Part shown: positions 1-64,000 of the stretch, piece by piece
Numbering within the stretch: position 1 is the first letter of the stretch
Layout: every line of letters starts with the position of its first letter
DNA from: Crossaster papposus
Lineage: Eukaryota > Echinodermata > Asteroidea > Velatida > Solasteridae
Direction of reading: 5' to 3'
Length of the DNA stretch: 64,000 nucleotides
Assembly (NCBI GenBank): GCA_037893245.1
Contig: JBAIAA010000701.1
Location: 372,001 to 436,000 of the forward strand
Position numbers and translations under genes: made by a program
The notes under the pieces: generated by a model
What the model was told of the DNA's origin: nothing
Seen by the model: the letters and a program-made list of their open reading frames with translations, nothing else
Databases searched by the model: none

Positions 1-245
1 TAGTTTCAACTGTCAAATATTTTAGATTGATTCAGAATCAAGATATTTTGTCTTAATATTTTAAGTGTCCACTGCCTTTTGTTCTATAGAGGAAACTGTT
101 GACTAACTTGTCAAACATACTTTGTGTCTTGCGGTACGTCTTACATTTTTTGTCAGGTTAAAGATTTTCTTTTCAAAATGAAGGGTTTTGAACCAATACA
201 TTCACAAATAAACAAGTAATTTATGTCAAAGGCATGCCCACTTAC

Positions 246-295
246 TTTTTATGGTAGAATATCGCACGTAGGGTTCTCCTCAGTCTTCCAGGCAT
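246..295 (-). CDS. First coding exon of a kinase gene whose main exon lies left of the window
   Basis: On the minus strand an ATG at 295-293 (purine at -3, context gcaagATGC) opens 16 codons plus two bases and ends at 246 just before a consensus donor, GTAAGT at 245-240. It encodes MPGRLRRTLRAIFYHK. The identical exon in the next nine units joins in phase to the kinase main exon, so this one should belong to a further array copy that continues off the left edge. The exon is inferred from splice signals and phase, not from a transcript. Confidence 0.7.
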
Positions 296-603
296 CTTGC
301 AGTTAAACCCTTTAGATGGAATAAAATTAAGGACTATTAAAATAACACCAGTGTAAGGACACCTCAAGAAGTTTTATGTTTACATGATCAAATTTGGTTG
401 CCATCACAGGGTTCCAGACTTGTAATCGAGTCATTCACATGCCACTTCACAAGTCAGTGCGGAAGTATAAAGAGGAACAATAACAAAGGCATGATTTTGT
501 CAAAGTTCATTTCAATAGCTTGTGAGTTGACCAGAGACTAAATAACTTGTGATTGACTTGAGTGACCTGTGGTGACTTGTGACTGCCTCAATTACAACTG
601 TGC

Positions 604-1275
604 AGGGTTTCCACTGAAATCTGAAAATCAAATCCCATGACTTTTCCAGAATTACAATATGACAATTTCCATGGCATTTATTGTAATTTTGCAGAGAAAT
701 GTTGTTTGAAAATGATACTGATGAAAAGCTGATGTTGGGCTAATCATTTGTTCGCTTTTGAAAATGAGTTTTAATGAATAATGGCCTCCTCCTCCCCTTA
801 CAGCCATCCAATCCACCCACTTTAATATATATCAACTATACCATCAGCAAAGAAAAGACTGTCCCAAAACAGAAGAACCCCCTTCAGAATGTCAAAGTAA
901 TTCATTTGATATAAAGGGGTCACTATGCGGTCATAGCTAGCTCTGGAGGCAAGGGGCGCCAACCCTTTCAGTGTTCCAGCTCTAGTAAACCTAAAGCCAA
1001 AGATAGGTCTGCGAGTACAGTATAGACAAATTGATGTATGTATTGGAAACTGGAAGACTGCCATAGCCACTACTAATACTATAGACTGGCAAGGATAATG
1101 GCCTATAAATTGATCATTATTCCGATATCCCATCAAAAACGGCCCATCCAAAATAACCCTTTCGCAATCTTGATTTCCATGGTTTTTCCAAGACTTAACC
1201 AAAAATTCCCAATTTGTCATAGCTTGTCCATGACAACTTTTCTTTCCACTACTTTTCATGACCCATGGAAACCCT
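604..1275. repeat. Degenerate dispersed-repeat element with 10 bp inverted ends
   Basis: AGGGTTTCCA at 604-613 is the exact reverse complement of TGGAAACCCT at 1266-1275, spanning 672 bp. Both halves contain related words of the kind ccatgacttttcc (about 630-690 and 1140-1265), which suggests an old non-autonomous element or two fragments of one repeat family. No target-site duplication and no transposase were found. A GTG-initiated 154-codon frame (822-1286, minus) and an overlapping 134-codon frame (1098-1502, plus) cross it, but neither resembles a known protein to me. It carries no indel in any unit. Confidence 0.4.
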
Positions 1276-1449
1276 ACATCAGACACTTCAAGTCTAAAAT
1301 ATGTCCAACGGCATATATGTGCAGGTCCAATTGGACCCTCTATTCTAAAGTAAACGGTAGAAAAAATGGGCCTATAATTTTAATTACATGGGAAAACAAA
1401 ATTATCCATTGGAACTTAAAGGGGTCGCAACGAGAAAGGATTTATTCCC

Positions 1450-1468
1450 TGCCCCTTCTCTCTCTCTC
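1450..1468. repeat. CT microsatellite
   Basis: A short (CT)n run inside tctctctctctct. The same length is found in the other units, so it is not a major source of the length differences. The surrounding 1290-1690 stretch is AT-rich and holds nothing else I recognise. Confidence 0.7.
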
Positions 1469-1695
1469 TAACAAAACAATTGTGTTAGGCCCGATAGCAT
1501 AGTACTATAAAAGCAGTACGCCTACCTTTGTAATTTGTTCTGGGTTTGTTTATTAACTGTTGAAGACCTCAATTACAGTATTTCTTAAATCTGGCTACAA
1601 ATCCCAAATGGCCTTGAATATAATGTCTTTCTTACTGAGCCAAACTAGTCCCACCAAGGCCCAAGTGAAATGTTATAAAGTCCGACATTTTCCTG

Positions 1696-2030
1696 TTTAT
1701 AGGCCTACTTAGGCTAAGCCTAAAGTTCTATACATTGAGTTTACCTACCCATTAAACAACAAATAACAAATTTGCTGGTAAATTTCTTTAGTTTTGGCAT
1801 GATTTTTCGATTTTAGTGAAGTTGATGGGTAGGCCCTACCTAGCATCATAAGCATGAGTGGGGAAAATAAATGGTTTTGGTCTATCACTGTCAAAATTTG
1901 TCAACTTAATTATGCCTGCCCTTGGGTGGTTATACACTCAATCAGTCAGCCGATTAGTGTCCCAAATTTCCGGACCCCAGCTTTTTTTATTATTATTTCG
2001 GCCTGACTAGGCTAGGCCTACCCTAGCGTT
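1696..2030. repeat. TAGGC-rich block with small palindromes
   Basis: Short inverted repeats are built from TAGGC words: TTAGGCTAAGCCTAA at 1709-1723, GGTAGGCCCTACC at 1828-1840, and TAGGCCTA at 2013-2020 inside a longer imperfect palindrome. No coding potential is seen. Such words are common in some marine invertebrate genomes, in my recollection, so this is probably remnant repeat DNA rather than a regulatory site. Confidence 0.4.
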
Positions 2031-2320
2031 AAACTTTGTTAACGTTAAATTTCACGGCGATGAAATTGTTAAGAATGAACCAGCATGCAGCAAGCACACG
2101 ACAGATAACGTTTGTCAACAGGGGGCCCAATTTGGCAACACATTCGCGACATGATAATTATTGCACGACACATGAGGCCAGGAAAGTCGTGCGCCACGTT
2201 TAGTGTTTACAGGCGAGACCCAAAACCCAGCACGCACGTAAAATTAACAACACGTTACGTTACATCAAAAAGTTAATCGACATGACCTTTACTAGCTTTG
2301 TAGAAAAATCTGGAAACTAA

Positions 2321-2327
2321 ACTCACC
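2321..2327 (-). promoter_or_regulatory. Consensus 5' splice donor of a candidate non-coding first exon
   Basis: The minus strand reads TCCG|GTGAGT with the exon ending at 2327. This fits the donor of a 5' untranslated exon lying upstream of the coding exon at 246-295. A usable acceptor (AG at 311-310 after a pyrimidine-rich stretch) lies 14 nt before the ATG, giving an intron of about 2.0 kb. Frames entering this donor are closed by stops, so the exon would be untranslated. Confidence 0.4.
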
Positions 2328-2560
2328 GGAATGAAGAGCGATTTCGATCAACTGCCAATGAAAATCCAAAACTCAGAACAATCTGTAGCGCTATAAACGC
2401 GAAATATCGGTCTGGCTAAGTCAAGATCACACACACCGAATAAATTAATTATGCACAGAACTGTCAGAAGAAATGTAAACAGTTGCCTTGGTTGTTTGTT
2501 GACGAATAGAACATGGCGGATAAATACGTCATTCGAGTGACGCAACTAGTGTATACCATT
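2328..2560 (-). promoter_or_regulatory. Candidate core promoter and 5' untranslated exon
   Basis: On the minus strand this stretch carries gcgtcact and tgacgtat (CRE/ATF-like) and tccgccatgttc (close to a YY1 core), 190-220 bp upstream of the consensus donor. A forkhead-like GTAAACA lies at 2475-2481. No TATA box is obvious. This is the best place for a start site of the minus-strand gene, inferred from motifs only. A plus-strand ATGGCGG inside the YY1-like word opens only an 18-codon frame. Confidence 0.35.
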
Positions 2561-2773
2561 TTTGTGTAGGGCTGTATGAACATATCCGACAAGGAAAGGA
2601 AAAATTGAAAACGAAATGCAATTCGTAAATAAACATAATAAAATAGAAGAACCAAAGCCAATTGTTTTAATTAATATCAAGGACAAAAAGTTGCAGAATT
2701 ATTCTACCTACCGAGTGTAAAAATAGGAGTGTAGTAAAATTTTCAACGTACCTGCCCTCCTTCCTACTACAAT

Positions 2774-2969
2774 GGTACGGCCAACATCTACCGTACCGCC
2801 GGCCGGCGCGGGTTGCACACTCGATCGTTCGATCGATCGAACGCGCTATACTATGTAAAACAAAAAGACAAGGAAAGGACGCGCCCACTAGCGCCCTCTA
2901 GAAACGCGTCGCGTTCTACTCGTACAGCGCGAGTGTTTACCCACCCACATCCGTGCATGTTTGTAAACA
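2774..2969. promoter_or_regulatory. CpG-dense regulatory block with palindromes and a CTCF-like core
   Basis: A CpG-rich island in AT-rich surroundings. In order it holds a hairpin GGTACGG/CCGTACC (2774-2780 with 2791-2797), a GCCGGCCGGC palindrome, the 18 bp perfect palindrome CGTTCGATCGATCGAACG (2826-2843), gcgccctcta at 2891-2900 (reverse TAGAGGGCGC, a 10-base match to the CTCF core YAGRKGGCRS), TGTTTAC at 2934-2940, and the near-palindrome TGTTTGTAAACA at 2958-2969. The role is inferred. Confidence 0.45.
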
Positions 2970-3144
2970 TCGCTCGCTTTCGGCTATTTTTAAGCTGCAC
3001 TGCGATTACTTTCCAAGCAAAATGGCATAACAAGCTGCCTCAATTTTTATGAAATTCAAACATTTCCGTTGGAATTTAACAAAAATTGGTCCCCACAATT
3101 TAGATTCAGACTTGTGACAAATTAAAAAATCGTACGATTCATGG

Positions 3145-3150
3145 CACGTG
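3145..3150. promoter_or_regulatory. CACGTG E-box
   Basis: A canonical CACGTG hexamer about 180 bp beyond the CpG block, followed by another GTAAACA at 3215-3221. A single hexamer is weak evidence; it is noted because it is kept in every unit. Confidence 0.25.
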
Positions 3151-3224
3151 TGAGAGAACATCGGATTAATAATAACGCGTGTGTGGGGAGTACATTGGAG
3201 CTATTCGTTAAAATGTAAACAAAT

Positions 3225-3735
3225 CTGAACGGAGCATTAAGAAACTCACACAATTATTTAAAAAATGGCAAGATTTACAATGATGGCAAAATGGACCAAA
3301 CGACCTGGGGTGAGAGAAAATGTTAGAAGACGGAACACTGAAATCAATAAAACAATCTCTGAACAGAGCATTAAGAAGACCACACATTCAACAAATAAAT
3401 AACAAATGGACCAATAAAACGACCTGGGGAGAAAGAAAAGGGAAAAAGACGAGACACTGAAATTAATATTAACTGACATCCCTATTTGAACAGAGCATTA
3501 AAGAATTAGACCACACATTCAACAAATAAATAACAAATGGCACGATTGACAATAATGGCAAAAAGGACCAATAAAACGACCTGGGAAGTGGATACAAAAT
3601 TAAAAAAGACAGAACACTGAAATCAATTTAGAATTAGGCTATTTTTACAGAACATTAAAGAAGACCACACATTCAATAAATAAATAAATGGCAGGATTGA
3701 CTTTGGCAAAAAAAAGACACACATTTACCCTGGTG
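3225..3735. repeat. Degenerate minisatellite, four repeats of about 90-165 bp
   Basis: Four diverged repeats begin at about 3225, 3359, 3487 and 3647. Each opens with a gaacagagcattaagaa-like phrase and continues with caacaaataaataacaaatgg, ggaccaataaaacgacctgg and gacactgaaat-like phrases. The fourth is truncated. The repeats differ from one another far more than array units do, so this tandem duplication predates the array. It is non-coding. Confidence 0.8.
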
Positions 3736-4372
3736 ACCTCCTCCTATCCCTTGCAATAATGAAGTGTATTTCACTGCTAATATTAATAGGAAAACCGATT
3801 ATTCATACAGAAACGCAACACTGGTAAAATAAAACACGGAATGAACATGCGAGTACTTTTTATTTTACTGTATTTTATTTCAAACCCAGTTGTGACTTAT
3901 TAAAAGGGAAATGCACTTGGTACATTTGCAAAAGGGCTAGAGAAAAAATGGTTTCCAATGTTATAGACCAGTCACATATCCACTATATAAGCCAACAAAT
4001 TGTTTCCCACTATGAAAAGCAAATGCAGATTTTGTTTGGACTTTTCTTCCGCAAAACTGCTCAGGATTAATATGTTTTAATACATCATTTATTTATTGCA
4101 ATTACCAACGTGAGTTGTGTAAACTCTAGTGACAATGTAAAGTGACGAGAGGTAACTGAAAGGAAATAAATGGCATAACAAGTAACGACCGTTTTGATTT
4201 GAAAGGAATTTTGCTTCTCATCGTTCTTATACTTTCCTATATTAAAAATCACCAATTCGATTGCTTTTATAATCAATTTCCAATCTGATTTACTATTTCA
4301 AGCACAGGATTTTCGGGATTTTTCTATTTGTCAGGATTAAGTATTACATGTACACAGAATAAAGATGGTTTT
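3736..4372. other. AT-rich spacer, no gene recognised
   Basis: AT-rich sequence with no convincing coding frame on either strand (the longest frame is about 63 codons) and no RNA gene that I recognise. A plus-strand AATAAA at 3828-3833 and T-rich runs near 3860-3890 are present without a gene to serve. Confidence 0.6.
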
Positions 4373-4642
4373 GTTTCATGGTGGGAGGGGTTGTTTCATG
4401 TTGGGGGGGGGGGGAGGGGTTGTTTCATGGTGGGGGGGGGGGTTGTTTCATGGTGGGGGGGGGGGGGTTTCATGGTGGGAGGGGGGTTGTTTCATGGTGG
4501 GGGTTATGGGGGGGGGGGGGGGGGGGGGGTTATGGTAGGGGGTGGGGGGGGGATTTCATGTTGGGGGGCGGTTCATATTGGGGGAGGGGGGGAGGGGTTG
4601 TTTCATGGTGGGGGGGGGGGGGGGGGTGTTTCATGGTGGGGG
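4373..4642. repeat. G-rich minisatellite (270 bp in unit 1)
   Basis: Imperfect repeats of gtttcatggtggggg with runs of 5 to about 17 G on the plus strand. The minus strand, in the sense of the kinase gene, is correspondingly C-rich. The tract starts about 125 bp beyond the gene's polyadenylation signal. Runs of this kind can form G-quadruplexes and change length easily. Unit 1 lacks an early ttcatattggggga phrase that the other units have. Confidence 0.85.
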
Positions 4643-4767
4643 AGATTTTTGTTCTTCATACCGGTAAATGCATCAGACAAGAAGACACCGCTAACTGCTG
4701 GAGGAGACCTGCTGCTGAAAAGGCAAGGAAAAGGTCTTGGAGCGACGGACTGGGCCTGCATGATGTT

Positions 4768-4773
4768 TTTATT
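4768..4773 (-). terminator. Polyadenylation signal AATAAA for kinase copy 1
   Basis: TTTATT on the plus strand gives AATAAA on the minus strand, 309-314 nt past the kinase stop. No better signal lies closer. It would give a 3' UTR of about 330 nt. The spacing to the stop codon is the same in all nine copies. Confidence 0.55.
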
Positions 4774-5081
4774 TGGACTGATAAATGTAATTGCGCTTGC
4801 TGATAATCAGTTTGGTGAAATTGAGATGTGGTCATTTAGCAACAGAAACTGATACAAATTGAACCATGTCGAGTAGTGTAACCACATTTGGAGCATTAAA
4901 TCTGCTTATTTTGTTCACCAAACTCGCAAGCTGCACGAGCACAAACACTTGAAAAGGGAAGGTAAAAGATACTCTTGAGGTGCAGAGGCTGCTGGGATTT
5001 GTTTCTACAGTACTGCTCTAAAAAGGTAGTTCTAACTTCCAGTATCTTGTCTCTTACCTCACCCTGCATTCAAATTATATC

Positions 5082-7004
5082 CTACTTCCAGTGTTTGGAC
5101 ATCTTCTTACAAATATCCGCCATTGTTGGACGCCTTCTAAAATCAACATTCTGGCATTTTTTTCCAACTTGCCGCAATCGTCGAATTCCTGCTGCCTTTC
5201 CGATGTTGATTAGCAGGTCTCCCAATGCATAAATTTCAGCAGGCTTGTTGAAGGGCGAGTCCCCCTCCATAACCTCTGGAGCCATCTGGGGACACTCCAG
5301 GTACATCTGGTTGATGAGATGCTCTGGAATACGGAGCCAGGGACCAGCCACCTCAAGACATGCATTGCCAAGATCAATAATCTTGGCAAGCCATCTTGTC
5401 TTCTTGCCCTCATTTGCTTTATACACAAGTATGTTGTCTGGTTTAATGTCACAGTGCACATATTCGTTGTTGTGCATGTGCAGCAAGCCCTCGCACACAC
5501 GCCGTACAACACGCAGCCAGTTCTTGCGGGAGAGTGCTCCCGGGGTGCCACTCCAGTCCAGAGCATCCTGTAGAGTTGTTACCGACAGGGTGTTCTTATC
5601 GCCCACAAACTCATACAGCATCGTCCGGAGGGGCCGCTGTTCCAACACACCGTACAGCTTGGGGAACGAGGGGTGCTCTCCAATGGCTGCCACAGCTATA
5701 ATCTCCTGCCAAAGTGGTCCCTCCGAATCCTGTGCCTGCAGAACCTTGGCTGCAGCTACAGTGTCATCAGGCAAACGGACTGCAGTCACCTGAGCAAACG
5801 CCCCCTCTCCCACCATTCCACGGCACTGTCCATAGCGGTCGACCACAGCAGGCTTGATATGTCTGCAACTATACATCCTGCACCCAAGATGAGGATGGTA
5901 GACAATCTCCACAGTGGCGGGTTTAGGAACAGCTCCTGGTGAGAGAGGCACTACTGGTGAGAAAGGTGCTTCCTGTGATGGAGCGCCCGGAGCTGACGGA
6001 GGGGCAACCTGTGACAGAGGGGCTACCTGTGACGGCGAGACGACCTGTGACGGCGGGGCTGCGTGTGACGGCGGGGCTGCCTGTGACGGCGGGGCTGCCT
6101 GTGAGGGCGGGACTACCTGTGACGGCGGGACTACCTGTGACGGCGGGACTACCTGTGACGTCGGGACTACCTGTGACGGCGGGACTACCTGTGACGGCGG
6201 GGCGGCCTGTGACGGCGAGGCTGCCTGTGACGGCGAGGCTGCCTGTGACGGCGGGACTACCTGTGAGGGCGGGACTGCCTGTGAGGGCGGGGCGGCCTGT
6301 GACGGCGAGGCTGCCTGTGACGGCGGGACTGCATGTGAGGGCGGGACTACCTGTGAGGGCGGGACTACCTGTGACGGAGAGACTGCCTGTGACGGCGGAG
6401 CTGCCTGTGACAGCGGGGGTTGCAGTGGAGTAGGGGCGTCCGGTGATGGAGGGGCTGGTGGTGAGGGAGTTGCTAATGGCGACCCAGGGGCTGCTGTAAA
6501 TGGAGGGGATGCTGGCGACCCAGGGGCTGCTGATGACCCAGGGGCTGCTGATGACCCAGGAGCTGCTGATGACCCATGGGCTGCTGATGACCCAGCGGCT
6601 GCCGATGAACTAGGGACTGCTGCCGATGGTGACCCGGTGGATTTTGCCGACACAGGGGCTGCACCTCTTTTCTTTCTATGAATGACATATTCCAGAATGA
6701 AATGTTAAATAGTTTCAACTGTCAAATATTTTAGATTGATTCAGAATCAAGATATTTTGTCTTAATATTTTAAGTGTCCACTGCCTTTTGTTCTATAGAG
6801 GAAACTGTTGACTAACTTGTCAAACATACTTTGTGTCTTGCGGTACGTCTTACATTTTTTGTCAGGTTAAAGATTTTCTTTTCAAAATGAAGGGTTTTGA
6901 ACCAATACATTCACAAATAAACAAGTAATTTATGTCAAAGGCATGCCCACTTACTTTTTATGGTAGAATATCGCACGTAGGGTTCTCCTCAGTCTTCCAG
7001 GCAT
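5082..7004 (-). CDS. Protein kinase with SQ-hexapeptide repeat arm, copy 1
   Basis: Two-exon model: 7004-6955, intron 6954-6676 (GTAAGT...TCATAG), then 6675-5082; 547 aa. The main-exon frame runs upstream to a stop at 6707 without an ATG, and its first in-frame start-like codon is GTG (6653). The exon-1 phase (two bases) matches the acceptor phase (one base). Order in the protein: basic start MPGRLRRTLRAIFYHK plus KKKR; Ser/Ala/Gly/Pro-rich 25-100; 23 P-x-S-Q-x-x hexapeptides 104-241; kinase domain about 300-547. Visible motifs are G306-E-G308 loop, AAAK lysine 327, probable helix-C Glu 341, HCD 424-426 with K428 and N431, DLG 451-453, APE 482-484, Glu 497 where helix F usually has Asp, and Arg 532. 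The catalytic residues are all present, so it is probably an active Ser/Thr kinase; family not recognised. There is no membrane segment. The basic start could serve nuclear or mitochondrial targeting. Confidence 0.85.
6003..6416 (-). repeat. 18 bp coding tandem repeat, 23 copies
   Basis: Encodes 23 consecutive hexapeptides of the type PPSQVV, PPSQAA or SPSQAA inside kinase copy 1. Two of the 23 read SH instead of SQ. Because the period is a multiple of three, length changes stay in frame, and the other five frames also tend to stay open. Confidence 0.95.
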
Positions 7005-7312
7005 CTTGCAGTTAAACCCTTTAGATGGAATAAAATTAAGGACTATTAAAATAACACCAGTGTAAGGACACCTCAAGAAGTTTTATGTTTACATGATCAA
7101 ATTTGGTTGCCATCACAGGGTTCCAGACTTGTAATCGAGTCATTCACATGCCACTTCACAAGTCAGTGCGGAAGTATAAAGAGGAACAATAACAAAGGCA
7201 TGATTTTGTCAAAGTTCATTTCAATAGCTTGTGAGTTGACCAGAGACTAAATAACTTGTGATTGACTTGAGTGACCTGTGGTGACTTGTGACTGCCTCAA
7301 TTACAACTGTGC

Positions 7313-7984
7313 AGGGTTTCCACTGAAATCTGAAAATCAAATCCCATGACTTTTCCAGAATTACAATATGACAATTTCCATGGCATTTATTGTAATTTTG
7401 CAGAGAAATGTTGTTTGAAAATGATACTGATGAAAAGCTGATGTTGGGCTAATCATTTGTTCGCTTTTGAAAATGAGTTTTAATGAATAATGGCCTCCTC
7501 CTCCCCTTACAGCCATCCAATCCACCCACTTTAATATATATCAACTATACCATCAGCAAAGAAAAGACTGTCCCAAAACAGAAGAACCCCCTTCAGAATG
7601 TCAAAGTAATTCATTTGATATAAAGGGGTCACTATGCGGTCATAGCTAGCTCTGGAGGCAAGGGGCGCCAACCCTTTCAGTGTTCCAGCTCTAGTAAACC
7701 TAAAGCCAAAGATAGGTCTGCGAGTACAGTATAGACAAATTGATGTATGTATTGGAAACTGGAAGACTGCCATAGCCACTACTAATACTATAGACTGGCA
7801 AGGATAATGGCCTATAAATTGATCATTATTCCGATATCCCATCAAAAACGGCCCATCCAAAATAACCCTTTCGCAATCTTGATTTCCATGGTTTTTCCAA
7901 GACTTAACCAAAAATTCCCAATTTGTCATAGCTTGTCCATGACAACTTTTCTTTCCACTACTTTTCATGACCCATGGAAACCCT
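7313..7984. repeat. Dispersed-repeat element, unit 2 copy
   Basis: Same 10 bp inverted ends and same 672 bp length as the element at 604-1275. Confidence 0.4.
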
Positions 7985-9032
7985 ACATCAGACACTTCAA
8001 GTCTAAAATATGTCCAACGGCATATATGTGCAGGTCCAATTGGACCCTCTATTCTAAAGTAAACGGTAGAAAAAATGGGCCTATAATTTTAATTACATGG
8101 GAAAACAAAATTATCCATTGGAACTTAAAGGGGTCGCAACGAGAAAGGATTTATTCCCTGCCCCTTCTCTCTCTCTCTAACAAAACAATTGTGTTAGGCC
8201 CGATAGCATAGTACTATAAAAGCAGTACGCCTACCTTTGTAATTTGTTCTGGGTTTGTTTATTAACTGTTGAAGACCTCAATTACAGTATTTCTTAAATC
8301 TGGCTACAAATCCCAAATGGCCTTGAATATAATGTCTTTCTTACTGAGCCAAACTAGTCCCACCAAGGCCCAAGTGAAATGTTATAAAGTCCGACATTTT
8401 CCTGTTTATAGGCCTACTTAGGCTAAGCCTAAAGTTCTATACATTGAGTTCACCTACCCATTAAACAACAAATAACAAATTTGCTGGTAAATTTCTTTAG
8501 TTTTGGCATGATTTTTCGATTTTAGTGAAGTTGATGGGTAGGCCCTACCTAGCATCATAAGCATGAGTGGGGAAAATAAATGGTTTTGGTCTATCACTGT
8601 CAAAATTTGTCAACTTAATTATGCCTGCCCTTGGGTGGTTATACACTCAATCAGTCAGCCGATTTAGTGTCCCAAATTTCCGGACCCCAGCTTTTTTTAT
8701 TATTATTTCGGCCTGACTAGGCTAGGCCTACCCTAGCGTTAAACTTTGTTAACGTTAAATTTCACGGCGATGAAATTGTTAAGAATGAACCAGCATGCAG
8801 CAAGCACACGACAGATAACGTTTGTCAACAGGGGGCCCAATTTGGCAACACATTCGCGACATGATAATTATTGCACGACATGCATGAGGCCAGGAAAGTC
8901 GTGCGCCACGTTTAGTGTTTACAGGCGAGACCCAAAACCCAGCACGCACGTAAAATTAACAACACGTTACGTTACATCAAAAAGTTAATCGACATGACCT
9001 TTACTAGCTTTGTAGAAAAATCTGGAAACTAA

Positions 9033-9685
9033 ACTCACCGGAATGAAGAGCGATTTCGATCAACTGCCAATGAAAATCCAAAACTCAGAACAATCTGTAG
9101 CGCTATAAACGCGAAATATCGGTCTGGCTAAGTCAAGATCACACACACCGAATAAATTAATTATGCACAGAACTGTCAGAAGAAATGTAAACAGTTGCCT
9201 TGGTTGTTTGTTGACGAATAGAACATGGCGGATAAATACGTCATTCGAGTGACGCAACTAGTGTATACCATTTTTGTGTAGGGCTGTATGAACATATCCG
9301 ACAAGGAAAGGAAAAATTGAAAACGAAATGCAATTCGTAAATAAACATAATAAAATAGAAGAACCAAAGCCAATTGTTTTAATTAATATCAAGGACAAAA
9401 AGTTGCAGAATTATTCTACCTACCGAGTGTAAAAATAGGAGTGTAGTAAAATTTTCAACGTACCTGCCCTCCTTCCTACTACAATGGTACGGCCAACATC
9501 TACCGTACCGCGCGCCGGCCGGCGCGGGTTGCACACTCGATCGTTCGATCGATCGAACGCGCTATACTATGTAAAACAAAAAGACAAGGAAAGGACGCGC
9601 CCACTAGCGCCCTCTAGAAACGCGTCGCGTTCTACTCGTACAGCGCGAGTGTTTACCCACCCACATCCGTGCATGTTTGTAAACA
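9033..9685 (-). promoter_or_regulatory. Candidate promoter block for kinase copy 1
   Basis: Contains the GTGAGT donor (9033-9038), CRE/YY1-like words and the CpG block from 9486. It lies about 2.0-2.7 kb upstream of the ATG at 7004, so it is the nearest candidate control region of the gene at 5082-7004. The CTCF-like core at 9607-9616 is intact. A private a replaces g in the later caaaatggc word near 9740. Confidence 0.4.
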
Positions 9686-9940
9686 TCGCTCGCTTTCGGC
9701 TATTTTTAAGCTGCACTGCGATTACTTTCCAAGCAAAATAGCATAACAAGCTGCCTCAATTTTTATGAAATTCAAACATTTCCGTTGGAATTTAACAAAA
9801 ATTGGTCCCCACAATTTAGATTCAGACTTGTGACAAATTAAAAAATCGTACGATTCATGGCACGTGTGAGAGAACATCGGATTAATAATAACGCGTGTGT
9901 GGGGAGTACATTGGAGCTATTCGTTAAAATGTAAACAAAT

Positions 9941-10455
9941 CTGAACGGAGCATTAAGAAACTCACACAATTATTTAAAAAATGGCAAGATTTACAATGAT
10001 GGCAAAATGGACCAAACGACCTGGGGTGAGAGAAAATGTTAGAAGACGGAACACTGAAATCAATAAAACAATCTCTGAACAGAGCATTAAGAAGACCACA
10101 CATTCAACAAATAAATAACAAATGGACCAATAAAACGACCTGGGGAGAAAGAAAAGGGAAAAAGACGAGACACTGAAATTAATATTAACTGACATCCCTA
10201 TTTGAACAGAGCATTAAAGAATTAGACCACACATTCAACAAATAAATAACAAATGGCACGATTGACAATAATGGCAAAAAGGACCAATAAAACGACCTGG
10301 GAAGTGGATACAAAATTAAAAAAGACAGAACACTGAAATCAATTTAGAATTAGGCTATTTTTACAGAACATTAAAGAAGACCACACATTCAATAAATAAA
10401 TAAATAAATGGCAGGATTGACTTTGGCAAAAAAAAGACACACATTTACCCTGGTG
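9941..10455. repeat. Degenerate minisatellite, unit 2 copy
   Basis: Same four repeats as at 3225-3735, with one extra aata tetranucleotide in the last repeat. Confidence 0.8.
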
Positions 10456-11092
10456 ACCTCCTCCTATCCCTTGCAATAATGAAGTGTATTTCACTGCTAA
10501 TATTAATAGGAAAACCGATTATTCATACAGAAACGCAACACTGGTAAAATAAAACACGAAATGAACATGCGAGTACTTTTTATTTTACTGTATTTTATTT
10601 CAAACCCAGTTGTGACTTATTAAAAGGGAAATGCACTTGGTACATTTGCAAAAGGGCTAGAGAAAAAATGGTTTCCAATGTTATAGACCAGTCACATATC
10701 CACTATATAAGCCAACAAATTGTTTCCCACTATGAAAAGCAAATGCAGATTTTGTTTGGACTTTTCTTCCGCAAAACTGCTCAGGATTAATATGTTTTAA
10801 TACATCATTTATTTATTGCAATTACCAACGTGAGTTGTGTAAACTCTAGTGACAATGTAAAGTGACGAGAGGTAACTGAAAGGAAATGAATGGCATAACA
10901 AGTAACGACCGTTTTGATTTGAAAGGAATTTTGCTTCTCATCGTTCTTATACTTTCCTATATTAAAAATCACCAATTCGATTGCTTTTATAATCAATTTC
11001 CAATCTGATTTACTATTTCAAGCACAGGATTTTCGGGATTTTTCTATTTGTCAGGATTAAGTATTACATGTACACAGAATAAAGATGGTTTT

Positions 11093-11380
11093 GTTTCATG
11101 GTGGGAGGGGTTGTTTCATGTTGGGGGGGGGGGGGGGGGGGGTTCATATTGGGGGAGGGGGGGAGGGGTTGTTTCATGGTGGGGGTGGGGGGGGTTGTTT
11201 CATGGTGGGGGGGGGGGGTTTCATGGTGGGAGGGGGGTTGTTTCATGGTGGGGGTTATGGGGGGGGGGGGGTTATGGTAGGGGGTGGGGGGGATTTCATG
11301 TTGGGGGGCGGTTCATATTGGGGGAGGGGGGGAGGGGTTGTTTCATGGTGGGGGGGGGGGGGGGTGTTTCATGGTGGGGG
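11093..11380. repeat. G-rich minisatellite (288 bp)
   Basis: Longest of the nine tracts. It has two ttcatattggggga phrases, one near each end, where unit 1 has one. Confidence 0.85.
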
Positions 11381-11505
11381 AGATTTTTGTTCTTCATACC
11401 GGTAAATGCATCAGACAAGAAGACACCGCTAACTGCTGGAGGAGACCTGCTGCTGAAAAGGCAAGGAAAAGGTCTTGGAGCAACGGACTGGGCCTGCATG
11501 ATGTT

Positions 11506-11511
11506 TTTATT
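11506..11511 (-). terminator. Polyadenylation signal for kinase copy 2
   Basis: AATAAA on the minus strand, 309-314 nt past the stop of copy 2. Confidence 0.55.
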
Positions 11512-11819
11512 TGGACTGATAAATGTAATTGCGCTTGCTGATAATCAGTTTGGTGAAATTGAGATGTGGTCATTTAGCAACAGAAACTGATACAAATTGA
11601 ACCATGTCGAGTAGTGTAACCACATTTGGAGCATTAAATCTGCTTATTTTGTTCACCAAACTCGCAAGCTGCACGAGCACAAACACTGGAAAAGGGAAGG
11701 TAAAAGATACTCTTGAGGTGCAGAGGCTGCTGGGATTTGTTTCTACAGTACTGCTCTAAAAAGGTAGTTCTAACTTCCAGTATCTTGTCTCTTACCTCAC
11801 CCTGCATTCAAATTATATC

Positions 11820-13760
11820 CTACTTCCAGTGTTTGGACATCTTCTTACAAATATCCGCCATTGTTGGACGCCTTCTAAAATCAACATTCTGGCATTTTTT
11901 TCCAACTTGCCGCAATCGTCGAATTCCTGCTGCCTTTCCGATGTTGATTAGCAGGTCTCCCAATGCATAAATTTCAGCAGGCTTGTTGAAGGGCGAGTCC
12001 CCCTCCATAACCTCTGGAGCCATCTGGGGACACTCCAGGTACATCTGGTTGATGAGATGCTCTGGAATACGGAGCCAGGGACCAGCCACCTCAAGACATG
12101 CATTGCCAAGATCAATAATCTTGGCAAGCCATCTTGTCTTCTTGCCCTCATTTGCTTTATACACAAGTATGTTGTCTGGTTTAATGTCACAGTGCACATA
12201 TTCGTTGTTGTGCATGTGCAGCAAGCCCTCGCACACACGCCGTACAACACGCAGCCAGTTCTTGGGGGAGAGTGCTCCCGGGGTGCCACTCCAGTCCAGA
12301 GCATCCTGTAGAGTTGTTACCGACAGGGTGTTCTTATCGCCCACAAACTCATACAGCATCGTCCGGAGGGGCCGCTGTTCCAACACACCGTACAGCTTGG
12401 GGAACGAGGGGTGCTCTCCAATGGCTGCCACAGCTATAATCTCCTGCCAAAGTGGTCCCTCCGAATCCTGTGCCTGCAGAACCTTGGCTGCAGCTACAGT
12501 GTCATCAGGCAAACGGACTGCAGTCACCTGAGCAAACGCCCCCTCTCCCACCATTCCACGGCACTGTCCATAGCGGTCGACCACAGCAGGCTTGATATGT
12601 CTGCAACTATACATCCTGCACCCAAGATGAGGATGGTAGACAATCTCCACAGTGGCGGGTTTAGGAACAGCTCCTGGTGAGAGAGGCACTACTGGTGAGA
12701 AAGGTGCTTCCTGTGATGGAGCGCCCGGAGCTGACGGAGGGGCAACCTGTGACAGAGGGGCTACCTGTGACGGCGAGACGACCTGTGACGGCGGGGCTGC
12801 GTGTGACGGCGGGGCTGCGTGTGACGGCGGGGCTGCCTGTGACGGCGGGGCTGCCTGTGAGGGCGGGACTACCTGTGACGGCGGGACTACCTGTGACGGC
12901 GGGACTACCTGTGACGTCGGGACTACCTGTGACGGCGGGACTACCTGTGACGGCGGGGCGGCCTGTGACGGCGAGGCTGCCTGTGACGGCGAGGCTGCCT
13001 GTGACGGCGGGACTACCTGTGAGGGCGGGACTGCCTGTGAGGGCGGGGCGGCCTGTGACGGCGAGGCTGCCTGTGACGGCGGGACTGCATGTGAGGGCGG
13101 GACTACCTGTGAGGGCGGGACTACCTGTGACGGAGAGACTGCCTGTGACGGCGGAGCTGCCTGTGACAGCGGGGGTTGCAGTGGAGTAGGGGCGTCCGGT
13201 GATGGAGGGGCTGGTGGTGAGGGAGTTGCTAATGGCGACCCAGGGGCTGCTGTAAATGGAGGGGATGCTGGCGACCCAGGGGCTGCTGATGACCCAGGGG
13301 CTGCTGATGACCCAGGAGCTGCTGATGACCCATGGGCTGCTGATGACCCAGCGGCTGCCGATGAACTAGGGACTGCTGCCGATGGTGACCCGGTGGATTT
13401 TGCCGACACAGGGGCTGCACCTCTTTTCTTTCTATGAATGACATATTCCAGAATGAAATGTTAAATAGTTTCAACTGTCAAATATTTTAGATTGATTCAG
13501 AATCAAGATATTTTGTCTTAATATTTTAAGTGTCCACTGCCTTTTGTTCTATAGAGGAAACTGTTGACTAACTTGTCAAACATACTTTGTGTCTTGCGGT
13601 ACGTCTTACATTTTTTGTCAGGTTAAAGATTTTCTTTTCAAAATGAAGGGTTTTGAACCAATACATTCACAAATAAACAAGTAATTTATGTCAAAGGCAT
13701 GCCCACTTACTTTTTATGGTAGAATATCGCACGTAGGGTTCTCCTCAGTCTTCCAGGCAT
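11820..13760 (-). CDS. Protein kinase with SQ-hexapeptide repeat arm, copy 2
   Basis: Exon 1 is 13760-13711, intron 13710-13432, exon 2 13431-11820; 553 aa. It differs from copy 1 by one extra hexapeptide (a second PPSHAA) and by one missense change: plus-strand g at 12265 turns CGC (Arg) into CCC (Pro) at residue 406, at the start of the helix leading to the catalytic loop, three residues before the position altered in copy 3. All catalytic motifs are intact. A proline there could disturb the helix, so this copy might be less active; that is inference. Confidence 0.85.
12741..13172 (-). repeat. 18 bp coding tandem repeat, 24 copies
   Basis: Hexapeptide array of kinase copy 2. The extra unit relative to copy 1 is a PPSHAA next to an existing one, so a simple in-frame duplication. 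Confidence 0.95.
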
Positions 13761-14068
13761 CTTGCAGTTAAACCCTTTAGATGGAATAAAATTAAGGACT
13801 ATTAAAATAACACCAGTGTAAGGACACCTCAAGAAGTTTTATGTTTACATGATCAAATTTGGTTGCCATCACAGGGTTCCAGACTTGTAATCGAGTCATT
13901 CACATGCCACTTCACAAGTCAGTGCGGAAGTATAAAGAGGAACAATAACAAAGGCATGATTTTGTCAAAGTTCATTTCAATAGCTTGTGAGTTGACCAGA
14001 GACTAAATAACTTGTGATTGACTTGAGTGACCTGTGGTGACTTGTGACTGCCTCAATTACAACTGTGC

Positions 14069-14740
14069 AGGGTTTCCACTGAAATCTGAAAATCAAATCC
14101 CATGACTTTTCCAGAATTACAATATGACAATTTCCATGGCATTTATTGTAATTTTGCAGAGAAATGTTGTTTGAAAATGATACTGATGAAAAGCTGATGT
14201 TGGGCTAATCATTTGTTCGCTTTTGAAAATGAGTTTTAATGAATAATGGCCTCCTCCTCCCCTTACAGCCATCCAATCCACCCACTTTAATATATATCAA
14301 CTATACCATCAGCAAAGAAAAGACTGTCCCAAAACAGAAGAACCCCCTTCAGAATGTCAAAGTAATTCATTTGATATAAAGGGGTCACTATGCGGTCATA
14401 GCTAGCTCTGGAGGCAAGGGGCGCCAACCCTTTCAGTGTTCCAGCTCTAGTAAACCTAAAGCCAAAGATAGGTCTGCGAGTACAGTATAGACAAATTGAT
14501 GTATGTATTGGAAACTGGAAGACTGCCATAGCCACTACTAATACTATAGACTGGCAAGGATAATGGCCTATAAATTGATCATTATTCCGATATCCCATCA
14601 AAAACGGCCCATCCAAAATAACCCTTTCGCAATCTTGATTTCCATGGTTTTTCCAAGACTTAACCAAAAATTCCCAATTTGTCATAGCTTGTCCATGACA
14701 ACTTTTCTTTCCACTACTTTTCATGACCCATGGAAACCCT
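14069..14740. repeat. Dispersed-repeat element, unit 3 copy
   Basis: Same inverted ends and length as at 604-1275. Confidence 0.4.
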
Positions 14741-15787
14741 ACATCAGACACTTCAAGTCTAAAATATGTCCAACGGCATATATGTGCAGGTCCAATTGGA
14801 CCCTCTATTCTAAAGTAAACGGTAGAAAAAATGGGCCTATAATTTTAATTACATGGGAAAACAAAATTATCCATTGGAACTTAAAGGGGTCGCAACGAGA
14901 AAGGATTTATTCCCTGCCCCTTCTCTCTCTCTCTAACAAAACAATTGTGTTAGGCCCGATAGCATAGTACTATAAAAGCAGTACGCCTACCTTTGTAATT
15001 TGTTCTGGGTTTGTTTATTAACTGTTGAAGACCTCAATTACAGTATTTCTTAAATCTGGCTACAAATCCCAAATGGCCTTGAATATAATGTCTTTCTTAC
15101 TGAGCCAAACTAGTCCCACCAAGGCCCAAGTGAAATGTTATAAAGTCCGACATTTTCCTGTTTATAGGCCTACTTAGGCTAAGCCTAAAGTTCTATACAT
15201 TGAGTTTACCTACCCATTAAACAACAAATAACAAATTTGCTGGTAAATTTCTTTAGTTTTGGCATGATTTTTCGATTTTAGTGAAGTTGATGGGTAGGCC
15301 CTACCTAGCATCATAAGCATGAGTGGGGAAAATAAATGGTTTTGGTCTATCACTGTCAAAATTTGTCAACTTAATTATGCCTGCCCTTGGGTGGTTATAC
15401 ACTCAATCAGTCAGCCGATTAGTGTCCCAAATTTCCGGACCCCAGCTTTTTTTATTATTATTTCGGCCTGACTAGGCTAGGCCTACCCTAGCGTTAAACT
15501 TTGTTAACGTTAAATTTCACGGCGATGAAATTGTTAAGAATGAACCAGCATGCAGCAAGCACACGACAGATAACGTTTGTCAACAGGGGGCCCAATTTGG
15601 CAACACATTCGCGACATGATAATTATTGCACGACATGCATGAGGCCAGGAAAGTCGTGCGCCACGTTTAGTGTTTACAGGCGAGACCCAAAACCCAGCAC
15701 GCACGTAAAATTAACAACACGTTACGTTACATCAAAAAGTTAATCGACATGACCTTTACTAGCTTTGTAGAAAAATCTGGAAACTAA

Positions 15788-16436
15788 ACTCACCGGAATG
15801 AAGAGCGATTTCGATCAACTGCCAATGAAAATCCAAAACTCAGAACAATCTGTAGCGCTATAAACGCGAAATATCGGTCTGGCTAAGTCAAGATCACACA
15901 CACCGAATAAATTAATTATGCACAGAACTGTCAGAAGAAATGTAAACAGTTGCCTTGGTTGTTTGTTGACGAATAGAACATGGCGGATAAATACGTCATT
16001 CGAGTGACGCAACTAGTGTATACCATTTTTGTGTAGGGCTGTATGAACATATCCGACAAGGAAAGGAAAAATTGAAAACGAAATGCAATTCGTAAATAAA
16101 CATAATAAAATAGAAGAACCAAAGCCAATTGTTTTAATTAATATCAAGGACAAAAAGTTGCAGAATTATTCTACCTACCGAGTGTAAAAATAGGAGTGTA
16201 GTAAAATTTTCAACGTACCTGCCCTCCTTCCTACTACAATGGTACGGCCAACATCTACCGTACCGCCGGCCGGCGCGGGTTGCACACTCGATCGTTCGAT
16301 CGATCGAACGCGCTATACTATGTAAAACAAAAAGACAAGGAAAGGACGCGCCCACTAGCGCCCTCTAGAAACGCGTCGCGTTCTACTCGTACAGCGCGAG
16401 TGTTTACCCACCCACATCCGTGCATGTTTGTAAACA
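15788..16436 (-). promoter_or_regulatory. Candidate promoter block for kinase copy 2
   Basis: Donor at 15788-15793 and CpG block from 16241. The CTCF-like core at 16358-16367 is intact. It lies upstream of the ATG at 13760. Confidence 0.4.
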
Positions 16437-16691
16437 TCGCTCGCTTTCGGCTATTTTTAAGCTGCACTGCGATTACTTTCCAAGCAAAATGGCATAACAA
16501 GCTGCCTCAATTTTTATGAAATTCAAACATTTCCGTTGGAATTTAACAAAAATTGGTCCCCACAATTTAGATTCAGACTTGTGACAAATTAAAAAATCGT
16601 ACGATTCATGGCACGTGTGAGAGAACATCGGATTAATAATAACGCGTGTGTGGGGAGTACATTGGAGCTATTCGTTAAAATGTAAACAAAT

Positions 16692-17202
16692 CTGAACGGA
16701 GCATTAAGAAACTCACACAATTATTTAAAAAATGGCAAGATTTACAATGATGGCAAAATGGACCAAACGACCTGGGGTGAGAGAAAATGTTAGAAGACGG
16801 AACACTGAAATCAATAAAACAATCTCTGAACAGAGCATTAAGAAGACCACACATTCAACAAATAAATAACAAATGGACCAATAAAACGACCTGGGGAGAA
16901 AGAAAAGGGAAAAAGACGAGACACTGAAATTAATATTAACTGACATCCCTATTTGAACAGAGCATTAAAGAATTAGACCACACATTCAACAAATAAATAA
17001 CAAATGGCACGATTGACAATAATGGCAAAAAGGACCAATAAAACGACCTGGGAAGTGGATACAAAATTAAAAAAGACAGAACACTGAAATCAATTTAGAA
17101 TTAGGCTATTTTTACAGAACATTAAAGAAGACCACACATTCAATAAATAAATAAATGGCAGGATTGACTTTGGCAAAAAAAAGACACACATTTACCCTGG
17201 TG
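16692..17202. repeat. Degenerate minisatellite, unit 3 copy
   Basis: Same repeats and length as at 3225-3735. Confidence 0.8.
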
Positions 17203-17839
17203 ACCTCCTCCTATCCCTTGCAATAATGAAGTGTATTTCACTGCTAATATTAATAGGAAAACCGATTATTCATACAGAAACGCAACACTGGTAAAATAAA
17301 ACACGGAATGAACATGCGAGTACTTTTTATTTTACTGTATTTTATTTCAAACCCAGTTGTGACTTATTAAAAGGGAAATGCACTTGGTACATTTGCAAAA
17401 GGGCTAGAGAAAAAATGGTTTCCAATGTTATAGACCAGTCACATATCCACTATATAAGCCAACAAATTGTTTCCCACTATGAAAAGCAAATGCAGATTTT
17501 GTTTGGACTTTTCTTCCGCAAAACTGCTCAGGATTAATATGTTTTAATACATCATTTATTTATTGCAATTACCAACGTGAGTTGTGTAAACTCTAGTGAC
17601 AATGTAAAGTGACGAGAGGTAACTGAAAGGAAATGAATGGCATAACAAGTAACGACCGTTTTGATTTGAAAGGAATTTTGCTTCTCATCGTTCTTATACT
17701 TTCCTATATTAAAAATCACCAATTCGATTGCTTTTATAATCAATTTCCAATCTGATTTACTATTTCAAGCACAGGATTTTCGGGATTTTTCTATTTGTCA
17801 GGATTAAGTATTACATGTACACAGAATAAAGATGGTTTT

Positions 17840-18123
17840 GTTTCATGGTGGGAGGGGTTGTTTCATGTTGGGGGGGGGGGGGGGGTTCATATTGGGGGAG
17901 GGGGGGAGGGGTTGTTTCATGGTGGGGGGGGGGTTGTTTCATGGTGGGGGGGGGGGGGTTTCATGGTGGGAGGGGGGGGGTTTCATGGTGGGGGTTATGG
18001 GGGGGGGGGGTTATGGTAGGGGGTGGGGGGGGATTTCATGTTGGGGGGCGGTTCATATTGGGGGAGGGGGGGAGGGGTTGTTTCATGGTGGGGGGGGGGG
18101 GGGGGGGTGTTTCATGGTGGGGG
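17840..18123. repeat. G-rich minisatellite (284 bp)
   Basis: As in unit 2 but shorter. One internal ttg spacer before tttcatgg is replaced by G (run near 17970). Confidence 0.85.
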
Positions 18124-18248
18124 AGATTTTTGTTCTTCATACCGGTAAATGCATCAGACAAGAAGACACCGCTAACTGCTGGAGGAGACCTGCTGCTGAA
18201 AAGGCAAGGAAAAGGTCTTGGAGCGACGGACTGGGCCTGCATGATGTT

Positions 18249-18254
18249 TTTATT
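18249..18254 (-). terminator. Polyadenylation signal for kinase copy 3
   Basis: AATAAA on the minus strand at the conserved distance from the stop of copy 3. Confidence 0.55.
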
Positions 18255-18562
18255 TGGACTGATAAATGTAATTGCGCTTGCTGATAATCAGTTTGGTGAA
18301 ATTGAGATGTGGTCATTTAGCAACAGAAACTGATACAAATTGAACCATGTCGAGTAGTGTAACCACATTTGGAGCATTAAATCTGCTTATTTTGTTCACC
18401 AAACTCGCAAGCTGCACGAGCACAAACACTGGAAAAGGGAAGGTAAAAGATACTCTTGAGGTGCAGAGGCTGCTGGGATTTGTTTCTACAGTACTGCTCT
18501 AAAAAGGTAGTTCTAACTTCCAGTATCTTGTCTCTTACCTCACCCTGCATTCAAATTATATC

Positions 18563-20503
18563 CTACTTCCAGTGTTTGGACATCTTCTTACAAATATCCG
18601 CCATTGTTGGACGCCTTCTAAAATCAACATTCTGGCATTTTTTTCCAACTTGCCGCAATCGTCGAATTCCTGCTGCCTTTCCGATGTTGATTAGCAGGTC
18701 TCCCAATGCATAAATTTCAGCAGGCTTGTTGAAGGGCGAGTCCCCCTCCATAACCTCTGGAGCCATCTGGGGACACTCCAGGTACATCTGGTTGATGAGA
18801 TGCTCTGGAATACGGAGCCAGGGACCAGCCACCTCAAGACATGCATTGCCAAGATCAATAATCTTGGCAAGCCATCTTGTCTTCTTGCCCTCATTTGCTT
18901 TATACACAAGTATGTTGTCTGGTTTAATGTCACAGTGCACATATTCGTTGTTGTGCATGTGCAGCAAGCCCTCGCACACACGCCGTACAACACGCAGACA
19001 GTTCTTGCGGGAGAGTGCTCCCGGGGTGCCACTCCAGTCCAGAGCATCCTGTAGAGTTGTTACCGACAGGGTGTTCTTATCGCCCACAAACTCATACAGC
19101 ATCGTCCGGAGGGGCCGCTGTTCCAACACACCGTACAGCTTGGGGAACGAGGGGTGCTCTCCAATGGCTGCCACAGCTATAATCTCCTGCCAAAGTGGTC
19201 CCTCCGAATCCTGTGCCTGCAGAACCTTGGCTGCAGCTACAGTGTCATCAGGCAAACGGACTGCAGTCACCTGAGCAAACGCCCCCTCTCCCACCATTCC
19301 ACGGCACTGTCCATAGCGGTCGACCACAGCAGGCTTGATATGTCTGCAACTATACATCCTGCACCCAAGATGAGGATGGTAGACAATCTCCACAGTGGCG
19401 GGTTTAGGAACAGCTCCTGGTGAGAGAGGCACTACTGGTGAGAAAGGTGCTTCCTGTGATGGAGCGCCCGGAGCTGACGGAGGGGCAACCTGTGACAGAG
19501 GGGCTACCTGTGACGGCGAGACGACCTGTGACGGCGGGGCTGCGTGTGACGGCGGGGCTGCCTGTGACGGCGGGGCTGCCTGTGAGGGCGGGACTACCTG
19601 TGACGGCGGGACTACCTGTGACGGCGGGACTACCTGTGACGTCGGGACTACCTGTGACGGCGGGACTACCTGTGACGGCGGGGCGGCCTGTGACGGCGAG
19701 GCTGCCTGTGACGGCGAGGCTGCCTGTGACGGCGGGACTACCTGTGAGGGCGGGACTACCTGTGAGGGCGGGACTGCCTGTGAGGGCGGGGCGGCCTGTG
19801 ACGGCGAGGCTGCCTGTGACGGCGGGACTGCATGTGAGGGCGGGACTACCTGTGAGGGCGGGACTACCTGTGACGGAGAGACTGCCTGTGACGGCGGAGC
19901 TGCCTGTGACAGCGGGGGTTGCAGTGGAGTAGGGGCGTCCGGTGATGGAGGGGCTGGTGGTGAGGGAGTTGCTAATGGCGACCCAGGGGCTGCTGTAAAT
20001 GGAGGGGATGCTGGCGACCCAGGGGCTGCTGATGACCCAGGGGCTGCTGATGACCCAGGAGCTGCTGATGACCCATGGGCTGCTGATGACCCAGCGGCTG
20101 CCGATGAACTAGGGACTGCTGCCGATGGTGACCCGGTGGATTTTGCCGACACAGGGGCTGCACCTCTTTTCTTTCTATGAATGACATATTCCAGAATGAA
20201 ATGTTAAATAGTTTCAACTGTCAAATATTTTAGATTGATTCAGAATCAAGATATTTTGTCTTAATATTTTAAGTGTCCACTGCCTTTTGTTCTATAGAGG
20301 AAACTGTTGACTAACTTGTCAAACATACTTTGTGTCTTGCGGTACGTCTTACATTTTTTGTCAGGTTAAAGATTTTCTTTTCAAAATGAAGGGTTTTGAA
20401 CCAATACATTCACAAATAAACAAGTAATTTATGTCAAAGGCATGCCCACTTACTTTTTATGGTAGAATATCGCACGTAGGGTTCTCCTCAGTCTTCCAGG
20501 CAT
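18563..20503 (-). CDS. Protein kinase with SQ-hexapeptide repeat arm, copy 3
   Basis: Exon 1 is 20503-20454, intron 20453-20175, exon 2 20174-18563; 553 aa. It has one extra PPSQVV in the arm compared with copy 1, at a different place from the extra repeat of copy 2. A private plus-strand a at 18998 changes TGG (Trp) to TGT (Cys) at residue 409, within the helix before the HCD catalytic loop. All catalytic motifs remain. The Trp is kept in the other eight copies. Confidence 0.85.
19484..19915 (-). repeat. 18 bp coding tandem repeat, 24 copies
   Basis: Hexapeptide array of kinase copy 3. The extra copy is a PPSQVV. Confidence 0.95.
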
Positions 20504-20811
20504 CTTGCAGTTAAACCCTTTAGATGGAATAAAATTAAGGACTATTAAAATAACACCAGTGTAAGGACACCTCAAGAAGTTTTATGTTTACATGATCAAA
20601 TTTGGTTGCCATCACAGGGTTCCAGACTTGTAATCGAGTCATTCACATGCCACTTCACAAGTCAGTGCGGAAGTATAAAGAGGAACAATAACAAAGGCAT
20701 GATTTTGTCAAAGTTCATTTCAATAGCTTGTGAGTTGACCAGAGACTAAATAACTTGTGATTGACTTGAGTGACCTGTGGTGACTTGTGACTGCCTCAAT
20801 TACAACTGTGC

Positions 20812-21483
20812 AGGGTTTCCACTGAAATCTGAAAATCAAATCCCATGACTTTTCCAGAATTACAATATGACAATTTCCATGGCATTTATTGTAATTTTGC
20901 AGAGAAATGTTGTTTGAAAATGATACTGATGAAAAGCTGATGTTGGGCTAATCATTTGTTCGCTTTTGAAAATGAGTTTTAATGAATAATGGCCTCCTCC
21001 TCCCCTTACAGCCATCCAATCCACCCACTTTAATATATATCAACTATACCATCAGCAAAGAAAAGACTGTCCCAAAACAGAAGAACCCCCTTCAGAATGT
21101 CAAAGTAATTCATTTGATATAAAGGGGTCACTATGCGGTCATAGCTAGCTCTGGAGGCAAGGGGCGCCAACCCTTTCAGTGTTCCAGCTCTAGTAAACCT
21201 AAAGCCAAAGATAGGTCTGCGAGTACAGTATAGACAAATTGATGTATGTATTGGAAACTGGAAGACTGCCATAGCCACTACTAATACTATAGACTGGCAA
21301 GGATAATGGCCTATAAATTGATCATTATTCCGATATCCCATCAAAAACGGCCCATCCAAAATAACCCTTTCGCAATCTTGATTTCCATGGTTTTTCCAAG
21401 ACTTAACCAAAAATTCCCAATTTGTCATAGCTTGTCCATGACAACTTTTCTTTCCACTACTTTTCATGACCCATGGAAACCCT
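20812..21483. repeat. Dispersed-repeat element, unit 4 copy
   Basis: Same inverted ends and length as at 604-1275. Confidence 0.4.
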
Positions 21484-22530
21484 ACATCAGACACTTCAAG
21501 TCTAAAATATGTCCAACGGCATATATGTGCAGGTCCAATTGGACCCTCTATTCTAAAGTAAACGGTAGAAAAAATGGGCCTATAATTTTAATTACATGGG
21601 AAAACAAAATTATCCATTGGAACTTAAAGGGGTCGCAACGAGAAAGGATTTATTCCCTGCCCCTTCTCTCTCTCTCTAACAAAACAATTGTGTTAGGCCC
21701 GATAGCATAGTACTATAAAAGCAGTACGCCTACCTTTGTAATTTGTTCTGGGTTTGTTTATTAACTGTTGAAGACCTCAATTACAGTATTTCTTAAATCT
21801 GGCTACAAATCCCAAATGGCCTTGAATATAATGTCTTTCTTACTGAGCCAAACTAGTCCCACCAAGGCCCAAGTGAAATGTTATAAAGTCCGACATTTTC
21901 CTGTTTATAGGCCTACTTAGGCTAAGCCTAAAGTTCTATACATTGAGTTTACCTACCCATTAAACAACAAATAACAAATTTGCTGGTAAATTTCTTTAGT
22001 TTTGGCATGATTTTTCGATTTTAGTGAAGTTGATGGGTAGGCCCTACCTAGCATCATAAGCATGAGTGGGGAAAATAAATGGTTTTGGTCTATCACTGTC
22101 AAAATTTGTCAACTTAATTATGCCTGCCCTTGGGTGGTTATACACTCAATCAGTCAGCCGATTAGTGTCCCAAATTTCCGGACCCCAGCTTTTTTTATTA
22201 TTATTTCGGCCTGACTAGGCTAGGCCTACCCTAGCGTTAAACTTTGTTAACGTTAAATTTCACGGCGATGAAATTGTTAAGAATGAACCAGCATGCAGCA
22301 AGCACACGACAGATAACGTTTGTCAACAGGGGGCCCAATTTGGCAACACATTCGCGACATGATAATTATTGCACGACATGCATGAGGCCAGGAAAGTCGT
22401 GCGCCACGTTTAGTGTTTACAGGCGAGACCCAAAACCCAGCACGCACGTAAAATTAACAACACGTTACGTTACATCAAAAAGTTAATCGACATGACCTTT
22501 ACTAGCTTTGTAGAAAAATCTGGAAACTAA

Positions 22531-23185
22531 ACTCACCGGAATGAAGAGCGATTTCGATCAACTGCCAATGAAAATCCAAAACTCGGAACAATCTGTAGCG
22601 CTATAAACGCGAAATATCGGTCTGGCTAAGTCAAGATCACACACACCGAATAAATTAATTATGCACAGAACTGTCAGAAGAAATGTAAACAGTTGCCTTG
22701 GTTGTTTGTTGACGAATAGAACATGGCGGATAAATACGTCATTCGAGTGACGCAACTAGTGTATACCATTTTTGTGTAGGGCTGTATGAACATATCCGAC
22801 AAGGAAAGGAAAAATTGAAAACGAAATGCAATTCGTAAATAAACATAATAAAATAGAAGAACCAAAGCCAATTGTTTTAATTAATATCAAGGACAAAAAG
22901 TTGCAGAATTATTCTACCTACCGAGTGTAAAAATAGGAGTGTAGTAAAATTTTCAACGTACCTGCCCTCCTTCCTACTACAATGGTACGGCCAACATCTA
23001 CCGTACCGCCGGCCGGCGCGGGTTGCACACTCGATCGTTCGATCGATCGAACGCGCTATACTATGTAAAACAAAAAGACAAGGAAAGGATCAGGACGCGC
23101 CCACTAGCGCCCTCTAGAAACGCGTCGCGTTCTACTCGTACAGCGCGAGTGTTTACCCACCCACATCCGTGCATGTTTGTAAACA
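22531..23185 (-). promoter_or_regulatory. Candidate promoter block for kinase copy 3
   Basis: Donor at 22531-22536 and CpG block from 22984, with a private 6 bp insertion about 15 bp before the CTCF-like core (23107-23116, intact). Confidence 0.4.
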
Positions 23186-23440
23186 TCGCTCGCTTTCGGC
23201 TATTTTTAAGCTGCACTGCGATTACTTTCCAAGCAAAATGGCATAACAAGCTGCCTCAATTTTTATGAAATTCAAACATTTCCGTTGGAATTTAACAAAA
23301 ATTGGTCCCCACAATTTAGATTCAGACTTGTGACAAATTAAAAAATCGTACGATTCATGGCACGTGTGAGAGAACATCGGATTAATAATAACGCGTGTGT
23401 GGGGAGTACATTGGAGCTATTCGTTAAAATGTAAACAAAT

Positions 23441-23951
23441 CTGAACGGAGCATTAAGAAACTCACACAATTATTTAAAAAATGGCAAGATTTACAATGAT
23501 GGCAAAATGGACCAAACGACCTGGGGTGAGAGAAAATGTTAGAAGACGGAACACTGAAATCAATAAAACAATCTCTGAACAGAGCATTAAGAAGACCACA
23601 CATTCAACAAATAAATAACAAATGGACCAATAAAACGACCTGGGGAGAAAGAAAAGGGAAAAAGACGAGACACTGAAATTAATATTAACTGACATCCCTA
23701 TTTGAACAGAGCATTAAAGAATTAGACCACACATTCAACAAATAAATAACAAATGGCACGATTGACAATAATGGCAAAAAGGACCAATAAAACGACCTGG
23801 GAAGTGGATACAAAATTAAAAAAGACAGAACACTGAAATCAATTTAGAATTAGGCTATTTTTACAGAACATTAAAGAAGACCACACATTCAATAAATAAA
23901 TAAATGGCAGGATTGACTTTGGCAAAAAAAAGACACACATTTACCCTGGTG
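23441..23951. repeat. Degenerate minisatellite, unit 4 copy
   Basis: Same repeats and length as at 3225-3735. Confidence 0.8.
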
Positions 23952-24587
23952 ACCTCCTCCTATCCCATGCAATAATGAAGTGTATTTCACTGCTAATATT
24001 AATAGGAAAACCGATTATTCATACAGAAACGCAACACTGGTAAAATAAAACACGGAATGAACATGCGAGTACTTTTTATTTTACTGTATTTTATTTCAAA
24101 CCCAGTTGTGACTTATTAAAAGGGAAATGCACTTGGTACATTTGCAAAAGGGCTAGAGAAAAAATGGTTTCCAATGTTATAGACCAGTCACATATCCACT
24201 ATATAAGCCAACAAATTGTTTCCCACTATGAAAAGCAAATGCAGATTTTGTTTGGACTTTTCTTCCGCAAAACTGCTCAGGATTAATATGTTTTAATACA
24301 TCATTTATTTATTGCAATTACCAACGTGAGTTGTGTAAACTCTAGTGACAATGTAAAGTGACAGAGGTAACTGAAAGGAAATGAATGGCATAACAAGTAA
24401 CGACCGTTTTGATTTGAAAGGAATTTTGCTTCTCATCGTTCTTATACTTTCCTATATTAAAAATCACCAATTCGATTGCTTTTATAATCAATTTCCAATC
24501 TGATTTACTATTTCAAGCACAGGATTTTCGGGATTTTTCTATTTGTCAGGATTAAGTATTACATGTACACAGAATAAAGATGGTTTT

Positions 24588-24868
24588 GTTTCATGGTGGG
24601 AGGGGTTGTTTCATGTTGGGGGGGGGGGGTTCATATTGGGGGAGGGGGGGAGGGGTTGTTTCATGGTGGGGGGGGGGTTGTTTCATGGTGGGGGGGGGGG
24701 GTTTCATGGTGGGAGGGGGGTTGTTTCATGGTGGGGGTTATGGGGGGGGGGGGGTTATGGTAGGGGGTGGGGGGGGATTTCATGTTGGGGGGCGGTTCAT
24801 ATTGGGGGAGGGGGGGAGGGGTTGTTTCATGGTGGGGGGGGGGGGGGGGGGGTGTTTCATGGTGGGGG
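24588..24868. repeat. G-rich minisatellite (281 bp)
   Basis: Same phrase order as in units 2-9; it differs in the lengths of single G runs. Confidence 0.85.
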
Positions 24869-24993
24869 AGATTTTTGTTCTTCATACCGGTAAATGCATC
24901 AGACAAGAAGACACCGCTAACTGCTGGAGGAGACCTGCTGCTGAAAAGGCAAGGAAAAGGTCTTGGAGCGACGGACTGGGCCTGCATGATGTT

Positions 24994-24999
24994 TTTATT
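24994..24999 (-). terminator. Polyadenylation signal for kinase copy 4
   Basis: AATAAA on the minus strand at the conserved distance from the stop of copy 4. Confidence 0.55.
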
Positions 25000-25307
25000 T
25001 GGACTGATAAATGTAATTGCGCTTGCTGATAATCAGTTTGGTGAAATTGAGATGTGGTCATTTAGCAACAGAAACTGATACAAATTGAACCATGTCGAGT
25101 AGTGTAACCACATTTGGAGCATTAAATCTGCTTATTTTGTTCACCAAACTCGCAAGCTGCACGAGCACAAACACTGGAAAAGGGAAGGTAAAAGATACTC
25201 TTGAGGTGCAGAGGCTGCTGGGATTTGTTTCTACAGTACTGCTCTAAAAAGGTAGTTCTAACTTCCAGTATCTTGTCTCTTACCTCACCCTGCATTCAAA
25301 TTATATC

Positions 25308-27248
25308 CTACTTCCAGTGTTTGGACATCTTCTTACAAATATCCGCCATTGTTGGACGCCTTCTAAAATCAACATTCTGGCATTTTTTTCCAACTTGCCG
25401 CAATCGTCGAATTCCTGCTGCCTTTCCGATGTTGATTAGCAGGTCTCCCAATGCATAAATTTCAGCAGGCTTGTTGAAGGGCGAGTCCCCCTCCATAACC
25501 TCTGGAGCCATCTGGGGACACTCCAGGTACATCTGGTTGATGAGATGCTCTGGAATACGGAGCCAGGGACCAGCCACCTCAAGACATGCATTGCCAAGAT
25601 CAATAATCTTGGCAAGCCATCTTGTCTTCTTGCCCTCATTTGCTTTATACACAAGTATGTTGTCTGGTTTAATGTCACAGTGCACATATTCGTTGTTGTG
25701 CATGTGCAGCAAGCCCTCGCACACACGCCGTACAACACGCAGCCAGTTCTTGCGGGAGAGTGCTCCCGGGGTGCCACTCCAGTCCAGAGCATCCTGTAGA
25801 GTTGTTACCGACAGGGTGTTCTTATCGCCCACAAACTCATACAGCATCGTCCGGAGGGGCCGCTGTTCCAACACACCGTACAGCTTGGGGAACGAGGGGT
25901 GCTCTCCAATGGCTGCCACAGCTATAATCTCCTGCCAAAGTGGTCCCTCCGAATCCTGTGCCTGCAGAACCTTGGCTGCAGCTACAGTGTCATCAGGCAA
26001 ACGGACTGCAGTCACCTGAGCAAACGCCCCCTCTCCCACCATTCCACGGCACTGTCCATAGCGGTCGACCACAGCAGGCTTGATATGTCTGCAACTATAC
26101 ATCCTGCACCCAAGATGAGGATGGTAGACAATCTCCACAGTGGCGGGTTTAGGAACAGCTCCTGGTGAGAGAGGCACTACTGGTGAGAAAGGTGCTTCCT
26201 GTGATGGAGCGCCCGGAGCTGACGGAGGGGCAACCTGTGACAGAGGGGCAACCTGTGACAGAGGGGCTACCTGTGACGGCGAGACGACCTGTGACGGCGG
26301 GGCTGCGTGTGACGGCGGGGCTGCCTGTGACGGCGGGGCTGCCTGTGAGGGCGGGACTACCTGTGACGGCGGGACTACCTGTGACGGCGGGACTACCTGT
26401 GACGGCGGGACTACCTGTGACGGCGGGACTACCTGTGACGGCGGGGCGGCCTGTGACGGCGAGGCTGCCTGTGACGGCGAGGCTGCCTGTGACGGCGGGA
26501 CTACCTGTGAGGGCGGGACTGCCTGTGAGGGCGGGGCGGCCTGTGACGGCGAGGCTGCCTGTGACGGCGGGACTGCATGTGAGGGCGGGACTACCTGTGA
26601 GGGCGGGACTACCTGTGACGGAGAGACTGCCTGTGACGGCGGAGCTGCCTGTGACAGCGGGGGTTGCAGTGGAGTAGGGGCGTCCGGTGATGGAGGGGCT
26701 GGTGGTGAGGGAGTTGCTAATGGCGACCCAGGGGCTGCTGTAAATGGAGGGGATGCTGGCGACCCAGGGGCTGCTGATGACCCAGGGGCTGCTGATGACC
26801 CAGGAGCTGCTGATGACCCATGGGCTGCTGATGACCCAGCGGCTGCCGATGAACTAGGGACTGCTGCCGATGGTGACCCGGTGGATTTTGCCGACACAGG
26901 GGCTGCACCTCTTTTCTTTCTATGAATGACATATTCCAGAATGAAATGTTAAATAGTTTCAACTGTCAAATATTTTAGATTGATTCAGAATCAAGATATT
27001 TTGTCTTAATATTTTAAGTGTCCACTGCCTTTTGTTCTATAGAGGAAACTGTTGACTAACTTGTCAAACATACTTTGTGTCTTGCGGTACGTCTTACATT
27101 TTTTGTCAGGTTAAAGATTTTCTTTTCAAAATGAAGGGTTTTGAACCAATACATTCACAAATAAACAAGTAATTTATGTCAAAGGCATGCCCACTTACTT
27201 TTTATGGTAGAATATCGCACGTAGGGTTCTCCTCAGTCTTCCAGGCAT
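25308..27248 (-). CDS. Protein kinase with SQ-hexapeptide repeat arm, copy 4
   Basis: Exon 1 is 27248-27199, intron 27198-26920, exon 2 26919-25308; 553 aa. The arm has an extra PLSQVA at its C-terminal end, and the single PTSQVV of the other copies reads PPSQVV here (ACG to CCG), so the tract is more uniform. The kinase domain appears identical to copy 1. Confidence 0.85.
26229..26660 (-). repeat. 18 bp coding tandem repeat, 24 copies
   Basis: Hexapeptide array of kinase copy 4. The duplication is at the kinase-proximal end, unlike copies 2 and 3. Confidence 0.95.
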
Positions 27249-27556
27249 CTTGCAGTTAAACCCTTTAGATGGAATAAAATTAAGGACTATTAAAATAACA
27301 CCAGTGTAAGGACACCTCAAGAAGTTTTATGTTTACATGATCAAATTTGGTTGCCATCACAGGGTTCCAGACTTGTAATCGAGTCATTCACATGCCACTT
27401 CACAAGTCAGTGCGGAAGTATAAAGAGGAACAATAACAAAGGCATGATTTTGTCAAAGTTCATTTCAATAGCTTGTGAGTTGACCAGAGACTAAATAACT
27501 TGTGATTGACTTGAGTGACCTGTGGTGACTTGTGACTGCCTCAATTACAACTGTGC

Positions 27557-28228
27557 AGGGTTTCCACTGAAATCTGAAAATCAAATCCCATGACTTTTCC
27601 AGAATTACAATATGACAATTTCCATGGCATTTATTGTAATTTTGCAGAGAAATGTTGTTTGAAAATGATACTGATGAAAAGCTGATGTTGGGCTAATCAT
27701 TTGTTCGCTTTTGAAAATGAGTTTTAATGAATAATGGCCTCCTCCTCCCCTTACAGCCATCCAATCCACCCACTTTAATATATATCAACTATACCATCAG
27801 CAAAGAAAAGACTGTCCCAAAACAGAAGAACCCCCTTCAGAATGTCAAAGTAATTCATTTGATATAAAGGGGTCACTATGCGGTCATAGCTAGCTCTGGA
27901 GGCAAGGGGCGCCAACCCTTTCAGTGTTCCAGCTCTAGTAAACCTAAAGCCAAAGATAGGTCTGCGAGTACAGTATAGACAAATTGATGTATGTATTGGA
28001 AACTGGAAGACTGCCATAGCCACTACTAATACTATAGACTGGCAAGGATAATGGCCTATAAATTGATCATTATTCCGATATCCCATCAAAAACGGCCCAT
28101 CCAAAATAACCCTTTCGCAATCTTGATTTCCATGGTTTTTCCAAGACTTAACCAAAAATTCCCAATTTGTCATAGCTTGTCCATGACAACTTTTCTTTCC
28201 ACTACTTTTCATGACCCATGGAAACCCT
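27557..28228. repeat. Dispersed-repeat element, unit 5 copy
   Basis: Same inverted ends and length as at 604-1275. Confidence 0.4.
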
Positions 28229-29275
28229 ACATCAGACACTTCAAGTCTAAAATATGTCCAACGGCATATATGTGCAGGTCCAATTGGACCCTCTATTCTA
28301 AAGTAAACGGTAGAAAAAATGGGCCTATAATTTTAATTACATGGGAAAACAAAATTATCCATTGGAACTTAAAGGGGTCGCAACGAGAAAGGATTTATTC
28401 CCTGCCCCTTCTCTCTCTCTCTAACAAAACAATTGTGTTAGGCCCGATAGCATAGTACTATAAAAGCAGTACGCCTACCTTTGTAATTTGTTCTGGGTTT
28501 GTTTATTAACTGTTGAAGACCTCAATTACAGTATTTCTTAAATCTGGCTACAAATCCCAAATGGCCTTGAATATAATGTCTTTCTTACTGAGCCAAACTA
28601 GTCCCACCAAGGCCCAAGTGAAATGTTATAAAGTCCGACATTTTCCTGTTTATAGGCCTACTTAGGCTAAGCCTAAAGTTCTATACATTGAGTTTACCTA
28701 CCCATTAAACAACAAATAACAAATTTGCTGGTAAATTTCTTTAGTTTTGGCATGATTTTTCGATTTTAGTGAAGTTGATGGGTAGGCCCTACCTAGCATC
28801 ATAAGCATGAGTGGGGAAAATAAATGGTTTTGGTCTATCACTGTCAAAATTTGTCAACTTAATTATGCCTGCCCTTGGGTGGTTATACACTCAATCAGTC
28901 AGCCGATTAGTGTCCCAAATTTCCGGACCCCAGCTTTTTTTATTATTATTTCGGCCTGACTAGGCTAGGCCTACCCTAGCGTTAAACTTTGTTAACGTTA
29001 AATTTCACGGCGATGAAATTGTTAAGAATGAACCAGCATGCAGCAAGCACACGACAGATAACGTTTGTCAACAGGGGGCCCAATTTGGCAACACATTCGC
29101 GACATGATAATTATTGCACGACATGCATGAGGCCAGGAAAGTCGTGCGCCACGTTTAGTGTTTACAGGCGAGACCCAAAACCCAGCACGCACGTAAAATT
29201 AACAACACGTTACGTTACATCAAAAAGTTAATCGACATGACCTTTACTAGCTTTGTAGAAAAATCTGGAAACTAA

Positions 29276-29924
29276 ACTCACCGGAATGAAGAGCGATTTC
29301 GATCAACTGCCAATGAAAATCCAAAACTCAGAACAATCTGTAGCGCTATAAACGCGAAATATCGGTCTGGCTAAGTCAAGATCACACACACCGAATAAAT
29401 TAATTATGCACAGAACTGTCAGAAGAAATGTAAACAGTTGCCTTGGTTGTTTGTTGACGAATAGAACATGGCGGATAAATACGTCATTCGAGTGACGCAA
29501 CTAGTGTATACCATTTTTGTGTAGGGCTGTATGAACATATCCGACAAGGAAAGGAAAAATTGAAAACGAAATGCAATTCGTAAATAAACATAATAAAATA
29601 GAAGAACCAAAGCCAATTGTTTTAATTAATATCAAGGACAAAAAGTTGCAGAATTATTCTACCTACCGAGTGTAAAAATAGGAGTGTAGTAAAATTTTCA
29701 ACGTACCTGCCCTCCTTCCTACTACAATGGTACGGCCAACATCTACCGTACCGCCGGCCGGCGCGGGTTGCACACTCGATCGTTCGATCGATCGAACGCG
29801 CTATACTATGTAAAACAAAAAGACAAGGAAAGGACGCGCCCACTAACGCCCTCTAGAAACGCGTCGCGTTCTACTCGTACAGCGCGAGTGTTTACCCACC
29901 CACATCCGTGCATGTTTGTAAACA
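29276..29924 (-). promoter_or_regulatory. Candidate promoter block for kinase copy 4
   Basis: Donor at 29276-29281 and CpG block from 29729. The CTCF-like core is altered at 29846 (TAGAGGGCGT on the minus strand). Confidence 0.4.
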
Positions 29925-30179
29925 TCGCTCGCTTTCGGCTATTTTTAAGCTGCACTGCGATTACTTTCCAAGCAAAATGGCATAACAAGCTGCCTCAATT
30001 TTTATGAAATTCAAACATTTCCGTTGGAATTTAACAAAAATTGGTCCCCACAATTTAGATTCAGACTTGTGACAAATTAAAAAATCGTACGATTCATGGC
30101 ACGTGTGAGAGAACATCGGATTAATAATAACGCGTGTGTGGGGAGTACATTGGAGCTATTCGTTAAAATGTAAACAAAT

Positions 30180-30690
30180 CTGAACGGAGCATTAAGAAAC
30201 TCACACAATTATTTAAAAAATGGCAAGATTTACAATGATGGCAAAATGGACCAAACGACCTGGGGTGAGAGAAAATGTTAGAAGACGGAACACTGAAATC
30301 AATAAAACAATCTCTGAACAGAGCATTAAGAAGACCACACATTCAACAAATAAATAACAAATGGACCAATAAAACGACCTGGGGAGAAAGAAAAGGGAAA
30401 AAGACGAGACACTGAAATTAATATTAACTGACATCCCTATTTGAACAGAGCATTAAAGAATTAGACCACACATTCAACAAATAAATAACAAATGGCACGA
30501 TTGACAATAATGGCAAAAAGGACCAATAAAACGACCTGGGAAGTGGATACAAAATTAAAAAAGACAGAACACTGAAATCAATTTAGAATTAGGCTATTTT
30601 TACAGAACATTAAAGAAGACCACACATTCAATAAATAAATAAATGGCAGGATTGACTTTGGCAAAAAAAAGACACACATTTACCCTGGTG
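30180..30690. repeat. Degenerate minisatellite, unit 5 copy
   Basis: Same repeats and length as at 3225-3735. Confidence 0.8.
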
Positions 30691-31327
30691 ACCTCCTCCT
30701 ATCCCTTGCAATAATGAAGTGTATTTCACTGCTAATATTAATAGGAAAACCGATTATTCATACAGAAACGCAACACTGGTAAAATAAAACACGGAATGAA
30801 CATGCGAGTACTTTTTATTTTACTGTATTTTATTTCAAACCCAGTTGTGACTTATTAAAAGGGAAATGCACTTGGTACATTTGCAAAAGGGCTAGAGAAA
30901 AAATGGTTTCCAATGTTATAGACCAGTCACATATCCACTATATAAGCCAACAAATTGTTTCCCACTATGAAAAGCAAATGCAGATTTTGTTTGGACTTTT
31001 CTTCCGCAAAACTGCTCAGGATTAATATGTTTTAATACATCATTTATTTATTGCAATTACCAACGTGAGTTGTGTAAACTCTAGTGACAATGTAAAGTGA
31101 CGAGAGGTAACTGAAAGGAAATGAATGGCATAACAAGTAACGACCGTTTTGATTTGAAAGGAATTTTGCTTCTCATCGTTCTTATACTTTCCTATATTAA
31201 AAATCACCAATTCGATTGCTTTTATAATCAATTTCCAATCTGATTTACTATTTCAAGCACAGGATTTTCGGGATTTTTCTATTTGTCAGGATTAAGTATT
31301 ACATGTACACAGAATAAAGATGGTTTT

Positions 31328-31608
31328 GTTTCATGGTGGGAGGGGTTGTTTCATGTTGGGGGGGGGGGGGTTCATATTGGGGGAGGGGGGGAGGGGTTGT
31401 TTCATGGTGGGGGGGGGGTTGTTTCATGGTGGGGGGGGGGGTTTCATGGTGGGAGGGGGGTTGTTTCATGGTGGGGGTTATGGGGGGGGGGGGGGTTATG
31501 GTAGGGGGTGGGGGGGGATTTCATGTTGGGGGGCGGTTCATATTGGGGGAGGGGGGGAGGGGTTGTTTCATGGTGGGGGGGGGGGGGGGGGGTGTTTCAT
31601 GGTGGGGG
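31328..31608. repeat. G-rich minisatellite (281 bp)
   Basis: Same phrase order as the unit 4 tract with shifts in single G runs. Confidence 0.85.
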
Positions 31609-31733
31609 AGATTTTTGTTCTTCATACCGGTAAATGCATCAGACAAGAAGACACCGCTAACTGCTGGAGGAGACCTGCTGCTGAAAAGGCAAGGAAAAGG
31701 TCTTGGAGCGACGGACTGGGCCTGCATGATGTT

Positions 31734-31739
31734 TTTATT
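31734..31739 (-). terminator. Polyadenylation signal for kinase copy 5
   Basis: AATAAA on the minus strand at the conserved distance from the stop of copy 5. Confidence 0.55.
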
Positions 31740-32047
31740 TGGACTGATAAATGTAATTGCGCTTGCTGATAATCAGTTTGGTGAAATTGAGATGTGGTCA
31801 TTTAGCAACAGAAACTGATACAAATTGAACCATGTCGAGTAGTGTAACCACATTTGGAGCATTAAATCTGCTTATTTTGTTCACCAAACTCGCAAGCTGC
31901 ACGAGCACAAACACTGGAAAAGGGAAGGTAAAAGATACTCTTGAGGTGCAGAGGCTGCTGGGATTTGTTTCTACAGTACTGCTCTAAAAAGGTAGTTCTA
32001 ACTTCCAGTATCTTGTCTCTTACCTCACCCTGCATTCAAATTATATC

Positions 32048-33970
32048 CTACTTCCAGTGTTTGGACATCTTCTTACAAATATCCGCCATTGTTGGACGCC
32101 TTCTAAAATCAACATTCTGGCATTTTTTTCCAACTTGCCGCAATCGTCGAATTCCTGCTGCCTTTCCGATGTTGATTAGCAGGTCTCCCAATGCATAAAT
32201 TTCAGCAGGCTTGTTGAAGGGCGAGTCCCCCTCCATAACCTCTGGAGCCATCTGGGGACACTCCAGGTACATCTGGTTGATGAGATGCTCTGGAATACGG
32301 AGCCAGGGACCAGCCACCTCAAGACATGCATTGCCAAGATCAATAATCTTGGCAAGCCATCTTGTCTTCTTGCCCTCATTTGCTTTATACACAAGTATGT
32401 TGTCTGGTTTAATGTCACAGTGCACATATTCGTTGTTGTGCATGTGCAGCAAGCCCTCGCACACACGCCGTACAACACGCAGCCAGTTCTTGCGGGAGAG
32501 TGCTCCCGGGGTGCCACTCCAGTCCAGAGCATCCTGTAGAGTTGTTACCGACAGGGTGTTCTTATCGCCCACAAACTCATACAGCATCGTCCGGAGGGGC
32601 CGCTGTTCCAACACACCGTACAGCTTGGGGAACGAGGGGTGCTCTCCAATGGCTGCCACAGCTATAATCTCCTGCCAAAGTGGTCCCTCCGAATCCTGTG
32701 CCTGCAGAACCTTGGCTGCAGCTACAGTGTCATCAGGCAAACGGACTGCAGTCACCTGAGCAAACGCCCCCTCTCCCACCATTCCACGGCACTGTCCATA
32801 GCGGTCGACCACAGCAGGCTTGATATGTCTGCAACTATACATCCTGCACCCAAGATGAGGATGGTAGACAATCTCCACAGTGGCGGGTTTAGGAACAGCT
32901 CCTGGTGAGAGAGGCACTACTGGTGAGAAAGGTGCTTCCTGTGATGGAGCGCCCGGAGCTGACGGAGGGGCAACCTGTGACAGAGGGGCTACCTGTGACG
33001 GCGAGACGACCTGTGACGGCGGGGCTGCGTGTGACGGCGGGGCTGCCTGTGACGGCGGGGCTGCCTGTGAGGGCGGGACTACCTGTGACGGCGGGACTAC
33101 CTGTGACGGCGGGACTACCTGTGACGTCGGGACTACCTGTGACGGCGGGACTACCTGTGACGGCGGGGCGGCCTGTGACGGCGAGGCTGCCTGTGACGGC
33201 GAGGCTGCCTGTGACGGCGGGACTACCTGTGAGGGCGGGACTGCCTGTGAGGGCGGGGCGGCCTGTGACGGCGAGGCTGCCTGTGACGGCGGGACTGCAT
33301 GTGAGGGCGGGACTACCTGTGAGGGCGGGACTACCTGTGACGGAGAGACTGCCTGTGACGGCGGAGCTGCCTGTGACAGCGGGGGTTGCAGTGGAGTAGG
33401 GGCGTCCGGTGATGGAGGGGCTGGTGGTGAGGGAGTTGCTAATGGCGACCCAGGGGCTGCTGTAAATGGAGGGGATGCTGGCGACCCAGGGGCTGCTGAT
33501 GACCCAGGGGCTGCTGATGACCCAGGAGCTGCTGATGACCCATGGGCTGCTGATGACCCAGCGGCTGCCGATGAACTAGGGACTGCTGCCGATGGTGACC
33601 CGGTGGATTTTGCCGACACAGGGGCTGCACCTCTTTTCTTTCTATGAATGACATATTCCAGAATGAAATGTTAAATAGTTTCAACTGTCAAATATTTTAG
33701 ATTGATTCAGAATCAAGATATTTTGTCTTAATATTTTAAGTGTCCACTGCCTTTTGTTCTATAGAGGAAACTGTTGACTAACTTGTCAAACATACTTTGT
33801 GTCTTGCGGTACGTCTTACATTTTTTGTCAGGTTAAAGATTTTCTTTTCAAAATGAAGGGTTTTGAACCAATACATTCACAAATAAACAAGTAATTTATG
33901 TCAAAGGCATGCCCACTTACTTTTTATGGTAGAATATCGCACGTAGGGTTCTCCTCAGTCTTCCAGGCAT
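32048..33970 (-). CDS. Protein kinase with SQ-hexapeptide repeat arm, copy 5
   Basis: Exon 1 is 33970-33921, intron 33920-33642, exon 2 33641-32048; 547 aa. The protein appears identical to copies 1 and 6, with 23 hexapeptides and the Arg-Lys-Asn-Trp form of the segment altered in copies 2 and 3. This is the most common full-length form on the left half of the array. Confidence 0.85.
32969..33382 (-). repeat. 18 bp coding tandem repeat, 23 copies
   Basis: Hexapeptide array of kinase copy 5, same order as copy 1. Confidence 0.95.
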
Positions 33971-34278
33971 CTTGCAGTTAAACCCTTTAGATGGAATAAA
34001 ATTAAGGACTATTAAAATAACACCAGTGTAAGGACACCTCAAGAAGTTTTATGTTTACATGATCAAATTTGGTTGCCATCACAGGGTTCCAGACTTGTAA
34101 TCGAGTCATTCACATGCCACTTCACAAGTCAGTGCGGAAGTATAAAGAGGAACAATAACAAAGGCATGATTTTGTCAAAGTTCATTTCAATAGCTTGTGA
34201 GTTGACCAGAGACTAAATAACTTGTGATTGACTTGAGTGACCTGTGGTGACTTGTGACTGCCTCAATTACAACTGTGC

Positions 34279-34950
34279 AGGGTTTCCACTGAAATCTGAA
34301 AATCAAATCCCATGACTTTTCCAGAATTACAATATGACAATTTCCATGGCATTTATTGTAATTTTGCAGAGAAATGTTGTTTGAAAATGATACTGATGAA
34401 AAGCTGATGTTGGGCTAATCATTTGTTCGCTTTTGAAAATGAGTTTTAATGAATAATGGCCTCCTCCTCCCCTTACAGCCATCCAATCCACCCACTTTAA
34501 TATATATCAACTATACCATCAGCAAAGAAAAGACTGTCCCAAAACAGAAGAACCCCCTTCAGAATGTCAAAGTAATTCATTTGATATAAAGGGGTCACTA
34601 TGCGGTCATAGCTAGCTCTGGAGGCAAGGGGCGCCAACCCTTTCAGTGTTCCAGCTCTAGTAAACCTAAAGCCAAAGATAGGTCTGCGAGTACAGTATAG
34701 ACAAATTGATGTATGTATTGGAAACTGGAAGACTGCCATAGCCACTACTAATACTATAGACTGGCAAGGATAATGGCCTATAAATTGATCATTATTCCGA
34801 TATCCCATCAAAAACGGCCCATCCAAAATAACCCTTTCGCAATCTTGATTTCCATGGTTTTTCCAAGACTTAACCAAAAATTCCCAATTTGTCATAGCTT
34901 GTCCATGACAACTTTTCTTTCCACTACTTTTCATGACCCATGGAAACCCT
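34279..34950. repeat. Dispersed-repeat element, unit 6 copy
   Basis: Same inverted ends and length as at 604-1275. Confidence 0.4.
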
Positions 34951-35997
34951 ACATCAGACACTTCAAGTCTAAAATATGTCCAACGGCATATATGTGCAGG
35001 TCCAATTGGACCCTCTATTCTAAAGTAAACGGTAGAAAAAATGGGCCTATAATTTTAATTACATGGGAAAACAAAATTATCCATTGGAACTTAAAGGGGT
35101 CGCAACGAGAAAGGATTTATTCCCTGCCCCTTCTCTCTCTCTCTAACAAAACAATTGTGTTAGGCCCGATAGCATAGTACTATAAAAGCAGTACGCCTAC
35201 CTTTGTAATTTGTTCTGGGTTTGTTTATTAACTGTTGAAGACCTCAATTACAGTATTTCTTAAATCTGGCTACAAATCCCAAATGGCCTTGAATATAATG
35301 TCTTTCTTACTGAGCCAAACTAGTCCCACCAAGGCCCAAGTGAAATGTTATAAAGTCCGACATTTTCCTGTTTATAGGCCTACTTAGGCTAAGCCTAAAG
35401 TTCTATACATTGAGTTTACCTACCCATTAAACAACAAATAACAAATTTGCTGGTAAATTTCTTTAGTTTTGGCATGATTTTTCGATTTTAGTGAAGTTGA
35501 TGGGTAGGCCCTACCTAGCATCATAAGCATGAGTGGGGAAAATAAATGGTTTTGGTCTATCACTGTCAAAATTTGTCAACTTAATTATGCCTGCCCTTGG
35601 GTGGTTATACACTCAATCAGTCAGCCGATTAGTGTCCCAAATTTCCGGACCCCAGCTTTTTTTATTATTATTTCGGCCTGACTAGGCTAGGCCTACCCTA
35701 GCGTTAAACTTTGTTAACGTTAAATTTCACGGCGATGAAATTGTTAAGAATGAACCAGCATGCAGCAAGCACACGACAGATAACGTTTGTCAACAGGGGG
35801 CCCAATTTGGCAACACATTCGCGACATGATAATTATTGCACGACATGCATGAGGCCAGGAAAGTCGTGCGCCACGTTTAGTGTTTACAGGCGAGACCCAA
35901 AACCCAGCACGCACGTAAAATTAACAACACGTTACGTTACATCAAAAAGTTAATCGACATGACCTTTACTAGCTTTGTAGAAAAATCTGGAAACTAA

Positions 35998-36646
35998 ACT
36001 CACCGGAATGAAGAGCGATTTCGATCAACTGCCAATGAAAATCCAAAACTCAGAACAATCTGTAGCGCTATAAACGCGAAATATCGGTCTGGCTAAGTCA
36101 AGATCACACACACCGAATAAATTAATTATGCACAGAACTGTCAGAAGAAATGTAAACAGTTGCCTTGGTTGTTTGTTGACGAATAGAACATGGCGGATAA
36201 ATACGTCATTCGAGTGACGCAACTAGTGTATACCATTTTTGTGTAGGGCTGTATGAACATATCCGACAAGGAAAGGAAAAATTGAAAACGAAATGCAATT
36301 CGTAAATAAACATAATAAAATAGAAGAACCAAAGCCAATTGTTTTAATTAATATCAAGGACAAAAAGTTGCAGAATTATTCTACCTACCGAGTGTAAAAA
36401 TAGGAGTGTAGTAAAATTTTCAACGTACCTGCCCTCCTTCCTACTACAATGGTACGGCCAACATCTACCGTACCGCCGGCCGGCGCGGGTTGCACACTCG
36501 ATCGTTCGATCGATCGAACGCGCTATACTATGTAAAACAAAAAGACAAGGAAAGGACGCGCCCACTAACGCCCTCTAGAAACGCGTCGCGTTCTACTCGT
36601 ACAGCGCGAGTGTTTACCCACCCACATCCGTGCATGTTTGTAAACA
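35998..36646 (-). promoter_or_regulatory. Candidate promoter block for kinase copy 5
   Basis: Donor at 35998-36003 and CpG block from 36451. The CTCF-like core carries the a variant at 36568. Confidence 0.4.
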
Positions 36647-36901
36647 TCGCTCGCTTTCGGCTATTTTTAAGCTGCACTGCGATTACTTTCCAAGCAAAAT
36701 GGCATAACAAGCTGCCTCAATTTTTATGAAATTCAAACATTTCCGTTGGAATTTAACAAAAATTGGTCCCCACAATTTAGATTCAGACTTGTGACAAATT
36801 AAAAAATCGTACGATTCATGGCACGTGTGAGAGAACATCGGATTAATAATAACGCGTGTGTGGGGAGTACATTGGAGCTATTCGTTAAAATGTAAACAAA
36901 T

Positions 36902-37412
36902 CTGAACGGAGCATTAAGAAACTCACACAATTATTTAAAAAATGGCAAGATTTACAATGATGGCAAAATGGACCAAACGACCTGGGGTGAGAGAAAATGT
37001 TAGAAGACGGAACACTGAAATCAATAAAACAATCTCTGAACAGAGCATTAAGAAGACCACACATTCAACAAATAAATAACAAATGGACCAATAAAACGAC
37101 CTGGGGAGAAAGAAAAGGGAAAAAGACGAGACACTGAAATTAATATTAACTGACATCCCTATTTGAACAGAGCATTAAAGAATTAGACCACACATTCAAC
37201 AAATAAATAACAAATGGCACGATTGACAATAATGGCAAAAAGGACCAATAAAACGACCTGGGAAGTGGATACAAAATTAAAAAAGACAGAACACTGAAAT
37301 CAATTTAGAATTAGGCTATTTTTACAGAACATTAAAGAAGACCACACATTCAATAAATAAATAAATGGCAGGATTGACTTTGGCAAAAAAAAGACACACA
37401 TTTACCCTGGTG
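36902..37412. repeat. Degenerate minisatellite, unit 6 copy
   Basis: Same repeats and length as at 3225-3735. Confidence 0.8.
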
Positions 37413-38049
37413 ACCTCCTCCTATCCCTTGCAATAATGAAGTGTATTTCACTGCTAATATTAATAGGAAAACCGATTATTCATACAGAAACGCAACACTG
37501 GTAAAATAAAACACGGAATGAACATGCGAGTACTTTTTATTTTACTGTATTTTATTTCAAACCCAGTTGTGACTTATTAAAAGGGAAATGCACTTGGTAC
37601 ATTTGCAAAAGGGCTAGAGAAAAAATGGTTTCCAATGTTATAGACCAGTCACATATCCACTATATAAGCCAACAAATTGTTTCCCACTATGAAAAGCAAA
37701 TGCAGATTTTGTTTGGACTTTTCTTCCGCAAAACTGCTCAGGATTAATATGTTTTAATACATCATTTATTTATTGCAATTACCAACGTGAGTTGTGTAAA
37801 CTCTAGTGACAATGTAAAGTGACGAGAGGTAACTGAAAGGAAATGAATGGCATAACAAGTAACGACCGTTTTGATTTGAAAGGAATTTTGCTTCTCATCG
37901 TTCTTATACTTTCCTATATTAAAAATCACCAATTCGATTGCTTTTATAATCAATTTCCAATCTGATTTACTATTTCAAGCACAGGATTTTCGGGATTTTT
38001 CTATTTGTCAGGATTAAGTATTACATGTACACAGAATAAAGATGGTTTT

Positions 38050-38332
38050 GTTTCATGGTGGGAGGGGTTGTTTCATGTTGGGGGGGGGGGGGGTTCATAT
38101 TGGGGGAGGGGGGGAGGGGTTGTTTCATGGTGGGGGGGGGGGTTGTTTCATGGTGGGGGGGGGGGGTTTCATGGTGGGAGGGGGGTTGTTTCATGGTGGG
38201 GGTTATGGGGGGGGGGGGGTTATGGTAGGGGGTGGGGGGGGATTTCATGTTGGGGGGCGGTTCATATTGGGGGAGGGGGGGAGGGGTTGTTTCATGGTGG
38301 GGGGGGGGGGGGGGGGTGTTTCATGGTGGGGG
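38050..38332. repeat. G-rich minisatellite (283 bp)
   Basis: Two bases longer than the unit 5 tract, in single G runs. Confidence 0.85.
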
Positions 38333-38457
38333 AGATTTTTGTTCTTCATACCGGTAAATGCATCAGACAAGAAGACACCGCTAACTGCTGGAGGAGACCT
38401 GCTGCTGAAAAGGCAAGGAAAAGGTCTTGGAGCGACGGACTGGGCCTGCATGATGTT

Positions 38458-38463
38458 TTTATT
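38458..38463 (-). terminator. Polyadenylation signal for kinase copy 6
   Basis: AATAAA on the minus strand at the conserved distance from the stop of copy 6. Confidence 0.55.
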
Positions 38464-38771
38464 TGGACTGATAAATGTAATTGCGCTTGCTGATAATCAG
38501 TTTGGTGAAATTGAGATGTGGTCATTTAGCAACAGAAACTGATACAAATTGAACCATGTCGAGTAGTGTAACCACATTTGGAGCATTAAATCTGCTTATT
38601 TTGTTCACCAAACTCGCAAGCTGCACGAGCACAAACACTGGAAAAGGGAAGGTAAAAGATACTCTTGAGGTGCAGAGGCTGCTGGGATTTGTTTCTACAG
38701 TACTGCTCTAAAAAGGTAGTTCTAACTTCCAGTATCTTGTCTCTTACCTCACCCTGCATTCAAATTATATC

Positions 38772-40694
38772 CTACTTCCAGTGTTTGGACATCTTCTTAC
38801 AAATATCCGCCATTGTTGGACGCCTTCTAAAATCAACATTCTGGCATTTTTTTCCAACTTGCCGCAATCGTCGAATTCCTGCTGCCTTTCCGATGTTGAT
38901 TAGCAGGTCTCCCAATGCATAAATTTCAGCAGGCTTGTTGAAGGGCGAGTCCCCCTCCATAACCTCTGGAGCCATCTGGGGACACTCCAGGTACATCTGG
39001 TTGATGAGATGCTCTGGAATACGGAGCCAGGGACCAGCCACCTCAAGACATGCATTGCCAAGATCAATAATCTTGGCAAGCCATCTTGTCTTCTTGCCCT
39101 CATTTGCTTTATACACAAGTATGTTGTCTGGTTTAATGTCACAGTGCACATATTCGTTGTTGTGCATGTGCAGCAAGCCCTCGCACACACGCCGTACAAC
39201 ACGCAGCCAGTTCTTGCGGGAGAGTGCTCCCGGGGTGCCACTCCAGTCCAGAGCATCCTGTAGAGTTGTTACCGACAGGGTGTTCTTATCGCCCACAAAC
39301 TCATACAGCATCGTCCGGAGGGGCCGCTGTTCCAACACACCGTACAGCTTGGGGAACGAGGGGTGCTCTCCAATGGCTGCCACAGCTATAATCTCCTGCC
39401 AAAGTGGTCCCTCCGAATCCTGTGCCTGCAGAACCTTGGCTGCAGCTACAGTGTCATCAGGCAAACGGACTGCAGTCACCTGAGCAAACGCCCCCTCTCC
39501 CACCATTCCACGGCACTGTCCATAGCGGTCGACCACAGCAGGCTTGATATGTCTGCAACTATACATCCTGCACCCAAGATGAGGATGGTAGACAATCTCC
39601 ACAGTGGCGGGTTTAGGAACAGCTCCTGGTGAGAGAGGCACTACTGGTGAGAAAGGTGCTTCCTGTGATGGAGCGCCCGGAGCTGACGGAGGGGCAACCT
39701 GTGACAGAGGGGCTACCTGTGACGGCGAGACGACCTGTGACGGCGGGGCTGCGTGTGACGGCGGGGCTGCCTGTGACGGCGGGGCTGCCTGTGAGGGCGG
39801 GACTACCTGTGACGGCGGGACTACCTGTGACGGCGGGACTACCTGTGACGTCGGGACTACCTGTGACGGCGGGACTACCTGTGACGGCGGGGCGGCCTGT
39901 GACGGCGAGGCTGCCTGTGACGGCGAGGCTGCCTGTGACGGCGGGACTACCTGTGAGGGCGGGACTGCCTGTGAGGGCGGGGCGGCCTGTGACGGCGAGG
40001 CTGCCTGTGACGGCGGGACTGCATGTGAGGGCGGGACTACCTGTGAGGGCGGGACTACCTGTGACGGAGAGACTGCCTGTGACGGCGGAGCTGCCTGTGA
40101 CAGCGGGGGTTGCAGTGGAGTAGGGGCGTCCGGTGATGGAGGGGCTGGTGGTGAGGGAGTTGCTAATGGCGACCCAGGGGCTGCTGTAAATGGAGGGGAT
40201 GCTGGCGACCCAGGGGCTGCTGATGACCCAGGGGCTGCTGATGACCCAGGAGCTGCTGATGACCCATGGGCTGCTGATGACCCAGCGGCTGCCGATGAAC
40301 TAGGGACTGCTGCCGATGGTGACCCGGTGGATTTTGCCGACACAGGGGCTGCACCTCTTTTCTTTCTATGAATGACATATTCCAGAATGAAATGTTAAAT
40401 AGTTTCAACTGTCAAATATTTTAGATTGATTCAGAATCAAGATATTTTGTCTTAATATTTTAAGTGTCCACTGCCTTTTGTTCTATAGAGGAAACTGTTG
40501 ACTAACTTGTCAAACATACTTTGTGTCTTGCGGTACGTCTTACATTTTTTGTCAGGTTAAAGATTTTCTTTTCAAAATGAAGGGTTTTGAACCAATACAT
40601 TCACAAATAAACAAGTAATTTATGTCAAAGGCATGCCCACTTACTTTTTATGGTAGAATATCGCACGTAGGGTTCTCCTCAGTCTTCCAGGCAT
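38772..40694 (-). CDS. Protein kinase with SQ-hexapeptide repeat arm, copy 6
   Basis: Exon 1 is 40694-40645, intron 40644-40366, exon 2 40365-38772; 547 aa. The protein appears identical to copies 1 and 5. Confidence 0.85.
39693..40106 (-). repeat. 18 bp coding tandem repeat, 23 copies
   Basis: Hexapeptide array of kinase copy 6, same order as copy 1. Confidence 0.95.
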
Positions 40695-41002
40695 CTTGCA
40701 GTTAAACCCTTTAGATGGAATAAAATTAAGGACTATTAAAATAACACCAGTGTAAGGACACCTCAAGAAGTTTTATGTTTACATGATCAAATTTGGTTGC
40801 CATCACAGGGTTCCAGACTTGTAATCGAGTCATTCACATGCCACTTCACAAGTCAGTGCGGAAGTATAAAGAGGAACAATAACAAAGGCATGATTTTGTC
40901 AAAGTTCATTTCAATAGCTTGTGAGTTGACCAGAGACTAAATAACTTGTGATTGACTTGAGTGACCTGTGGTGACTTGTGACTGCCTCAATTACAACTGT
41001 GC

Positions 41003-41674
41003 AGGGTTTCCACTGAAATCTGAAAATCAAATCCCATGACTTTTCCAGAATTACAATATGACAATTTCCATGGCATTTATTGTAATTTTGCAGAGAAATG
41101 TTGTTTGAAAATGATACTGATGAAAAGCTGATGTTGGGCTAATCATTTGTTCGCTTTTGAAAATGAGTTTTAATGAATAATGGCCTCCTCCTCCCCTTAC
41201 AGCCATCCAATCCACCCACTTTAATATATATCAACTATACCATCAGCAAAGAAAAGACTGTCCCAAAACAGAAGAACCCCCTTCAGAATGTCAAAGTAAT
41301 TCATTTGATATAAAGGGGTCACTATGCGGTCATAGCTAGCTCTGGAGGCAAGGGGCGCCAACCCTTTCAGTGTTCCAGCTCTAGTAAACCTAAAGCCAAA
41401 GATAGGTCTGCGAGTACAGTATAGACAAATTGATGTATGTATTGGAAACTGGAAGACTGCCATAGCCACTACTAATACTATAGACTGGCAAGGATAATGG
41501 CCTATAAATTGATCATTATTCCGATATCCCATCAAAAACGGCCCATCCAAAATAACCCTTTCGCAATCTTGATTTCCATGGTTTTTCCAAGACTTAACCA
41601 AAAATTCCCAATTTGTCATAGCTTGTCCATGACAACTTTTCTTTCCACTACTTTTCATGACCCATGGAAACCCT
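41003..41674. repeat. Dispersed-repeat element, unit 7 copy
   Basis: Same inverted ends and length as at 604-1275. Confidence 0.4.
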
Positions 41675-42721
41675 ACATCAGACACTTCAAGTCTAAAATA
41701 TGTCCAACGGCATATATGTGCAGGTCCAATTGGACCCTCTATTCTAAAGTAAACGGTAGAAAAAATGGGCCTATAATTTTAATTACATGGGAAAACAAAA
41801 TTATCCATTGGAACTTAAAGGGGTCGCAACGAGAAAGGATTTATTCCCTGCCCCTTCTCTCTCTCTCTAACAAAACAATTGTGTTAGGCCCGATAGCATA
41901 GTACTATAAAAGCAGTACGCCTACCTTTGTAATTTGTTCTGGGTTTGTTTATTAACTGTTGAAGACCTCAATTACAGTATTTCTTAAATCTGGCTACAAA
42001 TCCCAAATGGCCTTGAATATAATGTCTTTCTTACTGAGCCAAACTAGTCCCACCAAGGCCCAAGTGAAATGTTATAAAGTCCGACATTTTCCTGTTTATA
42101 GGCCTACTTAGGCTAAGCCTAAAGTTCTATACATTGAGTTTACCTACCCATTAAACAACAAATAACAAATTTGCTGGTAAATTTCTTTAGTTTTGGCATG
42201 ATTTTTCGATTTTAGTGAAGTTGATGGGTAGGCCCTACCTAGCATCATAAGCATGAGTGGGGAAAATAAATGGTTTTGGTCTATCACTGTCAAAATTTGT
42301 CAACTTAATTATGCCTGCCCTTGGGTGGTTATACACTCAATCAGTCAGCCGATTAGTGTCCCAAATTTCCGGACCCCAGCTTTTTTTATTATTATTTCGG
42401 CCTGACTAGGCTAGGCCTACCCTAGCGTTAAACTTTGTTAACGTTAAATTTCACGGCGATGAAATTGTTAAGAATGAACCAGCATGCAGCAAGCACACGA
42501 CAGATAACGTTTGTCAACAGGGGGCCCAATTTGGCAACACATTCGCGACATGATAATTATTGCACGACATGCATGAGGCCAGGAAAGTCGTGCGCCACGT
42601 TTAGTGTTTACAGGCGAGACCCAAAACCCAGCACGCACGTAAAATTAACAACACGTTACGTTACATCAAAAAGTTAATCGACATGACCTTTACTAGCTTT
42701 GTAGAAAAATCTGGAAACTAA

Positions 42722-43370
42722 ACTCACCGGAATGAAGAGCGATTTCGATCAACTGCCAATGAAAATCCAAAACTCAGAACAATCTGTAGCGCTATAAACG
42801 CGAAATATCGGTCTGGCTAAGTCAAGATCACACACACCGAATAAATTAATTATGCACAGAACTGTCAGAAGAAATGTAAACAGTTGCCTTGGTTGTTTGT
42901 TGACGAATAGAACATGGCGGATAAATACGTCATTCGAGTGACGCAACTAGTGTATACCATTTTTGTGTAGGGCTGTATGAACATATCCGACAAGGAAAGG
43001 AAAAATTGAAAACGAAATGCAATTCGTAAATAAACATAATAAAATAGAAGAACCAAAGCCAATTGTTTTAATTAATATCAAGGACAAAAAGTTGCAGAAT
43101 TATTCTACCTACCGAGTGTAAAAATAGGAGTGTAGTAAAATTTTCAACGTACCTGCCCTCCTTCCTACTACAATGGTACGGCCAACATCTACCGTACCGC
43201 CGGCCGGCGCGGGTTGCACACTCGATCGTTCGATCGATCGAACGCGCTATACTATGTAAAACAAAAAGACAAGGAAAGGACGCGCCCACTAACGCCCTCT
43301 AGAAACGCGTCGCGTTCTACTCGTACAGCGCGAGTGTTTACCCACCCACATCCGTGCATGTTTGTAAACA
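42722..43370 (-). promoter_or_regulatory. Candidate promoter block for kinase copy 6
   Basis: Donor at 42722-42727 and CpG block from 43175. The CTCF-like core carries the a variant at 43292. Confidence 0.4.
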
Positions 43371-43625
43371 TCGCTCGCTTTCGGCTATTTTTAAGCTGCA
43401 CTGCGATTACTTTCCAAGCAAAATGGCATAACAAGCTGCCTCAATTTTTATGAAATTCAAACATTTCCGTTGGAATTTAACAAAAATTGGTCCCCACAAT
43501 TTAGATTCAGACTTGTGACAAATTAAAAAATCGTACGATTCATGGCACGTGTGAGAGAACATCGGATTAATAATAACGCGTGTGTGGGGAGTACATTGGA
43601 GCTATTCGTTAAAATGTAAACAAAT

Positions 43626-44136
43626 CTGAACGGAGCATTAAGAAACTCACACAATTATTTAAAAAATGGCAAGATTTACAATGATGGCAAAATGGACCAA
43701 ACGACCTGGGGTGAGAGAAAATGTTAGAAGACGGAACACTGAAATCAATAAAACAATCTCTGAACAGAGCATTAAGAAGACCACACATTCAACAAATAAA
43801 TAACAAATGGACCAATAAAACGACCTGGGGAGAAAGAAAAGGGAAAAAGACGAGACACTGAAATTAATATTAACTGACATCCCTATTTGAACAGAGCATT
43901 AAAGAATTAGACCACACATTCAACAAATAAATAACAAATGGCACGATTGACAATAATGGCAAAAAGGACCAATAAAACGACCTGGGAAGTGGATACAAAA
44001 TTAAAAAAGACAGAACACTGAAATCAATTTAGAATTAGGCTATTTTTACAGAACATTAAAGAAGACCACACATTCAATAAATAAATAAATGGCAGGATTG
44101 ACTTTGGCAAAAAAAAGACACACATTTACCCTGGTG
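43626..44136. repeat. Degenerate minisatellite, unit 7 copy
   Basis: Same repeats and length as at 3225-3735. Confidence 0.8.
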
Positions 44137-44773
44137 ACCTCCTCCTATCCCTTGCAATAATGAAGTGTATTTCACTGCTAATATTAATAGGAAAACCGAT
44201 TATTCATACAGAAACGCAACACTGGTAAAATAAAACACGGAATGAACATGCGAGTACTTTTTATTTTACTGTATTTTATTTCAAACCCAGTTGTGACTTA
44301 TTAAAAGGGAAATGCACTTGGTACATTTGCAAAAGGGCTAGAGAAAAAATGGTTTCCAATGTTATAGACCAGTCACATATCCACTATATAAGCCAACAAA
44401 TTGTTTCCCACTATGAAAAGCAAATGCAGATTTTGTTTGGACTTTTCTTCCGCAAAACTGCTCAGGATTAATATGTTTTAATACATCATTTATTTATTGC
44501 AATTACCAACGTGAGTTGTGTAAACTCTAGTGACAATGTAAAGTGACGAGAGGTAACTGAAAGGAAATGAATGGCATAACAAGTAACGACCGTTTTGATT
44601 TGAAAGGAATTTTGCTTCTCATCGTTCTTATACTTTCCTATATTAAAAATCACCAATTCGATTGCTTTTATAATCAATTTCCAATCTGATTTACTATTTC
44701 AAGCACAGGATTTTCGGGATTTTTCTATTTGTCAGGATTAAGTATTACATGTACACAGAATAAAGATGGTTTT

Positions 44774-45058
44774 GTTTCATGGTGGGAGGGGTTGTTTCAT
44801 GTTGGGGGGGGGGGGGGGGGTTCATATTGGGGGAGGGGGGGAGGGGTTGTTTCATGGTGGGGGGGGGGTTGTTTCATGGTGGGGGGGGGGGGGTTTCATG
44901 GTGGGAGGGGGGTTGTTTCATGGTGGGGGTTAAGGGGGGGGGGGGGGTTATGGTAGGGGGTGGGGGGGGATTTCATGTTGGGGGGCGGTTCATATTGGGG
45001 GAGGGGGGGAGGGGTTGTTTCATGGTGGGGGGGGGGGGGGGGTGTTTCATGGTGGGGG
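44774..45058. repeat. G-rich minisatellite (285 bp)
   Basis: Has a private ttaagggg in place of ttatgggg in one repeat. Confidence 0.85.
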
Positions 45059-45183
45059 AGATTTTTGTTCTTCATACCGGTAAATGCATCAGACAAGAAG
45101 ACACCGCTAACTGCTGGAGGAGACCTGCTGCTGAAAAGGCAAGGAAAAGGTCTTGGAGCGACGGACTGGGCCTGCATGATGTT

Positions 45184-45189
45184 TTTATT
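45184..45189 (-). terminator. Polyadenylation signal for kinase copy 7
   Basis: AATAAA on the minus strand at the conserved distance from the stop of copy 7. Confidence 0.55.
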
Positions 45190-45497
45190 TGGACTGATAA
45201 ATGTAATTGCGCTTGCTGATAATCAGTTTGGTGAAATTGAGATGTGGTCATTTAGCAACAGAAACTGATACAAATTGAACCATGTCGAGTAGTGTAACCA
45301 CATTTGGAGCATTAAATCTGCTTATTTTGTTCACCAAACTCGCAAGCTGCACGAGCACAAACACTGGAAAAGGGAAGGTAAAAGATACTCTTGAGGTGCA
45401 GAGGCTGCTGGGATTTGTTTCTACAGTACTGCTCTAAAAAGGTAGTTCTAACTTCCAGTATCTTGTCTCTTACCTCACCCTGCATTCAAATTATATC

Positions 45498-47402
45498 CTA
45501 CTTCCAGTGTTTGGACATCTTCTTACAAATATCCGCCATTGTTGGACGCCTTCTAAAATCAACATTCTGGCATTTTTTTCCAACTTGCCGCAATCGTCGA
45601 ATTCCTGCTGCCTTTCCGATGTTGATTAGCAGGTCTCCCAATGCATAAATTTCAGCAGGCTTGTTGAAGGGCGAGTCCCCCTCCATAACCTCTGGAGCCA
45701 TCTGGGGACACTCCAGGTACATCTGGTTGATGAGATGCTCTGGAATACGGAGCCAGGGACCAGCCACCTCAAGACATGCATTGCCAAGATCAATAATCTT
45801 GGCAAGCCATCTTGTCTTCTTGCCCTCATTTGCTTTATACACAAGTATGTTGTCTGGTTTAATGTCACAGTGCACATATTCGTTGTTGTGCATGTGCAGC
45901 AAGCCCTCGCACACACGCCGTACAACACGCAGCCAGTTCTTGCGGGAGAGTGCTCCCGGGGTGCCACTCCAGTCCAGAGCATCCTGTAGAGTTGTTACCG
46001 ACAGGGTGTTCTTATCGCCCACAAACTCATACAGCATCGTCCGGAGGGGCCGCTGTTCCAACACACCGTACAGCTTGGGGAACGAGGGGTGCTCTCCAAT
46101 GGCTGCCACAGCTATAATCTCCTGCCAAAGTGGTCCCTCCGAATCCTGTGCCTGCAGAACCTTGGCTGCAGCTACAGTGTCATCAGGCAAACGGACTGCA
46201 GTCACCTGAGCAAACGCCCCCTCTCCCACCATTCCACGGCACTGTCCATAGCGGTCGACCACAGCAGGCTTGATATGTCTGCAACTATACATCCTGCACC
46301 CAAGATGAGGATGGTAGACAATCTCCACAGTGGCGGGTTTAGGAACAGCTCCTGGTGAGAGAGGCACTACTGGTGAGAAAGGTGCTTCCTGTGATGGAGC
46401 GCCCGGAGCTGACGGAGGGGCAACCTGTGACAGAGGGGCTACCTGTGACGGCGAGACGACCTGTGACGGCGGGGCTGCGTGTGACGGCGGGGCTGCCTGT
46501 GACGGCGGGGCTGCCTGTGAGGGCGGGACTACCTGTGACGGCGGGACTACCTGTGACGGCGGGACTACCTGTGACGTCGGGACTACCTGTGACGGCGGGA
46601 CTACCTGTGACGGCGGGGCGGCCTGTGACGGCGAGGCTGCCTGTGACGGCGGGACTACCTGTGAGGGCGGGACTGCCTGTGAGGGCGGGGCGGCCTGTGA
46701 CGGCGAGGCTGCCTGTGACGGCGGGACTGCATGTGAGGGCGGGACTACCTGTGAGGGCGGGACTACCTGTGACGGAGAGACTGCCTGTGACGGCGGAGCT
46801 GCCTGTGACAGCGGGGGTTGCAGTGGAGTAGGGGCGTCCGGTGATGGAGGGGCTGGTGGTGAGGGAGTTGCTAATGGCGACCCAGGGGCTGCTGTAAATG
46901 GAGGGGATGCTGGCGACCCAGGGGCTGCTGATGACCCAGGGGCTGCTGATGACCCAGGAGCTGCTGATGACCCATGGGCTGCTGATGACCCAGCGGCTGC
47001 CGATGAACTAGGGACTGCTGCCGATGGTGACCCGGTGGATTTTGCCGACACAGGGGCTGCACCTCTTTTCTTTCTATGAATGACATATTCCAGAATGAAA
47101 TGTTAAATAGTTTCAACTGTCAAATATTTTAGATTGATTCAGAATCAAGATATTTTGTCTTAATATTTTAAGTGTCCACTGCCTTTTGTTCTATAGAGGA
47201 AACTGTTGACTAACTTGTCAAACATACTTTGTGTCTTGCGGTACGTCTTACATTTTTTGTCAGGTTAAAGATTTTCTTTTCAAAATGAAGGGTTTTGAAC
47301 CAATACATTCACAAATAAACAAGTAATTTATGTCAAAGGCATGCCCACTTACTTTTTATGGTAGAATATCGCACGTAGGGTTCTCCTCAGTCTTCCAGGC
47401 AT
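45498..47402 (-). CDS. Protein kinase with SQ-hexapeptide repeat arm, copy 7
   Basis: Exon 1 is 47402-47353, intron 47352-47074, exon 2 47073-45498; 541 aa. One of the two adjacent SPSQAA hexapeptides is missing, leaving 22. The kinase domain appears identical to copy 1. Copies 8 and 9 share this form. Confidence 0.85.
46419..46814 (-). repeat. 18 bp coding tandem repeat, 22 copies
   Basis: Hexapeptide array of kinase copy 7, one SPSQAA shorter than copy 6. Confidence 0.95.
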
Positions 47403-47710
47403 CTTGCAGTTAAACCCTTTAGATGGAATAAAATTAAGGACTATTAAAATAACACCAGTGTAAGGACACCTCAAGAAGTTTTATGTTTACATGATCAAAT
47501 TTGGTTGCCATCACAGGGTTCCAGACTTGTAATCGAGTCATTCACATGCCACTTCACAAGTCAGTGCGGAAGTATAAAGAGGAACAATAACAAAGGCATG
47601 ATTTTGTCAAAGTTCATTTCAATAGCTTGTGAGTTGACCAGAGACTAAATAACTTGTGATTGACTTGAGTGACCTGTGGTGACTTGTGACTGCCTCAATT
47701 ACAACTGTGC

Positions 47711-48382
47711 AGGGTTTCCACTGAAATCTGAAAATCAAATCCCATGACTTTTCCAGAATTACAATATGACAATTTCCATGGCATTTATTGTAATTTTGCA
47801 GAGAAATGTTGTTTGAAAATGATACTGATGAAAAGCTGATGTTGGGCTAATCATTTGTTCGCTTTTGAAAATGAGTTTTAATGAATAATGGCCTCCTCCT
47901 CCCCTTACAGCCATCCAATCCACCCACTTTAATATATATCAACTATACCATCAGCAAAGAAAAGACTGTCCCAAAACAGAAGAACCCCCTTCAGAATGTC
48001 AAAGTAATTCATTTGATATAAAGGGGTCACTATGCGGTCATAGCTAGCTCTGGAGGCAAGGGGCGCCAACCCTTTCAGTGTTCCAGCTCTAGTAAACCTA
48101 AAGCCAAAGATAGGTCTGCGAGTACAGTATAGACAAATTGATGTATGTATTGGAAACTGGAAGACTGCCATAGCCACTACTAATACTATAGACTGGCAAG
48201 GATAATGGCCTATAAATTGATCATTATTCCGATATCCCATCAAAAACGGCCCATCCAAAATAACCCTTTCGCAATCTTGATTTCCATGGTTTTTCCAAGA
48301 CTTAACCAAAAATTCCCAATTTGTCATAGCTTGTCCATGACAACTTTTCTTTCCACTACTTTTCATGACCCATGGAAACCCT
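47711..48382. repeat. Dispersed-repeat element, unit 8 copy
   Basis: Same inverted ends and length as at 604-1275. Confidence 0.4.
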
Positions 48383-49429
48383 ACATCAGACACTTCAAGT
48401 CTAAAATATGTCCAACGGCATATATGTGCAGGTCCAATTGGACCCTCTATTCTAAAGTAAACGGTAGAAAAAATGGGCCTATAATTTTAATTACATGGGA
48501 AAACAAAATTATCCATTGGAACTTAAAGGGGTCGCAACGAGAAAGGATTTATTCCCTGCCCCTTCTCTCTCTCTCTAACAAAACAATTGTGTTAGGCCCG
48601 ATAGCATAGTACTATAAAAGCAGTACGCCTACCTTTGTAATTTGTTCTGGGTTTGTTTATTAACTGTTGAAGACCTCAATTACAGTATTTCTTAAATCTG
48701 GCTACAAATCCCAAATGGCCTTGAATATAATGTCTTTCTTACTGAGCCAAACTAGTCCCACCAAGGCCCAAGTGAAATGTTATAAAGTCCGACATTTTCC
48801 TGTTTATAGGCCTACTTAGGCTAAGCCTAAAGTTCTATACATTGAGTTTACCTACCCATTAAACAACAAATAACAAATTTGCTGGTAAATTTCTTTAGTT
48901 TTGGCATGATTTTTCGATTTTAGTGAAGTTGATGGGTAGGCCCTACCTAGCATCATAAGCATGAGTGGGGAAAATAAATGGTTTTGGTCTATCACTGTCA
49001 AAATTTGTCAACTTAATTATGCCTGCCCTTGGGTGGTTATACACTCAATCAGTCAGCCGATTAGTGTCCCAAATTTCCGGACCCCAGCTTTTTTTATTAT
49101 TATTTCGGCCTGACTAGGCTAGGCCTACCCTAGCGTTAAACTTTGTTAACGTTAAATTTCACGGCGATGAAATTGTTAAGAATGAACCAGCATGCAGCAA
49201 GCACACGACAGATAACGTTTGTCAACAGGGGGCCCAATTTGGCAACACATTCGCGACATGATAATTATTGCACGACATGCATGAGGCCAGGAAAGTCGTG
49301 CGCCACGTTTAGTGTTTACAGGCGAGACCCAAAACCCAGCACGCACGTAAAATTAACAACACGTTACGTTACATCAAAAAGTTAATCGACATGACCTTTA
49401 CTAGCTTTGTAGAAAAATCTGGAAACTAA

Positions 49430-50078
49430 ACTCACCGGAATGAAGAGCGATTTCGATCAACTGCCAATGAAAATCCAAAACTCAGAACAATCTGTAGCGC
49501 TATAAACGCGAAATATCGGTCTGGCTAAGTCAAGATCACACACACCGAATAAATTAATTATGCACAGAACTGTCAGAAGAAATGTAAACAGTTGCCTTGG
49601 TTGTTTGTTGACGAATAGAACATGGCGGATAAATACGTCATTCGAGTGACGCAACTAGTGTATACCATTTTTGTGTAGGGCTGTATGAACATATCCGACA
49701 AGGAAAGGAAAAATTGAAAACGAAATGCAATTCGTAAATAAACATAATAAAATAGAAGAACCAAAGCCAATTGTTTTAATTAATATCAAGGACAAAAAGT
49801 TGCAGAATTATTCTACCTACCGAGTGTAAAAATAGGAGTGTAGTAAAATTTTCAACGTACCTGCCCTCCTTCCTACTACAATGGTACGGCCAACATCTAC
49901 CGTACCGCCGGCCGGCGCGGGTTGCACACTCGATCGTTCGATCGATCGAACGCGCTATACTATGTAAAACAAAAAGACAAGGAAAGGACGCGCCCACTAA
50001 CGCCCTCTAGAAACGCGTCGCGTTCTACTCGTACAGCGCGAGTGTTTACCCACCCACATCCGTGCATGTTTGTAAACA
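49430..50078 (-). promoter_or_regulatory. Candidate promoter block for kinase copy 7
   Basis: Donor at 49430-49435 and CpG block from 49883. The CTCF-like core carries the a variant at 50000. Confidence 0.4.
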
Positions 50079-50333
50079 TCGCTCGCTTTCGGCTATTTTT
50101 AAGCTGCACTGCGATTACTTTCCAAGCAAAATGGCATAACAAGCTGCCTCAATTTTTATGAAATTCAATCATTTCCGTTGGAATTTAACAAAAATTGGTC
50201 CCCACAATTTAGATTCAGACTTGTGACAAATTAAAAAATCGTACGATTCATGGCACGTGTGAGAGAACATCGGATTAATAATAACGCGTGTGTGGGGAGT
50301 ACATTGGAGCTATTCGTTAAAATGTAAACAAAT

Positions 50334-50844
50334 CTGAACGGAGCATTAAGAAACTCACACAATTATTTAAAAAATGGCAAGATTTACAATGATGGCAAAA
50401 TGGACCAAACGACCTGGGGTGAGAGAAAATGTTAGAAGACGGAACACTGAAATCAATAAAACAATCTCTGAACAGAGCATTAAGAAGACCACACATTCAA
50501 CAAATAAATAACAAATGGACCAATAAAACGACCTGGGGAGAAAGAAAAGGGAAAAAGACGAGACACTGAAATTAATATTAACTGACATCCCTATTTGAAC
50601 AGAGCATTAAAGAATTAGACCACACATTCAACAAATAAATAACAAATGGCACGATTGACAATAATGGCAAAAAGGACCAATAAAACGACCTGGGAAGTGG
50701 ATACAAAATTAAAAAAGACAGAACACTGAAATCAATTTAGAATTAGGCTATTTTTACAGAACATTAAAGAAGACCACACATTCAATAAATAAATAAATGG
50801 CAGGATTGACTTTGGCAAAAAAAAGACACACATTTACCCTGGTG
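50334..50844. repeat. Degenerate minisatellite, unit 8 copy
   Basis: Same repeats and length as at 3225-3735. Confidence 0.8.
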
Positions 50845-51481
50845 ACCTCCTCCTATCCCTTGCAATAATGAAGTGTATTTCACTGCTAATATTAATAGGA
50901 AAACCGATTATTCATACAGAAACGCAACACTGGTAAAATAAAACACGGAATGAACATGCGAGTACTTTTTATTTTACTGTATTTTATTTCAAACCCAGTT
51001 GTGACTTATTAAAAGGGAAATGCACTTGGTACATTTGCAAAAGGGCTAGAGAAAAAATGGTTTCCAATGTTATAGACCAGTCACATATCCACTATATAAG
51101 CCAACAAATTGTTTCCCACTATGAAAAGCAAATGCAGATTTTGTTTGGACTTTTCTTCCGCAAAACTGCTCAGGATTAATATGTTTTAATACATCATTTA
51201 TTTATTGCAATTACCAACGTGAGTTGTGTAAACTCTAGTGACAATGTAAAGTGACGAGAGGTAACTGAAAGGAAATGAATGGCATAACAAGTAACGACCG
51301 TTTTGATTTGAAAGGAATTTTGCTTCTCATCGTTCTTATACTTTCCTATATTAAAAATCACCAATTCGATTGCTTTTATAATCAATTTCCAATCTGATTT
51401 ACTATTTCAAGCACAGGATTTTCGGGATTTTTCTATTTGTCAGGATTAAGTATTACATGTACACAGAATAAAGATGGTTTT

Positions 51482-51764
51482 GTTTCATGGTGGGAGGGGT
51501 TGTTTCATGTTGGGGGGGGGGGGGGTTCATATTGGGGGAGGGGGGGAGGGGTTGTTTCATGGTGGGGGGGGGGGTTGTTTCATGGTGGGGGGGGGGGGTT
51601 TCATGGTGGGAGGGGGGTTGTTTCATGGTGGGGGTTATGGGGGGGGGGGGGTTATGGTAGGGGGTGGGGGGGGATTTCATGTTGGGGGGCGGTTCATATT
51701 GGGGGAGGGGGGGAGGGGTTGTTTCATGGTGGGGGGGGGGGGGGGGGGTGTTTCATGGTGGGGG
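51482..51764. repeat. G-rich minisatellite (283 bp)
   Basis: Same length as in unit 6. Confidence 0.85.
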
Positions 51765-51889
51765 AGATTTTTGTTCTTCATACCGGTAAATGCATCAGAC
51801 AAGAAGACACCGCTAACTGCTGGAGGAGACCTGCTGCTGAAAAGGCAAGGAAAAGGTCTTGGAGCGACGGACTGGGCCTGCATGATGTT

Positions 51890-51895
51890 TTTATT
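51890..51895 (-). terminator. Polyadenylation signal for kinase copy 8
   Basis: AATAAA on the minus strand at the conserved distance from the stop of copy 8. Confidence 0.55.
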
Positions 51896-52203
51896 TGGAC
51901 TGATAAATGTAATTGCGCTTGCTGATAATCAGTTTGGTGAAATTGAGATGTGGTCATTTAGCAACAGAAACTGATACAAATTGAACCATGTCGAGTAGTG
52001 TAACCACATTTGGAGCATTAAATCTGCTTATTTTGTTCACCAAACTCGCAAGCTGCACGAGCACAAACACTGGAAAAGGGAAGGTAAAAGATACTCTTGA
52101 GGTGCAGAGGCTGCTGGGATTTGTTTCTACAGTACTGCTCTAAAAAGGTAGTTCTAACTTCCAGTATCTTGTCTCTTACCTCACCCTGCATTCAAATTAT
52201 ATC

Positions 52204-54108
52204 CTACTTCCAGTGTTTGGACATCTTCTTACAAATATCCGCCATTGTTGGACGCCTTCTAAAATCAACATTCTGGCATTTTTTTCCAACTTGCCGCAAT
52301 CGTCGAATTCCTGCTGCCTTTCCGATGTTGATTAGCAGGTCTCCCAATGCATAAATTTCAGCAGGCTTGTTGAAGGGCGAGTCCCCCTCCATAACCTCTG
52401 GAGCCATCTGGGGACACTCCAGGTACATCTGGTTGATGAGATGCTCTGGAATACGGAGCCAGGGACCAGCCACCTCAAGACATGCATTGCCAAGATCAAT
52501 AATCTTGGCAAGCCATCTTGTCTTCTTGCCCTCATTTGCTTTATACACAAGTATGTTGTCTGGTTTAATGTCACAGTGCACATATTCGTTGTTGTGCATG
52601 TGCAGCAAGCCCTCGCACACACGCCGTACAACACGCAGCCAGTTCTTGCGGGAGAGTGCTCCCGGGGTGCCACTCCAGTCCAGAGCATCCTGTAGAGTTG
52701 TTACCGACAGGGTGTTCTTATCGCCCACAAACTCATACAGCATCGTCCGGAGGGGCCGCTGTTCCAACACACCGTACAGCTTGGGGAACGAGGGGTGCTC
52801 TCCAATGGCTGCCACAGCTATAATCTCCTGCCAAAGTGGTCCCTCCGAATCCTGTGCCTGCAGAACCTTGGCTGCAGCTACAGTGTCATCAGGCAAACGG
52901 ACTGCAGTCACCTGAGCAAACGCCCCCTCTCCCACCATTCCACGGCACTGTCCATAGCGGTCGACCACAGCAGGCTTGATATGTCTGCAACTATACATCC
53001 TGCACCCAAGATGAGGATGGTAGACAATCTCCACAGTGGCGGGTTTAGGAACAGCTCCTGGTGAGAGAGGCACTACTGGTGAGAAAGGTGCTTCCTGTGA
53101 TGGAGCGCCCGGAGCTGACGGAGGGGCAACCTGTGACAGAGGGGCTACCTGTGACGGCGAGACGACCTGTGACGGCGGGGCTGCGTGTGACGGCGGGGCT
53201 GCCTGTGACGGCGGGGCTGCCTGTGAGGGCGGGACTACCTGTGACGGCGGGACTACCTGTGACGGCGGGACTACCTGTGACGTCGGGACTACCTGTGACG
53301 GCGGGACTACCTGTGACGGCGGGGCGGCCTGTGACGGCGAGGCTGCCTGTGACGGCGGGACTACCTGTGAGGGCGGGACTGCCTGTGAGGGCGGGGCGGC
53401 CTGTGACGGCGAGGCTGCCTGTGACGGCGGGACTGCATGTGAGGGCGGGACTACCTGTGAGGGCGGGACTACCTGTGACGGAGAGACTGCCTGTGACGGC
53501 GGAGCTGCCTGTGACAGCGGGGGTTGCAGTGGAGTAGGGGCGTCCGGTGATGGAGGGGCTGGTGGTGAGGGAGTTGCTAATGGCGACCCAGGGGCTGCTG
53601 TAAATGGAGGGGATGCTGGCGACCCAGGGGCTGCTGATGACCCAGGGGCTGCTGATGACCCAGGAGCTGCTGATGACCCATGGGCTGCTGATGACCCAGC
53701 GGCTGCCGATGAACTAGGGACTGCTGCCGATGGTGACCCGGTGGATTTTGCCGACACAGGGGCTGCACCTCTTTTCTTTCTATGAATGACATATTCCAGA
53801 ATGAAATGTTAAATAGTTTCAACTGTCAAATATTTTAGATTGATTCAGAATCAAGATATTTTGTCTTAATATTTTAAGTGTCCACTGCCTTTTGTTCTAT
53901 AGAGGAAACTGTTGACTAACTTGTCAAACATACTTTGTGTCTTGCGGTACGTCTTACATTTTTTGTCAGGTTAAAGATTTTCTTTTCAAAATGAAGGGTT
54001 TTGAACCAATACATTCACAAATAAACAAGTAATTTATGTCAAAGGCATGCCCACTTACTTTTTATGGTAGAATATCGCACGTAGGGTTCTCCTCAGTCTT
54101 CCAGGCAT
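52204..54108 (-). CDS. Protein kinase with SQ-hexapeptide repeat arm, copy 8
   Basis: Exon 1 is 54108-54059, intron 54058-53780, exon 2 53779-52204; 541 aa. The protein appears identical to copies 7 and 9 (22 hexapeptides). Confidence 0.85.
53125..53520 (-). repeat. 18 bp coding tandem repeat, 22 copies
   Basis: Hexapeptide array of kinase copy 8, same order as copy 7. Confidence 0.95.
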
Positions 54109-54416
54109 CTTGCAGTTAAACCCTTTAGATGGAATAAAATTAAGGACTATTAAAATAACACCAGTGTAAGGACACCTCAAGAAGTTTTATGTTTACATGA
54201 TCAAATTTGGTTGCCATCACAGGGTTCCAGACTTGTAATCGAGTCATTCACATGCCACTTCACAAGTCAGTGCGGAAGTATAAAGAGGAACAATAACAAA
54301 GGCATGATTTTGTCAAAGTTCATTTCAATAGCTTGTGAGTTGACCAGAGACTAAATAACTTGTGATTGACTTGAGTGACCTGTGGTGACTTGTGACTGCC
54401 TCAATTACAACTGTGC

Positions 54417-55088
54417 AGGGTTTCCACTGAAATCTGAAAATCAAATCCCATGACTTTTCCAGAATTACAATATGACAATTTCCATGGCATTTATTGTAAT
54501 TTTGCAGAGAAATGTTGTTTGAAAATGATACTGATGAAAAGCTGATGTTGGGCTAATCATTTGTTCGCTTTTGAAAATGAGTTTTAATGAATAATGGCCT
54601 CCTCCTCCCCTTACAGCCATCCAATCCACCCACTTTAATATATATCAACTATACCATCAGCAAAGAAAAGACTGTCCCAAAACAGAAGAACCCCCTTCAG
54701 AATGTCAAAGTAATTCATTTGATATAAAGGGGTCACTATGCGGTCATAGCTAGCTCTGGAGGCAAGGGGCGCCAACCCTTTCAGTGTTCCAGCTCTAGTA
54801 AACCTAAAGCCAAAGATAGGTCTGCGAGTACAGTATAGACAAATTGATGTATGTATTGGAAACTGGAAGACTGCCATAGCCACTACTAATACTATAGACT
54901 GGCAAGGATAATGGCCTATAAATTGATCATTATTCCGATATCCCATCAAAAACGGCCCATCCAAAATAACCCTTTCGCAATCTTGATTTCCATGGTTTTT
55001 CCAAGACTTAACCAAAAATTCCCAATTTGTCATAGCTTGTCCATGACAACTTTTCTTTCCACTACTTTTCATGACCCATGGAAACCCT
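54417..55088. repeat. Dispersed-repeat element, unit 9 copy
   Basis: Same inverted ends and length as at 604-1275. Confidence 0.4.
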
Positions 55089-56135
55089 ACATCAGACACT
55101 TCAAGTCTAAAATATGTCCAACGGCATATATGTGCAGGTCCAATTGGACCCTCTATTCTAAAGTAAACGGTAGAAAAAATGGGCCTATAATTTTAATTAC
55201 ATGGGAAAACAAAATTATCCATTGGAACTTAAAGGGGTCGCAACGAGAAAGGATTTATTCCCTGCCCCTTCTCTCTCTCTCTAACAAAACAATTGTGTTA
55301 GGCCCGATAGCATAGTACTATAAAAGCAGTACGCCTACCTTTGTAATTTGTTCTGGGTTTGTTTATTAACTGTTGAAGACCTCAATTACAGTATTTCTTA
55401 AATCTGGCTACAAATCCCAAATGGCCTTGAATATAATGTCTTTCTTACTGAGCCAAACTAGTCCCACCAAGGCCCAAGTGAAATGTTATAAAGTCCGACA
55501 TTTTCCTGTTTATAGGCCTACTTAGGCTAAGCCTAAAGTTCTATACATTGAGTTTACCTACCCATTAAACAACAAATAACAAATTTGCTGGTAAATTTCT
55601 TTAGTTTTGGCATGATTTTTCGATTTTAGTGAAGTTGATGGGTAGGCCCTACCTAGCATCATAAGCATGAGTGGGGAAAATAAATGGTTTTGGTCTATCA
55701 CTGTCAAAATTTGTCAACTTAATTATGCCTGCCCTTGGGTGGTTATACACTCAATCAGTCAGCCGATTAGTGTCCCAAATTTCCGGACCCCAGCTTTTTT
55801 TATTATTATTTCGGCCTGACTAGGCTAGGCCTACCCTAGCGTTAAACTTTGTTAACGTTAAATTTCACGGCGATGAAATTGTTAAGAATGAACCAGCATG
55901 CAGCAAGCACACGACAGATAACGTTTGTCAACAGGGGGCCCAATTTGGCAACACATTCGCGACATGATAATTATTGCACGACATGCATGAGGCCAGGAAA
56001 GTCGTGCGCCACGTTTAGTGTTTACAGGCGAGACCCAAAACCCAGCACGCACGTAAAATTAACAACACGTTACGTTACATCAAAAAGTTAATCGACATGA
56101 CCTTTACTAGCTTTGTAGAAAAATCTGGAAACTAA

Positions 56136-56784
56136 ACTCACCGGAATGAAGAGCGATTTCGATCAACTGCCAATGAAAATCCAAAACTCAGAACAATCTG
56201 TAGCGCTATAAACGCGAAATATCGGTCTGGCTAAGTCAAGATCACACACACCGAATAAATTAATTATGCACAGAACTGTCAGAAGAAATGTAAACAGTTG
56301 CCTTGGTTGTTTGTTGACGAATAGAACATGGCGGATAAATACGTCATTCGAGTGACGCAACTAGTGTATACCATTTTTGTGTAGGGCTGTATGAACATAT
56401 CCGACAAGGAAAGGAAAAATTGAAAACGAAATGCAATTCGTAAATAAACATAATAAAATAGAAGAACCAAAGCCAATTGTTTTAATTAATATCAAGGACA
56501 AAAAGTTGCAGAATTATTCTACCTACCGAGTGTAAAAATAGGAGTGTAGTAAAATTTTCAACGTACCTGCCCTCCTTCCTACTACAATGGTACGGCCAAC
56601 ATCTACCGTACCGCCGGCCGGCGCGGGTTGCACACTCGATCGTTCGATCGATCGAACGCGCTATACTATGTAAAACAAAAAGACAAGGAAAGGACGCGCC
56701 CACTAACGCCCTCTAGAAACGCGTCGCGTTCTACTCGTACAGCGCGAGTGTTTACCCACCCACATCCGTGCATGTTTGTAAACA
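56136..56784 (-). promoter_or_regulatory. Candidate promoter block for kinase copy 8
   Basis: Donor at 56136-56141 and CpG block from 56589. The CTCF-like core carries the a variant at 56706. Confidence 0.4.
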
Positions 56785-57039
56785 TCGCTCGCTTTCGGCT
56801 ATTTTTAAGCTGCACTGCGATTACTTTCCAAGCAAAATGGCATAACAAGCTGCCTCAATTTTTATGAAATTCAATCATTTCCGTTGGAATTTAACAAAAA
56901 TTGGTCCCCACAATTTAGATTCAGACTTGTGACAAATTAAAAAATCGTACGATTCATGGCACGTGTGAGAGAACATCGGATTAATAATAACGCGTGTGTG
57001 GGGAGTACATTGGAGCTATTCGTTAAAATGTAAACAAAT

Positions 57040-57550
57040 CTGAACGGAGCATTAAGAAACTCACACAATTATTTAAAAAATGGCAAGATTTACAATGATG
57101 GCAAAATGGACCAAACGACCTGGGGTGAGAGAAAATGTTAGAAGACGGAACACTGAAATCAATAAAACAATCTCTGAACAGAGCATTAAGAAGACCACAC
57201 ATTCAACAAATAAATAACAAATGGACCAATAAAACGACCTGGGGAGAAAGAAAAGGGAAAAAGACGAGACACTGAAATTAATATTAACTGACATCCCTAT
57301 TTGAACAGAGCATTAAAGAATTAGACCACACATTCAACAAATAAATAACAAATGGCACGATTGACAATAATGGCAAAAAGGACCAATAAAACGACCTGGG
57401 AAGTGGATACAAAATTAAAAAAGACAGAACACTGAAATCAATTTAGAATTAGGCTATTTTTACAGAACATTAAAGAAGACCACACATTCAATAAATAAAT
57501 AAATGGCAGGATTGACTTTGGCAAAAAAAAGACACACATTTACCCTGGTG
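57040..57550. repeat. Degenerate minisatellite, unit 9 copy
   Basis: Same repeats and length as at 3225-3735. Confidence 0.8.
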
Positions 57551-58187
57551 ACCTCCTCCTATCCCTTGCAATAATGAAGTGTATTTCACTGCTAATATTA
57601 ATAGGAAAACCGATTATTCATACAGAAACGCAACACTGGTAAAATAAAACACGGAATGAACATGCGAGTACTTTTTATTTTACTGTATTTTATTTCAAAC
57701 CCAGTTGTGACTTATTAAAAGGGAAATGCACTTGGTACATTTGCAAAAGGGCTAGAGAAAAAATGGTTTCCAATGTTATAGACCAGTCACATATCCACTA
57801 TATAAGCCAACAAATTGTTTCCCACTATGAAAAGCAAATGCAGATTTTGTTTGGACTTTTCTTCCGCAAAACTGCTCAGGATTAATATGTTTTAATACAT
57901 CATTTATTTATTGCAATTACCAACGTGAGTTGTGTAAACTCTAGTGACAATGTAAAGTGACGAGAGGTAACTGAAAGGAAATGAATGGCATAACAAGTAA
58001 CGACCGTTTTGATTTGAAAGGAATTTTGCTTCTCATCGTTCTTATACTTTCCTATATTAAAAATCACCAATTCGATTGCTTTTATAATCAATTTCCAATC
58101 TGATTTACTATTTCAAGCACAGGATTTTCGGGATTTTTCTATTTGTCAGGATTAAGTATTACATGTACACAGAATAAAGATGGTTTT

Positions 58188-58469
58188 GTTTCATGGTGGG
58201 AGGGGTTGTTTCATGTTGGGGGGGGGGGGGGTTCATATTGGGGGAGGGGGGGAGGGGTTGTTTCATGGTGGGGGGGGGGGTTGTTTCATGGTGGGGGGGG
58301 GGGGTTTCATGGTGGGAGGGGGGTTGTTTCATGGTGGGGGTTATGGGGGGGGGGGGGTTATGGTAGGGGGTGGGGGGGGATTTCATGTTGGGGGGCGGTT
58401 CATATTGGGGGAGGGGGGGAGGGGTTGTTTCATGGTGGGGGGGGGGGGGGGGGTGTTTCATGGTGGGGG
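58188..58469. repeat. G-rich minisatellite (282 bp)
   Basis: One base shorter than the unit 8 tract, in a single G run near the end. Confidence 0.85.
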
Positions 58470-58594
58470 AGATTTTTGTTCTTCATACCGGTAAATGCAT
58501 CAGACAAGAAGACACCGCTAACTGCTGGAGGAGACCTGCTGCTGAAAAGGCAAGGAAAAGGTCTTGGAGCGACGGACTGGGCCTGCATGATGTT

Positions 58595-58600
58595 TTTATT
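58595..58600 (-). terminator. Polyadenylation signal for kinase copy 9
   Basis: AATAAA on the minus strand at the conserved distance from the stop of copy 9. Confidence 0.55.
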
Positions 58601-58908
58601 TGGACTGATAAATGTAATTGCGCTTGCTGATAATCAGTTTGGTGAAATTGAGATGTGGTCATTTAGCAACAGAAACTGATACAAATTGAACCATGTCGAG
58701 TAGTGTAACCACATTTGGAGCATTAAATCTGCTTATTTTGTTCACCAAACTCGCAAGCTGCACGAGCACAAACACTGGAAAAGGGAAGGTAAAAGATACT
58801 CTTGAGGTGCAGAGGCTGCTGGGATTTGTTTCTACAGTACTGCTCTAAAAAGGTAGTTCTAACTTCCAGTATCTTGTCTCTTACCTCACCCTGCATTCAA
58901 ATTATATC

Positions 58909-60813
58909 CTACTTCCAGTGTTTGGACATCTTCTTACAAATATCCGCCATTGTTGGACGCCTTCTAAAATCAACATTCTGGCATTTTTTTCCAACTTGCC
59001 GCAATCGTCGAATTCCTGCTGCCTTTCCGATGTTGATTAGCAGGTCTCCCAATGCATAAATTTCAGCAGGCTTGTTGAAGGGCGAGTCCCCCTCCATAAC
59101 CTCTGGAGCCATCTGGGGACACTCCAGGTACATCTGGTTGATGAGATGCTCTGGAATACGGAGCCAGGGACCAGCCACCTCAAGACATGCATTGCCAAGA
59201 TCAATAATCTTGGCAAGCCATCTTGTCTTCTTGCCCTCATTTGCTTTATACACAAGTATGTTGTCTGGTTTAATGTCACAGTGCACATATTCGTTGTTGT
59301 GCATGTGCAGCAAGCCCTCGCACACACGCCGTACAACACGCAGCCAGTTCTTGCGGGAGAGTGCTCCCGGGGTGCCACTCCAGTCCAGAGCATCCTGTAG
59401 AGTTGTTACCGACAGGGTGTTCTTATCGCCCACAAACTCATACAGCATCGTCCGGAGGGGCCGCTGTTCCAACACACCGTACAGCTTGGGGAACGAGGGG
59501 TGCTCTCCAATGGCTGCCACAGCTATAATCTCCTGCCAAAGTGGTCCCTCCGAATCCTGTGCCTGCAGAACCTTGGCTGCAGCTACAGTGTCATCAGGCA
59601 AACGGACTGCAGTCACCTGAGCAAACGCCCCCTCTCCCACCATTCCACGGCACTGTCCATAGCGGTCGACCACAGCAGGCTTGATATGTCTGCAACTATA
59701 CATCCTGCACCCAAGATGAGGATGGTAGACAATCTCCACAGTGGCGGGTTTAGGAACAGCTCCTGGTGAGAGAGGCACTACTGGTGAGAAAGGTGCTTCC
59801 TGTGATGGAGCGCCCGGAGCTGACGGAGGGGCAACCTGTGACAGAGGGGCTACCTGTGACGGCGAGACGACCTGTGACGGCGGGGCTGCGTGTGACGGCG
59901 GGGCTGCCTGTGACGGCGGGGCTGCCTGTGAGGGCGGGACTACCTGTGACGGCGGGACTACCTGTGACGGCGGGACTACCTGTGACGTCGGGACTACCTG
60001 TGACGGCGGGACTACCTGTGACGGCGGGGCGGCCTGTGACGGCGAGGCTGCCTGTGACGGCGGGACTACCTGTGAGGGCGGGACTGCCTGTGAGGGCGGG
60101 GCGGCCTGTGACGGCGAGGCTGCCTGTGACGGCGGGACTGCATGTGAGGGCGGGACTACCTGTGAGGGCGGGACTACCTGTGACGGAGAGACTGCCTGTG
60201 ACGGCGGAGCTGCCTGTGACAGCGGGGGTTGCAGTGGAGTAGGGGCGTCCGGTGATGGAGGGGCTGGTGGTGAGGGAGTTGCTAATGGCGACCCAGGGGC
60301 TGCTGTAAATGGAGGGGATGCTGGCGACCCAGGGGCTGCTGATGACCCAGGGGCTGCTGATGACCCAGGAGCTGCTGATGACCCATGGGCTGCTGATGAC
60401 CCAGCGGCTGCCGATGAACTAGGGACTGCTGCCGATGGTGACCCGGTGGATTTTGCCGACACAGGGGCTGCACCTCTTTTCTTTCTATGAATGACATATT
60501 CCAGAATGAAATGTTAAATAGTTTCAACTGTCAAATATTTTAGATTGATTCAGAATCAAGATATTTTGTCTTAATATTTTAAGTGTCCACTGCCTTTTGT
60601 TCTATAGAGGAAACTGTTGACTAACTTGTCAAACATACTTTGTGTCTTGCGGTACGTCTTACATTTTTTGTCAGGTTAAAGATTTTCTTTTCAAAATGAA
60701 GGGTTTTGAACCAATACATTCACAAATAAACAAGTAATTTATGTCAAAGGCATGCCCACTTACTTTTTATGGTAGAATATCGCACGTAGGGTTCTCCTCA
60801 GTCTTCCAGGCAT
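58909..60813 (-). CDS. Protein kinase with SQ-hexapeptide repeat arm, copy 9
   Basis: Exon 1 is 60813-60764, intron 60763-60485, exon 2 60484-58909; 541 aa. The protein appears identical to copies 7 and 8. This is the last complete gene; its candidate upstream control region lies in the partial unit 10. Confidence 0.85.
59830..60225 (-). repeat. 18 bp coding tandem repeat, 22 copies
   Basis: Hexapeptide array of kinase copy 9, same order as copy 7. Confidence 0.95.
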
Positions 60814-61121
60814 CTTGCAGTTAAACCCTTTAGATGGAATAAAATTAAGGACTATTAAAATAACACCAGTGTAAGGACACCTCAAGAAGTTTTATGTTTA
60901 CATGATCAAATTTGGTTGCCATCACAGGGTTCCAGACTTGTAATCGAGTCATTCACATGCCACTTCACAAGTCAGTGCGGAAGTATAAAGAGGAACAATA
61001 ACAAAGGCATGATTTTGTCAAAGTTCATTTCAATAGCTTGTGAGTTGACCAGAGACTAAATAACTTGTGATTGACTTGAGTGACCTGTGGTGACTTGTGA
61101 CTGCCTCAATTACAACTGTGC

Positions 61122-61793
61122 AGGGTTTCCACTGAAATCTGAAAATCAAATCCCATGACTTTTCCAGAATTACAATATGACAATTTCCATGGCATTTATT
61201 GTAATTTTGCAGAGAAATGTTGTTTGAAAATGATACTGATGAAAAGCTGATGTTGGGCTAATCATTTGTTCGCTTTTGAAAATGAGTTTTAATGAATAAT
61301 GGCCTCCTCCTCCCCTTACAGCCATCCAATCCACCCACTTTAATATATATCAACTATACCATCAGCAAAGAAAAGACTGTCCCAAAACAGAAGAACCCCC
61401 TTCAGAATGTCAAAGTAATTCATTTGATATAAAGGGGTCACTATGCGGTCATAGCTAGCTCTGGAGGCAAGGGGCGCCAACCCTTTCAGTGTTCCAGCTC
61501 TAGTAAACCTAAAGCCAAAGATAGGTCTGCGAGTACAGTATAGACAAATTGATGTATGTATTGGAAACTGGAAGACTGCCATAGCCACTACTAATACTAT
61601 AGACTGGCAAGGATAATGGCCTATAAATTGATCATTATTCCGATATCCCATCAAAAACGGCCCATCCAAAATAACCCTTTCGCAATCTTGATTTCCATGG
61701 TTTTTCCAAGACTTAACCAAAAATTCCCAATTTGTCATAGCTTGTCCATGACAACTTTTCTTTCCACTACTTTTCATGACCCATGGAAACCCT
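61122..61793. repeat. Dispersed-repeat element, unit 10 copy
   Basis: Same inverted ends and length as at 604-1275. Confidence 0.4.
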
Positions 61794-62840
61794 ACATCAG
61801 ACACTTCAAGTCTAAAATATGTCCAACGGCATATATGTGCAGGTCCAATTGGACCCTCTATTCTAAAGTAAACGGTAGAAAAAATGGGCCTATAATTTTA
61901 ATTACATGGGAAAACAAAATTATCCATTGGAACTTAAAGGGGTCGCAACGAGAAAGGATTTATTCCCTGCCCCTTCTCTCTCTCTCTAACAAAACAATTG
62001 TGTTAGGCCCGATAGCATAGTACTATAAAAGCAGTACGCCTACCTTTGTAATTTGTTCTGGGTTTGTTTATTAACTGTTGAAGACCTCAATTACAGTATT
62101 TCTTAAATCTGGCTACAAATCCCAAATGGCCTTGAATATAATGTCTTTCTTACTGAGCCAAACTAGTCCCACCAAGGCCCAAGTGAAATGTTATAAAGTC
62201 CGACATTTTCCTGTTTATAGGCCTACTTAGGCTAAGCCTAAAGTTCTATACATTGAGTTTACCTACCCATTAAACAACAAATAACAAATTTGCTGGTAAA
62301 TTTCTTTAGTTTTGGCATGATTTTTCGATTTTAGTGAAGTTGATGGGTAGGCCCTACCTAGCATCATAAGCATGAGTGGGGAAAATAAATGGTTTTGGTC
62401 TATCACTGTCAAAATTTGTCAACTTAATTATGCCTGCCCTTGGGTGGTTATACACTCAATCAGTCAGCCGATTAGTGTCCCAAATTTCCGGACCCCAGCT
62501 TTTTTTATTATTATTTCGGCCTGACTAGGCTAGGCCTACCCTAGCGTTAAACTTTGTTAACGTTAAATTTCACGGCGATGAAATTGTTAAGAATGAACCA
62601 GCATGCAGCAAGCACACGACAGATAACGTTTGTCAACAGGGGGCCCAATTTGGCAACACATTCGCGACATGATAATTATTGCACGACATGCATGAGGCCA
62701 GGAAAGTCGTGCGCCACGTTTAGTGTTTACAGGCGAGACCCAAAACCCAGCACGCACGTAAAATTAACAACACGTTACGTTACATCAAAAAGTTAATCGA
62801 CATGACCTTTACTAGCTTTGTAGAAAAATCTGGAAACTAA

Positions 62841-63489
62841 ACTCACCGGAATGAAGAGCGATTTCGATCAACTGCCAATGAAAATCCAAAACTCAGAACA
62901 ATCTGTAGCGCTATAAACGCGAAATATCGGTCTGGCTAAGTCAAGATCACACACACCGAATAAATTAATTATGCACAGAACTGTCAGAAGAAATGTAAAC
63001 AGTTGCCTTGGTTGTTTGTTGACGAATAGAACATGGCGGATAAATACGTCATTCGAGTGACGCAACTAGTGTATACCATTTTTGTGTAGGGCTGTATGAA
63101 CATATCCGACAAGGAAAGGAAAAATTGAAAACGAAATGCAATTCGTAAATAAACATAATAAAATAGAAGAACCAAAGCCAATTGTTTTAATTAATATCAA
63201 GGACAAAAAGTTGCAGAATTATTCTACCTACCGAGTGTAAAAATAGGAGTGTAGTAAAATTTTCAACGTACCTGCCCTCCTTCCTACTACAATGGTACGG
63301 CCAACATCTACCGTACCGCCGGCCGGCGCGGGTTGCACACTCGATCGTTCGATCGATCGAACGCGCTATACTATGTAAAACAAAAAGACAAGGAAAGGAC
63401 GCGCCCACTAACGCCCTCTAGAAACGCGTCGCGTTCTACTCGTACAGCGCGAGTGTTTACCCACCCACATCCGTGCATGTTTGTAAACA
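62841..63489 (-). promoter_or_regulatory. Candidate promoter block for kinase copy 9
   Basis: Donor at 62841-62846 and CpG block from 63294, about 2.0-2.7 kb upstream of the ATG at 60813. Confidence 0.4.
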
Positions 63490-63744
63490 TCGCTCGCTTT
63501 CGGCTATTTTTAAGCTGCACTGCGATTACTTTCCAAGCAAAATGGCATAACAAGCTGCCTCAATTTTTATGAAATTCAATCATTTCCGTTGGAATTTAAC
63601 AAAAATTGGTCCCCACAATTTAGATTCAGACTTGTGACAAATTAAAAAATCGTACGATTCATGGCACGTGTGAGAGAACATCGGATTAATAATAACGCGT
63701 GTGTGGGGAGTACATTGGAGCTATTCGTTAAAATGTAAACAAAT

Positions 63745-64000
63745 CTGAACGGAGCATTAAGAAACTCACACAATTATTTAAAAAATGGCAAGATTTACAA
63801 TGATGGCAAAATGGACCAAACGACCTGGGGTGAGAGAAAATGTTAGAAGACGGAACACTGAAATCAATAAAACAATCTCTGAACAGAGCATTAAGAAGAC
63901 CACACATTCAACAAATAAATAACAAATGGACCAATAAAACGACCTGGGGAGAAAGAAAAGGGAAAAAGACGAGACACTGAAATTAATATTAACTGACATC
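63745..64000. repeat. Degenerate minisatellite, cut by the window end
   Basis: The first two of the four repeats seen at 3225-3735, up to the end of the window. Confidence 0.8.

Follow-up and report, generated by a model that had tools for sequence, protein, structure and literature searches.

A head-to-tail array of single kinase genes in Crossaster papposus, probably a single-gene macrosatellite

Arrays of rDNA and histone genes consist of head-to-tail units, each with a promoter and a spacer, that are homogenised locally and carry insertions in some units. The locus described here resembles them in its unit layout, local homogenisation and occasional insertions, and differs from them in that its product would be a lineage-specific kinase and not a bulk cell component. 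Single protein-coding genes can also be arranged in tandem. The human macrosatellites RS447/USP17, CT47 and FLJ40296/PRR20 have units of 4.7, 4.8 and 6.6 kb, each encoding a protein (PMC3599962). Their copy number is variable; one study cited in the same paper found 20–103 units of RS447. In primates, 228 of 234 copies of ELOA3 (97%) have an intact frame, edge copies being more variable, and the gene is described as a retrogene whose parent gene is known and which is under modest purifying selection (PMC10664989). Stellate and Suppressor of Stellate of Drosophila melanogaster occur in tens to hundreds of copies and are known for X/Y conflict and piRNA control (PMC7874207).

Our array shares kilobase-scale protein-coding tandem units with the human macrosatellites, but these encode a deubiquitinase, a cancer-testis antigen and a proline-rich protein, not a kinase (PMC3599962). 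Like ELOA3, as portrayed in PMC10664989, it repeats one protein-coding gene in tandem as near-identical copies, with a pattern of concerted evolution; ELOA3 has a CpG-rich coding exon. Unlike ELOA3, the gene is predicted to be spliced, encodes a kinase and has no intact close parent that we could find. Stellate is likewise a tandem multicopy protein-coding gene and is related to a kinase holoenzyme, but as a homologue of the regulatory beta-subunit of CK2 (PMC7874207). In the accounts given by these three sources, the single-gene protein-coding arrays are human or primate and fly. An initial annotation of our locus had called it unusual, which is fair, yet the kind itself is already known (USP17/RS447, CT47, PRR20, ELOA3); the array is another case of single-gene protein-coding macrosatellites, here with a kinase.

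Extent and layout of the array

The window, that is, the whole stretch of 64,000 nucleotides that we analysed, covers positions 372,001–436,000 of contig JBAIAA010000701.1 (C701) in an assembly of 1.02 Gb. It consists of nine complete units and part of a tenth, head to tail, at 1–6709, 6710–13465, 13466–20208, 20209–26953, 26954–33675, 33676–40399, 40400–47107, 47108–53813, 53814–60518 and 60519–64000 (partial), and every unit has its gene on the minus strand. No 20-mer in the window recurs in inverted orientation. The initial annotation had given unit lengths of 6709, 6756, 6743, 6745, 6722, 6724, 6708, 6706 and 6705 bp, which we reproduced exactly, and nine intact kinase genes in one orientation, which agrees with an open frame in all nine complete units. 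It had also stated that units follow each other without a spacer. This holds between repeat units but not between genes, where about 1.6 kb separate the poly(A) signal of one from the CpG-rich region that comes next.

The proposal, made from the window, that a repeat-armed kinase gene recurs singly in a regular array was borne out, and the array reaches well past the window. On C701, 6.7-kb units extend over 223.6 kb, from 215,986 to the contig end at 439,536, with four insertions among them (221,501–272,000 was followed via probes only). Hence the array has the kilobase-scale head-to-tail units, over tens to hundreds of kilobases, that characterise macrosatellites. In a search of the assembly the kinase region turned up 38 times, with 29 copies on C701 alone, three on contig C359 and six on contig C282, where the array occupies the beginning of both contigs. 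No edge is in view in the window, as had been noted, but the contigs do show edges: the left one at C701:215,986, and exits on the right side in C359 and C282. Array-to-flank transitions are thus assembled on three contigs, all of which end inside the array. The right flanks of C359 and C282 match one another (two probes), and the two contigs probably represent different haplotypes of a single locus; their units differ in length. Since the left flank was found once in the assembly and the right flank twice, the left side of the second haplotype is missing or diverged.

The predicted gene and its kinase

Each unit appears to hold one gene, in which a CpG-rich promoter is followed by a 5' exon, a short exon with the ATG and a large one for repeat and kinase. 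This model is predicted from sequence signals only. In the phase of the unit borders given above, the gene would straddle the border, with promoter and ATG exon in unit n+1 and kinase exon in unit n. The putative promoter region (minus strand, 8710..9909; unit coordinates about 2001–3200) is present in 9/9 complete window units and has an observed/expected CpG ratio of 1.38–1.41, versus 0.33–0.35 in the preceding 2 kb (nine complete units). The donor of the 5' exon, CCG/GTGAGT on the minus strand, has its last exon base at 9039, and at 2327, 15794, 22537, 29282, 36004, 42728, 49436, 56142 and 62847 in the other units. The coding part of exon 2, from ATG to the donor GTAAGT (MPGRLRRTLRAIFYHK), is predicted at 6955..7004 (minus) for the gene with exon 3 at 5082–6675, and on the same strand at 246–295, 13711–13760, 20454–20503, 27199–27248, 33921–33970, 40645–40694, 47353–47402, 54059–54108 and 60764–60813. 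It joins exon 3 in frame via CATTCATAG, at whose end the predicted splice falls.

Exon 3 comprises the hexapeptide repeat, the kinase domain and the stop. From open reading frames (ORFs) and from acceptor and stop positions, with a predicted splice site, it is placed at 5082..6675 (minus) in unit 1 and, on the same strand in units 2–9, at 11820–13431, 18563–20174, 25308–26919, 32048–33641, 38772–40365, 45498–47073, 52204–53779 and 58909–60484. A putative poly(A) signal, AATAAA, lies at 4768..4773 (minus), with equivalents in units 2–9. Wherever a window unit extends over the relevant positions, it has the splice donors, the ATG exon, an acceptor in frame and the poly(A) signal; the kinase gene is apparently functional and spliced. 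Behind the poly(A) signal lies a G-rich, G-quadruplex-prone tract (4371..4644, plus strand) of variable length. It has 18–21 runs of at least three G per unit, as measured in 20 of the 22 C701 units that were aligned (U03 and U08 were left out for an anchor mismatch), and the reference unit has its sole G4-motif site here.

Candidates for a second gene in the unit were rejected: the ORFs at 4328–4852 (plus) and 822–1286 (minus) have no Pfam match. Three ORFs run antisense to exon 3; two lack a Pfam match, and the third, which overlies the 18-bp repeat, has a weak match to Cementoin of the repeat type, with no single stretch passing. An Rfam scan of the unit gave no match.

The exon 3 product of unit 1 matches Pfam PF00069 (E = 8.4e-21, 75 bits versus a cut-off of 31.7) over a kinase domain of 270 aa (5082..5894, minus). 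The array copy carries AAK, HCDIKPDN, DLG and APE, which we take to provide the kinase catalytic residues (the ATP lysine, the HxD and DxG aspartates and APE), and its product is a member of the eukaryotic protein kinase superfamily, as judged from these motifs and the domain match. No precise subfamily could be assigned: sequence matches in the PDB are generic, with twitchin the best, and all five NCBIfam names fall far under their cut-offs. An 18-bp minisatellite in exon 3 (6008..6417, minus) encodes hexapeptides of the type PPSQ(A/V)(A/V) and differs in length between units by whole 18-bp steps (519/525/531 aa from one common codon). Counted from GTG, the frame is 517–529 aa long in the nine complete window units.

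The long frame is kept in 37 of the 38 copies, and the kinase domain is without a stop in 38/38. Direct translation of the 22 aligned units on C701 (the nine complete window units, the tenth completed from the contig and 12 to the left) finds 21 open and a stop in the unit at C701:292,414. Intact frames alone are weak proof of coding constraint, because the units are so uniform: exon 3 has 15 variable sites, one of them creating a stop, and about 5% of random coding changes would do so. Across the 22 units the kinase domain has three substitutions, each in a single unit and each changing an amino acid. Beforehand, we had expected strong purifying selection among units. A comparison of sites outside the G tract and the 18-bp repeat did not bear this out: 4 of 1,138 coding sites are variable, against 35 of 4,784 non-coding ones (Fisher p = 0.22).

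Homogenisation and insertions

The aligned units differ pairwise by 0–20 substitutions, with a mean of 9.96 per 6,720 bp. Most units can be told apart by substitutions or length differences of their own, and 43 of the 61 variable sites are singletons; U20 and U21 have the same sequence. Divergence (substitutions plus indels) tends to be greater the more units separate a pair (rank correlation of 0.54, a value that none of 2000 permutations reached). Variants are shared in neighbourhood blocks, with a sharp border between U10 and U11; such blocks are the pattern that unequal exchange would leave. Copies on C282 are spaced at 6,692–6,697 bp, versus 6,705–6,756 bp for the aligned C701 units, and homogenisation therefore looks local.

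Four units bear insertions. Those that could be placed are one of 19.1 kb in the spacer and others in intron 1 (about 0.9 kb in one case, 5.3 kb in two units). The 5,294-bp insertion sits at an equal offset in two units with one other unit between them; hence a unit was probably copied together with its insert. The 19.1-kb insertion has a 6-bp target duplication and a Maverick/Polinton-like size. We scanned eight of its ATG-started ORFs of at least 90 aa (a ninth, nested in another, was left out); one matches an integrase core, another matches a HECT domain, and the rest gave only matches below cut-off (helix-turn-helix and others). With no polymerase or capsid match among these eight, we rejected a typical Maverick/Polinton.

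Explanations for the array

The array is probably a single-gene macrosatellite, in which a lineage-specific kinase was amplified with its promoter and 3' spacer, most likely for dosage. Its units are near identical with local homogenisation, and most have an intact frame. The gene, its own CpG-rich promoter and the 3' spacer would have been amplified head to tail to at least 29 units, and unequal exchange together with gene conversion may be the process behind the observed near uniformity. With many identically promoted copies, a single kinase could be made in large amounts at a particular stage or in a particular tissue, a role modelled on the rRNA and histone arrays that supply their products. 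A candidate site for fork stalling or recombination that might drive exchange is the G-rich tract downstream of each gene.

One could also argue that unequal crossing-over spreads the unit passively and that the kinase is carried along without any benefit from copy number, perhaps with one or few units expressed. The non-significant coding constraint, the persistence of a stop-bearing unit and the many singletons, as expected after recent turnover, would fit this. We nevertheless consider it unlikely, if the most serious competitor: the promoter segment at unit 2301–3000 occurs 38 times in the assembly at 99–100%, frames are open in 37/38 copies, and our search of the assembly found no other intact close copy to carry the function. 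The closest copies outside the array are broken, and among the paralogues found, the nearest one that is intact has 36% identity. A dispersed copy on contig C246 has a stop and deletions, a cluster at C35:1275334–1277928 consists of partial copies (58–91% protein identity) with stops in several pieces, and in a paralogue on contig C499 HVN replaces HCD. The separate C35 cluster and the broken C246 copy would fit a Stellate-like conflict array, a selfish or sex-linked multicopy gene checked by small RNAs from degenerate relatives. Dead copies are, however, ordinary by-products of amplification, and Stellate, as characterised in PMC7874207, encodes a CK2 beta-subunit homologue and not a kinase domain. 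The array protein shows no such homology; its PDB and Pfam sequence matches are kinase domains, with none to CK2 beta among the matches listed, which makes conflict improbable.

That the assembly unrolled a low-copy gene into a false array is more improbable still. Each of the three array contigs stops within the array and the final two complete units of C701 do not differ, so that the assembly does not resolve the array's middle, as might happen with an artefact. It is unlikely because substitutions or length changes of their own mark most of the aligned units, insertions are present in four, and the three contigs include assembled transitions into flanking sequence, one on the left and two, with matching flanks, on the right. 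Rolling-circle products of a kinase-bearing mobile or viral genome could also yield head-to-tail 6.7-kb repeats. Such a concatemer is scarcely credible: the six ORFs of at least 150 aa in unit 1 comprise one kinase, four without Pfam match and the weak antisense Cementoin case, Rfam matches are absent, and the predicted layout is spliced with a CpG-rich promoter. The sequence matches are cellular kinases and paralogues in the same genome, and we rejected a phage origin after tblastn against a phage collection gave no match.

Returning to the dosage macrosatellite, a kinase known here only as a near-identical array offers a natural test of whether array length can set the dosage of a signalling enzyme. 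It also allows us to ask how uniformity persists, since the locus displays variants shared in blocks, a unit that was probably copied with its insertion, and what are probably two haplotypes of the flank. A bolder version, which we hold to be doubtful, is an rDNA-like array that supplies a signalling enzyme, with tens of near-identical, individually promoted kinase genes, proteins that differ mostly by entire hexapeptides, exchange at the G4 tract behind every gene and the degenerate C35 copies as a possible small-RNA regulator. If true, such an array would deliver a signalling enzyme rather than a bulk structural product. Degenerate direct repeats adjoin the CpG-rich region at 3224..3722 (no strand assigned), with copies 119–272 bp apart; they resemble rDNA spacer repeats in position only.

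The kinase array as a macrosatellite

The kinase array is a macrosatellite whose units carry a gene, and to the extent that the assembly allows a judgement it is real. Its kind is already known, and the notable points are its product and its uniformity. To our knowledge, the nearest known kinase-related array is Stellate. Stellate, however, encodes a CK2 beta homologue (PMC7874207). Macrosatellites that encode a protein in units several kilobases long are well documented: RS447/USP17, CT47 and FLJ40296/PRR20 (PMC3599962). ELOA3 is another and offers a close parallel to the kinase array, as 97% of its frames are intact and the copies at its edges vary more (PMC10664989). Our literature search found no title on a kinase macrosatellite of this kind, which is weak evidence of absence since most subscription journals lay outside the search.

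Extent of the array and its right flank

The window corresponds to C701:372,001–436,000. The initial annotation described nine complete units and a partial tenth, and its unit starts and lengths are exact. The tandem structure is read directly from the assembly. Matching one unit to fetched stretches of contig C701 (439,536 bases) reveals an unbroken array from C701:272,001 to the last base, with a 19,109-bp insertion as the sole interruption. All six 500-base probes from C701:221,501–272,000 also match, and the left edge lies at C701:215,986, at unit position 2260. None of 14 such probes from C701:81,501–212,000 matches the array, and C701:1–72,000 holds no unit match longer than 230 bases at more than 93%, and once low complexity is masked it has none whatsoever at an E-value of 1e-10. 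Left of the array, a GC-rich stretch (C701:213.1–214.1 kb) contains a long tandem run of GACCCACGCGG with several open frames on both strands.

The assembly comprises 1,023,315,904 bases in 1,841 contigs, and this size and the layout of its genes mark it as eukaryotic. Across it, a protein search with all 106 candidates scored finds 38 copies of the array kinase: 29 on C701, 6 on C282 and 3 on C359. The putative promoter region likewise has 38 matches at 99–100% (40 of 41 candidates scored). Because the contigs break within the array and C359 may overlap C701, the safe minimum per chromosome copy is 29 units.

C282 (521,963 bases) and C359 (819,958 bases) both start within the array and exit it rightward. 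The C282 flank probe is a dispersed repeat, with matches mostly at 97–98% and the top non-self match at C359:23,996 with about one mismatch (best 40 of 1,750 candidates). The unique first part of the C359 flank probe matches C282:54,678 at 100% and otherwise only itself (best 40 of 1,359). The two matches are collinear with a shift of 672 bases, and since they keep the same order, C282 and C359 probably show a single right flank in two haplotypes. Alternatively, a segmental or assembly duplication could have produced the likeness. Against a simple picture speaks the promoter match after the last kinase copy, which is present on C359 and absent on C282 (one candidate unscored). The left flank also counts against it: the first 580 bases of its probe are a dispersed repeat, and its only full-length match is to itself (best 40 of 2,133 candidates). 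With a spacing of 6,705–6,706 bp and an open frame of 534, the C359 copies resemble the units at the right end of C701, whereas the C282 copies (6,692–6,697 bp, open frame 540) differ.

The predicted gene and variation among units

Positions here are unit-1 coordinates, and the gene lies on the minus strand. CpG observed/expected, in 200-base steps, is 1.05–1.73 over 2001–3200 versus 0.16–0.56 over 1–2000; whole-region values for the nine complete units are 1.38–1.41 versus 0.33–0.35. We predict a consensus donor for the 5' exon at ~2330, and a 50-base coding part of exon 2 (MPGRLRRTLRAIFYHK) that starts with the ATG at 295 and ends AA|GTAAGT at 246. The predicted acceptor of exon 3, in frame with this ATG exon, is at 6675 of the preceding unit. 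Hence, the predicted gene would cross the unit border in the phase of the initial annotation, and placing the cut at about 4,000, within the spacer, would keep each gene whole. The predicted spliced product has 547 aa. As the long N-terminal part of the large exon contains no ATG, the frame annotated initially needs this splice or another start. Exon 3 carries 22.8 copies of an 18-bp repeat, then the kinase domain and a stop at 5082, followed by an AATAAA poly(A) signal at 4773. The reference unit has a single G-quadruplex motif site, a G-rich tract at ~4371–4644 that was measured in 20 of 22 aligned units. All nine complete window units carry this tract, the poly(A) signal and the signals of exon 3; those of exons 1 and 2 are present in all nine and also in the partial tenth.

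We aligned 22 C701 units (labelled U with a number), with a 19.1-kb insertion removed from one. Among 61 variable columns 43 are singletons, and pairs differ by 0–20 substitutions (mean 9.96). The uniformity and the block pattern are direct observations: divergence (substitutions plus indels) is greater the further apart two units lie (correlation 0.54, a value that none of 2000 permutations reached), and sites 459, 1027 and 4936 split the array 11:11 at a single border, U10/U11. Isolated exceptions to this split at sites 1989, 2877 and 4744 look like short conversion tracts, although recurrent mutation is an alternative. U20 and U21 are identical, U19 is one indel away, and the hexapeptide count changes by single steps (519, 525, 531 aa). 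Judged from sequence, this is the pattern that unequal exchange and local homogenisation leave. Unequal crossing-over and conversion may cause both uniformity and blocks, and the G-rich tract could act as a fork-stall or break site.

The large insertion (C701:309,730–328,838) has terminal inverted repeats of 702 bp that match perfectly, a target duplication of 6 bp (ATTTCA) and AT-rich ends made of a tandem repeat of ~150 bp. Among its ORFs are matches to PF24764, an integrase core (1.5e-35), and to the end of PF00632, a HECT domain (8.2e-10). We regard it as a large DNA element, probably a young one, whose class is uncertain. At C701 ~240.6–272.3 kb, one unit carries a ~0.9-kb insertion and two others have one of 5,294 bp. 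In both of the latter, which have another unit between them, a single insertion probe matches at the identical offset 2,793; the insertion-bearing unit was probably copied.

Possible function and relatives of the kinase

Within the array, variable sites give no significant sign of coding constraint (4 of 1,138 coding versus 35 of 4,784 non-coding, p = 0.22, 18-bp repeat and G tract excluded). Only three kinase-domain variants occur among the 22 units, all amino-acid changing singletons in different units and all within 15 bases (window 5513–5527). The stop fraction of random coding changes is 0.047, and open frames are expected anyway because the array is so uniform. Support for function is indirect: the array lineage kept its frame open whereas a copy on C246 decayed, all 38 matches of the promoter region are nearly unchanged, and placeable insertions are confined to spacer or intron 1. 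The benefit of the array would most likely be dosage; the main rival is a passive array without such a benefit.

The kinase matches PF00069 (8.4e-21) and has the ATP lysine and the HCD, DLG and APE motifs; its sequence matches in PDB, among them twitchin, CDK6 and GCN2, are generic. Of the intact paralogues found, the two nearest are 36% identical to it and lie 189 kb apart at C499:1,341,456 and 1,530,697. In the former, HVN replaces HCD (the HxD catalytic motif), so the catalytic aspartate kept in the array copy is lost in this probable pseudokinase. The closest non-array copies, on C246 and C35, are broken. The C246 copy has a stop and deletions; of the differences in its aligned codons, 8 are synonymous and 13 change an amino acid or make a stop. 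On C35:1,275,334–1,277,928, partial copies cluster in one orientation, mostly as the 3' half and several with stops. A second, more diverged kinase cluster is found at C373:330,339–437,165, where eight related ORFs, seven on one strand and one with a TGA, are 29–32% identical to the array kinase.
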